Below, piece after piece: positions 1-64,000 of a stretch of 64,000 bases of DNA. Each line of letters begins with the position of its first letter. Within the stretch, counting starts at the first letter, position 1. The notes under the pieces were generated by a model. That model was not told the origin of the DNA. It did no database searches and saw only the letters and a list, made by a program, of their open reading frames with translations. The stretch comes from Fasciola hepatica (taxonomy: Eukaryota; Platyhelminthes; Trematoda; Plagiorchiida; Fasciolidae): assembly GCA_948099385.1 (NCBI GenBank), contig CANUEZ040000129.1:8616001-8680000 (forward strand), read 5' to 3'. The position numbers and the translations under genes were made by a program.

Positions 1-408
1 ACAACCCTGTATTGCCCCCAAAACGATGGTTTTACGGGAAGGAGTAGCCACACTATCAAGGAATGATTGACTAGAGAAGACGGAGACTAAGAGTAGGCAA
101 TACCTTTGTTTTTGCTATCAAACCACTCTTCCAGACAGTCCAGCACGAAGAGTTCTCAATTTCAATTGATGTATGACAAGACCGGGAGGTTGCCTGTGGA
201 CTTTAGAGTGGGTGTGTTGTTGACTTATCATAATGTGGCCCACTGAGTTACACAGCGCAAGGAATGAAGGTCATTAGGACCAGAAGGCAATCCAGGAGCG
301 AAGGTTGTAGGTCCCTCTTATGCAGAAAACACGTGAAACAGAATCAATTACGGTGAGAAATCAGGTAAAATGCACATGGTGTTTTACAGGGCTAGATAGT
401 GGCCGTAT
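1..408. other. Unique left flank, no gene recognised
   Basis: I see no coding region, RNA gene or recognisable transposon protein in this stretch. It has no resemblance to the 402-bp unit that follows. Its last bases run directly into the 13-bp sequence that is repeated at the other end of the array, so it is probably the original insertion-site DNA. Confidence 0.6.
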
Positions 409-421
409 ATAATATGAAAGC
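409..421 (+). repeat. Left copy of 13-bp direct repeat flanking the array
   Basis: ATAATATGAAAGC lies exactly where unique flank meets the first (minus-strand) unit. The same 13 bases occur at 39667-39679, where the last plus-strand unit breaks off. It is best explained as a target-site duplication; a few terminal bases also match the unit by chance. Confidence 0.7.
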
Positions 422-464
422 ACTGTACAGCTGTTTTATCCTTGTTGGGAATCATCAGCAGTGC
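420..464 (-). ncRNA. Hammerhead ribozyme, edge copy, catalytically dead by G12A
   Basis: On the minus strand this has stem I GCACTG/CAGTGC, core CTGATGA and the same stem II as every other copy. The second core strand reads AAAA instead of GAAA: the base at 436 (plus-strand T for C) changes G12 to A. G12 is the general base of the hammerhead reaction, so this outermost copy is predicted not to cleave. I noticed no other core change of this kind among the copies. Confidence 0.8.
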
Positions 465-474
465 ACATCCACCG

Positions 475-546
475 AGCCCCCACGGGGACTCGAACCCGGG
501 GTGAACGATTGTGAATCGAACACCTTAACCACAAGGCTATCCGGGC
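475..546 (-). tRNA. tRNA-like sequence, edge copy 1
   Basis: Identical in the 72-nt tRNA-like part to the plus-strand consensus. A-box and B-box are both intact and the anticodon position reads CAC. It is preceded by the GTTGAG/CAAACC form of the 5' flank. Confidence 0.6.
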
Positions 547-820
547 TGGCTCTCAACGGTTTGTTGAACATCTACACTACATGATATAGCACCCTTCCGT
601 CACTGGCTTTTGAACGGTAACAACCCGCTTCCCACACAGCGATCGACTCCTATGGTGGATGACTTCTCTGTAGGGGCCTAAGTACAACGAAGGCATTCCG
701 TTATGAACAACCTACAGAGCTTGGTTACTATTTGCAAATGAGTAGTAGGAGATTAGATTTGTATATAATATGATTCATCATGCAGCTTGAACGCTCAACT
801 CACCATTGAAAACCATGGAA

Positions 821-865
821 GCACTGTACAGCTGTTTCATCCTTGTTGGGAATCATCAGCAGTGC
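821..865 (-). ncRNA. Hammerhead ribozyme, edge copy 2
   Basis: Core CTGATGA and GAAA, stem I GCACTG/CAGTGC and stem III ACAGCTGT are all intact on the minus strand. The oligo-T stop for a Pol III transcript appears as AAAA at 809-812 on the plus strand. Confidence 0.88.
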
Positions 866-875
866 ACATCCACCG

Positions 876-947
876 AGCCCCCACGGGGACTCGAACCCGG
901 GGTGAACGATTGTGAATCGAACACCTTAACCACAAGGCTATCCGGGC
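876..947 (-). tRNA. tRNA-like sequence, edge copy 2
   Basis: Consensus 72-nt tRNA-like part on the minus strand, with the GTTCAG/CACAACC form of its 5' flank. It differs from the first edge copy in that flank, so the two inverted copies are not a simple recent duplication of each other. Confidence 0.6.
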
Positions 948-1153
948 TGGCTCTGAACGGTTGTGTTGAACATCTACACTACATGATATAGCACCCTTCC
1001 GTCACTGGCTTTTGAACGGTAACAACCCGCTTCCCACACAGCGATCGACTCCTATGGTGGATGACTTCTCTGTAGGGGCCTAAGTACAACGAAGGAATTC
1101 CGTTATGAACAACCTACAGAGCTTGGTTACTATTTGCAAATGAGTAGTAGGAG

Positions 1154-1183
1154 ATGGTGGATGATTTCTCTGTCATCCACCAT
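1154..1183. repeat. Fold-back junction where array orientation flips
   Basis: ATGGTGGATGA (1154-1164) and TCATCCACCAT (1173-1183) form a perfect 11-bp inverted repeat around the 8-nt loop TTTCTCTG. The left arm and loop match the minus-strand unit (one C to T change). The right arm is where the plus-strand unit starts. The preceding minus unit was cut at GTAGGAGA, so both a jump and a strand flip occurred here, as expected from template switching at a hairpin. Confidence 0.9.
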
Positions 1184-1295
1184 AGGAGTCGATCGCTGTG
1201 TGGGAAGCGGGTTGTTACCGTTCAAAAGCCAGTGACGGAAGGGTGCTATATCATGTAGTGTAGATGTTCAACAAACCGTTGAGAGCCAGCCCGGA

Positions 1296-1306
1296 TAGCC
1301 TTGTGG
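1296..1306 (+). promoter_or_regulatory. Pol III A-box, type copy
   Basis: TAGCCTTGTGG fits the A-box consensus TRGYNNARNGG at 10 of 11 positions; the mismatch is T for A14. The same sequence occurs in each unit. Confidence 0.65.
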
Positions 1307-1338
1307 TTAAGGTGTTCGATTCACAATCGTTCACCCCG

Positions 1339-1349
1339 GGTTCGAGTCC
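1339..1349 (+). promoter_or_regulatory. Pol III B-box, type copy
   Basis: GGTTCGAGTCC is a perfect match to the B-box consensus GGTTCGANTCC. It starts 43 nt after the A-box start, which is normal tRNA-type spacing for TFIIIC binding. Confidence 0.75.
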
Positions 1350-1363
1350 CCGTGGGGGCTCGG

Positions 1364-1420
1364 TGGATGTGCACTGCTGATGATTCCCAACAAGGATGAA
1401 ACAGCTGTACAGTGCTTCCA
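1364..1420 (+). ncRNA. Hammerhead ribozyme, type I, minimal stem III (type copy)
   Basis: Stem I has two helices, TGGA/TCCA (1364-1367, 1417-1420) and GCACTG/CAGTGC (1371-1376, 1410-1415), around an asymmetric internal loop TGT/T. The core is CTGATGA (1377-1383) and GAAA (1398-1401). Stem II is TCC/GGA with loop CAACAA. Stem III is the self-complementary ACAGCTGT (1401-1408). The predicted cut is after A1409, at a GUA triplet. This matches the schistosome Sm-alpha hammerhead in layout, including a six-base C/A-rich loop II. Such tiny stem III versions are known to work best as dimers, which a palindromic stem III allows. One oddity is that the usual G10.1-C11.1 pair of stem II is T/T here, which should weaken activity. 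It lies 3 nt after the tRNA-like part on the same strand. Confidence 0.9.
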
Positions 1421-1423
1421 TGG

Positions 1424-1427
1424 TTTT
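1424..1427 (+). terminator. Oligo-T tract, likely Pol III terminator (type copy)
   Basis: TTTT lies 3 nt after the distal stem I strand of the hammerhead. A transcript starting near 1289 would be about 139 nt and would contain just the tRNA-like part and the ribozyme. The tract is in every complete unit. It is absent next to the outermost edge copy, where the array is cut. Confidence 0.6.
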
Positions 1428-1516
1428 CAATGGTGAGTTGAGCGTTCAAGCTGCATGATGAATCATATTATATACAAATCTAATCTCCTACTACTCATTT
1501 GCAAATAGTAACCAAG

Positions 1517-1570
1517 CTCTGTAGGTTGTTCATAACGGAATGCCTTCGTTGTACTTAGGCCCCTACAGAG
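1517..1570 (+). repeat. Conserved hairpin in the unit spacer (type copy)
   Basis: CTCTGTAGG (1517-1525) and CCTACAGAG (1562-1570) are perfect inverted repeats around 36 nt. The pair recurs in nearly all units, apart from single copies with one change (near 13178, 24429 and 24873). Function unknown; possible RNA stem or cruciform. Confidence 0.6.
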
Positions 1571-2494
1571 AAGTCATCCACCATAGGAGTCGATCGCTGT
1601 GTGGGAAGCGGGTTGTTACCGTTCAAAAGCCAGTGACGGAAGGGTGCTATATCATGTAGTGTAGATGTTCAACACAACCGTTGAGAGCCAGCCCGGATAG
1701 CCTTGTGGTTAAGGTGTTCGATTCACAATCGTTCACCCCGGGTTCGAGTCCCCGTGGGGGCTCGGTGGATGTGCACTGCTGATGATTCCCAACAAGGATG
1801 AAACAGCTGTACAGTGCTTCCATGGTTTTCAATGGTGAGTTGAGCGTTCAAGCTGCATGATGAATCATATTATATACAAATCTAATCTCCTACTACTCAT
1901 TTGCAAATAGTAACCAAGCTCTGTAGGTTGTTCATAACGGAATGCCTTCGTTGTACTTAGGCCCCTACAGAGAAGTCATCCACCATAGGAGTCGATCGCT
2001 GTGTGGGAAGCGGGTTGTTACCGTTCAAAAGCCAGTGACGGAAGGGTGCTATATCATGTAGTGTAGATGTTCAACACAACCGTTCAGAGCCAGCCCGGAT
2101 AGCCTTGTGGTTAAGGTGTTCGATTCACAATCGTTCACCCCGGGTTCGAGTCCCCGTGGGGGCTCGGTGGATGTGCACTGCTGATGATTCCCAACAAGGA
2201 TGAAACAGCTGTACAGTGCTTCCATGGTTTTCAATGGTGAGTTGAGCGTTCAAGCTGCATGATGAATCATATTATATACAAATCTAATCTCCTACTACTC
2301 ATTTGCAAATAGTAACCAAGCTCTGTAGGTTGTTCATAACGGAATGCCTTCGTTGTACTTAGGCCCCTACAGAGAAGTCATCCACCATAGGAGTCGATCG
2401 CTGTGTGGGAAGCGGGTTGTTACCGTTCAAAAGCCAGTGACGGAAGGGTGCTATATCATGTAGTGTAGATGTTCAACACAACCGTTCAGAGCCA

Positions 2495-5400
2495 GCCCGG
2501 ATAGCCTTGTGGTTAAGGTGTTCGATTCACAATCGTTCACCCCGGGTTCGAGTCCCCGTGGGGGCTCGGTGGATGTGCACTGCTGATGATTCCCAACAAG
2601 GATGAAACAGCTGTACAGTGCTTCCATGGTTTTCAATAGTGAGTTGAGCGTTCAAGCTGCATGATGAATCATATTATATACAAATCTAATCTCCTACTAC
2701 TCATTTGCAAATAGTAACCAAGCTCTGTAGGTTGTTCATAACGGAATGCCTTCGTTGTACTTAGGCCCCTACAGAGAAGTCATCCACCATAGGAGTCGAT
2801 CGCTGTGTGGGAAGCGGGTTGTTACCGTTCAAAAGCCAGTGACGGAAGGGTGCTATATCATGTAGTGTAGATGTTCAACACAACCGTTGAGAGCCAGCCC
2901 GGATAGCCTTGTGGTTAAGGTGTTCGATTCACAATCGTTCACCCCGGGTTCGAGTCCCCGTGGGGGCTCGGTGGATGTGCACTGCTGATGATTCCCAACA
3001 AGGATGAAACAGCTGTACAGTGCTTCCATGGTTTTCAATGGTGAGTTGAGCGTTCAAGCTGCATGATGAATCATATTATATACAAATCTAATCTCCTACT
3101 ACTCATTTGCAAATAGTAACCAAGCTCTGTAGGTTGTTCATAACGGAAAGCCTTCGTTGTACTTAGGCCCCTACAGAGAAGTCATCCACCATAGGAGTCG
3201 ATCGCTGTGTGGGAAGCGGGTTGTTACCGTTCAAAAGCCAGTGACGGAAGGGTGCTATATCATGTAGTGTAGATGTTCAACACAACCGTTCAGAGCCAGC
3301 CCGGATAGCCTTGTGGTTAAGGTGTTCGATTCACAATCGTTCACCCCGGGTTCGAGTCCCCGTGGGGGCTCGGTGGATGTGCACTGCTGATGATTCCCAA
3401 CAAGGATGAAACAGCTGTACAGTGCTTCCATGGTTTTCAATGGTGAGTTGAGCGTTCAAGCTGCATGATGAATCATATTATATACAAATCTAATCTCCTA
3501 CTACTCATTTGCAAATAGTAACCAAGCTCTGTAGGTTGTTCATAACGGAATGCCTTCGTTGTACTTAGGCCCCTACAGAGAAGTCATCCACCATAGGAGT
3601 CGATCGCTGTGTGGGAAGCGGGTTGTTACCGTTCAAAAGCCAGTGACGGAAGGGTGCTATATCATGTAGTGTAGATGTTCAACACAACCGTTGAGAGCCA
3701 GCCCGGATAGCCTTGTGGTTAAGGTGTTCGATTCACAATCGTTCACCCCGGGTTCGAGTCCCCGTGGGGGCTCGGTGGATGTGCACTGCTGATGATTCCC
3801 AACAAGGATGAAACAGCTGTACAGTGCTTCCATGGTTTTCAATAGTGAGTTGAGCGTTCAAGCTGCATGATGAATCATATTATATACAAATCTAATCTCC
3901 TACTACTCATTTGCAAATAGTAACCAAGCTCTGTAGGTTGTTCATAACGGAATGCCTTCGTTGTACTTAGGCCCCTACAGAGAAGTCATCCACCATAGGA
4001 GTCGATCGCTGTGTGGGAAGCGGGTTGTTACCGTTCAAAAGCCAGTGACGGAAGGGTGCTATATCATGTAGTGTAGATGTTCAACAAACCGTTGAGAGCC
4101 AGCCCGGATAGCCTTGTGGTTAAGGTGTTCGATTCACAATCGTTCACCCCGGGTTCGAGTCCCCGTGGGGGCTCGGTGGATGTGCACTGCTGATGATTCC
4201 CAACAAGGATGAAACAGCTGTACAGTGCTTCCATGGTTTTCAATGGTGAGTTGAGCGTTCAAGCTGCATGATGAATCATATTATATACAAATCTAATCTC
4301 CTACTACTCATTTGCAAATAGTAACCAAGCTCTGTAGGTTGTTCATAACGGAATGCCTTCGTTGTACTTAGGCCCCTACAGAGAAGTCATCCACCATAGG
4401 AGTCGATCGCTGTGTGGGAAGCGGGTTGTTACCGTTCAAAAGCCAGTGACGGAAGGGTGCTATATCATGTAGTGTAGATGTTCAACACAACCGTTCAGAG
4501 CCAGCCCGGATAGCCTTGTGGTTAAGGTGTTCGATTCACAATCGTTCACCCCGGGTTCGAGTCCCCGTGGGGGCTCGGTGGATGTGCACTGCTGATGATT
4601 CCCAACAAGGATGAAACAGCTGTACAGTGCTTCCATGGTTTTCAATGGTGAGTTGAGCGTTCAAGCTGCATGATGAATCATATTATATACAAATCTAATC
4701 TCCTACTACTCATTTGCAAATAGTAACCAAGCTCTGTAGGTTGTTCATAACGGAAAGCCTTCGTTGTACTTAGGCCCCTACAGAGAAGTCATCCACCATA
4801 GGAGTCGATCGCTGTGTGGGAAGCGGGTTGTTACCGTTCAAAAGCCAGTGACGGAAGGGTGCTATATCATGTAGTGTAGATGTTCAACACAACCGTTCAG
4901 AGCCAGCCCGGATAGCCTTGTGGTTAAGGTGTTCGATTCACAATCGTTCACCCCGGGTTCGAGTCCCCGTGGGGGCTCGGTGGATGTGCACTGCTGATGA
5001 TTCCCAACAAGGATGAAACAGCTGTACAGTGCTTCCATGGTTTTCAATGGTGAGTTGAGCGTTCAAGCTGCATGATGAATCATATTATATACAAATCTAA
5101 TCTCCTACTACTCATTTGCAAATAGTAACCAAGCTCTGTAGGTTGTTCATAACGGAATGCCTTCGTTGTACTTAGGCCCCTACAGAGAAGTCATCCACCA
5201 TAGGAGTCGATCGCTGTGTGGGAAGCGGGTTGTTACCGTTCAAAAGCCAGTGACGGAAGGGTGCTATATCATGTAGTGTAGATGTTCAACACAACCGTTG
5301 AGAGCCAGCCCGGATAGCCTTGTGGTTAAGGTGTTCGATTCACAATCGTTCACCCCGGGTTCGAGTCCCCGTGGGGGCTCGGTGGATGTGCACTGCTGAT

Positions 5401-8400
5401 GATTCCCAACAAGGATGAAACAGCTGTACAGTGCTTCCATGGTTTTCAATAGTGAGTTGAGCGTTCAAGCTGCATGATGAATCATATTATATACAAATCT
5501 AATCTCCTACTACTCATTTGCAAATAGTAACCAAGCTCTGTAGGTTGTTCATAACGGAATGCCTTCGTTGTACTTAGGCCCCTACAGAGAAGTCATCCAC
5601 CATAGGAGTCGATCGCTGTGTGGGAAGCGGGTTGTTACCGTTCAAAAGCCAGTGACGGAAGGGTGCTATATCATGTAGTGTAGATGTTCAACACAACCGT
5701 TCAGAGCCAGCCCGGATAGCCTTGTGGTTAAGGTGTTCGATTCACAATCGTTCACCCCGGGTTCGAGTCCCCGTGGGGGCTCGGTGGATGTGCACTGCTG
5801 ATGATTCCCAACAAGGATGAAACAGCTGTACAGTGCTTCCATGGTTTTCAATGGTGAGTTGAGCGTTCAAGCTGCATGATGAATCATATTATATACAAAT
5901 CTAATCTCCTACTACTCATTTGCAAATAGTAACCAAGCTCTGTAGGTTGTTCATAACGGAAAGCCTTCGTTGTACTTAGGCCCCTACAGAGAAGTCATCC
6001 ACCATAGGAGTCGATCGCTGTGTGGGAAGCGGGTTGTTACCGTTCAAAAGCCAGTGACGGAAGGGTGCTATATCATGTAGTGTAGATGTTCAACACAACC
6101 GTTCAGAGCCAGCCCGGATAGCCTTGTGGTTAAGGTGTTCGATTCACAATCGTTCACCCCGGGTTCGAGTCCCCGTGGGGGCTCGGTGGATGTGCACTGC
6201 TGATGATTCCCAACAAGGATGAAACAGCTGTACAGTGCTTCCATGGTTTTCAATGGTGAGTTGAGCGTTCAAGCTGCATGATGAATCATATTATATACAA
6301 ATCTAATCTCCTACTACTCATTTGCAAATAGTAACCAAGCTCTGTAGGTTGTTCATAACGGAATGCCTTCGTTGTACTTAGGCCCCTACAGAGAAGTCAT
6401 CCACCATAGGAGTCGATCGCTGTGTGGGAAGCGGGTTGTTACCGTTCAAAAGCCAGTGACGGAAGGGTGCTATATCATGTAGTGTAGATGTTCAACACAA
6501 CCGTTCAGAGCCAGCCCGGATAGCCTTGTGGTTAAGGTGTTCGATTCACAATCGTTCACCCCGGGTTCGAGTCCCCGTGGGGGCTCGGTGGATGTGCACT
6601 GCTGATGATTCCCAACAAGGATGAAACAGCTGTACAGTGCTTCCATGGTTTTCAATAGTGAGTTGAGCGTTCAAGCTGCATGATGAATCATATTATATAC
6701 AAATCTAATCTCCTACTACTCATTTGCAAATAGTAACCAAGCTCTGTAGGTTGTTCATAACGGAATGCCTTCGTTGTACTTAGGCCCCTACAGAGAAGTC
6801 ATCCACCATAGGAGTCGATCGCTGTGTGGGAAGCGGGTTGTTACCGTTCAAAAGCCAGTGACGGAAGGGTGCTATATCATGTAGTGTAGATGTTCAACAC
6901 AACCGTTCAGAGCCAGCCCGGATAGCCTTGTGGTTAAGGTGTTCGATTCACAATCGTTCACCCCGGGTTCGAGTCCCCGTGGGGGCTCGGTGGATGTGCA
7001 CTGCTGATGATTCCCAACAAGGATGAAACAGCTGTACAGTGCTTCCATGGTTTTCAATGGTGAGTTGAGCGTTCAAGCTGCATGATGAATCATATTATAT
7101 ACAAATCTAATCTCCTACTACTCATTTGCAAATAGTAACCAAGCTCTGTAGGTTGTTCATAACGGAATGCCTTCGTTGTACTTAGGCCCCTACAGAGAAG
7201 TCATCCACCATAGGAGTCGATCGCTGTGTGGGAAGCGGGTTGTTACCGTTCAAAAGCCAGTGACGGAAGGGTGCTATATCATGTAGTGTAGATGTTCAAC
7301 ACAACCGTTGAGAGCCAGCCCGGATAGCCTTGTGGTTAAGGTGTTCGATTCACAATCGTTCACCCCGGGTTCGAGTCCCCGTGGGGGCTCGGTGGATGTG
7401 CACTGCTGATGATTCCCAACAAGGATGAAACAGCTGTACAGTGCTTCCATGGTTTTCAATAGTGAGTTGAGCGTTCAAGCTGCATGATGAATCATATTAT
7501 ATACAAATCTAATCTCCTACTACTCATTTGCAAATAGTAACCAAGCTCTGTAGGTTGTTCATAACGGAATGCCTTCGTTGTACTTAGGCCCCTACAGAGA
7601 AGTCATCCACCATAGGAGTCGATCGCTGTGTGGGAAGCGGGTTGTTACCGTTCAAAAGCCAGTGACGGAAGGGTGCTATATCATGTAGTGTAGATGTTCA
7701 ACACAACCGTTGAGAGCCAGCCCGGATAGCCTTGTGGTTAAGGTGTTCGATTCACAATCGTTCACCCCGGGTTCGAGTCCCCGTGGGGGCTCGGTGGATG
7801 TGCACTGCTGATGATTCCCAACAAGGATGAAACAGCTGTACAGTGCTTCCATGGTTTTCAATGGTGAGTTGAGCGTTCAAGCTGCATGATGAATCATATT
7901 ATATACAAATCTAATCTCCTACTACTCATTTGCAAATAGTAACCAAGCTCTGTAGGTTGTTCATAACGGAAAGCCTTCGTTGTACTTAGGCCCCTACAGA
8001 GAAGTCATCCACCATAGGAGTCGATCGCTGTGTGGGAAGCGGGTTGTTACCGTTCAAAAGCCAGTGACGGAAGGGTGCTATATCATGTAGTGTAGATGTT
8101 CAACACAACCGTTGAGAGCCAGCCCGGATAGCCTTGTGGTTAAGGTGTTCGATTCACAATCGTTCACCCCGGGTTCGAGTCCCCGTGGGGGCTCGGTGGA
8201 TGTGCACTGCTGATGATTCCCAACAAGGATGAAACAGCTGTACAGTGCTTCCATGGTTTTCAATGGTGAGTTGAGCGTTCAAGCTGCATGATGAATCATA
8301 TTATATACAAATCTAATCTCCTACTACTCATTTGCAAATAGTAACCAAGCTCTGTAGGTTGTTCATAACGGAATGCCTTCGTTGTACTTAGGCCCCTACA

Positions 8401-10532
8401 GAGAAGTCATCCACCATAGGAGTCGATCGCTGTGTGGGAAGCGGGTTGTTACCGTTCAAAAGCCAGTGACGGAAGGGTGCTATATCATGTAGTGTAGATG
8501 TTCAACACAACCGTTGAGAGCCAGCCCGGATAGCCTTGTGGTTAAGGTGTTCGATTCACAATCGTTCACCCCGGGTTCGAGTCCCCGTGGGGGCTCGGTG
8601 GATGTGCACTGCTGATGATTCCCAACAAGGATGAAACAGCTGTACAGTGCTTCCATGGTTTTCAATAGTGAGTTGAGCGTTCAAGCTGCATGATGAATCA
8701 TATTATATACAAATCTAATCTCCTACTACTCATTTGCAAATAGTAACCAAGCTCTGTAGGTTGTTCATAACGGAATGCCTTCGTTGTACTTAGGCCCCTA
8801 CAGAGAAGTCATCCACCATAGGAGTCGATCGCTGTGTGGGAAGCGGGTTGTTACCGTTCAAAAGCCAGTGACGGAAGGGTGCTATATCATGTAGTGTAGA
8901 TGTTCAACAAACCGTTGAGAGCCAGCCCGGATAGCCTTGTGGTTAAGGTGTTCGATTCACAATCGTTCACCCCGGGTTCGAGTCCCCGTGGGGGCTCGGT
9001 GGATGTGCACTGCTGATGATTCCCAACAAGGATGAAACAGCTGTACAGTGCTTCCATGGTTTTCAATGGTGAGTTGAGCGTTCAAGCTGCATGATGAATC
9101 ATATTATATACAAATCTAATCTCCTACTACTCATTTGCAAATAGTAACCAAGCTCTGTAGGTTGTTCATAACGGAATGCCTTCGTTGTACTTAGGCCCCT
9201 ACAGAGAAGTCATCCACCATAGGAGTCGATCGCTGTGTGGGAAGCGGGTTGTTACCGTTCAAAAGCCAGTGACGGAAGGGTGCTATATCATGTAGTGTAG
9301 ATGTTCAACACAACCGTTCAGAGCCAGCCCGGATAGCCTTGTGGTTAAGGTGTTCGATTCACAATCGTTCACCCCGGGTTCGAGTCCCCGTGGGGGCTCG
9401 GTGGATGTGCACTGCTGATGATTCCCAACAAGGATGAAACAGCTGTACAGTGCTTCCATGGTTTTCAATGGTGAGTTGAGCGTTCAAGCTGCATGATGAA
9501 TCATATTATATACAAATCTAATCTCCTACTACTCATTTGCAAATAGTAACCAAGCTCTGTAGGTTGTTCATAACGGAAAGCCTTCGTTGTACTTAGGCCC
9601 CTACAGAGAAGTCATCCACCATAGGAGTCGATCGCTGTGTGGGAAGCGGGTTGTTACCGTTCAAAAGCCAGTGACGGAAGGGTGCTATATCATGTAGTGT
9701 AGATGTTCAACACAACCGTTCAGAGCCAGCCCGGATAGCCTTGTGGTTAAGGTGTTCGATTCACAATCGTTCACCCCGGGTTCGAGTCCCCGTGGGGGCT
9801 CGGTGGATGTGCACTGCTGATGATTCCCAACAAGGATGAAACAGCTGTACAGTGCTTCCATGGTTTTCAATGGTGAGTTGAGCGTTCAAGCTGCATGATG
9901 AATCATATTATATACAAATCTAATCTCCTACTACTCATTTGCAAATAGTAACCAAGCTCTGTAGGTTGTTCATAACGGAATGCCTTCGTTGTACTTAGGC
10001 CCCTACAGAGAAGTCATCCACCATAGGAGTCGATCGCTGTGTGGGAAGCGGGTTGTTACCGTTCAAAAGCCAGTGACGGAAGGGTGCTATATCATGTAGT
10101 GTAGATGTTCAACACAACCGTTGAGAGCCAGCCCGGATAGCCTTGTGGTTAAGGTGTTCGATTCACAATCGTTCACCCCGGGTTCGAGTCCCCGTGGGGG
10201 CTCGGTGGATGTGCACTGCTGATGATTCCCAACAAGGATGAAACAGCTGTACAGTGCTTCCATGGTTTTCAATGGTGAGTTGAGCGTTCAAGCTGCATGA
10301 TGAATCATATTATATACAAATCTAATCTCCTACTACTCATTTGCAAATAGTAACCAAGCTCTGTAGGTTGTTCATAACGGAAAGCCTTCGTTGTACTTAG
10401 GCCCCTACAGAGAAGTCATCCACCATAGGAGTCGATCGCTGTGTGGGAAGCGGGTTGTTACCGTTCAAAAGCCAGTGACGGAAGGGTGCTATATCATGTA
10501 GTGTAGATGTTCAACACAACCGTTCAGAGCCA
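2495..10532 (+). repeat. Higher-order repeat zone 1 (three-unit theme)
   Basis: Two marker changes appear only here. G to A at tRNA start+143 (AATAGTGAG) is in the units starting 2495, 3701, 5308, 6514, 7318 and 8524. T to A at start+252 (GGAAAGCC) is in the units 2897, 4504, 5710, 7720, 9327 and 10131. They never share a unit, and they recur as a trimer: AAAGCC unit, plain unit, AATAG unit (2897-3701, 4504-5308, 5710-6514, 7720-8524). A single 401-bp unit follows two of these trimers. This is the pattern left by unequal exchange of multi-unit blocks. Confidence 0.8.
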
Positions 10533-13500
10533 GCCCGGATAGCCTTGTGGTTAAGGTGTTCGATTCACAATCGTTCACCCCGGGTTCGAGTCCCCGTGGG
10601 GGCTCGGTGGATGTGCACTGCTGATGATTCCCAACAAGGATGAAACAGCTGTACAGTGCTTCCATGGTTTTCAATGGTGAGTTGAGCGTTCAAGCTGCAT
10701 GATGAATCATATTATATACAAATCTAATCTCCTACTACTCATTTGCAAATAGTAACCAAGCTCTGTAGGTTGTTCATAACGGAATGCCTTCGTTGTACTT
10801 AGGCCCCTACAGAGAAGTCATCCACCATAGGAGTCGATCGCTGTGTGGGAAGCGGGTTGTTACCGTTCAAAAGCCAGTGACGGAAGGGTGCTATATCATG
10901 TAGTGTAGATGTTCAACAAACCGTTGAGAGCCAGCCCGGATAGCCTTGTGGTTAAGGTGTTCGATTCACAATCGTTCACCCCGGGTTCGAGTCCCCGTGG
11001 GGGCTCGGTGGATGTGCACTGCTGATGATTCCCAACAAGGATGAAACAGCTGTACAGTGCTTCCATGGTTTTCAATGGTGAGTTGAGCGTTCAAGCTGCA
11101 TGATGAATCATATTATATACAAATCTAATCTCCTACTACTCATTTGCAAATAGTAACCAAGCTCTGTAGGTTGTTCATAACGGAATGCCTTCGTTGTACT
11201 TAGGCCCCTACAGAGAAGTCATCCACCATAGGAGTCGATCGCTGTGTGGGAAGCGGGTTGTTACCGTTCAAAAGCCAGTGACGGAAGGGTGCTATATCAT
11301 GTAGTGTAGATGTTCAACACAACCGTTCAGAGCCAGCCCGGATAGCCTTGTGGTTAAGGTGTTCGATTCACAATCGTTCACCCCGGGTTCGAGTCCCCGT
11401 GGGGGCTCGGTGGATGTGCACTGCTGATGATTCCCAACAAGGATGAAACAGCTGTACAGTGCTTCCATGGTTTTCAATGGTGAGTTGAGCGTTCAAGCTG
11501 CATGATGAATCATATTATATACAAATCTAATCTCCTACTACTCATTTGCAAATAGTAACCAAGCTCTGTAGGTTGTTCATAACGGAATGCCTTCGTTGTA
11601 CTTAGGCCCCTACAGAGAAGTCATCCACCATAGGAGTCGATCGCTGTGTGGGAAGCGGGTTGTTACCGTTCAAAAGCCAGTGACGGAAGGGTGCTATATC
11701 ATGTAGTGTAGATGTTCAACAAACCGTTGAGAGCCAGCCCGGATAGCCTTGTGGTTAAGGTGTTCGATTCACAATCGTTCACCCCGGGTTCGAGTCCCCG
11801 TGGGGGCTCGGTGGATGTGCACTGCTGATGATTCCCAACAAGGATGAAACAGCTGTACAGTGCTTCCATGGTTTTCAATGGTGAGTTGAGCGTTCAAGCT
11901 GCATGATGAATCATATTATATACAAATCTAATCTCCTACTACTCATTTGCAAATAGTAACCAAGCTCTGTAGGTTGTTCATAACGGAATGCCTTCGTTGT
12001 ACTTAGGCCCCTACAGAGAAGTCATCCACCATAGGAGTCGATCGCTGTGTGGGAAGCGGGTTGTTACCGTTCAAAAGCCAGTGACGGAAGGGTGCTATAT
12101 CATGTAGTGTAGATGTTCAACACAACCGTTGAGAGCCAGCCCGGATAGCCTTGTGGTTAAGGTGTTCGATTCACAATCGTTCACCCCGGGTTCGAGTCCC
12201 CGTGGGGGCTCGGTGGATGTGCACTGCTGATGATTCCCAACAAGGATGAAACAGCTGTACAGTGCTTCCATGGTTTTCAATGGTGAGTTGAGCGTTCAAG
12301 CTGCATGATGAATCATATTATATACAAATCTAATCTCCTACTACTCATTTGCAAATAGTAACCAAGCTCTGTAGGTTGTTCATAACGGAATGCCTTCGTT
12401 GTACTTAGGCCCCTACAGAGAAGTCATCCACCATAGGAGTCGATCGCTGTGTGGGAAGCGGGTTGTTACCGTTCAAAAGCCAGTGACGGAAGGGTGCTAT
12501 ATCATGTAGTGTAGATGTTCAACACAACCGTTCAGAGCCAGCCCGGATAGCCTTGTGGTTAAGGTGTTCGATTCACAATCGTTCACCCCGGGTTCGAGTC
12601 CCCGTGGGGGCTCGGTGGATGTGCACTGCTGATGATTCCCAACAAGGATGAAACAGCTGTACAGTGCTTCCATGGTTTTCAATGGTGAGTTGAGCGTTCA
12701 AGCTGCATGATGAATCATATTATATACAAATCTAATCTCCTACTACTCATTTGCAAATAGTAACCAAGCTCTGTAGGTTGTTCATAACGGAATGCCTTCG
12801 TTGTACTTAGGCCCCTACAGAGAAGTCATCCACCATAGGAGTCGATCGCTGTGTGGGAAGCGGGTTGTTACCGTTCAAAAGCCAGTGACGGAAGGGTGCT
12901 ATATCATGTAGTGTAGATGTTCAACACAACCGTTGAGAGCCAGCCCGGATAGCCTTGTGGTTAAGGTGTTCGATTCACAATCGTTCACCCCGGGTTCGAG
13001 TCCCCGTGGGGGCTCGGTGGATGTGCACTGCTGATGATTCCCAACAAGGATGAAACAGCTGTACAGTGCTTCCATGGTTTTCAATGGTGAGTTGAGCGTT
13101 CAAGCTGCATGATGAATCATATTATATACAAATCTAATCTCCTACTACTCATTTGCAAATAGTAACCAAGCTCTGTACGTTGTTCATAACGGAATGCCTT
13201 CGTTGTACTTAGGCCCCTACAGAGAAGTCATCCACCATAGGAGTCGATCGCTGTGTGGGAAGCGGGTTGTTACCGTTCAAAAGCCAGTGACGGAAGGGTG
13301 CTATATCATGTAGTGTAGATGTTCAACAAACCGTTGAGAGCCAGCCCGGATAGCCTTGTGGTTAAGGTGTTCGATTCACAATCGTTCACCCCGGGTTCGA
13401 GTCCCCGTGGGGGCTCGGTGGATGTGCACTGCTGATGATTCCCAACAAGGATGAAACAGCTGTACAGTGCTTCCATGGTTTTCAATGGTGAGTTGAGCGT

Positions 13501-16155
13501 TCAAGCTGCATGATGAATCATATTATATACAAATCTAATCTCCTACTACTCATTTGCAAATAGTAACCAAGCTCTGTAGGTTGTTCATAACGGAATGCCT
13601 TCGTTGTACTTAGGCCCCTACAGAGAAGTCATCCACCATAGGAGTCGATCGCTGTGTGGGAAGCGGGTTGTTACCGTTCAAAAGCCAGTGACGGAAGGGT
13701 GCTATATCATGTAGTGTAGATGTTCAACAAACCGTTGAGAGCCAGCCCGGATAGCCTTGTGGTTAAGGTGTTCGATTCACAATCGTTCACCCCGGGTTCG
13801 AGTCCCCGTGGGGGCTCGGTGGATGTGCACTGCTGATGATTCCCAACAAGGATGAAACAGCTGTACAGTGCTTCCATGGTTTTCAATGGTGAGTTGAGCG
13901 TTCAAGCTGCATGATGAATCATATTATATACAAATCTAATCTCCTACTACTCATTTGCAAATAGTAACCAAGCTCTGTAGGTTGTTCATAACGGAATGCC
14001 TTCGTTGTACTTAGGCCCCTACAGAGAAGTCATCCACCATAGGAGTCGATCGCTGTGTGGGAAGCGGGTTGTTACCGTTCAAAAGCCAGTGACGGAAGGG
14101 TGCTATATCATGTAGTGTAGATGTTCAACACAACCGTTGAGAGCCAGCCCGGATAGCCTTGTGGTTAAGGTGTTCGATTCACAATCGTTCACCCCGGGTT
14201 CGAGTCCCCGTGGGGGCTCGGTGGATGTGCACTGCTGATGATTCCCAACAAGGATGAAACAGCTGTACAGTGCTTCCATGGTTTTCAATGGTGAGTTGAG
14301 CGTTCAAGCTGCATGATGAATCATATTATATACAAATCTAATCTCCTACTACTCATTTGCAAATAGTAACCAAGCTCTGTAGGTTGTTCATAACGGAATG
14401 CCTTCGTTGTACTTAGGCCCCTACAGAGAAGTCATCCACCATAGGAGTCGATCGCTGTGTGGGAAGCGGGTTGTTACCGTTCAAAAGCCAGTGACGGAAG
14501 GGTGCTATATCATGTAGTGTAGATGTTCAACAAACCGTTGAGAGCCAGCCCGGATAGCCTTGTGGTTAAGGTGTTCGATTCACAATCGTTCACCCCGGGT
14601 TCGAGTCCCCGTGGGGGCTCGGTGGATGTGCACTGCTGATGATTCCCAACAAGGATGAAACAGCTGTACAGTGCTTCCATGGTTTTCAATGGTGAGTTGA
14701 GCGTTCAAGCTGCATGATGAATCATATTATATACAAATCTAATCTCCTACTACTCATTTGCAAATAGTAACCAAGCTCTGTAGGTTGTTCATAACGGAAT
14801 GCCTTCGTTGTACTTAGGCCCCTACAGAGAAGTCATCCACCATAGGAGTCGATCGCTGTGTGGGAAGCGGGTTGTTACCGTTCAAAAGCCAGTGACGGAA
14901 GGGTGTTATATCATGTAGTGTAGATGTTCAACACAACCGTTGAGAGCCAGCCCGGATAGCCTTGTGGTTAAGGTGTTCGATTCACAATCGTTCACCCCGG
15001 GTTCGAGTCCCCGTGGGGGCTCGGTGGATGTGCACTGCTGATGATTCCCAACAAGGATGAAACAGCTGTACAGTGCTTCCATGGTTTTCAATGGTGAGTT
15101 GAGCGTTCAAGCTGCATGATGAATCATATTATATACAAATCTAATCTCCTACTACTCATTTGCAAATAGTAACCAAGCTCTGTAGGTTGTTCATAACGGA
15201 ATGCCTTCGTTGTACTTAGGCCCCTACAGAGAAGTCATCCACCATAGGAGTCGATCGCTGTGTGGGAAGCGGGTTGTTACCGTTCAAAAGCCAGTGACGG
15301 AAGGGTGCTATATCATGTAGTGTAGATGTTCAACACAACCGTTGAGAGCCAGCCCGGATAGCCTTGTGGTTAAGGTGTTCGATTCACAATCGTTCACCCC
15401 GGGTTCGAGTCCCCGTGGGGGCTCGGTGGATGTGCACTGCTGATGATTCCCAACAAGGATGAAACAGCTGTACAGTGCTTCCATGGTTTTCAATGGTGAG
15501 TTGAGCGTTCAAGCTGCATGATGAATCATATTATATACAAATCTAATCTCCTACTACTCATTTGCAAATAGTAACCAAGCTCTGTAGGTTGTTCATAACG
15601 GAATGCCTTCGTTGTACTTAGGCCCCTACAGAGAAGTCATCCACCATAGGAGTCGATCGCTGTGTGGGAAGCGGGTTGTTACCGTTCAAAAGCCAGTGAC
15701 GGAAGGGTGCTATATCATGTAGTGTAGATGTTCAACACAACCGTTCAGAGCCAGCCCGGATAGCCTTGTGGTTAAGGTGTTCGATTCACAATCGTTCACC
15801 CCGGGTTCGAGTCCCCGTGGGGGCTCGGTGGATGTGCACTGCTGATGATTCCCAACAAGGATGAAACAGCTGTACAGTGCTTCCATGGTTTTCAATGGTG
15901 AGTTGAGCGTTCAAGCTGCATGATGAATCATATTATATACAAATCTAATCTCCTACTACTCATTTGCAAATAGTAACCAAGCTCTGTAGGTTGTTCATAA
16001 CGGAATGCCTTCGTTGTACTTAGGCCCCTACAGAGAAGTCATCCACCATAGGAGTCGATCGCTGTGTGGGAAGCGGGTTGTTACCGTTCAAAAGCCAGTG
16101 ACGGAAGGGTGCTATATCATGTAGTGTAGATGTTCAACACAACCGTTGAGAGCCA

Positions 16156-16227
16156 GCCCGGATAGCCTTGTGGTTAAGGTGTTCGATTCACAATCGTTCA
16201 CCCCGGGTTCGAGTCCCCGTAGGGGCT
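16156..16227 (+). tRNA. tRNA-like copy with G to A at position 66
   Basis: Base 16221 is A instead of G in the 3' acceptor strand (TAGGGGC for TGGGGGC). The hammerhead downstream is unchanged. Confidence 0.55.
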
Positions 16228-19200
16228 CGGTGGATGTGCACTGCTGATGATTCCCAACAAGGATGAAACAGCTGTACAGTGCTTCCATGGTTTTCAATGG
16301 TGAGTTGAGCGTTCAAGCTGCATGATGAATCATATTATATACAAATCTAATCTCCTACTACTCATTTGCAAATAGTAACCAAGCTCTGTAGGTTGTTCAT
16401 AACGGAATGCCTTCGTTGTACTTAGGCCCCTACAGAGAAGTCATCCACCATAGGAGTCGATCGCTGTGTGGGAAGCGGGTTGTTACCGTTCAAAAGCCAG
16501 TGACGGAAGGGTGCTATATCATGTAGTGTAGATGTTCAACACAACCGTTCAGAGCCAGCCCGGATAGCCTTGTGGTTAAGGTGTTCGATTCACAATCGTT
16601 CACCCCGGGTTCGAGTCCCCGTGGGGGCTCGGTGGATGTGCACTGCTGATGATTCCCAACAAGGATGAAACAGCTGTACAGTGCTTCCATGGTTTTCAAT
16701 GGTGAGTTGAGCGTTCAAGCTGCATGATGAATCATATTATATACAAATCTAATCTCCTACTACTCATTTGCAAATAGTAACCAAGCTCTGTAGGTTGTTC
16801 ATAACGGAATGCCTTCGTTGTACTTAGGCCCCTACAGAGAAGTCATCCACCATAGGAGTCGATCGCTGTGTGGGAAGCGGGTTGTTACCGTTCAAAAGCC
16901 AGTGACGGAAGGGTGCTATATCATGTAGTGTAGATGTTCAACACAACCGTTCAGAGCCAGCCCGGATAGCCTTGTGGTTAAGGTGTTCGATTCACAATCG
17001 TTCACCCCGGGTTCGAGTCCCCGTGGGGGCTCGGTGGATGTGCACTGCTGATGATTCCCAACAAGGATGAAACAGCTGTACAGTGCTTCCATGGTTTTCA
17101 ATGGTGAGTTGAGCGTTCAAGCTGCATGATGAATCATATTATATACAAATCTAATCTCCTACTACTCATTTGCAAATAGTAACCAAGCTCTGTAGGTTGT
17201 TCATAACGGAATGCCTTCGTTGTACTTAGGCCCCTACAGAGAAGTCATCCACCATAGGAGTCGATCGCTGTGTGGGAAGCGGGTTGTTACCGTTCAAAAG
17301 CCAGTGACGGAAGGGTGCTATATCATGTAGTGTAGATGTTCAACACAACCGTTCAGAGCCAGCCCGGATAGCCTTGTGGTTAAGGTGTTCGATTCACAAT
17401 CGTTCACCCCGGGTTCGAGTCCCCGTGGGGGCTCGGTGGATGTGCACTGCTGATGATTCCCAACAAGGATGAAACAGCTGTACAGTGCTTCCATGGTTTT
17501 CAATGGTGAGTTGAGCGTTCAAGCTGCATGATGAATCATATTATATACAAATCTAATCTCCTACTACTCATTTGCAAATAGTAACCAAGCTCTGTAGGTT
17601 GTTCATAACGGAATGCCTTCGTTGTACTTAGGCCCCTACAGAGAAGTCATCCACCATAGGAGTCGATCGCTGTGTGGGAAGCGGGTTGTTACCGTTCAAA
17701 AGCCAGTGACGGAAGGGTGCTATATCATGTAGTGTAGATGTTCAACACAACCGTTGAGAGCCAGCCCGGATAGCCTTGTGGTTAAGGTGTTCGATTCACA
17801 ATCGTTCACCCCGGGTTCGAGTCCCCGTGGGGGCTCGGTGGATGTGCACTGCTGATGATTCCCAACAAGGATGAAACAGCTGTACAGTGCTTCCATGGTT
17901 TTCAATGGTGAGTTGAGCGTTCAAGCTGCATGATGAATCATATTATATACAAATCTAATCTCCTACTACTCATTTGCAAATAGTAACCAAGCTCTGTAGG
18001 TTGTTCATAACGGAATGCCTTCGTTGTACTTAGGCCCCTACAGAGAAGTCATCCACCATAGGAGTCGATCGCTGTGTGGGAAGCGGGTTGTTACCGTTCA
18101 AAAGCCAGTGACGGAAGGGTGCTATATCATGTAGTGTAGATGTTCAACACAACCGTTCAGAGCCAGCCCGGATAGCCTTGTGGTTAAGGTGTTCGATTCA
18201 CAATCGTTCACCCCGGGTTCGAGTCCCCGTGGGGGCTCGGTGGATGTGCACTGCTGATGATTCCCAACAAGGATGAAACAGCTGTACAGTGCTTCCATGG
18301 TTTTCAATGGTGAGTTGAGCGTTCAAGCTGCATGATGAATCATATTATATACAAATCTAATCTCCTACTACTCATTTGCAAATAGTAACCAAGCTCTGTA
18401 GGTTGTTCATAACGGAATGCCTTCTTTGTACTTAGGCCCCTACAGAGAAGTCATCCACCATAGGAGTCGATCGCTGTGTGGGAAGCGGGTTGTTACCGTT
18501 CAAAAGCCAGTGACGGAAGGGTGCTATATCATGTAGTGTAGATGTTCAACACAACCGTTCAGAGCCAGCCCGGATAGCCTTGTGGTTAAGGTGTTCGATT
18601 CACAATCGTTCACCCCGGGTTCGAGTCCCCGTGGGGGCTCGGTGGATGTGCACTGCTGATGATTCCCAACAAGGATGAAACAGCTGTACAGTGCTTCCAT
18701 GGTTTTCAATGGTGAGTTGAGCGTTCAAGCTGCATGATGAATCATATTATATACAAATCTAATCTCCTACTACTCATTTGCAAATAGTAACCAAGCTCTG
18801 TAGGTTGTTCATAACGGAATGCCTTCGTTGTACTTAGGCCCCTACAGAGAAGTCATCCACCATAGGAGTCGATCGCTGTGTGGGAAGCGGGTTGTTACCG
18901 TTCAAAAGCCAGTGACGGAAGGGTGCTATATCATGTAGTGTAGATGTTCAACAAACCGTTGAGAGCCAGCCCGGATAGCCTTGTGGTTAAGGTGTTCGAT
19001 TCACAATCGTTCACCCCGGGTTCGAGTCCCCGTGGGGGCTCGGTGGATGTGCACTGCTGATGATTCCCAACAAGGATGAAACAGCTGTACAGTGCTTCCA
19101 TGGTTTTCAATGGTGAGTTGAGCGTTCAAGCTGCATGATGAATCATATTATATACAAATCTAATCTCCTACTACTCATTTGCAAATAGTAACCAAGCTCT

Positions 19201-22200
19201 GTAGGTTGTTCATAACGGAATGCCTTCGTTGTACTTAGGCCCCTACAGAGAAGTCATCCACCATAGGAGTCGATCGCTGTGTGGGAAGCGGGTTGTTACC
19301 GTTCAAAAGCCAGTGACGGAAGGGTGCTATATCATGTAGTGTAGATGTTCAACACAACCGTTCAGAGCCAGCCCGGATAGCCTTGTGGTTAAGGTGTTCG
19401 ATTCACAATCGTTCACCCCGGGTTCGAGTCCCCGTGGGGGCTCGGTGGATGTGCACTGCTGATGATTCCCAACAAGGATGAAACAGCTGTACAGTGCTTC
19501 CATGGTTTTCAATGGTGAGTTGAGCGTTCAAGCTGCATGATGAATCATATTATATACAAATCTAATCTCCTACTACTCATTTGCAAATAGTAACCAAGCT
19601 CTGTAGGTTGTTCATAACGGAATGCCTTCGTTGTACTTAGGCCCCTACAGAGAAGTCATCCACCATAGGAGTCGATCGCTGTGTGGGAAGCGGGTTGTTA
19701 CCGTTCAAAAGCCAGTGACGGAAGGGTGCTATATCATGTAGTGTAGATGTTCAACACAACCGTTCAGAGCCAGCCCGGATAGCCTTGTGGTTAAGGTGTT
19801 CGATTCACAATCGTTCACCCCGGGTTCGAGTCCCCGTGGGGGCTCGGTGGATGTGCACTGCTGATGATTCCCAACAAGGATGAAACAGCTGTACAGTGCT
19901 TCCATGGTTTTCAATGGTGAGTTGAGCGTTCAAGCTGCATGATGAATCATATTATATACAAATCTAATCTCCTACTACTCATTTGCAAATAGTAACCAAG
20001 CTCTGTAGGTTGTTCATAACGGAATGCCTTCGTTGTACTTAGGCCCCTACAGAGAAGTCATCCACCATAGGAGTCGATCGCTGTGTGGGAAGCGGGTTGT
20101 TACCGTTCAAAAGCCAGTGACGGAAGGGTGCTATATCATGTAGTGTAGATGTTCAACACAACCGTTGAGAGCCAGCCCGGATAGCCTTGTGGTTAAGGTG
20201 TTCGATTCACAATCGTTCACCCCGGGTTCGAGTCCCCGTGGGGGCTCGGTGGATGTGCACTGCTGATGATTCCCAACAAGGATGAAACAGCTGTACAGTG
20301 CTTCCATGGTTTTCAATGGTGAGTTGAGCGTTCAAGCTGCATGATGAATCATATTATATACAAATCTAATCTCCTACTACTCATTTGCAAATAGTAACCA
20401 AGCTCTGTAGGTTGTTCATAACGGAATGCCTTCGTTGTACTTAGGCCCCTACAGAGAAGTCATCCACCATAGGAGTCGATCGCTGTGTGGGAAGCGGGTT
20501 GTTACCGTTCAAAAGCCAGTGACGGAAGGGTGCTATATCATGTAGTGTAGATGTTCAACAAACCGTTGAGAGCCAGCCCGGATAGCCTTGTGGTTAAGGT
20601 GTTCGATTCACAATCGTTCACCCCGGGTTCGAGTCCCCGTGGGGGCTCGGTGGATGTGCACTGCTGATGATTCCCAACAAGGATGAAACAGCTGTACAGT
20701 GCTTCCATGGTTTTCAATGGTGAGTTGAGCGTTCAAGCTGCATGATGAATCATATTATATACAAATCTAATCTCCTACTACTCATTTGCAAATAGTAACC
20801 AAGCTCTGTAGGTTGTTCATAACGGAATGCCTTCGTTGTACTTAGGCCCCTACAGAGAAGTCATCCACCATAGGAGTCGATCGCTGTGTGGGAAGCGGGT
20901 TGTTACCGTTCAAAAGCCAGTGACGGAAGGGTGCTATATCATGTAGTGTAGATGTTCAACACAACCGTTCAGAGCCAGCCCGGATAGCCTTGTGGTTAAG
21001 GTGTTCGATTCACAATCGTTCACCCCGGGTTCGAGTCCCCGTGGGGGCTCGGTGGATGTGCACTGCTGATGATTCCCAACAAGGATGAAACAGCTGTACA
21101 GTGCTTCCATGGTTTTCAATGGTGAGTTGAGCGTTCAAGCTGCATGATGAATCATATTATATACAAATCTAATCTCCTACTACTCATTTGCAAATAGTAA
21201 CCAAGCTCTGTAGGTTGTTCATAACGGAATGCCTTCGTTGTACTTAGGCCCCTACAGAGAAGTCATCCACCATAGGAGTCGATCGCTGTGTGGGAAGCGG
21301 GTTGTTACCGTTCAAAAGCCAGTGACGGAAGGGTGCTATATCATGTAGTGTAGATGTTCAACACAACCGTTCAGAGCCAGCCCGGATAGCCTTGTGGTTA
21401 AGGTGTTCGATTCACAATCGTTCACCCCGGGTTCGAGTCCCCGTGGGGGCTCGGTGGATGTGCACTGCTGATGATTCCCAACAAGGATGAAACAGCTGTA
21501 CAGTGCTTCCATGGTTTTCAATGGTGAGTTGAGCGTTCAAGCTGCATGATGAATCATATTATATACAAATCTAATCTCCTACTACTCATTTGCAAATAGT
21601 AACCAAGCTCTGTAGGTTGTTCATAACGGAATGCCTTCGTTGTACTTAGGCCCCTACAGAGAAGTCATCCACCATAGGAGTCGATCGCTGTGTGGGAAGC
21701 GGGTTGTTACCGTTCAAAAGCCAGTGACGGAAGGGTGCTATATCATGTAGTGTAGATGTTCAACACAACCGTTCAGAGCCAGCCCGGATAGCCTTGTGGT
21801 TAAGGTGTTCGATTCACAATCGTTCACCCCGGGTTCGAGTCCCCGTGGGGGCTCGGTGGATGTGCACTGCTGATGATTCCCAACAAGGATGAAACAGCTG
21901 TACAGTGCTTCCATGGTTTTCAATGGTGAGTTGAGCGTTCAAGCTGCATGATGAATCATATTATATACAAATCTAATCTCCTACTACTCATTTGCAAATA
22001 GTAACCAAGCTCTGTAGGTTGTTCATAACGGAATGCCTTCGTTGTACTTAGGCCCCTACAGAGAAGTCATCCACCATAGGAGTCGATCGCTGTGTGGGAA
22101 GCGGGTTGTTACCGTTCAAAAGCCAGTGACGGAAGGGTGCTATATCATGTAGTGTAGATGTTCAACACAACCGTTCAGAGCCAGCCCGGATAGCCTTGTG

Positions 22201-24996
22201 GTTAAGGTGTTCGATTCACAATCGTTCACCCCGGGTTCGAGTCCCCGTGGGGGCTCGGTGGATGTGCACTGCTGATGATTCCCAACAAGGATGAAACAGC
22301 TGTACAGTGCTTCCATGGTTTTCAATGGTGAGTTGAGCGTTCAAGCTGCATGATGAATCATATTATATACAAATCTAATCTCCTACTACTCATTTGCAAA
22401 TAGTAACCAAGCTCTGTAGGTTGTTCATAACGGAATGCCTTCGTTGTACTTAGGCCCCTACAGAGAAGTCATCCACCATAGGAGTCGATCGCTGTGTGGG
22501 AAGCGGGTTGTTACCGTTCAAAAGCCAGTGACGGAAGGGTGCTATATCATGTAGTGTAGATGTTCAACACAACCGTTGAGAGCCAGCCCGGATAGCCTTG
22601 TGGTTAAGGTGTTCGATTCACAATCGTTCACCCCGGGTTCGAGTCCCCGTGGGGGCTCGGTGGATGTGCACTGCTGATGATTCCCAACAAGGATGAAACA
22701 GCTGTACAGTGCTTCCATGGTTTTCAATGGTGAGTTGAGCGTTCAAGCTGCATGATGAATCATATTATATACAAATCTAATCTCCTACTACTCATTTGCA
22801 AATAGTAACCAAGCTCTGTAGGTTGTTCATAACGGAATGCCTTCGTTGTACTTAGGCCCCTACAGAGAAGTCATCCACCATAGGAGTCGATCGCTGTGTG
22901 GGAAGCGGGTTGTTACCGTTCAAAAGCCAGTGACGGAAGGGTGCTATATCATGTAGTGTAGATGTTCAACAAACCGTTGAGAGCCAGCCCGGATAGCCTT
23001 GTGGTTAAGGTGTTCGATTCACAATCGTTCACCCCGGGTTCGAGTCCCCGTGGGGGCTCGGTGGATGTGCACTGCTGATGATTCCCAACAAGGATGAAAC
23101 AGCTGTACAGTGCTTCCATGGTTTTCAATGGTGAGTTGAGCGTTCAAGCTGCATGATGAATCATATTATATACAAATCTAATCTCCTACTACTCATTTGC
23201 AAATAGTAACCAAGCTCTGTAGGTTGTTCATAACGGAATGCCTTCGTTGTACTTAGGCCCCTACAGAGAAGTCATCCACCATAGGAGTCGATCGCTGTGT
23301 GGGAAGCGGGTTGTTACCGTTCAAAAGCCAGTGACGGAAGGGTGCTATATCATGTAGTGTAGATGTTCAACACAACCGTTCAGAGCCAGCCCGGATAGCC
23401 TTGTGGTTAAGGTGTTCGATTCACAATCGTTCACCCCGGGTTCGAGTCCCCGTGGGGGCTCGGTGGATGTGCACTGCTGATGATTCCCAACAAGGATGAA
23501 ACAGCTGTACAGTGCTTCCATGGTTTTCAATGGTGAGTTGAGCGTTCAAGCTGCATGATGAATCATATTATATACAAATCTAATCTCCTACTACTCATTT
23601 GCAAATAGTAACCAAGCTCTGTAGGTTGTTCATAACGGAATGCCTTCGTTGTACTTAGGCCCCTACAGAGAAGTCATCCACCATAGGAGTCGATCGCTGT
23701 GTGGGAAGCGGGTTGTTACCGTTCAAAAGCCAGTGACGGAAGGGTGCTATATCATGTAGTGTAGATGTTCAACACAACCGTTCAGAGCCAGCCCGGATAG
23801 CCTTGTGGTTAAGGTGTTCGATTCACAATCGTTCACCCCGGGTTCGAGTCCCCGTGGGGGCTCGGTGGATGTGCACTGCTGATGATTCCCAACAAGGATG
23901 AAACAGCTGTACAGTGCTTCCATGGTTTTCAATGGTGAGTTGAGCGTTCAAGCTGCATGATGAATCATATTATATACAAATCTAATCTCCTACTACTCAT
24001 TTGCAAATAGTAACCAAGCTCTGTAGGTTGTTCATAACGGAATGCCTTCGTTGTACTTAGGCCCCTACAGAGAAGTCATCCACCATAGGAGTCGATCGCT
24101 GTGTGGGAAGCGGGTTGTTACCGTTCAAAAGCCAGTGACGGAAGGGTGCTATATCATGTAGTGTAGATGTTCAACACAACCGTTCAGAGCCAGCCCGGAT
24201 AGCCTTGTGGTTAAGGTGTTCGATTCACAATCGTTCACCCCGGGTTCGAGTCCCCGTGGGGGCTCGGTGGATGTGCACTGCTGATGATTCCCAACAAGGA
24301 TGAAACAGCTGTACAGTGCTTCCATGGTTTTCAATGGTGAGTTGAGCGTTCAAGCTGCATGATGAATCATATTATATACAAATCTAATCTCCTACTACTC
24401 ATTTGCAAATAGTAACCAAGCTCTGTAGATTGTTCATAACGGAATGCCTTCGTTGTACTTAGGCCCCTACAGAGAAGTCATCCACCATAGGAGTCGATCG
24501 CTGTGTGGGAAGCGGGTTGTTACCGTTCAAAAGCCAGTGACGGAAGGGTGCTATATCATGTAGTGTAGATGTTCAACACAACCGTTCAGAGCCAGCCCGG
24601 ATAGCCTTGTGGTTAAGGTGTTCGATTCACAATCGTTCACCCCGGGTTCGAGTCCCCGTGGGGGCTCGGTGGATGTGCACTGCTGATGATTCCCAACAAG
24701 GATGAAACAGCTGTACAGTGCTTCCATGGTTTTCAATGGTGAGTTGAGCGTTCAAGCTGCATGATGAATCATATTATATACAAATCTAATCTCCTACTAC
24801 TCATTTGCAAATAGTAACCAAGCTCTGTAGGTTGTTCATAACGGAATGCCTTCGTTGTACTTAGGCCCCTACGGAGAAGTCATCCACCATAGGAGTCGAT
24901 CGCTGTGTGGGAAGCGGGTTGTTACCGTTCAAAAGCCAGTGACGGAAGGGTGCTATATCATGTAGTGTAGATGTTCAACACAACCGTTGAGAGCCA

Positions 24997-25068
24997 GCCC
25001 GGATAGCCTTGTGGTTAAGGTGTTCGATACACAATCGTTCACCCCGGGTTCGAGTCCCCGTGGGGGCT
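24997..25068 (+). tRNA. tRNA-like copy with U33 changed to A
   Basis: Base 25029 is A instead of T. This is the position of the universally conserved U33, which makes the anticodon U-turn. The change would spoil a working tRNA, but it leaves A-box and B-box untouched. Confidence 0.55.
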
Positions 25069-28000
25069 CGGTGGATGTGCACTGCTGATGATTCCCAACA
25101 AGGATGAAACAGCTGTACAGTGCTTCCATGGTTTTCAATGGTGAGTTGAGCGTTCAAGCTGCATGATGAATCATATTATATACAAATCTAATCTCCTACT
25201 ACTCATTTGCAAATAGTAACCAAGCTCTGTAGGTTGTTCATAACGGAATGCCTTCGTTGTACTTAGGCCCCTACAGAGAAGTCATCCACCATAGGAGTCG
25301 ATCGCTGTGTGGGAAGCGGGTTGTTACCGTTCAAAAGCCAGTGACGGAAGGGTGCTATATCATGTAGTGTAGATGTTCAACACAACCGTTCAGAGCCAGC
25401 CCGGATAGCCTTGTGGTTAAGGTGTTCGATTCACAATCGTTCACCCCGGGTTCGAGTCCCCGTGGGGGCTCGGTGGATGTGCACTGCTGATGATTCCCAA
25501 CAAGGATGAAACAGCTGTACAGTGCTTCCATGGTTTTCAATGGTGAGTTGAGCGTTCAAGCTGCATGATGAATCATATTATATACAAATCTAATCTCCTA
25601 CTACTCATTTGCAAATAGTAACCAAGCTCTGTAGGTTGTTCATAACGGAATGCCTTCGTTGTACTTAGGCCCCTACAGAGAAGTCATCCACCATAGGAGT
25701 CGATCGCTGTGTGGGAAGCGGGTTGTTACCGTTCAAAAGCCAGTGACGGAAGGGTGCTATATCATGTAGTGTAGATGTTCAACACAACCGTTCAGAGCCA
25801 GCCCGGATAGCCTTGTGGTTAAGGTGTTCGATTCACAATCGTTCACCCCGGGTTCGAGTCCCCGTGGGGGCTCGGTGGATGTGCACTGCTGATGATTCCC
25901 AACAAGGATGAAACAGCTGTACAGTGCTTCCATGGTTTTCAATGGTGAGTTGAGCGTTCAAGCTGCATGATGAATCATATTATATACAAATCTAATCTTC
26001 TACTACTCATTTGCAAATAGTAACCAAGCTCTGTAGGTTGTTCATAACGGAATGCCTTCGTTGTACTTAGGCCCCTACAGAGAAGTCATCCACCATAGGA
26101 GTCGATCGCTGTGTGGGAAGCGGGTTGTTACCGTTCAAAAGCCAGTGACGGAAGGGTGCTATATCATGTAGTGTAGATGTTCAACAAACCGTTGAGAGCC
26201 AGCCCGGATAGCCTTGTGGTTAAGGTGTTCGATTCACAATCGTTCACCCCGGGTTCGAGTCCCCGTGGGGGCTCGGTGGATGTGCACTGCTGATGATTCC
26301 CAACAAGGATGAAACAGCTGTACAGTGCTTCCATGGTTTTCAATGGTGAGTTGAGCGTTCAAGCTGCATGATGAATCATATTATATACAAATCTAATCTC
26401 CTACTACTCATTTGCAAATAGTAACCAAGCTCTGTAGGTTGTTCATAACGGAATGCCTTCGTTGTACTTAGGCCCCTACAGAGAAGTCATCCACCATAGG
26501 AGTCGATCGCTGTGTGGGAAGCGGGTTGTTACCGTTCAAAAGCCAGTGACGGAAGGGTGCTATATCATGTAGTGTAGATGTTCAACACAACCGTTCAGAG
26601 CCAGCCCGGATAGCCTTGTGGTTAAGGTGTTCGATTCACAATCGTTCACCCCGGGTTCGAGTCCCCGTGGGGGCTCGGTGGATGTGCACTGCTGATGATT
26701 CCCAACAAGGATGAAACAGCTGTACAGTGCTTCCATGGTTTTCAATGGTGAGTTGAGCGTTCAAGCTGCATGATGAATCATATTATATACAAATCTAATC
26801 TTCTACTACTCATTTGCAAATAGTAACCAAGCTCTGTAGGTTGTTCATAACGGAATGCCTTCGTTGTACTTAGGCCCCTACAGAGAAGTCATCCACCATA
26901 GGAGTCGATCGCTGTGTGGGAAGCGGGTTGTTACCGTTCAAAAGCCAGTGACGGAAGGGTGCTATATCATGTAGTGTAGATGTTCAACACAACCGTTCAG
27001 AGCCAGCCCGGATAGCCTTGTGGTTAAGGTGTTCGATTCACAATCGTTCACCCCGGGTTCGAGTCCCCGTGGGGGCTCGGTGGATGTGCACTGCTGATGA
27101 TTCCCAACAAGGATGAAACAGCTGTACAGTGCTTCCATGGTTTTCAATGGTGAGTTGAGCGTTCAAGCTGCATGATGAATCATATTATATACAAATCTAA
27201 TCTCCTACTACTCATTTGCAAATAGTAACCAAGCTCTGTAGGTTGTTCATAACGGAATGCCTTCGTTGTACTTAGGCCCCTACAGAGAAGTCATCCACCA
27301 TAGGAGTCGATCGCTGTGTGGGAAGCGGGTTGTTACCGTTCAAAAGCCAGTGACGGAAGGGTGCTATATCATGTAGTGTAGATGTTCAACACAACCGTTC
27401 AGAGCCAGCCCGGATAGCCTTGTGGTTAAGGTGTTCGATTCACAATCGTTCACCCCGGGTTCGAGTCCCCGTGGGGGCTCGGTGGATGTGCACTGCTGAT
27501 GATTCCCAACAAGGATGAAACAGCTGTACAGTGCTTCCATGGTTTTCAATGGTGAGTTGAGCGTTCAAGCTGCATGATGAATCATATTATATACAAATCT
27601 AATCTCCTACTACTCATTTGCAAATAGTAACCAAGCTCTGTAGGTTGTTCATAACGGAATGCCTTCGTTGTACTTAGGCCCCTACAGAGAAGTCATCCAC
27701 CATAGGAGTCGATCGCTGTGTGGGAAGCGGGTTGTTACCGTTCAAAAGCCAGTGACGGAAGGGTGCTATATCATGTAGTGTAGATGTTCAACACAACCGT
27801 TCAGAGCCAGCCCGGATAGCCTTGTGGTTAAGGTGTTCGATTCACAATCGTTCACCCCGGGTTCGAGTCCCCGTGGGGGCTCGGTGGATGTGCACTGCTG
27901 ATGATTCCCAACAAGGATGAAACAGCTGTACAGTGCTTCCATGGTTTTCAATGGTGAGTTGAGCGTTCAAGCTGCATGATGAATCATATTATATACAAAT

Positions 28001-28612
28001 CTAATCTCCTACTACTCATTTGCAAATAGTAACCAAGCTCTGTAGGTTGTTCATAACGGAATGCCTTCGTTGTACTTAGGCCCCTACAGAGAAGTCATCC
28101 ACCATAGGAGTCGATCGCTGTGTGGGAAGCGGGTTGTTACCGTTCAAAAGCCAGTGACGGAAGGGTGCTATATCATGTAGTGTAGATGTTCAACACAACC
28201 GTTCAGAGCCAGCCCGGATAGCCTTGTGGTTAAGGTGTTCGATTCACAATCGTTCACCCCGGGTTCGAGTCCCCGTGGGGGCTCGGTGGATGTGCACTGC
28301 TGATGATTCCCAACAAGGATGAAACAGCTGTACAGTGCTTCCATGGTTTTCAATGGTGAGTTGAGCGTTCAAGCTGCATGATGAATCATATTATATACAA
28401 ATCTAATCTCCTACTACTCATTTGCAAATAGTAACCAAGCTCTGTAGGTTGTTCATAACGGAATGCCTTCGTTGTACTTAGGCCCCTACAGAGAAGTCAT
28501 CCACCATAGGAGTCGATCGCTGTGTGGGAAGCGGGTTGTTACCGTTCAAAAGCCAGTGACGGAGGGGTGCTATATCATGTAGTGTAGATGTTCAACAAAC
28601 CGTTGAGAGCCA

Positions 28613-31600
28613 GCCCGGATAGCCTTGTGGTTAAGGTGTTCGATTCACAATCGTTCACCCCGGGTTCGAGTCCCCGTGGGGGCTCGGTGGATGTGCACTG
28701 CTGATGATTCCCAACAAGGATGAAACAGCTGTACAGTGCTTCCATGGTTTTCAATGGTGAGTTGAGCGTTCAAGCTGCATGATGAATCATATTATATACA
28801 AATCTAATCTCCTACTACTCATTTGCAAATAGTAACCAAGCTCTGTAGGTTGTTCATAACGGAATGCCTTCGTTGTACTTAGGCCCCTACAGAGAAGTCA
28901 TCCACCATAGGAGTCGATCGCTGTGTGGGAAGCGGGTTGTTACCGTTCAAAAGCCAGTGACGGAAGGGTGCTATATCATGTAGTGTAGATGTTCAACAAA
29001 CCGTTGAGAGCCAGCCCGGATAGCCTTGTGGTTAAGGTGTTCGATTCACAATCGTTCACCCCGGGTTCGAGTCCCCGTGGGGGCTCGGTGGATGTGCACT
29101 GCTGATGATTCCCAACAAGGATGAAACAGCTGTACAGTGCTTCCATGGTTTTCAATGGTGAGTTGAGCGTTCAAGCTGCATGATGAATCATATTATATAC
29201 AAATCTAATCTCCTACTACTCATTTGCAAATAGTAACCAAGCTCTGTAGGTTGTTCATAACGGAATGCCTTCGTTGTACTTAGGCCCCTACAGAGAAGTC
29301 ATCCACCATAGGAGTCGATCGCTGTGTGGGAAGCGGGTTGTTACCGTTCAAAAGCCAGTGACGGAAGGGTGCTATATCATGTAGTGTAGATGTTCAACAC
29401 AACCGTTCAGAGCCAGCCCGGATAGCCTTGTGGTTAAGGTGTTCGATTCACAATCGTTCACCCCGGGTTCGAGTCCCCGTGGGGGCTCGGTGGATGTGCA
29501 CTGCTGATGATTCCCAACAAGGATGAAACAGCTGTACAGTGCTTCCATGGTTTTCAATGGTGAGTTGAGCGTTCAAGCTGCATGATGAATCATATTATAT
29601 ACAAATCTAATCTCCTACTACTCATTTGCAAATAGTAACCAAGCTCTGTAGGTTGTTCATAACGGAATGCCTTCGTTGTACTTAGGCCCCTACAGAGAAG
29701 TCATCCACCATAGGAGTCGATCGCTGTGTGGGAAGCGGGTTGTTACCGTTCAAAAGCCAGTGACGGAAGGGTGCTATATCATGTAGTGTAGATGTTCAAC
29801 ACAACCGTTCAGAGCCAGCCCGGATAGCCTTGTGGTTAAGGTGTTCGATTCACAATCGTTCACCCCGGGTTCGAGTCCCCGTGGGGGCTCGGTGGATGTG
29901 CACTGCTGATGATTCCCAACAAGGATGAAACAGCTGTACAGTGCTTCCATGGTTTTCAATGGTGAGTTGAGCGTTCAAGCTGCATGATGAATCATATTAT
30001 ATACAAATCTAATCTCCTACTACTCATTTGCAAATAGTAACCAAGCTCTGTAGGTTGTTCATAACGGAATGCCTTCGTTGTACTTAGGCCCCTACAGAGA
30101 AGTCATCCACCATAGGAGTCGATCGCTGTGTGGGAAGCGGGTTGTTACCGTTCAAAAGCCAGTGACGGAAGGGTGCTATATCATGTAGTGTAGATGTTCA
30201 ACACAACCGTTCAGAGCCAGCCCGGATAGCCTTGTGGTTAAGGTGTTCGATTCACAATCGTTCACCCCGGGTTCGAGTCCCCGTGGGGGCTCGGTGGATG
30301 TGCACTGCTGATGATTCCCAACAAGGATGAAACAGCTGTACAGTGCTTCCATGGTTTTCAATGGTGAGTTGAGCGTTCAAGCTGCATGATGAATCATATT
30401 ATATACAAATCTAATCTCCTACTACTCATTTGCAAATAGTAACCAAGCTCTGTAGGTTGTTCATAACGGAATGCCTTCGTTGTACTTAGGCCCCTACAGA
30501 GAAGTCATCCACCATAGGAGTCGATCGCTGTGTGGGAAGCGGGTTGTTACCGTTCAAAAGCCAGTGACGGAGGGGTGCTATATCATGTAGTGTAGATGTT
30601 CAACAAACCGTTGAGAGCCAGCCCGGATAGCCTTGTGGTTAAGGTGTTCGATTCACAATCGTTCACCCCGGGTTCGAGTCCCCGTGGGGGCTCGGTGGAT
30701 GTGCACTGCTGATGATTCCCAACAAGGATGAAACAGCTGTACAGTGCTTCCATGGTTTTCAATGGTGAGTTGAGCGTTCAAGCTGCATGATGAATCATAT
30801 TATATACAAATCTAATCTCCTACTACTCATTTGCAAATAGTAACCAAGCTCTGTAGGTTGTTCATAACGGAATGCCTTCGTTGTACTTAGGCCCCTACAG
30901 AGAAGTCATCCACCATAGGAGTCGATCGCTGTGTGGGAAGCGGGTTGTTACCGTTCAAAAGCCAGTGACGGAAGGGTGCTATATCATGTAGTGTAGATGT
31001 TCAACAAACCGTTGAGAGCCAGCCCGGATAGCCTTGTGGTTAAGGTGTTCGATTCACAATCGTTCACCCCGGGTTCGAGTCCCCGTGGGGGCTCGGTGGA
31101 TGTGCACTGCTGATGATTCCCAACAAGGATGAAACAGCTGTACAGTGCTTCCATGGTTTTCAATGGTGAGTTGAGCGTTCAAGCTGCATGATGAATCATA
31201 TTATATACAAATCTAATCTCCTACTACTCATTTGCAAATAGTAACCAAGCTCTGTAGGTTGTTCATAACGGAATGCCTTCGTTGTACTTAGGCCCCTACA
31301 GAGAAGTCATCCACCATAGGAGTCGATCGCTGTGTGGGAAGCGGGTTGTTACCGTTCAAAAGCCAGTGACGGAAGGGTGCTATATCATGTAGTGTAGATG
31401 TTCAACACAACCGTTCAGAGCCAGCCCGGATAGCCTTGTGGTTAAGGTGTTCGATTCACAATCGTTCACCCCGGGTTCGAGTCCCCGTGGGGGCTCGGTG
31501 GATGTGCACTGCTGATGATTCCCAACAAGGATGAAACAGCTGTACAGTGCTTCCATGGTTTTCAATGGTGAGTTGAGCGTTCAAGCTGCATGATGAATCA

Positions 31601-34232
31601 TATTATATACAAATCTAATCTCCTACTACTCATTTGCAAATAGTAACCAAGCTCTGTAGGTTGTTCATAACGGAATGCCTTCGTTGTACTTAGGCCCCTA
31701 CAGAGAAGTCATCCACCATAGGAGTCGATCGCTGTGTGGGAAGCGGGTTGTTACCGTTCAAAAGCCAGTGACGGAAGGGTGCTATATCATGTAGTGTAGA
31801 TGTTCAACACAACCGTTCAGAGCCAGCCCGGATAGCCTTGTGGTTAAGGTGTTCGATTCACAATCGTTCACCCCGGGTTCGAGTCCCCGTGGGGGCTCGG
31901 TGGATGTGCACTGCTGATGATTCCCAACAAGGATGAAACAGCTGTACAGTGCTTCCATGGTTTTCAATGGTGAGTTGAGCGTTCAAGCTGCATGATGAAT
32001 CATATTATATACAAATCTAATCTCCTACTACTCATTTGCAAATAGTAACCAAGCTCTGTAGGTTGTTCATAACGGAATGCCTTCGTTGTACTTAGGCCCC
32101 TACAGAGAAGTCATCCACCATAGGAGTCGATCGCTGTGTGGGAAGCGGGTTGTTACCGTTCAAAAGCCAGTGACGGAGGGGTGCTATATCATGTAGTGTA
32201 GATGTTCAACAAACCGTTGAGAGCCAGCCCGGATAGCCTTGTGGTTAAGGTGTTCGATTCACAATCGTTCACCCCGGGTTCGAGTCCCCGTGGGGGCTCG
32301 GTGGATGTGCACTGCTGATGATTCCCAACAAGGATGAAACAGCTGTACAGTGCTTCCATGGTTTTCAATGGTGAGTTGAGCGTTCAAGCTGCATGATGAA
32401 TCATATTATATACAAATCTAATCTCCTACTACTCATTTGCAAATAGTAACCAAGCTCTGTAGGTTGTTCATAACGGAATGCCTTCGTTGTACTTAGGCCC
32501 CTACAGAGAAGTCATCCACCATAGGAGTCGATCGCTGTGTGGGAAGCGGGTTGTTACCGTTCAAAAGCCAGTGACGGAAGGGTGCTATATCATGTAGTGT
32601 AGATGTTCAACAAACCGTTGAGAGCCAGCCCGGATAGCCTTGTGGTTAAGGTGTTCGATTCACAATCGTTCACCCCGGGTTCGAGTCCCCGTGGGGGCTC
32701 GGTGGATGTGCACTGCTGATGATTCCCAACAAGGATGAAACAGCTGTACAGTGCTTCCATGGTTTTCAATGGTGAGTTGAGCGTTCAAGCTGCATGATGA
32801 ATCATATTATATACAAATCTAATCTCCTACTACTCATTTGCAAATAGTAACCAAGCTCTGTAGGTTGTTCATAACGGAATGCCTTCGTTGTACTTAGGCC
32901 CCTACAGAGAAGTCATCCACCATAGGAGTCGATCGCTGTGTGGGAAGCGGGTTGTTACCGTTCAAAAGCCAGTGACGGAGGGGTGCTATATCATGTAGTG
33001 TAGATGTTCAACAAACCGTTGAGAGCCAGCCCGGATAGCCTTGTGGTTAAGGTGTTCGATTCACAATCGTTCACCCCGGGTTCGAGTCCCCGTGGGGGCT
33101 CGGTGGATGTGCACTGCTGATGATTCCCAACAAGGATGAAACAGCTGTACAGTGCTTCCATGGTTTTCAATGGTGAGTTGAGCGTTCAAGCTGCATGATG
33201 AATCATATTATATACAAATCTAATCTCCTACTACTCATTTGCAAATAGTAACCAAGCTCTGTAGGTTGTTCATAACGGAATGCCTTCGTTGTACTTAGGC
33301 CCCTACAGAGAAGTCATCCACCATAGGAGTCGATCGCTGTGTGGGAAGCGGGTTGTTACCGTTCAAAAGCCAGTGACGGAAGGGTGCTATATCATGTAGT
33401 GTAGATGTTCAACAAACCGTTGAGAGCCAGCCCGGATAGCCTTGTGGTTAAGGTGTTCGATTCACAATCGTTCACCCCGGGTTCGAGTCCCCGTGGGGGC
33501 TCGGTGGATGTGCACTGCTGATGATTCCCAACAAGGATGAAACAGCTGTACAGTGCTTCCATGGTTTTCAATGGTGAGTTGAGCGTTCAAGCTGCATGAT
33601 GAATCATATTATATACAAATCTAATCTCCTACTACTCATTTGCAAATAGTAACCAAGCTCTGTAGGTTGTTCATAACGGAATGCCTTCGTTGTACTTAGG
33701 CCCCTACAGAGAAGTCATCCACCATAGGAGTCGATCGCTGTGTGGGAAGCGGGTTGTTACCGTTCAAAAGCCAGTGACGGAGGGGTGCTATATCATGTAG
33801 TGTAGATGTTCAACAAACCGTTGAGAGCCAGCCCGGATAGCCTTGTGGTTAAGGTGTTCGATTCACAATCGTTCACCCCGGGTTCGAGTCCCCGTGGGGG
33901 CTCGGTGGATGTGCACTGCTGATGATTCCCAACAAGGATGAAACAGCTGTACAGTGCTTCCATGGTTTTCAATGGTGAGTTGAGCGTTCAAGCTGCATGA
34001 TGAATCATATTATATACAAATCTAATCTCCTACTACTCATTTGCAAATAGTAACCAAGCTCTGTAGGTTGTTCATAACGGAATGCCTTCGTTGTACTTAG
34101 GCCCCTACAGAGAAGTCATCCACCATAGGAGTCGATCGCTGTGTGGGAAGCGGGTTGTTACCGTTCAAAAGCCAGTGACGGAAGGGTGCTATATCATGTA
34201 GTGTAGATGTTCAACACAACCGTTCAGAGCCA
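28613..34232 (+). repeat. Higher-order repeat zone 2 (blocks led by a GGAGGGG unit)
   Basis: An A to G change 49 nt before the tRNA-like part (GACGGAGGGG) marks the units at 28613, 30621, 32227, 33029 and 33831. All are 401-bp units. The first four are each followed by one plain 401-bp unit, then a varying number of 402-bp GTTCAG units. The spacings are 5, 4, 2 and 2 units, so the block has been lengthened or shortened by whole units. Confidence 0.8.
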
Positions 34233-37200
34233 GCCCGGATAGCCTTGTGGTTAAGGTGTTCGATTCACAATCGTTCACCCCGGGTTCGAGTCCCCGTGGG
34301 GGCTCGGTGGATGTGCACTGCTGATGATTCCCAACAAGGATGAAACAGCTGTACAGTGCTTCCATGGTTTTCAATGGTGAGTTGAGCGTTCAAGCTGCAT
34401 GATGAATCATATTATATACAAATCTAATCTCCTACTACTCATTTGCAAATAGTAACCAAGCTCTGTAGGTTGTTCATAACGGAATGCCTTCGTTGTACTT
34501 AGGCCCCTACAGAGAAGTCATCCACCATAGGAGTCGATCGCTGTGTGGGAAGCGGGTTGTTACCGTTCAAAAGCCAGTGACGGAAGGGTGCTATATCATG
34601 TAGTGTAGATGTTCAACACAACCGTTCAGAGCCAGCCCGGATAGCCTTGTGGTTAAGGTGTTCGATTCACAATCGTTCACCCCGGGTTCGAGTCCCCGTG
34701 GGGGCTCGGTGGATGTGCACTGCTGATGATTCCCAACAAGGATGAAACAGCTGTACAGTGCTTCCATGGTTTTCAATGGTGAGTTGAGCGTTCAAGCTGC
34801 ATGATGAATCATATTATATACAAATCTAATCTCCTACTACTCATTTGCAAATAGTAACCAAGCTCTGTAGGTTGTTCATAACGGAATGCCTTCGTTGTAC
34901 TTAGGCCCCTACAGAGAAGTCATCCACCATAGGAGTCGATCGCTGTGTGGGAAGCGGGTTGTTACCGTTCAAAAGCCAGTGACGGAAGGGTGCTATATCA
35001 TGTAGTGTAGATGTTCAACACAACCGTTCAGAGCCAGCCCGGATAGCCTTGTGGTTAAGGTGTTCGATTCACAATCGTTCACCCCGGGTTCGAGTCCCCG
35101 TGGGGGCTCGGTGGATGTGCACTGCTGATGATTCCCAACAAGGATGAAACAGCTGTACAGTGCTTCCATGGTTTTCAATGGTGAGTTGAGCGTTCAAGCT
35201 GCATGATGAATCATATTATATACAAATCTAATCTCCTACTACTCATTTGCAAATAGTAACCAAGCTCTGTAGGTTGTTCATAACGGAATGCCTTCGTTGT
35301 ACTTAGGCCCCTACAGAGAAGTCATCCACCATAGGAGTCGATCGCTGTGTGGGAAGCGGGTTGTTACCGTTCAAAAGCCAGTGACGGAAGGGTGCTATAT
35401 CATGTAGTGTAGATGTTCAACAAACCGTTGAGAGCCAGCCCGGATAGCCTTGTGGTTAAGGTGTTCGATTCACAATCGTTCACCCCGGGTTCGAGTCCCC
35501 GTGGGGGCTCGGTGGATGTGCACTGCTGATGATTCCCAACAAGGATGAAACAGCTGTACAGTGCTTCCATGGTTTTCAATGGTGAGTTGAGCGTTCAAGC
35601 TGCATGATGAATCATATTATATACAAATCTAATCTCCTACTACTCATTTGCAAATAGTAACCAAGCTCTGTAGGTTGTTCATAACGGAATGCCTTCGTTG
35701 TACTTAGGCCCCTACAGAGAAGTCATCCACCATAGGAGTCGATCGCTGTGTGGGAAGCGGGTTGTTACCGTTCAAAAGCCAGTGACGGAAGGGTGCTATA
35801 TCATGTAGTGTAGATGTTCAACAAACCGTTGAGAGCCAGCCCGGATAGCCTTGTGGTTAAGGTGTTCGATTCACAATCGTTCACCCCGGGTTCGAGTCCC
35901 CGTGGGGGCTCGGTGGATGTGCACTGCTGATGATTCCCAACAAGGATGAAACAGCTGTACAGTGCTTCCATGGTTTTCAATGGTGAGTTGAGCGTTCAAG
36001 CTGCATGATGAATCATATTATATACAAATCTAATCTCCTACTACTCATTTGCAAATAGTAACCAAGCTCTGTAGGTTGTTCATAACGGAATGCCTTCGTT
36101 GTACTTAGGCCCCTACAGAGAAGTCATCCACCATAGGAGTCGATCGCTGTGTGGGAAGCGGGTTGTTACCGTTCAAAAGCCAGTGACGGAAGGGTGCTAT
36201 ATCATGTAGTGTAGATGTTCAACAAACCGTTGAGAGCCAGCCCGGATAGCCTTGTGGTTAAGGTGTTCGATTCACAATCGTTCACCCCGGGTTCGAGTCC
36301 CCGTGGGGGCTCGGTGGATGTGCACTGCTGATGATTCCCAACAAGGATGAAACAGCTGTACAGTGCTTCCATGGTTTTCAATGGTGAGTTGAGCGTTCAA
36401 GCTGCATGATGAATCATATTATATACAAATCTAATCTCCTACTACTCATTTGCAAATAGTAACCAAGCTCTGTAGGTTGTTCATAACGGAATGCCTTCGT
36501 TGTACTTAGGCCCCTACAGAGAAGTCATCCACCATAGGAGTCGATCGCTGTGTGGGAAGCGGGTTGTTACCGTTCAAAAGCCAGTGACGGAAGGGTGCTA
36601 TATCATGTAGTGTAGATGTTCAACACAACCGTTGAGAGCCAGCCCGGATAGCCTTGTGGTTAAGGTGTTCGATTCACAATCGTTCACCCCGGGTTCGAGT
36701 CCCCGTGGGGGCTCGGTGGATGTGCACTGCTGATGATTCCCAACAAGGATGAAACAGCTGTACAGTGCTTCCATGGTTTTCAATGGTGAGTTGAGCGTTC
36801 AAGCTGCATGATGAATCATATTATATACAAATCTAATCTCCTACTACTCATTTGCAAATAGTAACCAAGCTCTGTAGGTTGTTCATAACGGAATGCCTTC
36901 GTTGTACTTAGGCCCCTACAGAGAAGTCATCCACCATAGGAGTCGATCGCTGTGTGGGAAGCGGGTTGTTACCGTTCAAAAGCCAGTGACGGAAGGGTGC
37001 TATATCATGTAGTGTAGATGTTCAACAAACCGTTGAGAGCCAGCCCGGATAGCCTTGTGGTTAAGGTGTTCGATTCACAATCGTTCACCCCGGGTTCGAG
37101 TCCCCGTGGGGGCTCGGTGGATGTGCACTGCTGATGATTCCCAACAAGGATGAAACAGCTGTACAGTGCTTCCATGGTTTTCAATGGTGAGTTGAGCGTT

Positions 37201-37443
37201 CAAGCTGCATGATGAATCATATTATATACAAATCTAATCTCCTACTACTCATTTGCAAATAGTAACCAAGCTCTGTAGGTTGTTCATAACGGAATGCCTT
37301 CGTTGTACTTAGGCCCCTACAGAGAAGTCATCCACCATAGGAGTCGATCGCTGTGTGGGAAGCGGGTTGTTACCGTTCAAAAGCCAGTGACGGAAGGGTG
37401 CTATATCATGTAGTGTAGATGTTCAACAAACCGTTGAGAGCCA

Positions 37444-37515
37444 GCCCGGATAGCCTTGTGGTTAAAGTGTTCGATTCACAATCGTTCACCCCGGGTTCGA
37501 GTCCCCGTGGGGGCT
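37444..37515 (+). tRNA. tRNA-like copy with G to A in the D-stem
   Basis: Base 37466 is A instead of G (position 23), breaking a C-G pair of the D-stem. The two boxes and the ribozyme are unchanged. Confidence 0.55.
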
Positions 37516-39450
37516 CGGTGGATGTGCACTGCTGATGATTCCCAACAAGGATGAAACAGCTGTACAGTGCTTCCATGGTTTTCAATGGTGAGTTGAGCGT
37601 TCAAGCTGCATGATGAATCATATTATATACAAATCTAATCTCCTACTACTCATTTGCAAATAGTAACCAAGCTCTGTAGGTTGTTCATAACGGAATGCCT
37701 TCGTTGTACTTAGGCCCCTACAGAGAAGTCATCCACCATAGGAGTCGATCGCTGTGTGGGAAGCGGGTTGTTACCGTTCAAAAGCCAGTGACGGAAGGGT
37801 GCTATATCATGTAGTGTAGATGTTCAACACAACCGTTCAGAGCCAGCCCGGATAGCCTTGTGGTTAAGGTGTTCGATTCACAATCGTTCACCCCGGGTTC
37901 GAGTCCCCGTGGGGGCTCGGTGGATGTGCACTGCTGATGATTCCCAACAAGGATGAAACAGCTGTACAGTGCTTCCATGGTTTTCAATGGTGAGTTGAGC
38001 GTTCAAGCTGCATGATGAATCATATTATATACAAATCTAATCTCCTACTACTCATTTGCAAATAGTAACCAAGCTCTGTAGGTTGTTCATAACGGAATGC
38101 CTTCGTTGTACTTAGGCCCCTACAGAGAAGTCATCCACCATAGGAGTCGATCGCTGTGTGGGAAGCGGGTTGTTACCGTTCAAAAGCCAGTGACGGAAGG
38201 GTGCTATATCATGTAGTGTAGATGTTCAACACAACCGTTCAGAGCCAGCCCGGATAGCCTTGTGGTTAAGGTGTTCGATTCACAATCGTTCACCCCGGGT
38301 TCGAGTCCCCGTGGGGGCTCGGTGGATGTGCACTGCTGATGATTCCCAACAAGGATGAAACAGCTGTACAGTGCTTCCATGGTTTTCAATGGTGAGTTGA
38401 GCGTTCAAGCTGCATGATGAATCATATTATATACAAATCTAATCTCCTACTACTCATTTGCAAATAGTAACCAAGCTCTGTAGGTTGTTCATAACGGAAT
38501 GCCTTCGTTGTACTTAGGCCCCTACAGAGAAGTCATCCACCATAGGAGTCGATCGCTGTGTGGGAAGCGGGTTGTTACCGTTCAAAAGCCAGTGACGGAA
38601 GGGTGCTATATCATGTAGTGTAGATGTTCAACAAACCGTTGAGAGCCAGCCCGGATAGCCTTGTGGTTAAGGTGTTCGATTCACAATCGTTCACCCCGGG
38701 TTCGAGTCCCCGTGGGGGCTCGGTGGATGTGCACTGCTGATGATTCCCAACAAGGATGAAACAGCTGTACAGTGCTTCCATGGTTTTCAATGGTGAGTTG
38801 AGCGTTCAAGCTGCATGATGAATCATATTATATACAAATCTAATCTCCTACTACTCATTTGCAAATAGTAACCAAGCTCTGTAGGTTGTTCATAACGGAA
38901 TGCCTTCGTTGTACTTAGGCCCCTACAGAGAAGTCATCCACCATAGGAGTCGATCGCTGTGTGGGAAGCGGGTTGTTACCGTTCAAAAGCCAGTGACGGA
39001 AGGGTGCTATATCATGTAGTGTAGATGTTCAACAAACCGTTGAGAGCCAGCCCGGATAGCCTTGTGGTTAAGGTGTTCGATTCACAATCGTTCACCCCGG
39101 GTTCGAGTCCCCGTGGGGGCTCGGTGGATGTGCACTGCTGATGATTCCCAACAAGGATGAAACAGCTGTACAGTGCTTCCATGGTTTTCAATGGTGAGTT
39201 GAGCGTTCAAGCTGCATGATGAATCATATTATATACAAATCTAATCTCCTACTACTCATTTGCAAATAGTAACCAAGCTCTGTAGGTTGTTCATAACGGA
39301 ATGCCTTCGTTGTACTTAGGCCCCTACAGAGAAGTCATCCACCATAGGAGTCGATCGCTGTGTGGGAAGCGGGTTGTTACCGTTCAAAAGCCAGTGACGG
39401 AAGGGTGCTATATCATGTAGTGTAGATGTTCAACAAACCGTTGAGAGCCA

Positions 39451-39522
39451 GCCCGGATAGCCTTGTGGTTAAGGTGTTCGATTCACAATCGTTCACCCCG
39501 GGTTCGAGTCCCCGTGGGGGCT
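39451..39522 (+). tRNA. Last tRNA-like copy of the array
   Basis: Consensus sequence with the 401-bp type 5' flank. Its unit is truncated about 147 bp after the tRNA-like part, at the right border of the array. Confidence 0.6.
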
Positions 39523-39525
39523 CGG

Positions 39526-39582
39526 TGGATGTGCACTGCTGATGATTCCCAACAAGGATGAAACAGCTGTACAGTGCTTCCA
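39526..39582 (+). ncRNA. Last hammerhead ribozyme of the array
   Basis: All core and stem positions equal the type copy: core CTGATGA and GAAA, stem III ACAGCTGT, GUA cleavage triplet. The unit then runs to TTGCAAATA and stops. Confidence 0.9.
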
Positions 39583-39666
39583 TGGTTTTCAATGGTGAGT
39601 TGAGCGTTCAAGCTGCATGATGAATCATATTATATACAAATCTAATCTCCTACTACTCATTTGCAA

Positions 39667-39679
39667 ATAATATGAAAGC
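39667..39679 (+). repeat. Right copy of 13-bp direct repeat flanking the array
   Basis: ATAATATGAAAGC sits at the point where the last unit departs from consensus (GCAAATAGTAACC becomes GCAAATAATATG). It equals 409-421. Confidence 0.7.
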
Positions 39680-41129
39680 TTCAGTCTAAATGGAGAGGGC
39701 CGTGTTCAGTCTTGGAAGCCTGTTGCCTGATCTACAAAATAGGTTGCGATCAAGAGGTTGGGCATGTGAATCAGGATGACCTACAGTGGTGTCATAAAAT
39801 CGAGCAAGAACAACGTCTCAGATGGAGTCCTCAATCCGAAAATTACATTGCTAATAATCGAGAAGGTGAAACTACAGAAGACAGCTAACATGATGCTGAT
39901 ATCCAGGGACAAAGGAGAGGACTGATGCTCCCAAATCATAGTGGATATTTTTGTCAAGGTATCGGCGTGAGCCTTAGTGCTACACACACCTCATAAGTAG
40001 ATGCGCGATGAAAAAGAGGTTCGGATTCAGGATTGAATCGAAATGTACAGGAACAGAAAATAGGCTACTGAAAAGGGCATACAGGAATGCACGATAAATG
40101 AGAATAATTTGCAGTGGTTATCAGAAACATTTTACGCACATGAGATAATCCGTTTTATACAGGTGGTTTTAGAGGTGTTCTGATGCTCGACTTCCAGTGG
40201 ACACTGTTTACCCGGAGCGTCGTACTAACTGTTGCACTGCTACTTTCACCACAACAGCTACTACTAAAAGTACTTACACTAATATCAATGCTAATACTAA
40301 TACTACTTCCGTACTATATCGCACTACAAAAATAGCCAGAATAGTACTGCAGTGTCTCAGCTGCCTTTTGGTTCTCCATACACTACCACTCGTGACCAGA
40401 GTGTGGCTTGCTACGTAGCAAGGTCGTGGCTCCTTGTCATATTCCGCTCTTTGCACAAGATTCCCCAAACGACGAGAATAAACTACGCATTGGCCCCAGA
40501 CTCTTCTAGAACAATGCTGCTGTCTAGCAGGATGGGCTGGGTCTGTAGAAGCTGCAGGCCTATCCTAAAATAAAATGTCCTATTCTGGATCGGGCTGCCG
40601 AGTGGTGAATCAGCATACAGTAATCCACTGTCATCCGTATAGTTACCATGTGTGACTTATTGAGACATTGTGTGGTTCTCCATTCCAAGCTTCAGGGTCT
40701 GGTTACCGGTTATCCCGAATTGTGAAGTGGACCTTCGTGGCTATGGGGGATATACCCCATTTACTGCGTGTGACAAACGACAATGATCACGGACAATAGC
40801 ACGGCTGAGTGACAGATCTTATACGGACGCCAGCTCTCAGACTCCGGTCTTACTAGAGCACTCCTGCTGACCCCCAATCACGCACTAGCTTGTACTAAGC
40901 TGTTCATGTGTTTCGGTGGGCGTCCCACACGCGCATTGCATTGATGGTATGACTGCGATGAACTGTGCTAACTCGTTGGACTGTCCGTCTTCAGAAACGA
41001 GTTAGTTGTCCTAGCCTGGTAATATCAATCGACACTAGTCTCTTATCAAGAAATTGTTCCATCCAGCTGATTTAACGAGTTTTGACCTGACATATCGCGC
41101 CTTTATACCCTGGATATCTACTGAGTCTG
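39680..41129. other. Right flank, no gene recognised
   Basis: Only short ORFs with no family features are present on either strand. A loose trinucleotide-rich patch (ACTACT/AATACTA type) lies at about 40250-40312. The stretch just before 41130 could contain the decayed upstream (endonuclease) part of the retroelement that follows, but I cannot recognise its motifs. Confidence 0.5.
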
Positions 41130-43335
41130 TCTGCCTCCTCGACGCACTCAAGTTCATACCGGTTGGAGGCGGGTATAGAGAAACAGTTTGCTACAAGACA
41201 TGCACTGAACGCAAGTCTACACAGAGACAGCGAACTTGGGCAGTCACATGGTGAGTAAAAATTGGAGTGCGCTGCTGCCATTCGAAATTCCTGCAAGCAG
41301 ATTTCATTTGAGTCAGCCCCGGGATGCCATTAGTGCGAGCGAAACGATCTGCAGTTAACAGTTACCAATCAGCTGCAGAACTTCGAACTCTGGGTGGAAC
41401 AGTTCCTGAAACAGATAAGCTGACCTTCTCTGTCAGCTGCACACAGATATTTCGGCGCACATCTTGTATTCCTTTTGACTGATCTATGGGGAATCCCAAG
41501 CCTGCTGATATCATGAAGAACAGGATTCCGATGTCCTTCTCTGGCTTTGTTTGATGTTTTTGGAGTGCAGCTTGTCAGAAAGATTCATGTTTTGTTTTCA
41601 AGGGCCTGAAATTCAGACCAGTTCATCATCCTCGCTGGGGCAATCATGTGATTCCCCCATATTCAGGAAGGGATCGCCTTCAGACTACGCCAACCATGGT
41701 GGAAAACGCCTTATCCCAATAGTATTGAACGCGGTGAGGTCCGTCATGCTTCACAGATCGTATCAGACACTTGGAAAGCAGACTCTTGAGGAGAAGGCTG
41801 GATTAAGAGTGGTAGTGGATGTGTCGATCAAATTTTCACCCTCTAACAGCTGCGGAAGCACCATCATGCCTTTCAGAGATCAAAGATCATTCTGTTTCTA
41901 GATATTCACGCGGCCAGTGACTCTGTAGAAAGAACTTCCTTGAGAAAGGGAATAGCTACAAGTATGTGTCGATCCTCAGTTTTTTCTGCCGTCACACCTC
42001 AGGTAGGTTGTGGATTACGTCAAAGCTGCCCTATTTTCACATTTCTCCACAACTTCGCCCTAGAGGTCCTGTTGAATGCCTTGCCTGATTTTCCAAATTC
42101 TGGAGTTCTGCTGCTCTCACTGAAGAGAGTTTTTACTAAGAATATGCCTTTGACATTAGCTTACTGGGTGACAACGCACAGGTTACGCAACACCATTCGA
42201 ACTGTTTGCTCATGGAGGTGTCCGTATACGGTGCATAATCTATGCTTTCCAAGTGCATCGTACATTTACAGGACTGATCGGAGTCTGCACCTGGACTCAC
42301 CCTGCGGGGTGATAAGCTAGAGTTCTCGATGAATGTAAGTACCGTTGGAGCTCGATTGCAGCTGGCAATGGTATCGGAGAGCAGATTAGTTCACGAACAG
42401 TAAAGGTGAGAAAAGCTTTCGCCAACCCACGTCACCTTACTCTTCACGGCTGCCAGACCCTAGCACACCGCGTTGAGGATGCTTGGTGGCGTTCCGTGTT
42501 CGACCACCGATACGTACGAAACACCGAGCACTGCTGGTGGCACCAACCAATGACCACTAACGAAGTTTGTCATCGTGCGTTAGGTACGGATAGTTTCCTT
42601 CCGAGTGAATTGAACGCTCTGCATTGCTGCGGAAGGTAGGAACATACTGTGCGAAAGCTTGTGTAAAGGGCAAAGCAACTGAATTCGAGGCTGTAGTTGA
42701 AGATCGATCCGGCCCCCTACCTTTACTCCAGACTTGTGTTTCCCAGTAACATTTTGCGCCATGCCTGCTCACTCGTTAAATCACACTTCGGACACTGACC
42801 CCTTGCGGCAGCTGACTGGTGCATGCATTGATTTTGTTAACTGAACTTTGACCCACATTTTCCACAGTCATTTCGTTGACTCGAAAGTCGGAATCTCAAT
42901 CGATCCTGAACTTGCTTGCATTTGGCCGAATGTAATTCGCGGGGCGGTTAGTGCTGAGGTTTGTACAGCTTCTATGTAATATTTATGATTGTTTATAAAG
43001 AACCGTATTGGAAACTACAGCTGAAAGCTTGGTGTTTTTTCGAACTGTGTTGCGAGTATCTCAACGACTAATAGAAATAAGTTAGTGCCTGTCAATCGTT
43101 TTTCTTTCTCTTCTAACCAAATAAGCTGAAAGATTCTAGAAGAAGCGGCGCTAAAATCAAATCACTAATTAGCTTAGGGGTGTGAAAACGTTAGTATCAG
43201 CCACAGCTTAATTTGGCGCCTCCCGTCTTCCTGGTTGAGCCCTAGGGATGATGGTTGTCGTTGGTTAGATACATTGGGAGACTTGGCTGAGAATAGTAGT
43301 CCGTGGCTCCAAAGCTGTACTGTTTGTCTGTTGCA
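41130..43335 (+). pseudogene. RTE/SR2-like non-LTR retrotransposon relic (reverse transcriptase and C-terminus)
   Basis: Fragments in shifting plus-strand frames follow the order of a trematode RTE-type polymerase. There is a linker before RT (AAIRNS near 41270) and the first RT block (PIFRKGS...YANHGG, about 41650-41705). The GVRQGCP block reads GLRQSCPIFTFLHNF (about 42012-42060). The catalytic box is YAFD instead of YADD (42143-42154). C-terminal blocks are AFANPRHL (42415 on), RVEDAWW...FDHRYVRN (about 42472-42525) and, further on, RDDGCRWLDTLGDLAEN (about 43240-43300). Stops and frameshifts are frequent and the first catalytic Asp is lost, so it is dead. I do not recognise 42660-43180. 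Clade assignment is from remembered family motifs. Confidence 0.82.
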
Positions 43336-44517
43336 TTTCCGTCCCCCGTAAACGCACAAAACAAAAGACAAGGATGGCCAAATAAATATCGAAATGATGT
43401 GAGGTGGAAACGCACAAAAACTCCCTTTTTTAAACGGTATCTCCAGTCCTGTAGTGCCCTACCCTTTCCTTCATTTTTTTGTATTCCTATTACCTTAGTT
43501 GCCTTGACACCAAACTTTGATGTTAAAATGCGTAAAGGTGTAAATGTTCGTCTGTTCCTAATCTAAAATCTCCGAAAGTTCTCCAATGGCTTTGAAATTT
43601 TGACGCAATGTTGCATTCAAATACATGCGTGTTTTTACGTGCCTGCAGTGTGTCTTGTAGTTGTCTTATATCAAAAATGCTTCGGAGACAACTTTCTCCG
43701 CTCCAGTCTCTTCACCAGTGCATCACGCACGCACACACGCATCGTGCACGCACGCACACGTGATGCATGAATCCATTCTCACATCCACACACACATGTTC
43801 ACATGACACTGTTTCCATGATGGGTTGACCTCACTCACTGTCACGGGCACACGAAGGACCATCGATTTCTTCGCCGTGATCACTGACGCACGCACGCTTA
43901 CCTACACAAACACACACTGGCTCATCACACTGACAGATTCTTCTGGGAGCTGAGTGACGCACGCACACAGGGTCGTGTCCATAGATTTTTTTCTCTCGAC
44001 GTGAACCCAATACGGGGCGACCTGGCGTCTGTCCTATGATTACACATACACAGTCCCAATCACAGACACACTGATCCGTTGACCTTGAACTAGGACTACG
44101 CCAAGAAATCAGTTACGCGCATTCCGTTATCTGCTCATCTCGCCCTTCTGACTATCACATTGCAAACTGTTCTACCCACACGGACTGATCTGCACGTTAC
44201 TTAGATAATCGGAGACATTTTTCTGTTTATTTATTATTGCTTATCAAATACAGTATCAAATTCCGATTACCTAAGTCTATTGAACATGCATCTACTATTG
44301 TATAGATTTGACACCTGTGACAGGTACAAAAATGTTTTTCTACGATTCCTTTTCAGTGTTTCCAATAGCACTGTTGAATTGGATTTTTTAATTTCGATTT
44401 CATTATTTCGTTGGAATTGAGCTGTGTCGTTTACCGTAGCGTTCATTTCGTTTCTAACTCTTTTTTCATATTTTTCAGTGCTGTCAGTGCAACCGATCTA
44501 CATTAGTTCATTCAAAT
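43336..44517. other. Intergenic stretch with CA/CG-rich simple repeat
   Basis: No coding signal. At about 43720-43995 there are broken runs of ACGC and ACAC, an old degenerate microsatellite. The last 200 bp before 44518 are T-rich and lead into the Helitron coding relic; its 5' terminus (TC) cannot be fixed by eye. Confidence 0.5.
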
Positions 44518-47500
44518 ATACCTCCCAAAAGATCAAACTCAGGTCGTCATACCGGCAGAGCGGAAGCAGTGCGACGAGTAGTTGCAAGTCAGACTGAGGA
44601 AGAACGGGCGCAAGAGCAAAATAATGGCAGAAGGACATGCAGGCAGACCTGAGGGTGCATGGATAGGAGCATGAGGATCGCGTTCTGTAGCTTCAGATCT
44701 GCTTCGTTCTCAATAGAACGAAGGCGAATTGCTGAGTGTGGCTGAACGACGTCAACAAGAAACAGAATATCAGCACCAAACACGACTCCATACTAAGAAA
44801 TCACGTGATTACAACCGATTTACATTCCGGTACAACCCAGTTGATGATTATGGTTTGGTCCGATGTTCTCATCTGCTCTATGACTAGAGTGTATCCTTAT
44901 TTCGAGGCTCTGAAATTTAATGAAGAAACGAAAGGAATGTGCTGTACAGCCGGAAAAATTAAACTACCTTGACCTGGGAACGGCCAGAGCCATTACAAAC
45001 TTACCTTACCCGATAAAATGCCGAATTAAAGCATTTCCTAACATCAGGAAATACAACTTAAGCTTACATATGACGTCGTTCGGCACGGAAATCGTAGCAG
45101 TTCAATTCGTGCCAGCTTTTAAAGTGAAAAAACAAATTTATCATAAAGCCGGCTCCCAGCTTCCGGTCCCAGGTGGTCAGCATAAGTTCCTACAAATGTA
45201 TTTCATCGGTGATGGCTATGATGGATTGAATCCATGCTGCTAAATGTCAACCGGCATAAAAAGGTCCATCCTTTCCCATTCTAAAATGCTTCACGAAAAA
45301 CAAAGTGCTTTTGTTCAAATAGTAATTGACATAATGCCATCTGACACAAAATTGTTAATCATGCTGACAGAAACCCACTGGAGAACATGTGCTAAGATTT
45401 AATGCTCCAACTATAGTCGAAATGGGACTCGCTATAGTCGGAGATCTTTTTTAATCTAGAGATATTGTTCTTCATCTGAGAGACGGTCAGCTGACAAAGT
45501 TGCAGAAACTCATCGATGCTACGGTGCCCAGCAATACCCAGTCATCTTTTGGGATGGTGCCGATGGATATCACTTCAAAGGTAAGATGATAAATCCAGTC
45601 AGTGATGAAGAAACAAGTGTGAAATGCAGTGCAACTAACTATGGTGCGTACCGATGAATGATTCAAGAGAATGAAGATAAACCTATTTTGAATTGCAGTC
45701 AGTCGGTTCACCAATACGTAGTAGATATGTATGTGAACATCGAAACAGAACGTTTGATATCCATTCGTTTGAACCAGACCAAGCTTCGCTCTGAAGAATG
45801 CGTTCATTTGCGAGATTTAGTAGTCAGTGGTGGTAATACAACCAGCTTGTAAAGACTACCTTTTTTGCCATCTTCATATACAGGCGTTCCACGTTATATG
45901 TATGAGTATGCTCAAGATACAATTGCGTATATTCGTCACTACGGAAGTCCAGACCTATTCATTACATTCACATGCAATCCAGCTAGGGACGATAAGCAAC
46001 TGATCCTACTTCCTGGACAGTCGCCGGTGGATAGGCATGACGTCACAGCACGCGTTTTCAAACAGAAGTTTGGATCGCTGGTGGATTTCATGATCTGTGT
46101 TTCGGTTAGTGCTCTGCTGGATGTACTTGGTGGAATGGCAAAAGAGAGGATTGTCCCGCACACGCACTAATCTGGCTCTATAAAAAAATCTTTTTAAATG
46201 AAACTGACTATTGAATATGCACTGAAATACCGGATGCCGGAGTCAATAAGGATTTACCTGAATTTGTGACAAAAATATGATGCATGGACCTTGGGATACA
46301 CTTAATCCAAATTCACCTTGCAAAATGGACGGAAAATGCTCTAGGCGATAAGCTCGAGCAATAGTATACAATACAGTTACAGGAAACGTTAAATATCTTT
46401 TCATACAGGAGATCAGTAGAAAGTGGTGGTAAAATGGCAGCCATACGAATGCGAACGGCGACATCAAGGTAGATAACCGGTGGGCTGTCCCATATTCGCC
46501 TTTGCTACCAAAAACATGCTAAGTGCATATAAACGTGGAATACTGTCTCTCCGTTAAATGGATGAACTACATTTGTAAGTACGTGAATAATGGAAGCGAC
46601 CTGGCAGTTTTAGACGTGCAACCAGACTGAAGTGATAGGACTGCGGTCATACTTATCGATGAAATCGCACGGCATCAAGCTGGTAGATACATGATCAGCA
46701 ATGAACCGCATGGCGAATTCTTTCATTCTCCATACACGAACAAAGTCCGGCTGCCTTTCACTTACCAGTACATATAGAAAATGAACGATGCGCTTATTTC
46801 ACAGTTGCAAACGTTAAAAAATAGCCCTGAATCCACTGGCTACAAAGTGTTGAACATATTTTTCGCCATATAAGCCAGAAGGAACTGGTTGAACGTTCCT
46901 AATCAGATTGATTCCGACGGCAATTCGATCCCCAAATGACATAGCCTTAGCTCTCGCGTCTCCCGGAATAGCTGCCACTCTTGTACCAGGGGGAAGAACT
47001 GCTCATTCCGCTTTGTAGTGGCTACTGCACATGCAATTCATCGAAACTCCAGCGTGGAAAATTTCCAAAGTATCCGGCATGGGAAAAGTATTGTAGAAAT
47101 ACATGCCTACTGTTTAGGAGGAATGCACAATGGCACACAAAAATTGCTCGAGGCTCCTGATGGATTATTGCAAGATTTGCGTGGAAACATCAGACCATTT
47201 GGAAAAGCACTAATACTGTTTGCAGGGGATTTCAGGTAAGCCTCGCCCATAATTCCTCGATCCACACCAGCGGACGAAATAAAAGCTTGCGTCAAATACT
47301 CTACTTTGTGGCGAAATGTGAAGACGATTAAAATAACTACAAATGTGCGTGTTCAGCTGCTAAGCAACCGATCAGCTGAGATATTCTCACATCAATTGAT
47401 GGAAATCGGTGAGGGAAAAGTGCGGTTGATCTGACCTCAGGACGAATTTTATTGCCTCATAACTTCTGTAACTGGGTGAAGAAAAAAGAAGAATTGGTTG

Positions 47501-48160
47501 GAAAAGTATATCCCAATATTCAAAGCAGTTATACGAATTAGGATTGGTTGAATGAACCAGCTATTCTTGTGATCAAGAACAAGGACGTCTATGAACTTAA
47601 TATTATTAACTCCATCACGCAAAGCGAGGTAGTCACACACAAGTTCGTCGACACTGTTGTGGAAGCAGATGAAGCCATTAATTATCCAACAGAATTTCTG
47701 GGTTCACTCGATCTGCCAGGGATGCCATAGTAAGTACGGCAATAGAAAATCCGCGTGTCAATTATGATGCTGCAAAATACCAACCAGCCTGATCTTGAAA
47801 CGGCACAGGGCATACAATGAAAAAAATTATTGAGCTTCGTCGTAGAAGCAACAATCTCGATGGGAAATTCCAAAGGTGAAGATGTCCTCATTCCTCGCGT
47901 TCCTATGATTCCAACAGATATAGCATTTCAATTTGGGAGGTGACAGTTCCCAATTCGATTGGCTCTTGCAATCACCATTAACAAAGCTCAAGGCGAATCT
48001 CTAGAATTGTGTGGCTTAAGCCCAGACATGAATTGCTTCTCACATGAACAGTTAAATGTGGCTTATTCTAGAGTTGGCAAGCTGGACAATCTCTTTCTCC
48101 GTACAGACAATGAAACTACAGAAAGCATTGTTTTTTCACAAGCATTGTTAAACTATATGC
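44518..48160 (+). pseudogene. Helitron Rep/helicase relic
   Basis: Mostly in one plus-strand frame with several shifts and stops. In order it shows a basic N-terminus (PPKRSNSGRH from 44521, preceded by ATA where ATG would be expected), the zinc-finger-like ALKFNEETKGMCC..GKIKLP (44898-44969), and the Helitron-like N block ending HKFLQMYFIGDG (about 45034-45240). The IFWDGADGYHF block lies at about 45540 and MIQENED...LNQTKLRSEE from 45658. Rep motif 1, DLFITFTCNP, is at 45952-45981. The HUH motif PHTH is at 46156-46167, directly followed by a stop. The two-tyrosine motif YICKYVN is at 46568-46588. Helicase parts follow (GIAATLVPGGRTAHS remnants near 46960, FGKALILFAGDFR near 47200, ITINKAQGESLELCG from 47971). 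The Walker A region is missing through an internal deletion between about 46.8 and 46.95 kb. Rolling-circle transposition is not possible from this copy. Confidence 0.93.
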
Positions 48161-48166
48161 GTTGCC

Positions 48167-48213
48167 GGATACACCACCGGTTTCGCGGTTACTGCAGCTC
48201 ATCGGGTATGTGC
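48167..48213 (-). ncRNA. Degenerate hammerhead ribozyme, second family
   Basis: On the minus strand it reads stem I 5' GCACATAC, core CCGATGA (T4 changed to C), stem II GCTG/CCGC with loop CAGTAA, then GAAA, stem III ACCGGT, G where the cleavage base should be C, and GTGTATCC. It shares CATACC, GATGA, TAACC and CGAAACCGGT with the plus-strand ribozyme at 48465, so the two are related. The core change and the G at the cut site predict loss of activity. It abuts the end of the Helitron helicase coding. Confidence 0.6.
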
Positions 48214-48464
48214 TTCTGGGGGAATTCTGTTCACACATTTATATACTACTTACTATCAATATGAGCGCTTGCACATGCAGCCTCTTTGTTCGTTGGGTTA
48301 GCAGTGACCCAGACACGAATAACTATGAGAAATCACAGTTGTAATTCATTTGTGGGCTGTTCAGTGAAAAGTATCCATTCACACTCCAGATGATTCAAAT
48401 TAGATCCTAGTGAATATATGACACTAAAGTGTGCATGTATGAAGACAAGTGGACAGAGGAGTAT

Positions 48465-48519
48465 CGGATCCGCATACCTGATGAAAAGCAATAACCACGA
48501 AACCGGTCGTATGCTTCCG
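48465..48519 (+). ncRNA. Hammerhead ribozyme, second family, decayed stem II
   Basis: Stem I has two helices, CGGA/TCCG (48465-48468, 48516-48519) and GCATAC/GTATGC (48472-48477, 48509-48514), with an internal loop TCC/T of the same form as in the satellite ribozyme. The core CTGATGA (48478-48484) and GAAA (48499-48502) is intact. Stem III is the palindrome ACCGGT (48502-48507) and the cleavage triplet is GTC, cut after 48508. The stem II strands are AAAG and CCAC around CAATAA; only one pair remains, and GTGG would be the matching strand. It is probably an old copy with weak or no activity. Minimal hammerheads of this kind occur in Penelope-like elements and in Sm-alpha-like repeats; which carried this one is unclear. 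Confidence 0.75.
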
Positions 48520-51080
48520 GAAAGATTTTGTGTGTGTTTGTGAAAACAATATTTAATTAAGGGCTCTTTCGCTTTGTGGTTACCATAGACTGCTGAAGGC
48601 TTGGGCATACACTGAGAGATATTACCTATAGGATAGCCAAGGTCATTATAGCCTTGCGTTTCGGAAAAAGGCTCCCTGGAGGGATAAGTGCTTGGGTTTG
48701 GTCGGTCCTCTCGCTCCCAGTCCGCACACCCAAGCATTTAAAAGCTTACTAGTTAGGACGAGAAGTGAATCAGACAAATTTTGATTGTCCGTGAGTGCTT
48801 TTTCTGTCTCCACACGTGTTGATGGCTTATTCACGGGGTAAATATACAAGACCCGTTGAGGACAAAACGCGTCGGTAAAAGAAATGCCCAGCTCCGTTTG
48901 AATCAGACAAGTTCGCGCAATTTCACTCGTTATGCCGAATCTTTATAGTTTGTAGTAGGATTCTGAATAGTTATAGCACCTAGGAACGAGTTTTGGCTGT
49001 GTTTTGCCTTATGGGTTATGTGCTTGTTTGAAGATCAAAGTGTGTGAGCTTGTGAATACTTTTCTGAATCTTGACAGTTCGTTGGGCTTTCTCACCCCGG
49101 GAAATGCTTCCGTCTTATTAGCATCAGGAATCGTAACAAGCATGAGTCACATTTCAAATTCCCAACCATTCCCAGGTCAAGTATCCCTTACTAAATTGCT
49201 TCACTGCCGCAGTACAATCGACCTATGAGTAGTTCTAAATTTTGGACGGTACGCGGAATTCTCGGTAGTCACGCCAAATTTCTCCCGTTTTGTTCCTTGC
49301 CGTGACTGTTCTCACCAATAAATCAACCCTTTCCGTACTGCTTCGGTCTCAAACTCATTCGGGTTCCAACTCAGCGATCACCTTTGCGTCTCATCACACA
49401 CCTATACACACACCCATACACACGGAAGACGGTAACTCAGTTCGCTTCTGGTCGCGCTCCTACTAAGCAGACAAATCGATTCCTGTTCCCCGGTACTGCG
49501 AGAGTGTCTCAGTCAGGTTTTCTGGACGTTTGGGGGAATTACAGAAAAATGACCGAGCTAACACTCGAGTACTCCGGAATGAACCCCATTTAAGACCGCA
49601 ACCCTTTTGTCAAACAGTGTGCCGCGATAACTTTGAATCCGAATACAACTTACAATTTCATGAGTGAATAGTAATTAGTAAAATACTTATCAGACTGACA
49701 ACAGGAAGGATGGGAGTGGAAGTCTGTGAGCGGAATAAGACTACACTGATTGTGCATAATCATCTGAATGAATCCAGTTTTGCATCGTTTCAGTAACCTT
49801 GACAGATTCATCCAGGTCCCGTGATATTCTCCTCTATAGATGGAATTAAAGGTAGTGCCTTCGATCAGCCGGTATTCGGTAGGGAGTTTCTGTTGCTTTT
49901 ATGCAAATTTCCCATGTAAATCTTTACTAAAAACGGGAAATGTTGATTTCAACTCGAACAAAATTTGAAGGCCTCTACTGCCTTGTTCAAAAATGTTTCG
50001 TTGAATAAAATGATTACTACTTTCTGCTAACAACAAAGTAAATAAACGCTTGTATGACAACTGCAGTATTCCATATCGGTGAAAACAAATTATTTTCATA
50101 TTAAGTAATTTGTTCATGTCCCGTAATTTGTAATTCGGTGGCTTGTGCCAACTTGTCGCTACTATAAGGCGAAATTCCATTGGATGAACATTTGTTTCTG
50201 CTAAGCTTGACCAGAAGAGGTCATAAAGTCATCATAGTGGTCTTTCAATCATTCCGTCGCTGGTCCGAACCCTACTTTGACCGGCGGTCACTTTCTAAAT
50301 GGCAGCAATGAATTCGTCGCAAACCCCTTCCTGAAATTGTGTACCACTAATATTTATTGAAAGGAAATAAATAAAAAAGATTTAAAAAAAGTTCATTGAA
50401 CAAGTTCACCTAAAAGAAGAAGTTAACATTCCATTTCTTCTGACCAATTATACCATACATCTCTCCGTGGTCTACGTTATTAGCAGGTGAGCTGAACTAA
50501 TAAGGCTAGTGAAGAATGTGACATCTGAGAGTCATTGCTGGATCGTAGTCATGTAACGCTTGTTTTCGTTTCACTAGAGCCGTTGGTCAAATATTGATAT
50601 TGAAGACGAAGTGTGTTCCGACACGTCCTTTCACAAAACAATGACCACTGTCCGGGATGAACAATGGGTTGGATAAAATGAAGATGGAATTCGTGTTTGA
50701 AGTAGGTTTGAAAAACGTGGTAATTATTTTTACCTCGAGTTTACCTCAGGAGGCCCATGTCGACGCAGAGGAAGTACATTCCAAGACCAATCAGTTAAAT
50801 AAGACTCAGTCGCAGATTATTCTGTACTTGGTATGCTAGAGGTCATGCACACTGTTCTTCGATATGTCTGTAGGCATTTTCTAACAAAAATATTCACCGG
50901 TTGCCAAACGGAGTCTTCACGAAATTCAGTAGATCACCCACATATTTTCTATCTTTGTTTCTGTTCGGACCGATGGCATCGTGTTCTAACCAATGTGTTG
51001 TTTTTTCTGGCATAAACAACCCCATTAGTCTTAACAAATATACCTTCCAGATGCGATTTCCAATACAAAACATTGGATAC
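48520..51080. other. No gene recognised
   Basis: Only short ORFs on both strands, the longest a 134-residue minus-strand frame ending near 48333 that overlaps the ribozyme and has no family features. An AATAAA at 49317-49322 lies between moderately GC-rich sequence on both sides, as can occur in an old LTR, but I cannot find paired ends. A CA-rich patch lies at about 49395-49425. Confidence 0.45.
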
Positions 51081-51099
51081 TTTCTCTCTCTCTCTCTCA
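51081..51099 (+). repeat. (TC)n microsatellite
   Basis: Short run of TC dinucleotides inside a T-rich stretch. Confidence 0.8.
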
Positions 51100-51900
51100 A
51101 TATCCTTAGCCTTTCACAACAATCTTTGGAATAAGAACAAATCTGAACCGATTTATTGAGGGGAATTGGCAAATAGATACCGTAGCCTGCACAGCTTTTG
51201 ACTCCCATGATAGAGGTCTGTACTGTGGGCGCTTGCGTTCAAAAAAGGCTGAATAGTGGGGCACTCGAATCAAAAATATATGATGATTTATCAACAGTCT
51301 CACCATAGTGCACCCCTGGCCCGATTCCACAATGGACCTCGGTGGATTAGCACCAAACACAATGGTCCGTGGTTTGCACTTACGATTTGGGCTTTGATGT
51401 TCCATATGGAATCAGTTCGTAAAAAAACTTCAGTTTTTCACTACGAAGGCCAATTAGTATTAGGCAGTTCAGCATATTTTTGTCTGTCCCCGAAATCTAC
51501 TCGTAACGTGGCCGTCTGTATTGACACACGGCGGGAAAAGTGCCAGAAAAACTTTGCCCAAAACTGTGAAATACGATCTTACAAGGTAGTCTACTAGGTC
51601 GTTGTCCGTACTGCTACTCGGTCACTGCGCATTGCATTGTCCTTTCAGCTGTGATAAATATTTATTTCAATGTACACCAACGCAATGCGGTACGAAACGT
51701 ACATTGTTTCTCTATTAAAACATGCTTGAGTATGAAAGTAATGGAAGGGGTATATACCCCATAGTCAAAAAGATTCACTGCACTATCAGGAGCCGAGGGT
51801 AACCATATTCTGAGACTTGAAGCGGAGAACCTTTTAAGGTCCACATAGTTGGGGTGTGGTAAGGAACCAGCCGGTAGTGGATTACTACCACCAATGTAAG
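51100..51900. other. No gene recognised
   Basis: The longest frames (about 100-113 residues on either strand around 51110-51600) overlap each other, show no known motif and look like chance ORFs. Confidence 0.45.
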
Positions 51901-51904
51901 CGAT

Positions 51905-51975
51905 GATGACAGGGATTCGGACCTTCGATCTCCGAGGTGGTAACTAAAGACTGTAAACCACTCGACAACCGTCTG
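51905..51975 (-). repeat. tRNA-derived SINE-like fragment
   Basis: On the minus strand TGTCGAGTGG (51958-51967) resembles the A-box of Leu/Ser-type tRNAs, and GGTCCGAATCC (51913-51923) fits the B-box with one mismatch, 44 nt downstream. The acceptor stem is not convincing, so this is more likely the head of an old SINE than a tRNA gene. Confidence 0.35.
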
Positions 51976-51980
51976 CCCTG

Positions 51981-54090
51981 ACCCAAGTTCACATTCTGAT
52001 AGTCTGTCACATTTCGAACTTTTACTCCAGTCCGATCTGACTGTGCTCAACACGTTTCCGATCTCTCCTCTCCCTTCCTGCTCCGAAAATCTACCTCACA
52101 TTAATTTATTCTCAACCCCAGGTAACGAGCGTCTCTTTCATATTTGGGTCAGACTTACGTCGATTCCAACAAGTACCGTTCTCTGCACTAAAGGACCGTG
52201 AATGCAGATCTGAATACCTTCCAAAGTCTGGAGGAATTAGGCCCGATGGTGTATTCAGCTGATGTGGGAATATTCTATCCAATACCGTCAGCTTTCAACC
52301 TCATACCGGTCTCATTGATCCGGTAATCCATATGGTATTCAGCTTGTGAAATAGCACGCTGTCATGCTGAGTACTGGATTAGTGTCATTTTCTCCTTCTG
52401 GATTCTAATAGATTACAGGTGAAAGACAGTGGATTTGAGATCATTGTCTGTTTTCTTCATTATCTTATTCATTTCTTCATTGTTCATCTACTGCTTCTGT
52501 CTCAGTTTTTCTTCAACTCATTAATCTCTAAAAAATGGAGCTTTATCCCCATAACTTTTGAGAAGTAACTACAGGTGTAATCTAAATTCCCGGTATAGTT
52601 GAATATATTCATTACGAATTTCACGTTTCCTAATTTGTATCCAGAATGTGTGTCAAACAAAACTGAAAAATATAACCTTATTTCACTTGATTTTACCGAC
52701 TCTGGCACTGGGTTGATCTGAGAAAGGTTGAATTTCTGTAACCTTGTTCACCTTGAGGGCGGGACACCAAAACTACGAAAATATGGACTGTGAGTAGTGA
52801 ATAAGATTATTAAAGTATTATTCCACCATAAAGAGCTTCCGTCACTGACGACGCTAAGGTGATGATTATTCATGTCGTGCCAAAGGACTCGAGAAGAAAT
52901 AAAACATCTAATCCCACCGCTTACCGACAAAATCGCGCTCGATTGCAGTTCTACCTGGCGGATACATTTTGGTCTATTTCGGACGGATAACCTTGACTCC
53001 AAGGTCACGTGAGCGTGGCGCATAAAATATTCATCTGGTTTTCTTGATAACTTAGGAAGACGGATTCAGAAGTAAATACATCGACTACATGAGTAAGCAA
53101 GACGGAGATAAAATTCAATACACACATCGGGTACGTGTTCCTGTTACAGACGTTATTTGGAATGTCGTCGTATGATCCATGAAAAACTTCACATGGGAAT
53201 CAGATGCGCTGCGGACAAAAGAAGCACATTCGAACTGGATAATGAAGTTATATCCATTGTGGTAGAAAGCGATGTTGAAAATGCATCTCATCCATCCGGC
53301 GAGTAAATTCTCCAGTAAATTAATGTGCCATTATGGGAGGTGTGACACAGTAAACTGTACTGGCATTCTGACGATCTAATTCCTATTTCACTCAAGACAA
53401 TCAACAGAATAATTCAGACAGCATTGCGGATATTTTTGTCAATCAGCTGCTAATTCATTATAATCAAAGTACAGACTCCAAGGAATTAAAAAAGTGAATG
53501 GTGACTTGAAGACTACGGAAACTTGCATTACCGTCACCTTCAAGCAGAACGACAAGGCGTACTGGTTGACAGTGGCAGTGTTCAATCATGGTTGACCTTG
53601 TCTTGAGAGTGTCAACAAATGTGACACTGAACAACGCGGTTTTCGTTGTGCCCAGTTTCTTTAGACGAGAAGCACCCACGTAAAGAATCTCTTGACTCAG
53701 AGCAGCGCGCCATGGCTTGTCACAAGATGTTAGAAAACTCGTAGGTGTGGATAAATCTGCAGGTACTGTGGAAATTCAAATGGTATGATATAGTCTTCAT
53801 AATACGTTTTGAAATCGTAATTCTCTCCATTTATATCTACACAAAAGTTGGAAATATGAATTCCTCGATAGCTCTGTGTTCGTTAAAGTTTGTTTTGTTA
53901 TATTCTGTCTGAAGTCGGTACGGAGTGAGTGTGGTTAACACGACTAATTTGACTGGGGCTCGGTAAACGAAACTGAACGAACGGTCGTGGAGGAATAGTT
54001 TGTGAGGTCGTGAAATTTGAGTTTACCGTATGTGGGTTTTCCTACAAAGACATAGATACTGCCTCCTGTCAGGATCAACCCCATTCGCCC
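51981..54090. other. No gene recognised
   Basis: AT-rich sequence with only short unrelated ORFs. I see no transposon motif, RNA gene or tandem repeat here. Confidence 0.45.
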
Positions 54091-54092
54091 CA

Positions 54093-54165
54093 CCCGCGGT
54101 GGTAAAACGGACATCACGGTAGGCTTCTAACCTCCCTGACTTGGGTTCGAACCGAAACTCCTCCG
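54093..54165 (+). repeat. tRNA-derived SINE-like fragment
   Basis: TGGTAAAACGG (54100-54110) fits the A-box at all 11 positions. GGTTCGAACCG (54144-54154) fits the B-box at 9 of 11, with tRNA-type 44-nt spacing. An anticodon-like hairpin AGG-CTTCTAA-CCT lies between (54121-54133). Acceptor and T-stems do not pair, so this is not a working tRNA. Confidence 0.45.
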
Positions 54166-56695
54166 CCGGTCAGCAGCTGGCAGCCTTCACTTGGTACCAA
54201 CTCTCTTCCCGAAAGATTGTGCCACCAGTACGTAGTGGAAAGAAGAAAACAAAAAAGATAAAAGGTGAAGATTACTATTTTACTTAGCAGAAAGAAGAAA
54301 ACCAGTACAAATGCTTTTGAGAATATTGCATCATCTGATGATCTATTAGCTATTTCGCGGCTGATGACCAGCTTACGACAAAAAAGCTTTTGCATTTTTG
54401 GAAGCGTGGCCTTGAAAACAAGGTCAAATGAACATGGTCCGGTTAATGTCCCATTTCATCGCAGTGATACAGAAATGCTCGGCCAGCTTAGGAATTATCT
54501 CCACGCTACCGAATAAGACAATGATAACACAAAGATCCACATTTTCAAGGTTTTCTGCTGAAGGTTTTGTTCAGAACTCTACCGTAAAAGACCAAGGGCT
54601 TGATCGCATTATTCATACGAAAAATGGTGTCATAACAAGATGTGGTGGATAAAAATCCAAAGCAATCGACTCGGATAATGATATTTGATTGGCTTCGATA
54701 AAAAAACGACCAAACAGCAATAAATACATTTGGAGAAGGCATTTCTTTGTACATTCCCAAAAACGGATACAAAGAACGATGAAGAGATTCCGGCACGCTC
54801 GTGATTTGTTTCGGCTTTCAATTTCCTTTCCGTGTTCGTGAGTGAGATTTAGTGGCTCACAAAAACGTTATCCACCTCAAGAAATTTGAGAAGAAACTCA
54901 CTGCAGTAACTTCTGAGTGTCGTGTACTAATCAGTTCAATTCACACTTTTTCATGTTTATTGTGTTCTTTTGGTACCGCACCTCTCTGCTGTATCGACGC
55001 TGGATGGTAAATTATTTAACTACACTCCTCCGCCAATCCTTTTTAGCCAGTGTCATCTTAGATCGTTTCTACCTTGAATTGGTGTATAATATAAACTGAT
55101 TAGTACACTACAAAACATAACTCATTACGCTGGTTGATATCAGGGAGCATAAATCATGACAATCCAGTTTGGTACAGTATCACTTACCATCCTATGGCCA
55201 ATAAAGAATTTATCGAAAGGACAACACACATTTCTTCTGGATTATCTACTTTTGTGCCAGGTAATGTATCAGATTATGCTCCCAGTTTGAATGTTATTGT
55301 TATAGCCGTCGATATAAACCATTTATTTTTGATATGATTTTACAGTCGCGGATCCTTGGAAATTTTGAGGGCTTGGTTACAACATTTTGCCCGTAAAAGC
55401 AGTGATTTATTACGACGGCAATTTTTTTTAACATTACCCGAAAGCGCTGAAGCACTATTTTCAAAACGACAGAAGTTTTCTATCAAATTTCAAAGTTTCA
55501 TATTGCGGACATAATTTCCAAAGACTACAATTTCATTAAAATTTTGACAGAACTTAAGTTTACCGATTATTAGTTATCACCTTATCGAAACCAGGGAAGA
55601 TCCATAGTCTCATCTACAAAAATTGCTTCAAATATTGCATTTGGTTGTCCATTTGTAGTCATTATCGGAGAAAAAGTAAAACCAGTTACTTTGTATTGCA
55701 TTTTAGAGGCCTGAATTCAGCTCTGTATGAGCGTGACGGGCTGGTTGAAAAACAAATTGCCACTGAAAGTTTAGAAAGACCTGAAGTATTGATCAACCGA
55801 GTACGTTTCACGAGACCGTTGCGAGAACCTCAAAGAAAAGCATTGTTTATCCAAGGCTCCATTCCATTTACACCCTAGAATGTTATGCATCTAGGTGATA
55901 GCTTTAGGGCATTTCCTCTGATTGAAGTAAAATTCCGAAGGTATATAAATGTACTTTTCAGTGCTGTATGTGAATGTCACTTCCACGGAAACCAAACTTA
56001 TACTTATAACCAGTACACAAGGGTAAACGAATATACGTGTTTTATCTTTCTCACATGTCCACAAAAAGAATCAAAAGTTTTATATTAATCACCAGCTGAA
56101 GTAAAAAGACTACCGTTTTGTACGTGGATAGGATTGCGTATTAATATGAACAAGTGTGTTGGGAATGTGAAATTTACGAAACGCAGCAGCAATATGCTAG
56201 CCAAAAGAACGTGAGATAACAGGACTGTTGTATCTGTGTAGTGAAGTTCGTTTGTACATTCGTGCCCCGAACCATTCGATCTCTGTGCCATATGAACTTA
56301 TCGGTTCCGTTTCAGTCAAGCACAGCCAGCTTTGGGTTTGTTGTTCTGCCAATAATTGTGGTTTTGTCGGCTCCATTTTCTTGACTGAGGATTTGATGTA
56401 GAGAACTCCAACGATGCCACTTTGTAGTCTGCTGAAGAGCGACTCATATCCACACGAAGGTCGATGTGATACTTCATTTTGTCACCAGCTACCCCACAAC
56501 TATTCAATTTTTATTCCCATTGTGCTCCTGGCTACTACCTGTTCGATGCGATTGGTTTCTTGGTGATACCCTATTGTTGCAGAAGGAGTATTTACTATAC
56601 TAGACTAGGCACACATGGAATTTCTGGCTAAATTTACTTTCTGTGATATGATTTTCCATACTGTGTGAAATTTCAAAGCATTGAAAATAGTGGGA
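54166..56695. other. No gene recognised
   Basis: Several 60-93 residue ORFs on both strands, none with recognisable motifs. No tandem repeat or RNA gene seen. Confidence 0.45.
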
Positions 56696-56739
56696 GTGCT
56701 GTACATCTCTTACAATCTCGTATGGGTCCTCAGCAGTGC
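56696..56739 (-). ncRNA. Degenerate hammerhead-like sequence beside unit-related DNA
   Basis: On the minus strand it reads GCACTG, CTGAGGA (fits the core CTGANGA), a stem II region with CATACGAG, GTAA where GAAA is expected, then GATGTA and CAGCAC. Stem I has two mismatches and A13 is changed, so it should be inactive. The next bases (about 56765-56805) carry TAATCTCCTACTAC and CAAATA..T.ACC as in the satellite spacer, but in plus orientation, so the locus is rearranged. Confidence 0.45.
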
Positions 56740-58487
56740 GTGATAAATTTTATCATGTAAAACTATAATCTCCTACTACCCATACAAATACTTACCTTCC
56801 GAAGAAGAATTGTGAGCTTCAGACATCCGGATGACATTCAGTCAAAAGTAGTCGTATCTGTTATATTCACTATGATATAAGTACCCCGTTAAAAGACAAC
56901 TTCTCGTTGGATGATATAAAATCGTCCGGAATGTATTATAATTTATCGATGCACCAACACGTTATTTATTTCTATCTACAAAAATTGATCGTAGGTGCGC
57001 AGTCCAGCTTTTCTTGAAGTACCTAGGAATCACGAATTTTTTGTTCGACGCCAAAGACGGCAGATTCAGTACCTGAGGAACCAATTTTCGGATATCAGCT
57101 TTTTGCAAACAAACAAAAGTCCTAAATATTTGGGAAATTCCAATTCATTGTACTCACCGATCACCGTTGACGTGGGTAATCAGTGTCTTTTTTGGAGATA
57201 ACGACTAAAGCATAGGTTCAGTTAGATATTTCACTGGTTTCTCTCTATCTATGACTGAACCGATAGTGGATGATTCACCAGTTTTTAGTCTATGAACTCA
57301 GCGTCACGTTTGTGCTACAAACGTTGCTTCTCTGTTCGGGTTGAGTTTCCAGAACACATTCTTTGAGAGGACTGAATTAAGGGATGATTTCAAGTCTCGT
57401 TATTCTGACCGTGAAAGCTTAGTTTGAAAAGGCTTTTCCCTGAATACATACGTATTTTGCTGAAGCACTCTGCGCAGAAACAGTGGAATATTTCTCGTAG
57501 ACAAACGCCTGGGAGGATGACGTGTTTTCGGTGCACCATCTCTCACTTTTTAGTTTTTCTTTTTGATACTTATTAAGGAACAAGCTAGATAAGTTGGAAC
57601 AGCCATGGGCTACGCACTGAGTACGGATCTGATTGTGATCTTCCAGTGGTAGCCTCGGTATTCAACCAAAAGTATCTAGAGTTTGGGTGAATGCAGCAGG
57701 ACAACTTCGAATGGGGTCTTCAAATCAATATAATGCTTCAGAGTACAAGTACGCCTCTGATCGGGACACCTTCCCACCATTGTTTGTCTCCGAACCAACC
57801 ATCATATGCTTCATCGAGTACCCCGAGGCATGCACAACAGATTGCAAAGACCTTAGACCAGTAAATGTTTTGGGTTTCACCTCAAGTTTTGATCTGTGTG
57901 TCTAATATTCTGCTGCGGACAGCTACATTGGAAATTCTGTAATAACGTCAAACTTGAATAAGTCTATGAATGCTAATAGTTTATCTTTACTTATATTGCT
58001 CAGTGGTCTCGTTTCTGAATCCTAAAGAACAGGTGGTATATAGTCCTCGGCCCTTACTCGGCTCCTAATCGGTAAACGGACGTCGATTTGTATAGAGGAA
58101 TGTGCTTAACAGACTCGAAATTCAACTAATTTGTGAATGATGAAGCTTCATCCGATATCGATTTCCCAAGTGAAATGAAGCTGGCTAAATCATGGGACTT
58201 ATCTATCTGAATTACCACCCCTCCAGATAGCTAGTTCCGCAACAGCATCTTGCAACTTGAAGGTAGAACCCGTATACAGAACACTGCTAGACAGTATCCA
58301 TGCTGTAACCTACCTGAATCTTCACTTAGAACTAAACACAACGTAACACACTGCAATGCAAGGTCATACTCAGTTTTGACACGAATTCGCTAGATTTATT
58401 TGGAGACCAGTGGTATCACTTTAGGTTTAACAGGATCTGAAAAGGTTCAAAGGTTCTTCGCTGAATGAAACAGAGTCGTCATCACAA

Positions 58488-58490
<3 letters not shown>
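56740..58490. other. No gene recognised
   Basis: Apart from the satellite-like bases at about 56765-56805, there are only short ORFs without motifs. Confidence 0.45.

Positions 58491-58527
<37 letters not shown>
58491..58527 (+). repeat. (TA)n microsatellite
   Basis: Uninterrupted TA dinucleotides over about 36 bp. Confidence 0.95.
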
Positions 58528-58528
<1 letters not shown>

Positions 58529-58644
58529 TAAGGTGATTAGTGAATTCAAACATCAGTGCATGACTGAATACGAACTAGTAGGATGTTTATCTCAGAATGT
58601 GATTACGACTGCGGAACTTATACACTCAACACACATGTGATAAA

Positions 58645-58684
58645 TAGATGGATAGACAGACAGACAAACAGACAGACAGAGCAG
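58645..58684 (+). repeat. (GACA)n-like microsatellite
   Basis: GATAGACAGACAGACA followed by similar tetranucleotides, with a single interruption (AACA). Confidence 0.85.
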
Positions 58685-60755
58685 AGCGGAAATGACCACA
58701 AGCCTGAATATTTCTGAATATTCGTAAGAATTGAAGGAAGACATAGGTGGCGAGGTGCAAAGATTTCGTTTATACTTGTCTACAGTGAATCTGAAACATT
58801 TCAGCTTACAAATCATTTAGCGAGAAAATGTCACAGTGGGATGTGCTGTGTTGGAAGCTATTACAATTCTTTCCGCAGAGAAAGGAGAAGTCTGTTTGAT
58901 TTTGTGTTAGCCTTTTTTTCGCACAGAGAGCTGACCGATGCAGTATGATGACCACGTCTTCGCTGAACTCAAGCCGTATAGACTTGGGATTACTCAAGGT
59001 TACTCCGAAGGATAAGGTTAGGTCAACATTGTGACCTGATGCAATTATGTGTTTCGCAATGGAAGAAGTTAGAAATTCGATTCTGGTGTTTGCGGCCGCT
59101 TTGGGTTGCGTCATTGGTTTTGACAGCCATTTTGGTACACTCTCCTACTCTCGCTGCGCTCAGCAGAGATCCATTTGTCAATGCATACTGCTCCCAAGCT
59201 GCAATCGATCTGATAGAAAAAGTATGAGACGCTGGGATCAATGTGACGGTCTGAGCGATTTCTGCACCCTAACCTTGTGGCTCTCAGTAACAGAAGCAAT
59301 AGTGCCGCTATTTACGATTGTCTGACGGCTAACTAAATATTTATTTTCATTGGGTTAAATAAATGTTCACAGGTAAATGGTAAAATACAAAAACTTGCTT
59401 CCTATTAGCCGTGTTTGGTTCTTCGAGTGTTTTCTGGGCATCCCGTTTCTCCCATTGAACTTTTAGGGATAAACGTTAGCCAGCGGCATTCTTTTGGAAG
59501 AAAGGTAGGCTGTTGCCACTTTCTTCTTCTTGAATGATGGAAAGAGGCTAAAATGAATAGAACTTGGGGTGGTGGTTTTTGTGGAATAGGTCGATTGCTC
59601 TATTTATATAATCCACGGTCAGTCTACTGCACTGGTTCGGTGTATTCAGTTTTCCTTTCACGTCCACCTTTTTTACTCATGTACCCCAACTAAACTGACA
59701 TTTGGTATAAAGACAGAAAATTCAAGAGAGAAGGTTTCTACTATAACTGATTCTAAGTAGTCAGATAGACACATGAGAAACAAACCTAAAGCGAATCAAG
59801 TGCGTCAAATTTGATGAAGCTGGGAAAATGGGAGCCGTTTCAGAGCATTATCAATAAGATGATATTTCGAATAGTAGGGTTTCCCTGATGAAAAAAGACA
59901 GTATCTGAAAGGACCTGGAACTGTATTTGTTGAGCAAAATATTGCGTGAAACTGAAATGGATCTAATTTATAAGATAGCAGAGGAAATTTCCACTGGGAA
60001 GTTCAAATTCATATTTCAAAAATCTTAACTGAACTGTATTTTCCGAGTGCAGTCTTTTTACAGCTGCTATCTCATTTGAATTGCATGAACGTCACAAATC
60101 CCGAGGTGCAACTGTGGCACCTCTTTGAAGTAAAGAATACCAGAAGACAGTATTTCTGATTCATAAAGTGTAATTTTCTTTAGGTAGTCACCTTTTCAAA
60201 TCAACGGGTTTCATTCCAGTGCTTCCTCGATTAATTATGTGAACGTGAAGTAATCGTACTATCTTGCCTCTTGATATGACAACAGTCACACAAGTGTAGC
60301 GATTCTTATATCTTGCTCTCATCAAGCAAATCGTACAATCTGCCTCTTCATCTGGGATTCCATAATCTAATTTTTCGCCCTGATTACGGTCTCGTTCCCA
60401 TTATTTACCGTTAAATTTTAATAGTCTATAATGCATGCCAGATAAACAGTGCAAGGCAAATGCCGCATGTTCGAATATATTCTCAGAGCCACCCAAAAGT
60501 AGCAAAACTGCTCATTTGCGTTTTTGATATTCAGTTCTTTTGAAGGCTATCGTGATCCGATTAAACGATGCTATCTTTCAGCTCGTAAGTTTTTTTGCTC
60601 CTTCTTATATTCAGTCGGCGTGACAATCATGCCCATGATGGCTCCATTTTTGCCCATAATTGGTTTTTATTCAGCCAACTACTTGAGAGCTCTGTGAGTA
60701 GTGTGCACACTCCAACGTAATATGTTGACACTAACACCACAGATTTTGTTCCACT

Positions 60756-60756
<1 letters not shown>
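58685..60756. other. No gene recognised
   Basis: Overlapping frames of 62-102 residues around 58806-59325 on both strands have no motif I know. The rest is AT-rich with no visible structure. Confidence 0.45.

Positions 60757-60822
<66 letters not shown>
60757..60822 (+). repeat. (TA)n microsatellite, long
   Basis: About 62 bp of pure TA repeats, the longest simple repeat in the window. Confidence 0.95.
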
Positions 60823-60824
<2 letters not shown>

Positions 60825-63800
60825 TAAAAAATACTAAAGTCAATTAGATAGACCATTATCAGTGGTAATAATGTGCGTAGACAACAGAACAACATGATTT
60901 GATGGACGAGGAGGTTAAACTGCACGATAGTCAACCATCAGGCATGTTTGTCTTCCCGAAGACAGCGATTTTTCCGGCACCTGTCTACAGCTCGTTTTAT
61001 TGATGGCTTAGTAGTCACTTCCAATGCAATACTGAACAAATCTTTATTAGCCACTCAGAGTTGACAAAGGGGAACAGCCAAAAGAGGTTCGGGATGAAAA
61101 CTCTTGTTGCACTTCCTCCTTTTATTGTTAAGGTATCTACAAGCCCTCCAAAAGGGCTTCTTGGCTAATCAAGTTAGTCGGAATTAGAGTGATGCGATCT
61201 CCAGGTCTGTTATTTTCTAAGGTGGACATTTCACCACCCCCAAGCATCTTGATATAGCAGGAGTAAAAAATTGGTTTTTTCATGATAAATTTTCTGGATC
61301 TATCAAAGTTGCCGCAAGTCGTTTGTGTTTAGTTTTCCCTAATGTACAACGAAACACCTATGCGAACACATCCCTGAGCGCCATCGAGTTCGGCTGAAAT
61401 CCAGGGAAATCAAAGTTTTCGGGGAAATAAAGTATATATTACACCGGCCTGACATCAATCATGGTTCCAAATCAGCCACAACAATTACGGAATATTAGGG
61501 AGGGGGGGGGGAGTCATGGTCATTGACAAGGGACCTGAAAGTTCACGTCGCACGATGAATTATATCACGTATATTATACTCCTATATATACATATATATA
61601 TATGTCTTGTAGATGGGTGTGATCACTGCTTCTTTCCAGCTACTGCGGAAAGCTCCATCGTCAGCACATCGCTGAAAAAGGGAGGCATAATTTGGCATCA
61701 GTATGGTCAGTTTTATAACTGTTTTCTCCGGATGATAGTGAACTCAAAGTTCTGTGGACTCGATACATGCCACCACGACGATAAATTCACTCCCATAAGT
61801 CGCCATTGATGGGAACAAATTTTGGATTTGAACGAAAAATGAGGAATACAATCGCATTGAGGGGCGCATGGGAACGATACACTCAACTGTGAGTCTATTG
61901 AGTCGGCGTGATTTTGAAGCAAACGAAGTTGGCTACTGATGAGTAGTAAAAAACCGAAGATGAAAATGTTGAAGTCTTTGATAAGAAATATTTTCCGTTG
62001 ATTATTGCAAAATAATCCACACACGTCATACTTTAGTTTATGAAAACATATCTTCAAGAATAATATCAAAGCACACTTGCGGATTTATTTTAAAATAATA
62101 TGAATGCTAATCGATAAGATTCATCACAATCAGTAGTGAACAGATCCAGTAGTTACCGTTAAGAACGATTGTGTAGGGTAGGCTTTCCACGTGCGTCCAT
62201 GAGTGAGTTTCTCGAATGTACTTAACTCAGTTATAGAAAAATGAGGAATAATACCGTAGGATGCGATTTCTATTGGATTTAGGGGGTGAGCTTACCGCGC
62301 CTAATCGTTTCTCGTAGTCATACATTTAGGAGAAGTCACGAACCTTGATGTTATCCCAGCAGATATATACTGGATGCATGAAAATGGACCTAAGTACAAT
62401 AAGACACTTACAACTCTATTTGTTCTGACGTAGTTCCAAGTATTTGCATCACATCGGCAACCCCATGCGTTATGCTCAAACATGACTGTGATTTAGCGTG
62501 TAGGATGACTCCGTTTACTCATTGCATCACATAATGCTAATCAAGTGATCAAACTAATATCCGCAAAGCATTTTTTCTATGAGGTTAGACCTCTTTGGCT
62601 GCTTAGTGGCATATGAAATGACGTGAATTACTGTCAGTCTCAACTGGTGTTATGAATCATGGATGACCGGGGTGCAGAGAGCAAGTCAATTCTCTCTAAA
62701 ATTACTCCTCTTGTCTAACAAGAACAATTAATTCTCAGAGCAACCTTCGTAGAAAAAGAACAATATGCACAGTAGTCAGGCTCGAATGCTTTACTGCAAT
62801 AAGGTTAGCTCTGGCAATCTTACCGTTTGTACATCTTGAATTACTAGGTACGACACACTGGATCAATACTTATTACTCCCACTTATACAATCAAAATACA
62901 CTATAATAATAGTATGAATTCGTGTGCTGCAACAATGACAAAATGCCCAATAATATAGTTTCAAACAGTGTTAATTCCTCAATGTCAAAAGTCTCTTTGT
63001 TAGTAACCTGTAAGAGAGGGGCTAATAATGAGGACAAACTAACCCTGTGTGTTAAGTTACGTCAATTGGATTGAGAGCATGTTGCCTTACCTTGTTCGGT
63101 GCAAAAGCGATAAGAGGCAAGTGCGAGTGTGCTTTAAATTCGGCAGACCGATCTGACTGTTGATTTCCGAAGTGAATTAGTAATGATTCGATTCAGGGGA
63201 GATTATGAGTAAACTGCGCATATCCTAATGGGCTGGGTGTGTACACGCGACCTGTAATAGTACTTATTCTACGTTGGCCACAGGTATAAACTACTGCTAC
63301 CTTGATGTCCGTTGCGATGCCGACGTTTGACTGATATTCAACACCGATAATGTGGACAGGGGGAAGACATGTACGTAAGACCGTGCCTAGCCCGTTACCG
63401 TAAATATTTCGACGTGGCATCTTCGTAGGTTCACCTGGAAGGTCAAAGTGGAAAGCTCATCCCATACCACATTCACAGGAACTGGCGATCAGCACACCGG
63501 TACACTGCTCAACAAAGGTTGAAGACAAAGTGCGGTTCAAGTTAACCTGATGTTCGAGACTGTGAGCTGTCAAAAGATTCTCCTTCGAATTCGGATTTGC
63601 TAACTATAAGTTATAAATATGCGAATGTAGTAAAAACGTCAAAATAGGGGTGGTTTCGCTGCTTAAAACAAACAGTACACCAAAGTGGACGACAGATAGC
63701 TATAAGGAGAAATTGAATATTCTTATTTTATTCCGCAGTCATGCGTTGATAAACTGATGGTCAGAATAGTAGGTATCCAAAGTTCGCTTACTGTTTTGTA

Positions 63801-64000
63801 TTCGCAAGATGTATGACTTAAATGCGAGTTTACTACCTTATTGAAGTTATCAGAGCAATACTCTACAATACATACGATTTGTTTTGTTTCCAGTACGCAT
63901 ACTCATATATCAAAGAAAACAGTTTTCTCAAAGTATGCATTGTACTGTCGTTCATCTATGGCAAATTGAAGCAAAACTACTAGAAATGATCAGTGTAACT
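60823..64000. other. No gene recognised
   Basis: Contains a 10-base G run at 61502-61511 and a short imperfect (TA)n at about 61583-61603. ORFs of 60-118 residues (61516-61809 plus, 61713-62069 minus, 63193-63420 minus) show no motif and overlap one another or simple sequence. Confidence 0.45.

Follow-up and report, generated by a model that had tools for sequence, protein, structure and literature searches.

The closest described systems are the Sm-alpha and Sj-alpha elements of Schistosoma, which likewise combine a tRNA-derived sequence with a type I hammerhead ribozyme (HHR), reach high copy numbers and are SINE-like according to the available sections of PMC2770079, where 2342 of the 2368 tRNA-Gln-TTG-like genes of S. 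mansoni are assigned to SINE elements similar to Sm-alpha. Schistosome repeats are reported to bear a full tRNA-Gln in the part of PMC4918200 at hand (the legend of its Fig. 7 reads tRNA-Glu), they are themselves classed with the non-LTR retrozymes, and the Sm-alpha-like W36.2 repeat is given as 335 bp in an excerpt of PMC8490949. Metazoan non-LTR retrozymes are described, in the accessible portions of PMC7229834, as tandem repeats of 150-450 bp with a type I HHR, low G+C and circular RNAs, coral arrays ranging from dimers to 62-mers; target duplications above 4 bp, and of 15 bp in Nematostella, are reported for retrozymes (PMC4918200). For the return of animal retrozymes to DNA, the sections available of PMC7229834 and PMC7761336 propose intermediates that are circular and a helper supplied by an autonomous retrotransposon; inserted copies with readable ends, starts and laps record this step directly.

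The window (the whole stretch of DNA analysed, 64,000 nucleotides) contains a tandem array at 1172-39669 with a 402-bp period, 95.8 copies and 99% matches (TRF). The 98 tRNA-like/hammerhead cassettes in 402-bp units of the preliminary description were recovered, as 96 direct and 2 inverted copies. The likeness to Sm-alpha lies in architecture (tRNA-derived head, Pol III boxes, type I HHR) and in similar unit size, not in sequence homology, and the head is Val-like here (ARAGORN) instead of tRNA-Gln. As in retrozymes, a type I HHR lies in non-coding 402-bp repeats with a G+C content below 50% (47.5% in the unit) and with target duplications above 4 bp; the element differs from non-LTR retrozymes in that 28 of the 52 dispersed copies have a head-to-head layout and paired starts, and in that its circles are presumed. 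The reading preferred here, with a probability of roughly 0.7, is that of a non-autonomous tRNA-headed hammerhead retroelement for which both target strands prime reverse transcription of an RNA that is uncut and probably circular, the array being an enlarged case. The new part is the insertion anatomy of the dispersed copies, the combination of a tRNA body with a hammerhead being already known. Indeed, the near-complete tRNA body, previously put forward as a novelty, has precedents in the full tRNA-Gln of schistosome repeats (PMC4918200, in part) and in tRNA-like SINEs (PMC2770079, in part). No mention of two-armed insertions occurs in the available parts of PMC2770079, PMC5993326, PMC3088659, PMC7761336, PMC8490949, PMC4918200, PMC7230728, PMC6155905 and PMC7229834, which came from a non-exhaustive literature search that predated the two-arm rule and was little aimed at target duplications.

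Table 1. Coordinates of the array, of its cassette and of older fragments in the window
Feature	Position	Strand	Remarks
Left target site duplication copy, 13 bp	409..421	.	ATAATATGAAAGC; flank match
Left inverted arm, ~1.85 units	422..1154	-	Outer end at about unit position 241; alignment
Leftmost hammerhead, GAAA to AAAA (probably inactive)	431..458	-	G to A in inverted copy
Head-to-head arm junction with small rearranged fragment	1155..1171	.	Sequence
Right direct arm, 95 complete 401/402-bp units and 1 partial	1172..39669	+	End at unit 335
tRNA-like head, first + unit (unit 117-188)	1289..1360	+	RF00005, 33.1 bits
A box and B box, first + unit	1296-1306, 1339-1349	+	A-box-like TAGCCTTGTGG, B-box GGTTCGAGTCC
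Type I hammerhead core, first + unit (unit 199-243)	1371..1415	+	RF00163; predicted cut after 1409
TTTT, possible Pol III terminator (weak)	1424..1427	+	Once per unit
Proximal arm-start region, first + unit (unit 296-312)	1468..1484	+	Dispersed-copy outer ends
Distal arm-start region, first + unit (unit 328-338)	1500..1510	+	Dispersed-copy outer ends
Right target site duplication copy, 13 bp	39667..39679	.	First 3 bases common to unit
Old fragment, tRNA 3' half into HHR stem I	51300..51353	+	72% over 54 nt
Old two-armed relic	56646..56783	.	Inverted HHR half (unit 296 to 199) and direct tail (unit 280 to 326)

The tRNA-like head was recognized by RF00005 in 96 of the 98 cassettes (33.1 bits, 33.6 in one unit, against a gathering score of 29), and ARAGORN made 96 tRNA calls, as 'Val(cac)'. 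The head is degenerate, with 5 mispairs and a cloverleaf at -9.0 kcal/mol (-14.9 kcal/mol once further pairs are permitted) against a minimum free energy of -31.8 kcal/mol. The TTTT said to close the cassette is indeed present once per + unit, but its placement is weak evidence because 4.3% of shuffles put one equally near (within 20 nt of the given point), shuffled units containing 1.33 TTTT on average. For the HHR, RF00163 gave 28.8 bits, under the gathering cut-off of 34, with an E value of 8e-5 in 900 bp. Its cut site is predicted from the hammerhead core sequence, and exact HHR 45-mers number 96 on the + strand and 1 on the - strand of the window. The HHR-core pattern had no match in viral and prokaryote contigs. 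Stem III has 2 bp, and stem II carries a U.U mismatch at its base. Axolotl HHR_Amex2 also has a U.U mismatch at this place and a two-pair stem III with a tetraloop, and its monomeric repeat was 22% cleaved in 1 h, the dimer being better (PMC7229834, available sections); it belongs to another host and another element. Fold energies were discarded as a mark of this HHR, the Rfam consensus having an equal gap of 5 kcal/mol between the best and active folds and also preferring the dimer.

Conservation of the tRNA and hammerhead parts had been taken as a pointer to function. This argument fails because hammerhead conservation is not clearly above that of the surroundings. Among 95 units of the array, 14 of 402 columns are variable, including 3/72 in the tRNA, 0/45 in the HHR (Fisher p 0.38) and 3/139 in the cassette (p 0.40); in dispersed copies from a sample not selected by the HHR, divergence is 5.14% in the HHR versus 4.43% in unit 1-116, 5.69% in 244-285 and 3.01% in 339-402. 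An apparently strong HHR conservation (0.96%) was due to loci having been picked by an exact 46-mer overlapping the HHR, and it was gone in a sample picked by another stretch. The statement that no protein is encoded is reasonable, as stop-to-stop frames reach at most 66 aa in the first four units. For the circular unit RNA, strong self-pairing is predicted (64% of it paired, z -5.35 relative to 100 shuffles), as is also described for retrozymes (PMC7229834, in part).

In the 1.5-Gb genome, 8764 exact 46-mer matches were found, against 0 for the reversed-pattern control. Loci were picked by exact short matches and not at random, from clusters among 100 matches listed of the 8764 (the C12 array with one end only), from 28 places (12 regions) and from 100 listed of 102 places (16 regions). 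From the 61 fetched regions, L128 (a palindrome including its flanks), L135 (the insertion of L134), L149 and L151 (that of L148) were left out, together with L136, L140, L143, L162 and L167, which lie within or are cut by arrays. The 52 dispersed insertions thus read comprise 27 of arrangement '-+', 1 '--+', 14 '+', 10 '-' and 0 '+-'; 28 of 52 are therefore two-armed and head-to-head, with the same RNA region outward, and none has the reverse arrangement. L150 is scored as one-armed in these figures (counting its second arm, recognized later, gives 29/52; the other figures keep the original scoring), L166 ('--+') enters the duplication and cut-site counts and stands outside the end-position counts, and six loci with (TA)n targets were excluded from the duplication counts.

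Outer ends fall at unit 286-347 in 76 of 78 arms, and inner ends do so in 12 of 78. In all 27 scored two-arm loci, one arm starts at unit 324-338 (distal) and the other at 315 or below (proximal), which has a probability of 7e-9 under independent draws for a rule noticed post hoc; the distal arm is on the left in 13 loci and on the right in 14. The offset between the two starts is 23-46 nt in 24/27 loci (median 31 nt, range 14-96 nt), with atypical values of 96 in L106 and 80 in L160. Target duplications of at least 12 bp flank 12/24 two-arm loci (half of those scored being without one), 0/22 one-arm loci and 1/2070 mismatched flank pairs. The arms overlap by 1-11 nt at 21 of 26 junctions and have no overlap at the other 5, L110, with an overlap of 12 nt, standing outside this count. 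The cut site is crossed by 74/81 arms, no inner end lies at 236-240, and 19/80 arms exceed 402 nt, some making several laps. Outside the sample, three further cases are available: the relic in the window and L150 fit the rule (L150 without a duplication), and an older copy in L164 agrees with it in orientation, though its end positions do not. Dispersal, target duplications and the confinement of outer ends to one short stretch of the unit thus support the proposal that the element resembles Sm-alpha and the retrozymes and replicates by an RNA-based route.

From this anatomy, an integration route can be suggested. The element, Sm-alpha-like, of the non-LTR retrozyme type and probably from a flatworm, would be transcribed by Pol III and copied by a helper reverse transcriptase. 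Its template RNA would have an intact hammerhead site and would probably be a circle, passage of the cut site also being expected from uncleaved linear multimers. The target break would be staggered by about 12-15 nt and reverse transcription would start from both strands, one target 3' end entering at unit 324-338 and its counterpart usually at 296-312. Each cDNA would then extend 5'-ward, mostly across the hammerhead and in some cases over several laps, and the two would be joined head-to-head, usually at short homologies, which would yield a two-armed insertion flanked by target duplications. A linear template whose 5' end lies near unit 336 gained no support, as an even spread would likewise account for the 12/78 inner ends in 286-347. 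The head-to-head rule (a distal and a proximal start, with a duplication of ~12-15 bp) constrains the enzyme and is testable in any genome with such elements.

More tentatively, and at somewhat less than even odds, both 3' ends of a single staggered break could each load a reverse transcriptase onto one and the same RNA circle, with two preferred entry sites ~31 nt apart. The enzymes would travel round it the same way, over anything from part of a lap to several laps, and their cDNAs would be sealed head-to-head. Tandem ribozyme arrays would in that case originate as multi-lap cDNA from the outset, unequal exchange only enlarging them. As evidence on the preferred reading, mean unit divergence within arms is 0-0.76% in 5 multi-unit loci (highest pair 1.76%, in L127) and between arms 0.21-0.52% in 3 loci; the first units of 9 loci diverge by 3.48% (36 pairs, 0.25-10.8%). 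Partner arms differ by 3.9% on average and arms from different loci by 6.3%. The partner arm is strictly the closest in 9/21 loci, and a rare variant is common to both arms in 12/21 testable loci, the arms of the other 9/21 having none in common; in L125, L144 and L156, the partners differ beyond the mean of arms from different loci. Arms that match their partner poorly may have arisen from separate molecules, or they may be old.

Among the other explanations, an ordinary satellite DNA amplified by unequal exchange, in which the tRNA and hammerhead are relics without present movement, is unlikely. It accords with the very homogeneous units, with the many matches that C67 and C159 carry in long arrays, and with locally shared variants, as from local exchange (260A in units 4-19, 369A in units 5-23, 67G in units 69-82). 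A satellite alone would lack dispersed copies with target duplications; such insertions were found, with restricted outer ends, and they show past, not present, movement. Twin priming of the L1 type on a linear SINE RNA, in which the second strand primes internally and leaves an inverted 5' piece, is quite unlikely. Known twin priming joins pieces from different, non-overlapping parts of one linear RNA, with a variable second start. Head-to-head arms, short overlaps and an inverted and a direct piece between target duplications are common to both situations, but here both arms begin in one short RNA region, mostly with 23-46 nt between their starts, and after trimming the arms overlap in at least 40 unit columns in 21/27 two-arm loci.

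The preliminary description also proposed a ~139-nt Pol III tRNA/ribozyme transcript that trims its own trailer, with a cellular RNA function. The A and B boxes, HHR and TTTT do occur in this order, and three inner ends fall at unit 106-108, ~17 nt upstream of the A box, where a Pol III start is expected. This proposal is nevertheless weakened and now very unlikely, as the HHR has the layout of the weak axolotl monomer (PMC7229834, in part), TTTT placement is weak, the HHR and tRNA are no more conserved than the rest, and many arms exceed 139 nt. Finally, a cDNA that folds back, self-primes its second strand and is inserted as a hairpin would give head-to-head arms, and L120 has equal inner ends (208/208), but this is largely refuted by inner ends that are unequal in the other 26/27 loci (by 12 in L109, by more in the rest) and by outer ends that always differ, by 14-96 nt.

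Under the preferred reading of a two-armed retroelement insertion, the 39-kb array is best understood as one such insertion with a 13-bp duplication, whose right arm was later enlarged by local exchange; many laps at birth perhaps also contributed to the size of this arm. The inverted arm and the target duplication were both absent from the preliminary description. The 13-bp sequence occurs twice within the window, only at 409 and 39667, and stretches of at least 13 are shared by 2 of ~20000 random 40-mer pairs; its length is in line with the 12-15 bp of the family. The arms differ by 0.52% (14 units, first 8000 bases), and a 9-bp inverted repeat (GGTGGATGA/TCATCCACC) crosses their junction. 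The outer ends of the array itself, 241/335 with an offset of 94, are atypical for the family. A left-arm start at unit 304 was considered, as GTATATAATATGA of the left flank is also within the unit, and was dropped because the 13-bp duplication explains more, though not the GTATATAATATGA match itself. A mixed-multimer source RNA, suggested by the differing haplotypes of the two inverted units, was also dropped because most other loci are without C at unit 101 and the other haplotype of the window may be a later spread.

Older traces lie downstream of the array: the inverted half of the two-armed relic has a local score of 33 and the tRNA/HHR fragment a score of 24, each against a shuffled maximum of 16. 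An ORF at 41847-42317 that looked LINE-like was discarded, the homologue search being empty and Pfam giving no RT domain. COX1 scored highest under the echinoderm/flatworm code 9 (393.1 bits versus 387.2 and 386.7). Furthermore, a flanking Helitron is present, whose N-terminal piece has Dicrocoelium dendriticum as its best named relative and whose C-terminal piece has named matches in a bat and in spiders.

By its parts, the element of the window adds a member to the retrozyme/schistosome-type kind. In the consulted portions of the literature, type I hammerheads repeated in tandem, long duplications and circular RNAs characterise the non-LTR retrozymes (PMC7229834, PMC4918200), and the element is alike in the first two features; in the portions concerning the schistosome type (PMC2770079, PMC4918200, PMC8490949), a tRNA sequence is combined with a hammerhead, as in the window, so the novelty proposed for this combination in the preliminary description is not retained. 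No description of the two-armed, two-entry insertion pattern reported below was found in the portions consulted on retrozymes and schistosome repeats, and it is this pattern, rather than the tRNA/hammerhead combination, that is of interest.

The tRNA-like/hammerhead/TTTT repeat is a real object. The earlier count of 98 cassettes stands, 96 being direct and two inverted. A tRNA-like body is present in 96 of the 98 (RF00005, 33.1 bits), a type I hammerhead core lies 10 nt past it, and TTTT follows this core in each unit. The Rfam check suggested for the hammerhead does return RF00163, with a score (28.8 bits) below the gathering score (34).

Features located in the window
Feature	Position	Strand	Remarks
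Direct 402-bp array, head to tail	1172-39669	+	TRF, 95.8 copies, 99%
Inverted units, about 1.85	422 to about 1154	-	Upstream of the direct array
Array target duplication, 13 bp	409-421 and 39667-39679		
Broken Helitron, piece 1	45853-46167		PF14214, 8.8e-20; nearest named relative Dicrocoelium
Broken Helitron, piece 2	47944-48261		Named relatives bat, spiders

The host is probably a flatworm: the highest score of mitochondrial COX1 is obtained with code 9, and Dicrocoelium is the nearest named relative for one flanking Helitron piece, though not for the other. In the genome containing the window (1.5 Gb, 656 contigs), a 46-mer taken from the cassette has 8764 exact matches, against none for the reversed control. 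Matches to a variant of the unit crowd on contigs C67 (21.15-22.56 Mb, i.e. more than 1 Mb near a contig end) and C159 (6.98-7.19 Mb), and the pieces sampled from C67 and C20 consist entirely of array; judging from these matches and pieces, C67:21.15-22.56 Mb is likely a satellite of that size. Sixty-one regions were fetched and nine excluded, leaving 52 dispersed insertions, which, having been selected through exact short matches, are not a random sample. The flanks of one region, L128, are mutual reverse complements, so that it is either a long palindrome or else an assembly fold-back.

The 52 insertions comprise 27 with an inverted then a direct arm (-+), one --+, 14 + and 10 -, and none is +-; one of those scored + (L150) was later found to have a second, - arm on its left. 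The outer ends, which meet the target DNA, fall within unit positions 286-347 in 76 of 78 arms, and inner ends are scattered, with 9/77 at unit 72-83, above an even spread. All 27 two-arm insertions have one distal (324-338) and one proximal (237-315) outer end, the latter at 296-312 in 23 of them (P 7e-9 for independent draws with equal classes, the rule having been noticed post hoc). The offset between the two has a median of 31 nt (23-46 nt in 24/27), and the distal arm is on the left in 13 cases and on the right in 14. Among three cases examined beyond the sample, the rule fits a window relic (56646-56783) and L150; an older copy within L164 fits in orientation, not in end positions. A perfect 10-bp palindrome, ATTTGCAAAT, at unit 325-334 (e.g. 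window 1497-1506), ends adjoining the distal entry site and resembles an octamer motif.

Target duplications of at least 12 bp accompany 12/24 two-arm insertions, 0/22 one-arm insertions and 1/2070 mismatched flank pairs; for at least 8 bp, the values are 16/24, 5/22 and 15/2070. The duplicated copies mostly share a few nucleotides with the element at one or both ends, which looks as if target 3' ends would pair with the element RNA. (TA)n targets were found for 6/52 insertions, and (TA)6 in 43/11423 background 42-mers. The sequence GTATATAATATGA is present in the left flank of the array (window 405-417) and on the minus strand of the unit, perhaps through target-RNA pairing.

Concerning the template, 19/80 arms exceed one unit, and copy L105 has five identical units. 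Differences between arms and among units within an arm are, respectively, 0.21% and 0.22% in L123, 0.43% and 0.76% in L127, and 0.52% and 0.38% in the window array. In nine of 21 testable loci, no other arm compared is as close as the partner arm; both arms have a rare variant in common in 12 (ten variants in L159, six in L117) and none in nine, and the difference between partner arms exceeds the mean between loci in L125, L144 and L156. Judged from sequence, an RNA circle that would be copied from two entry points accounts most simply for these data, the main alternative being a long uncleaved linear RNA. A cleaved linear monomer is not the usual template, since 74/81 arms continue past the hammerhead cut site and unit 236-240 contains no inner end of the dispersed insertions.

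The window hammerhead appears plausible, not textbook: the base of stem II is U.U, and stem III has two pairs and a palindromic loop. In the part of PMC7229834 consulted, axolotl HHR_Amex2 has a matching layout (U.U, two-pair stem III) and cleaves better as a dimer. The best RNAcofold dimer is a double hammerhead (-42.1 vs twice -18.1 kcal/mol), which is no special evidence because the Rfam hammerhead consensus also favours a dimer.

The earlier view of conservation as a sign of RNA function is not supported. The 14/402 variable columns among 95 array units are placed indifferently to tRNA or hammerhead, and hammerhead divergence (5.14%), in dispersed copies picked without reference to the hammerhead, compares with that of other unit parts as follows: 1-116, 4.43%; 165-198, 6.97%; 244-285, 5.69%; 339-402, 3.01%. 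Several array variants occur only in certain stretches, where they are interspersed, as expected from within-array exchange.

Elsewhere, a descriptor-complete candidate hammerhead lies directly behind a tRNA gene in IMG/VR viral contigs L001, L002, L003, L004, L005, L006, L009, L012 and L021, an arrangement for which no paper was found in the portions of literature searched. Rfam found tRNAs at the viral loci and no hammerhead at gathering, with none at E up to 0.01 for four loci. All three stems are present in 11/21 viral pattern matches (scrambled core, 0/5; prokaryote genomes, 0/69), including L011 and L016, for which Rfam gives no tRNA at that place; L001 and L005 appear to be a single sequence.
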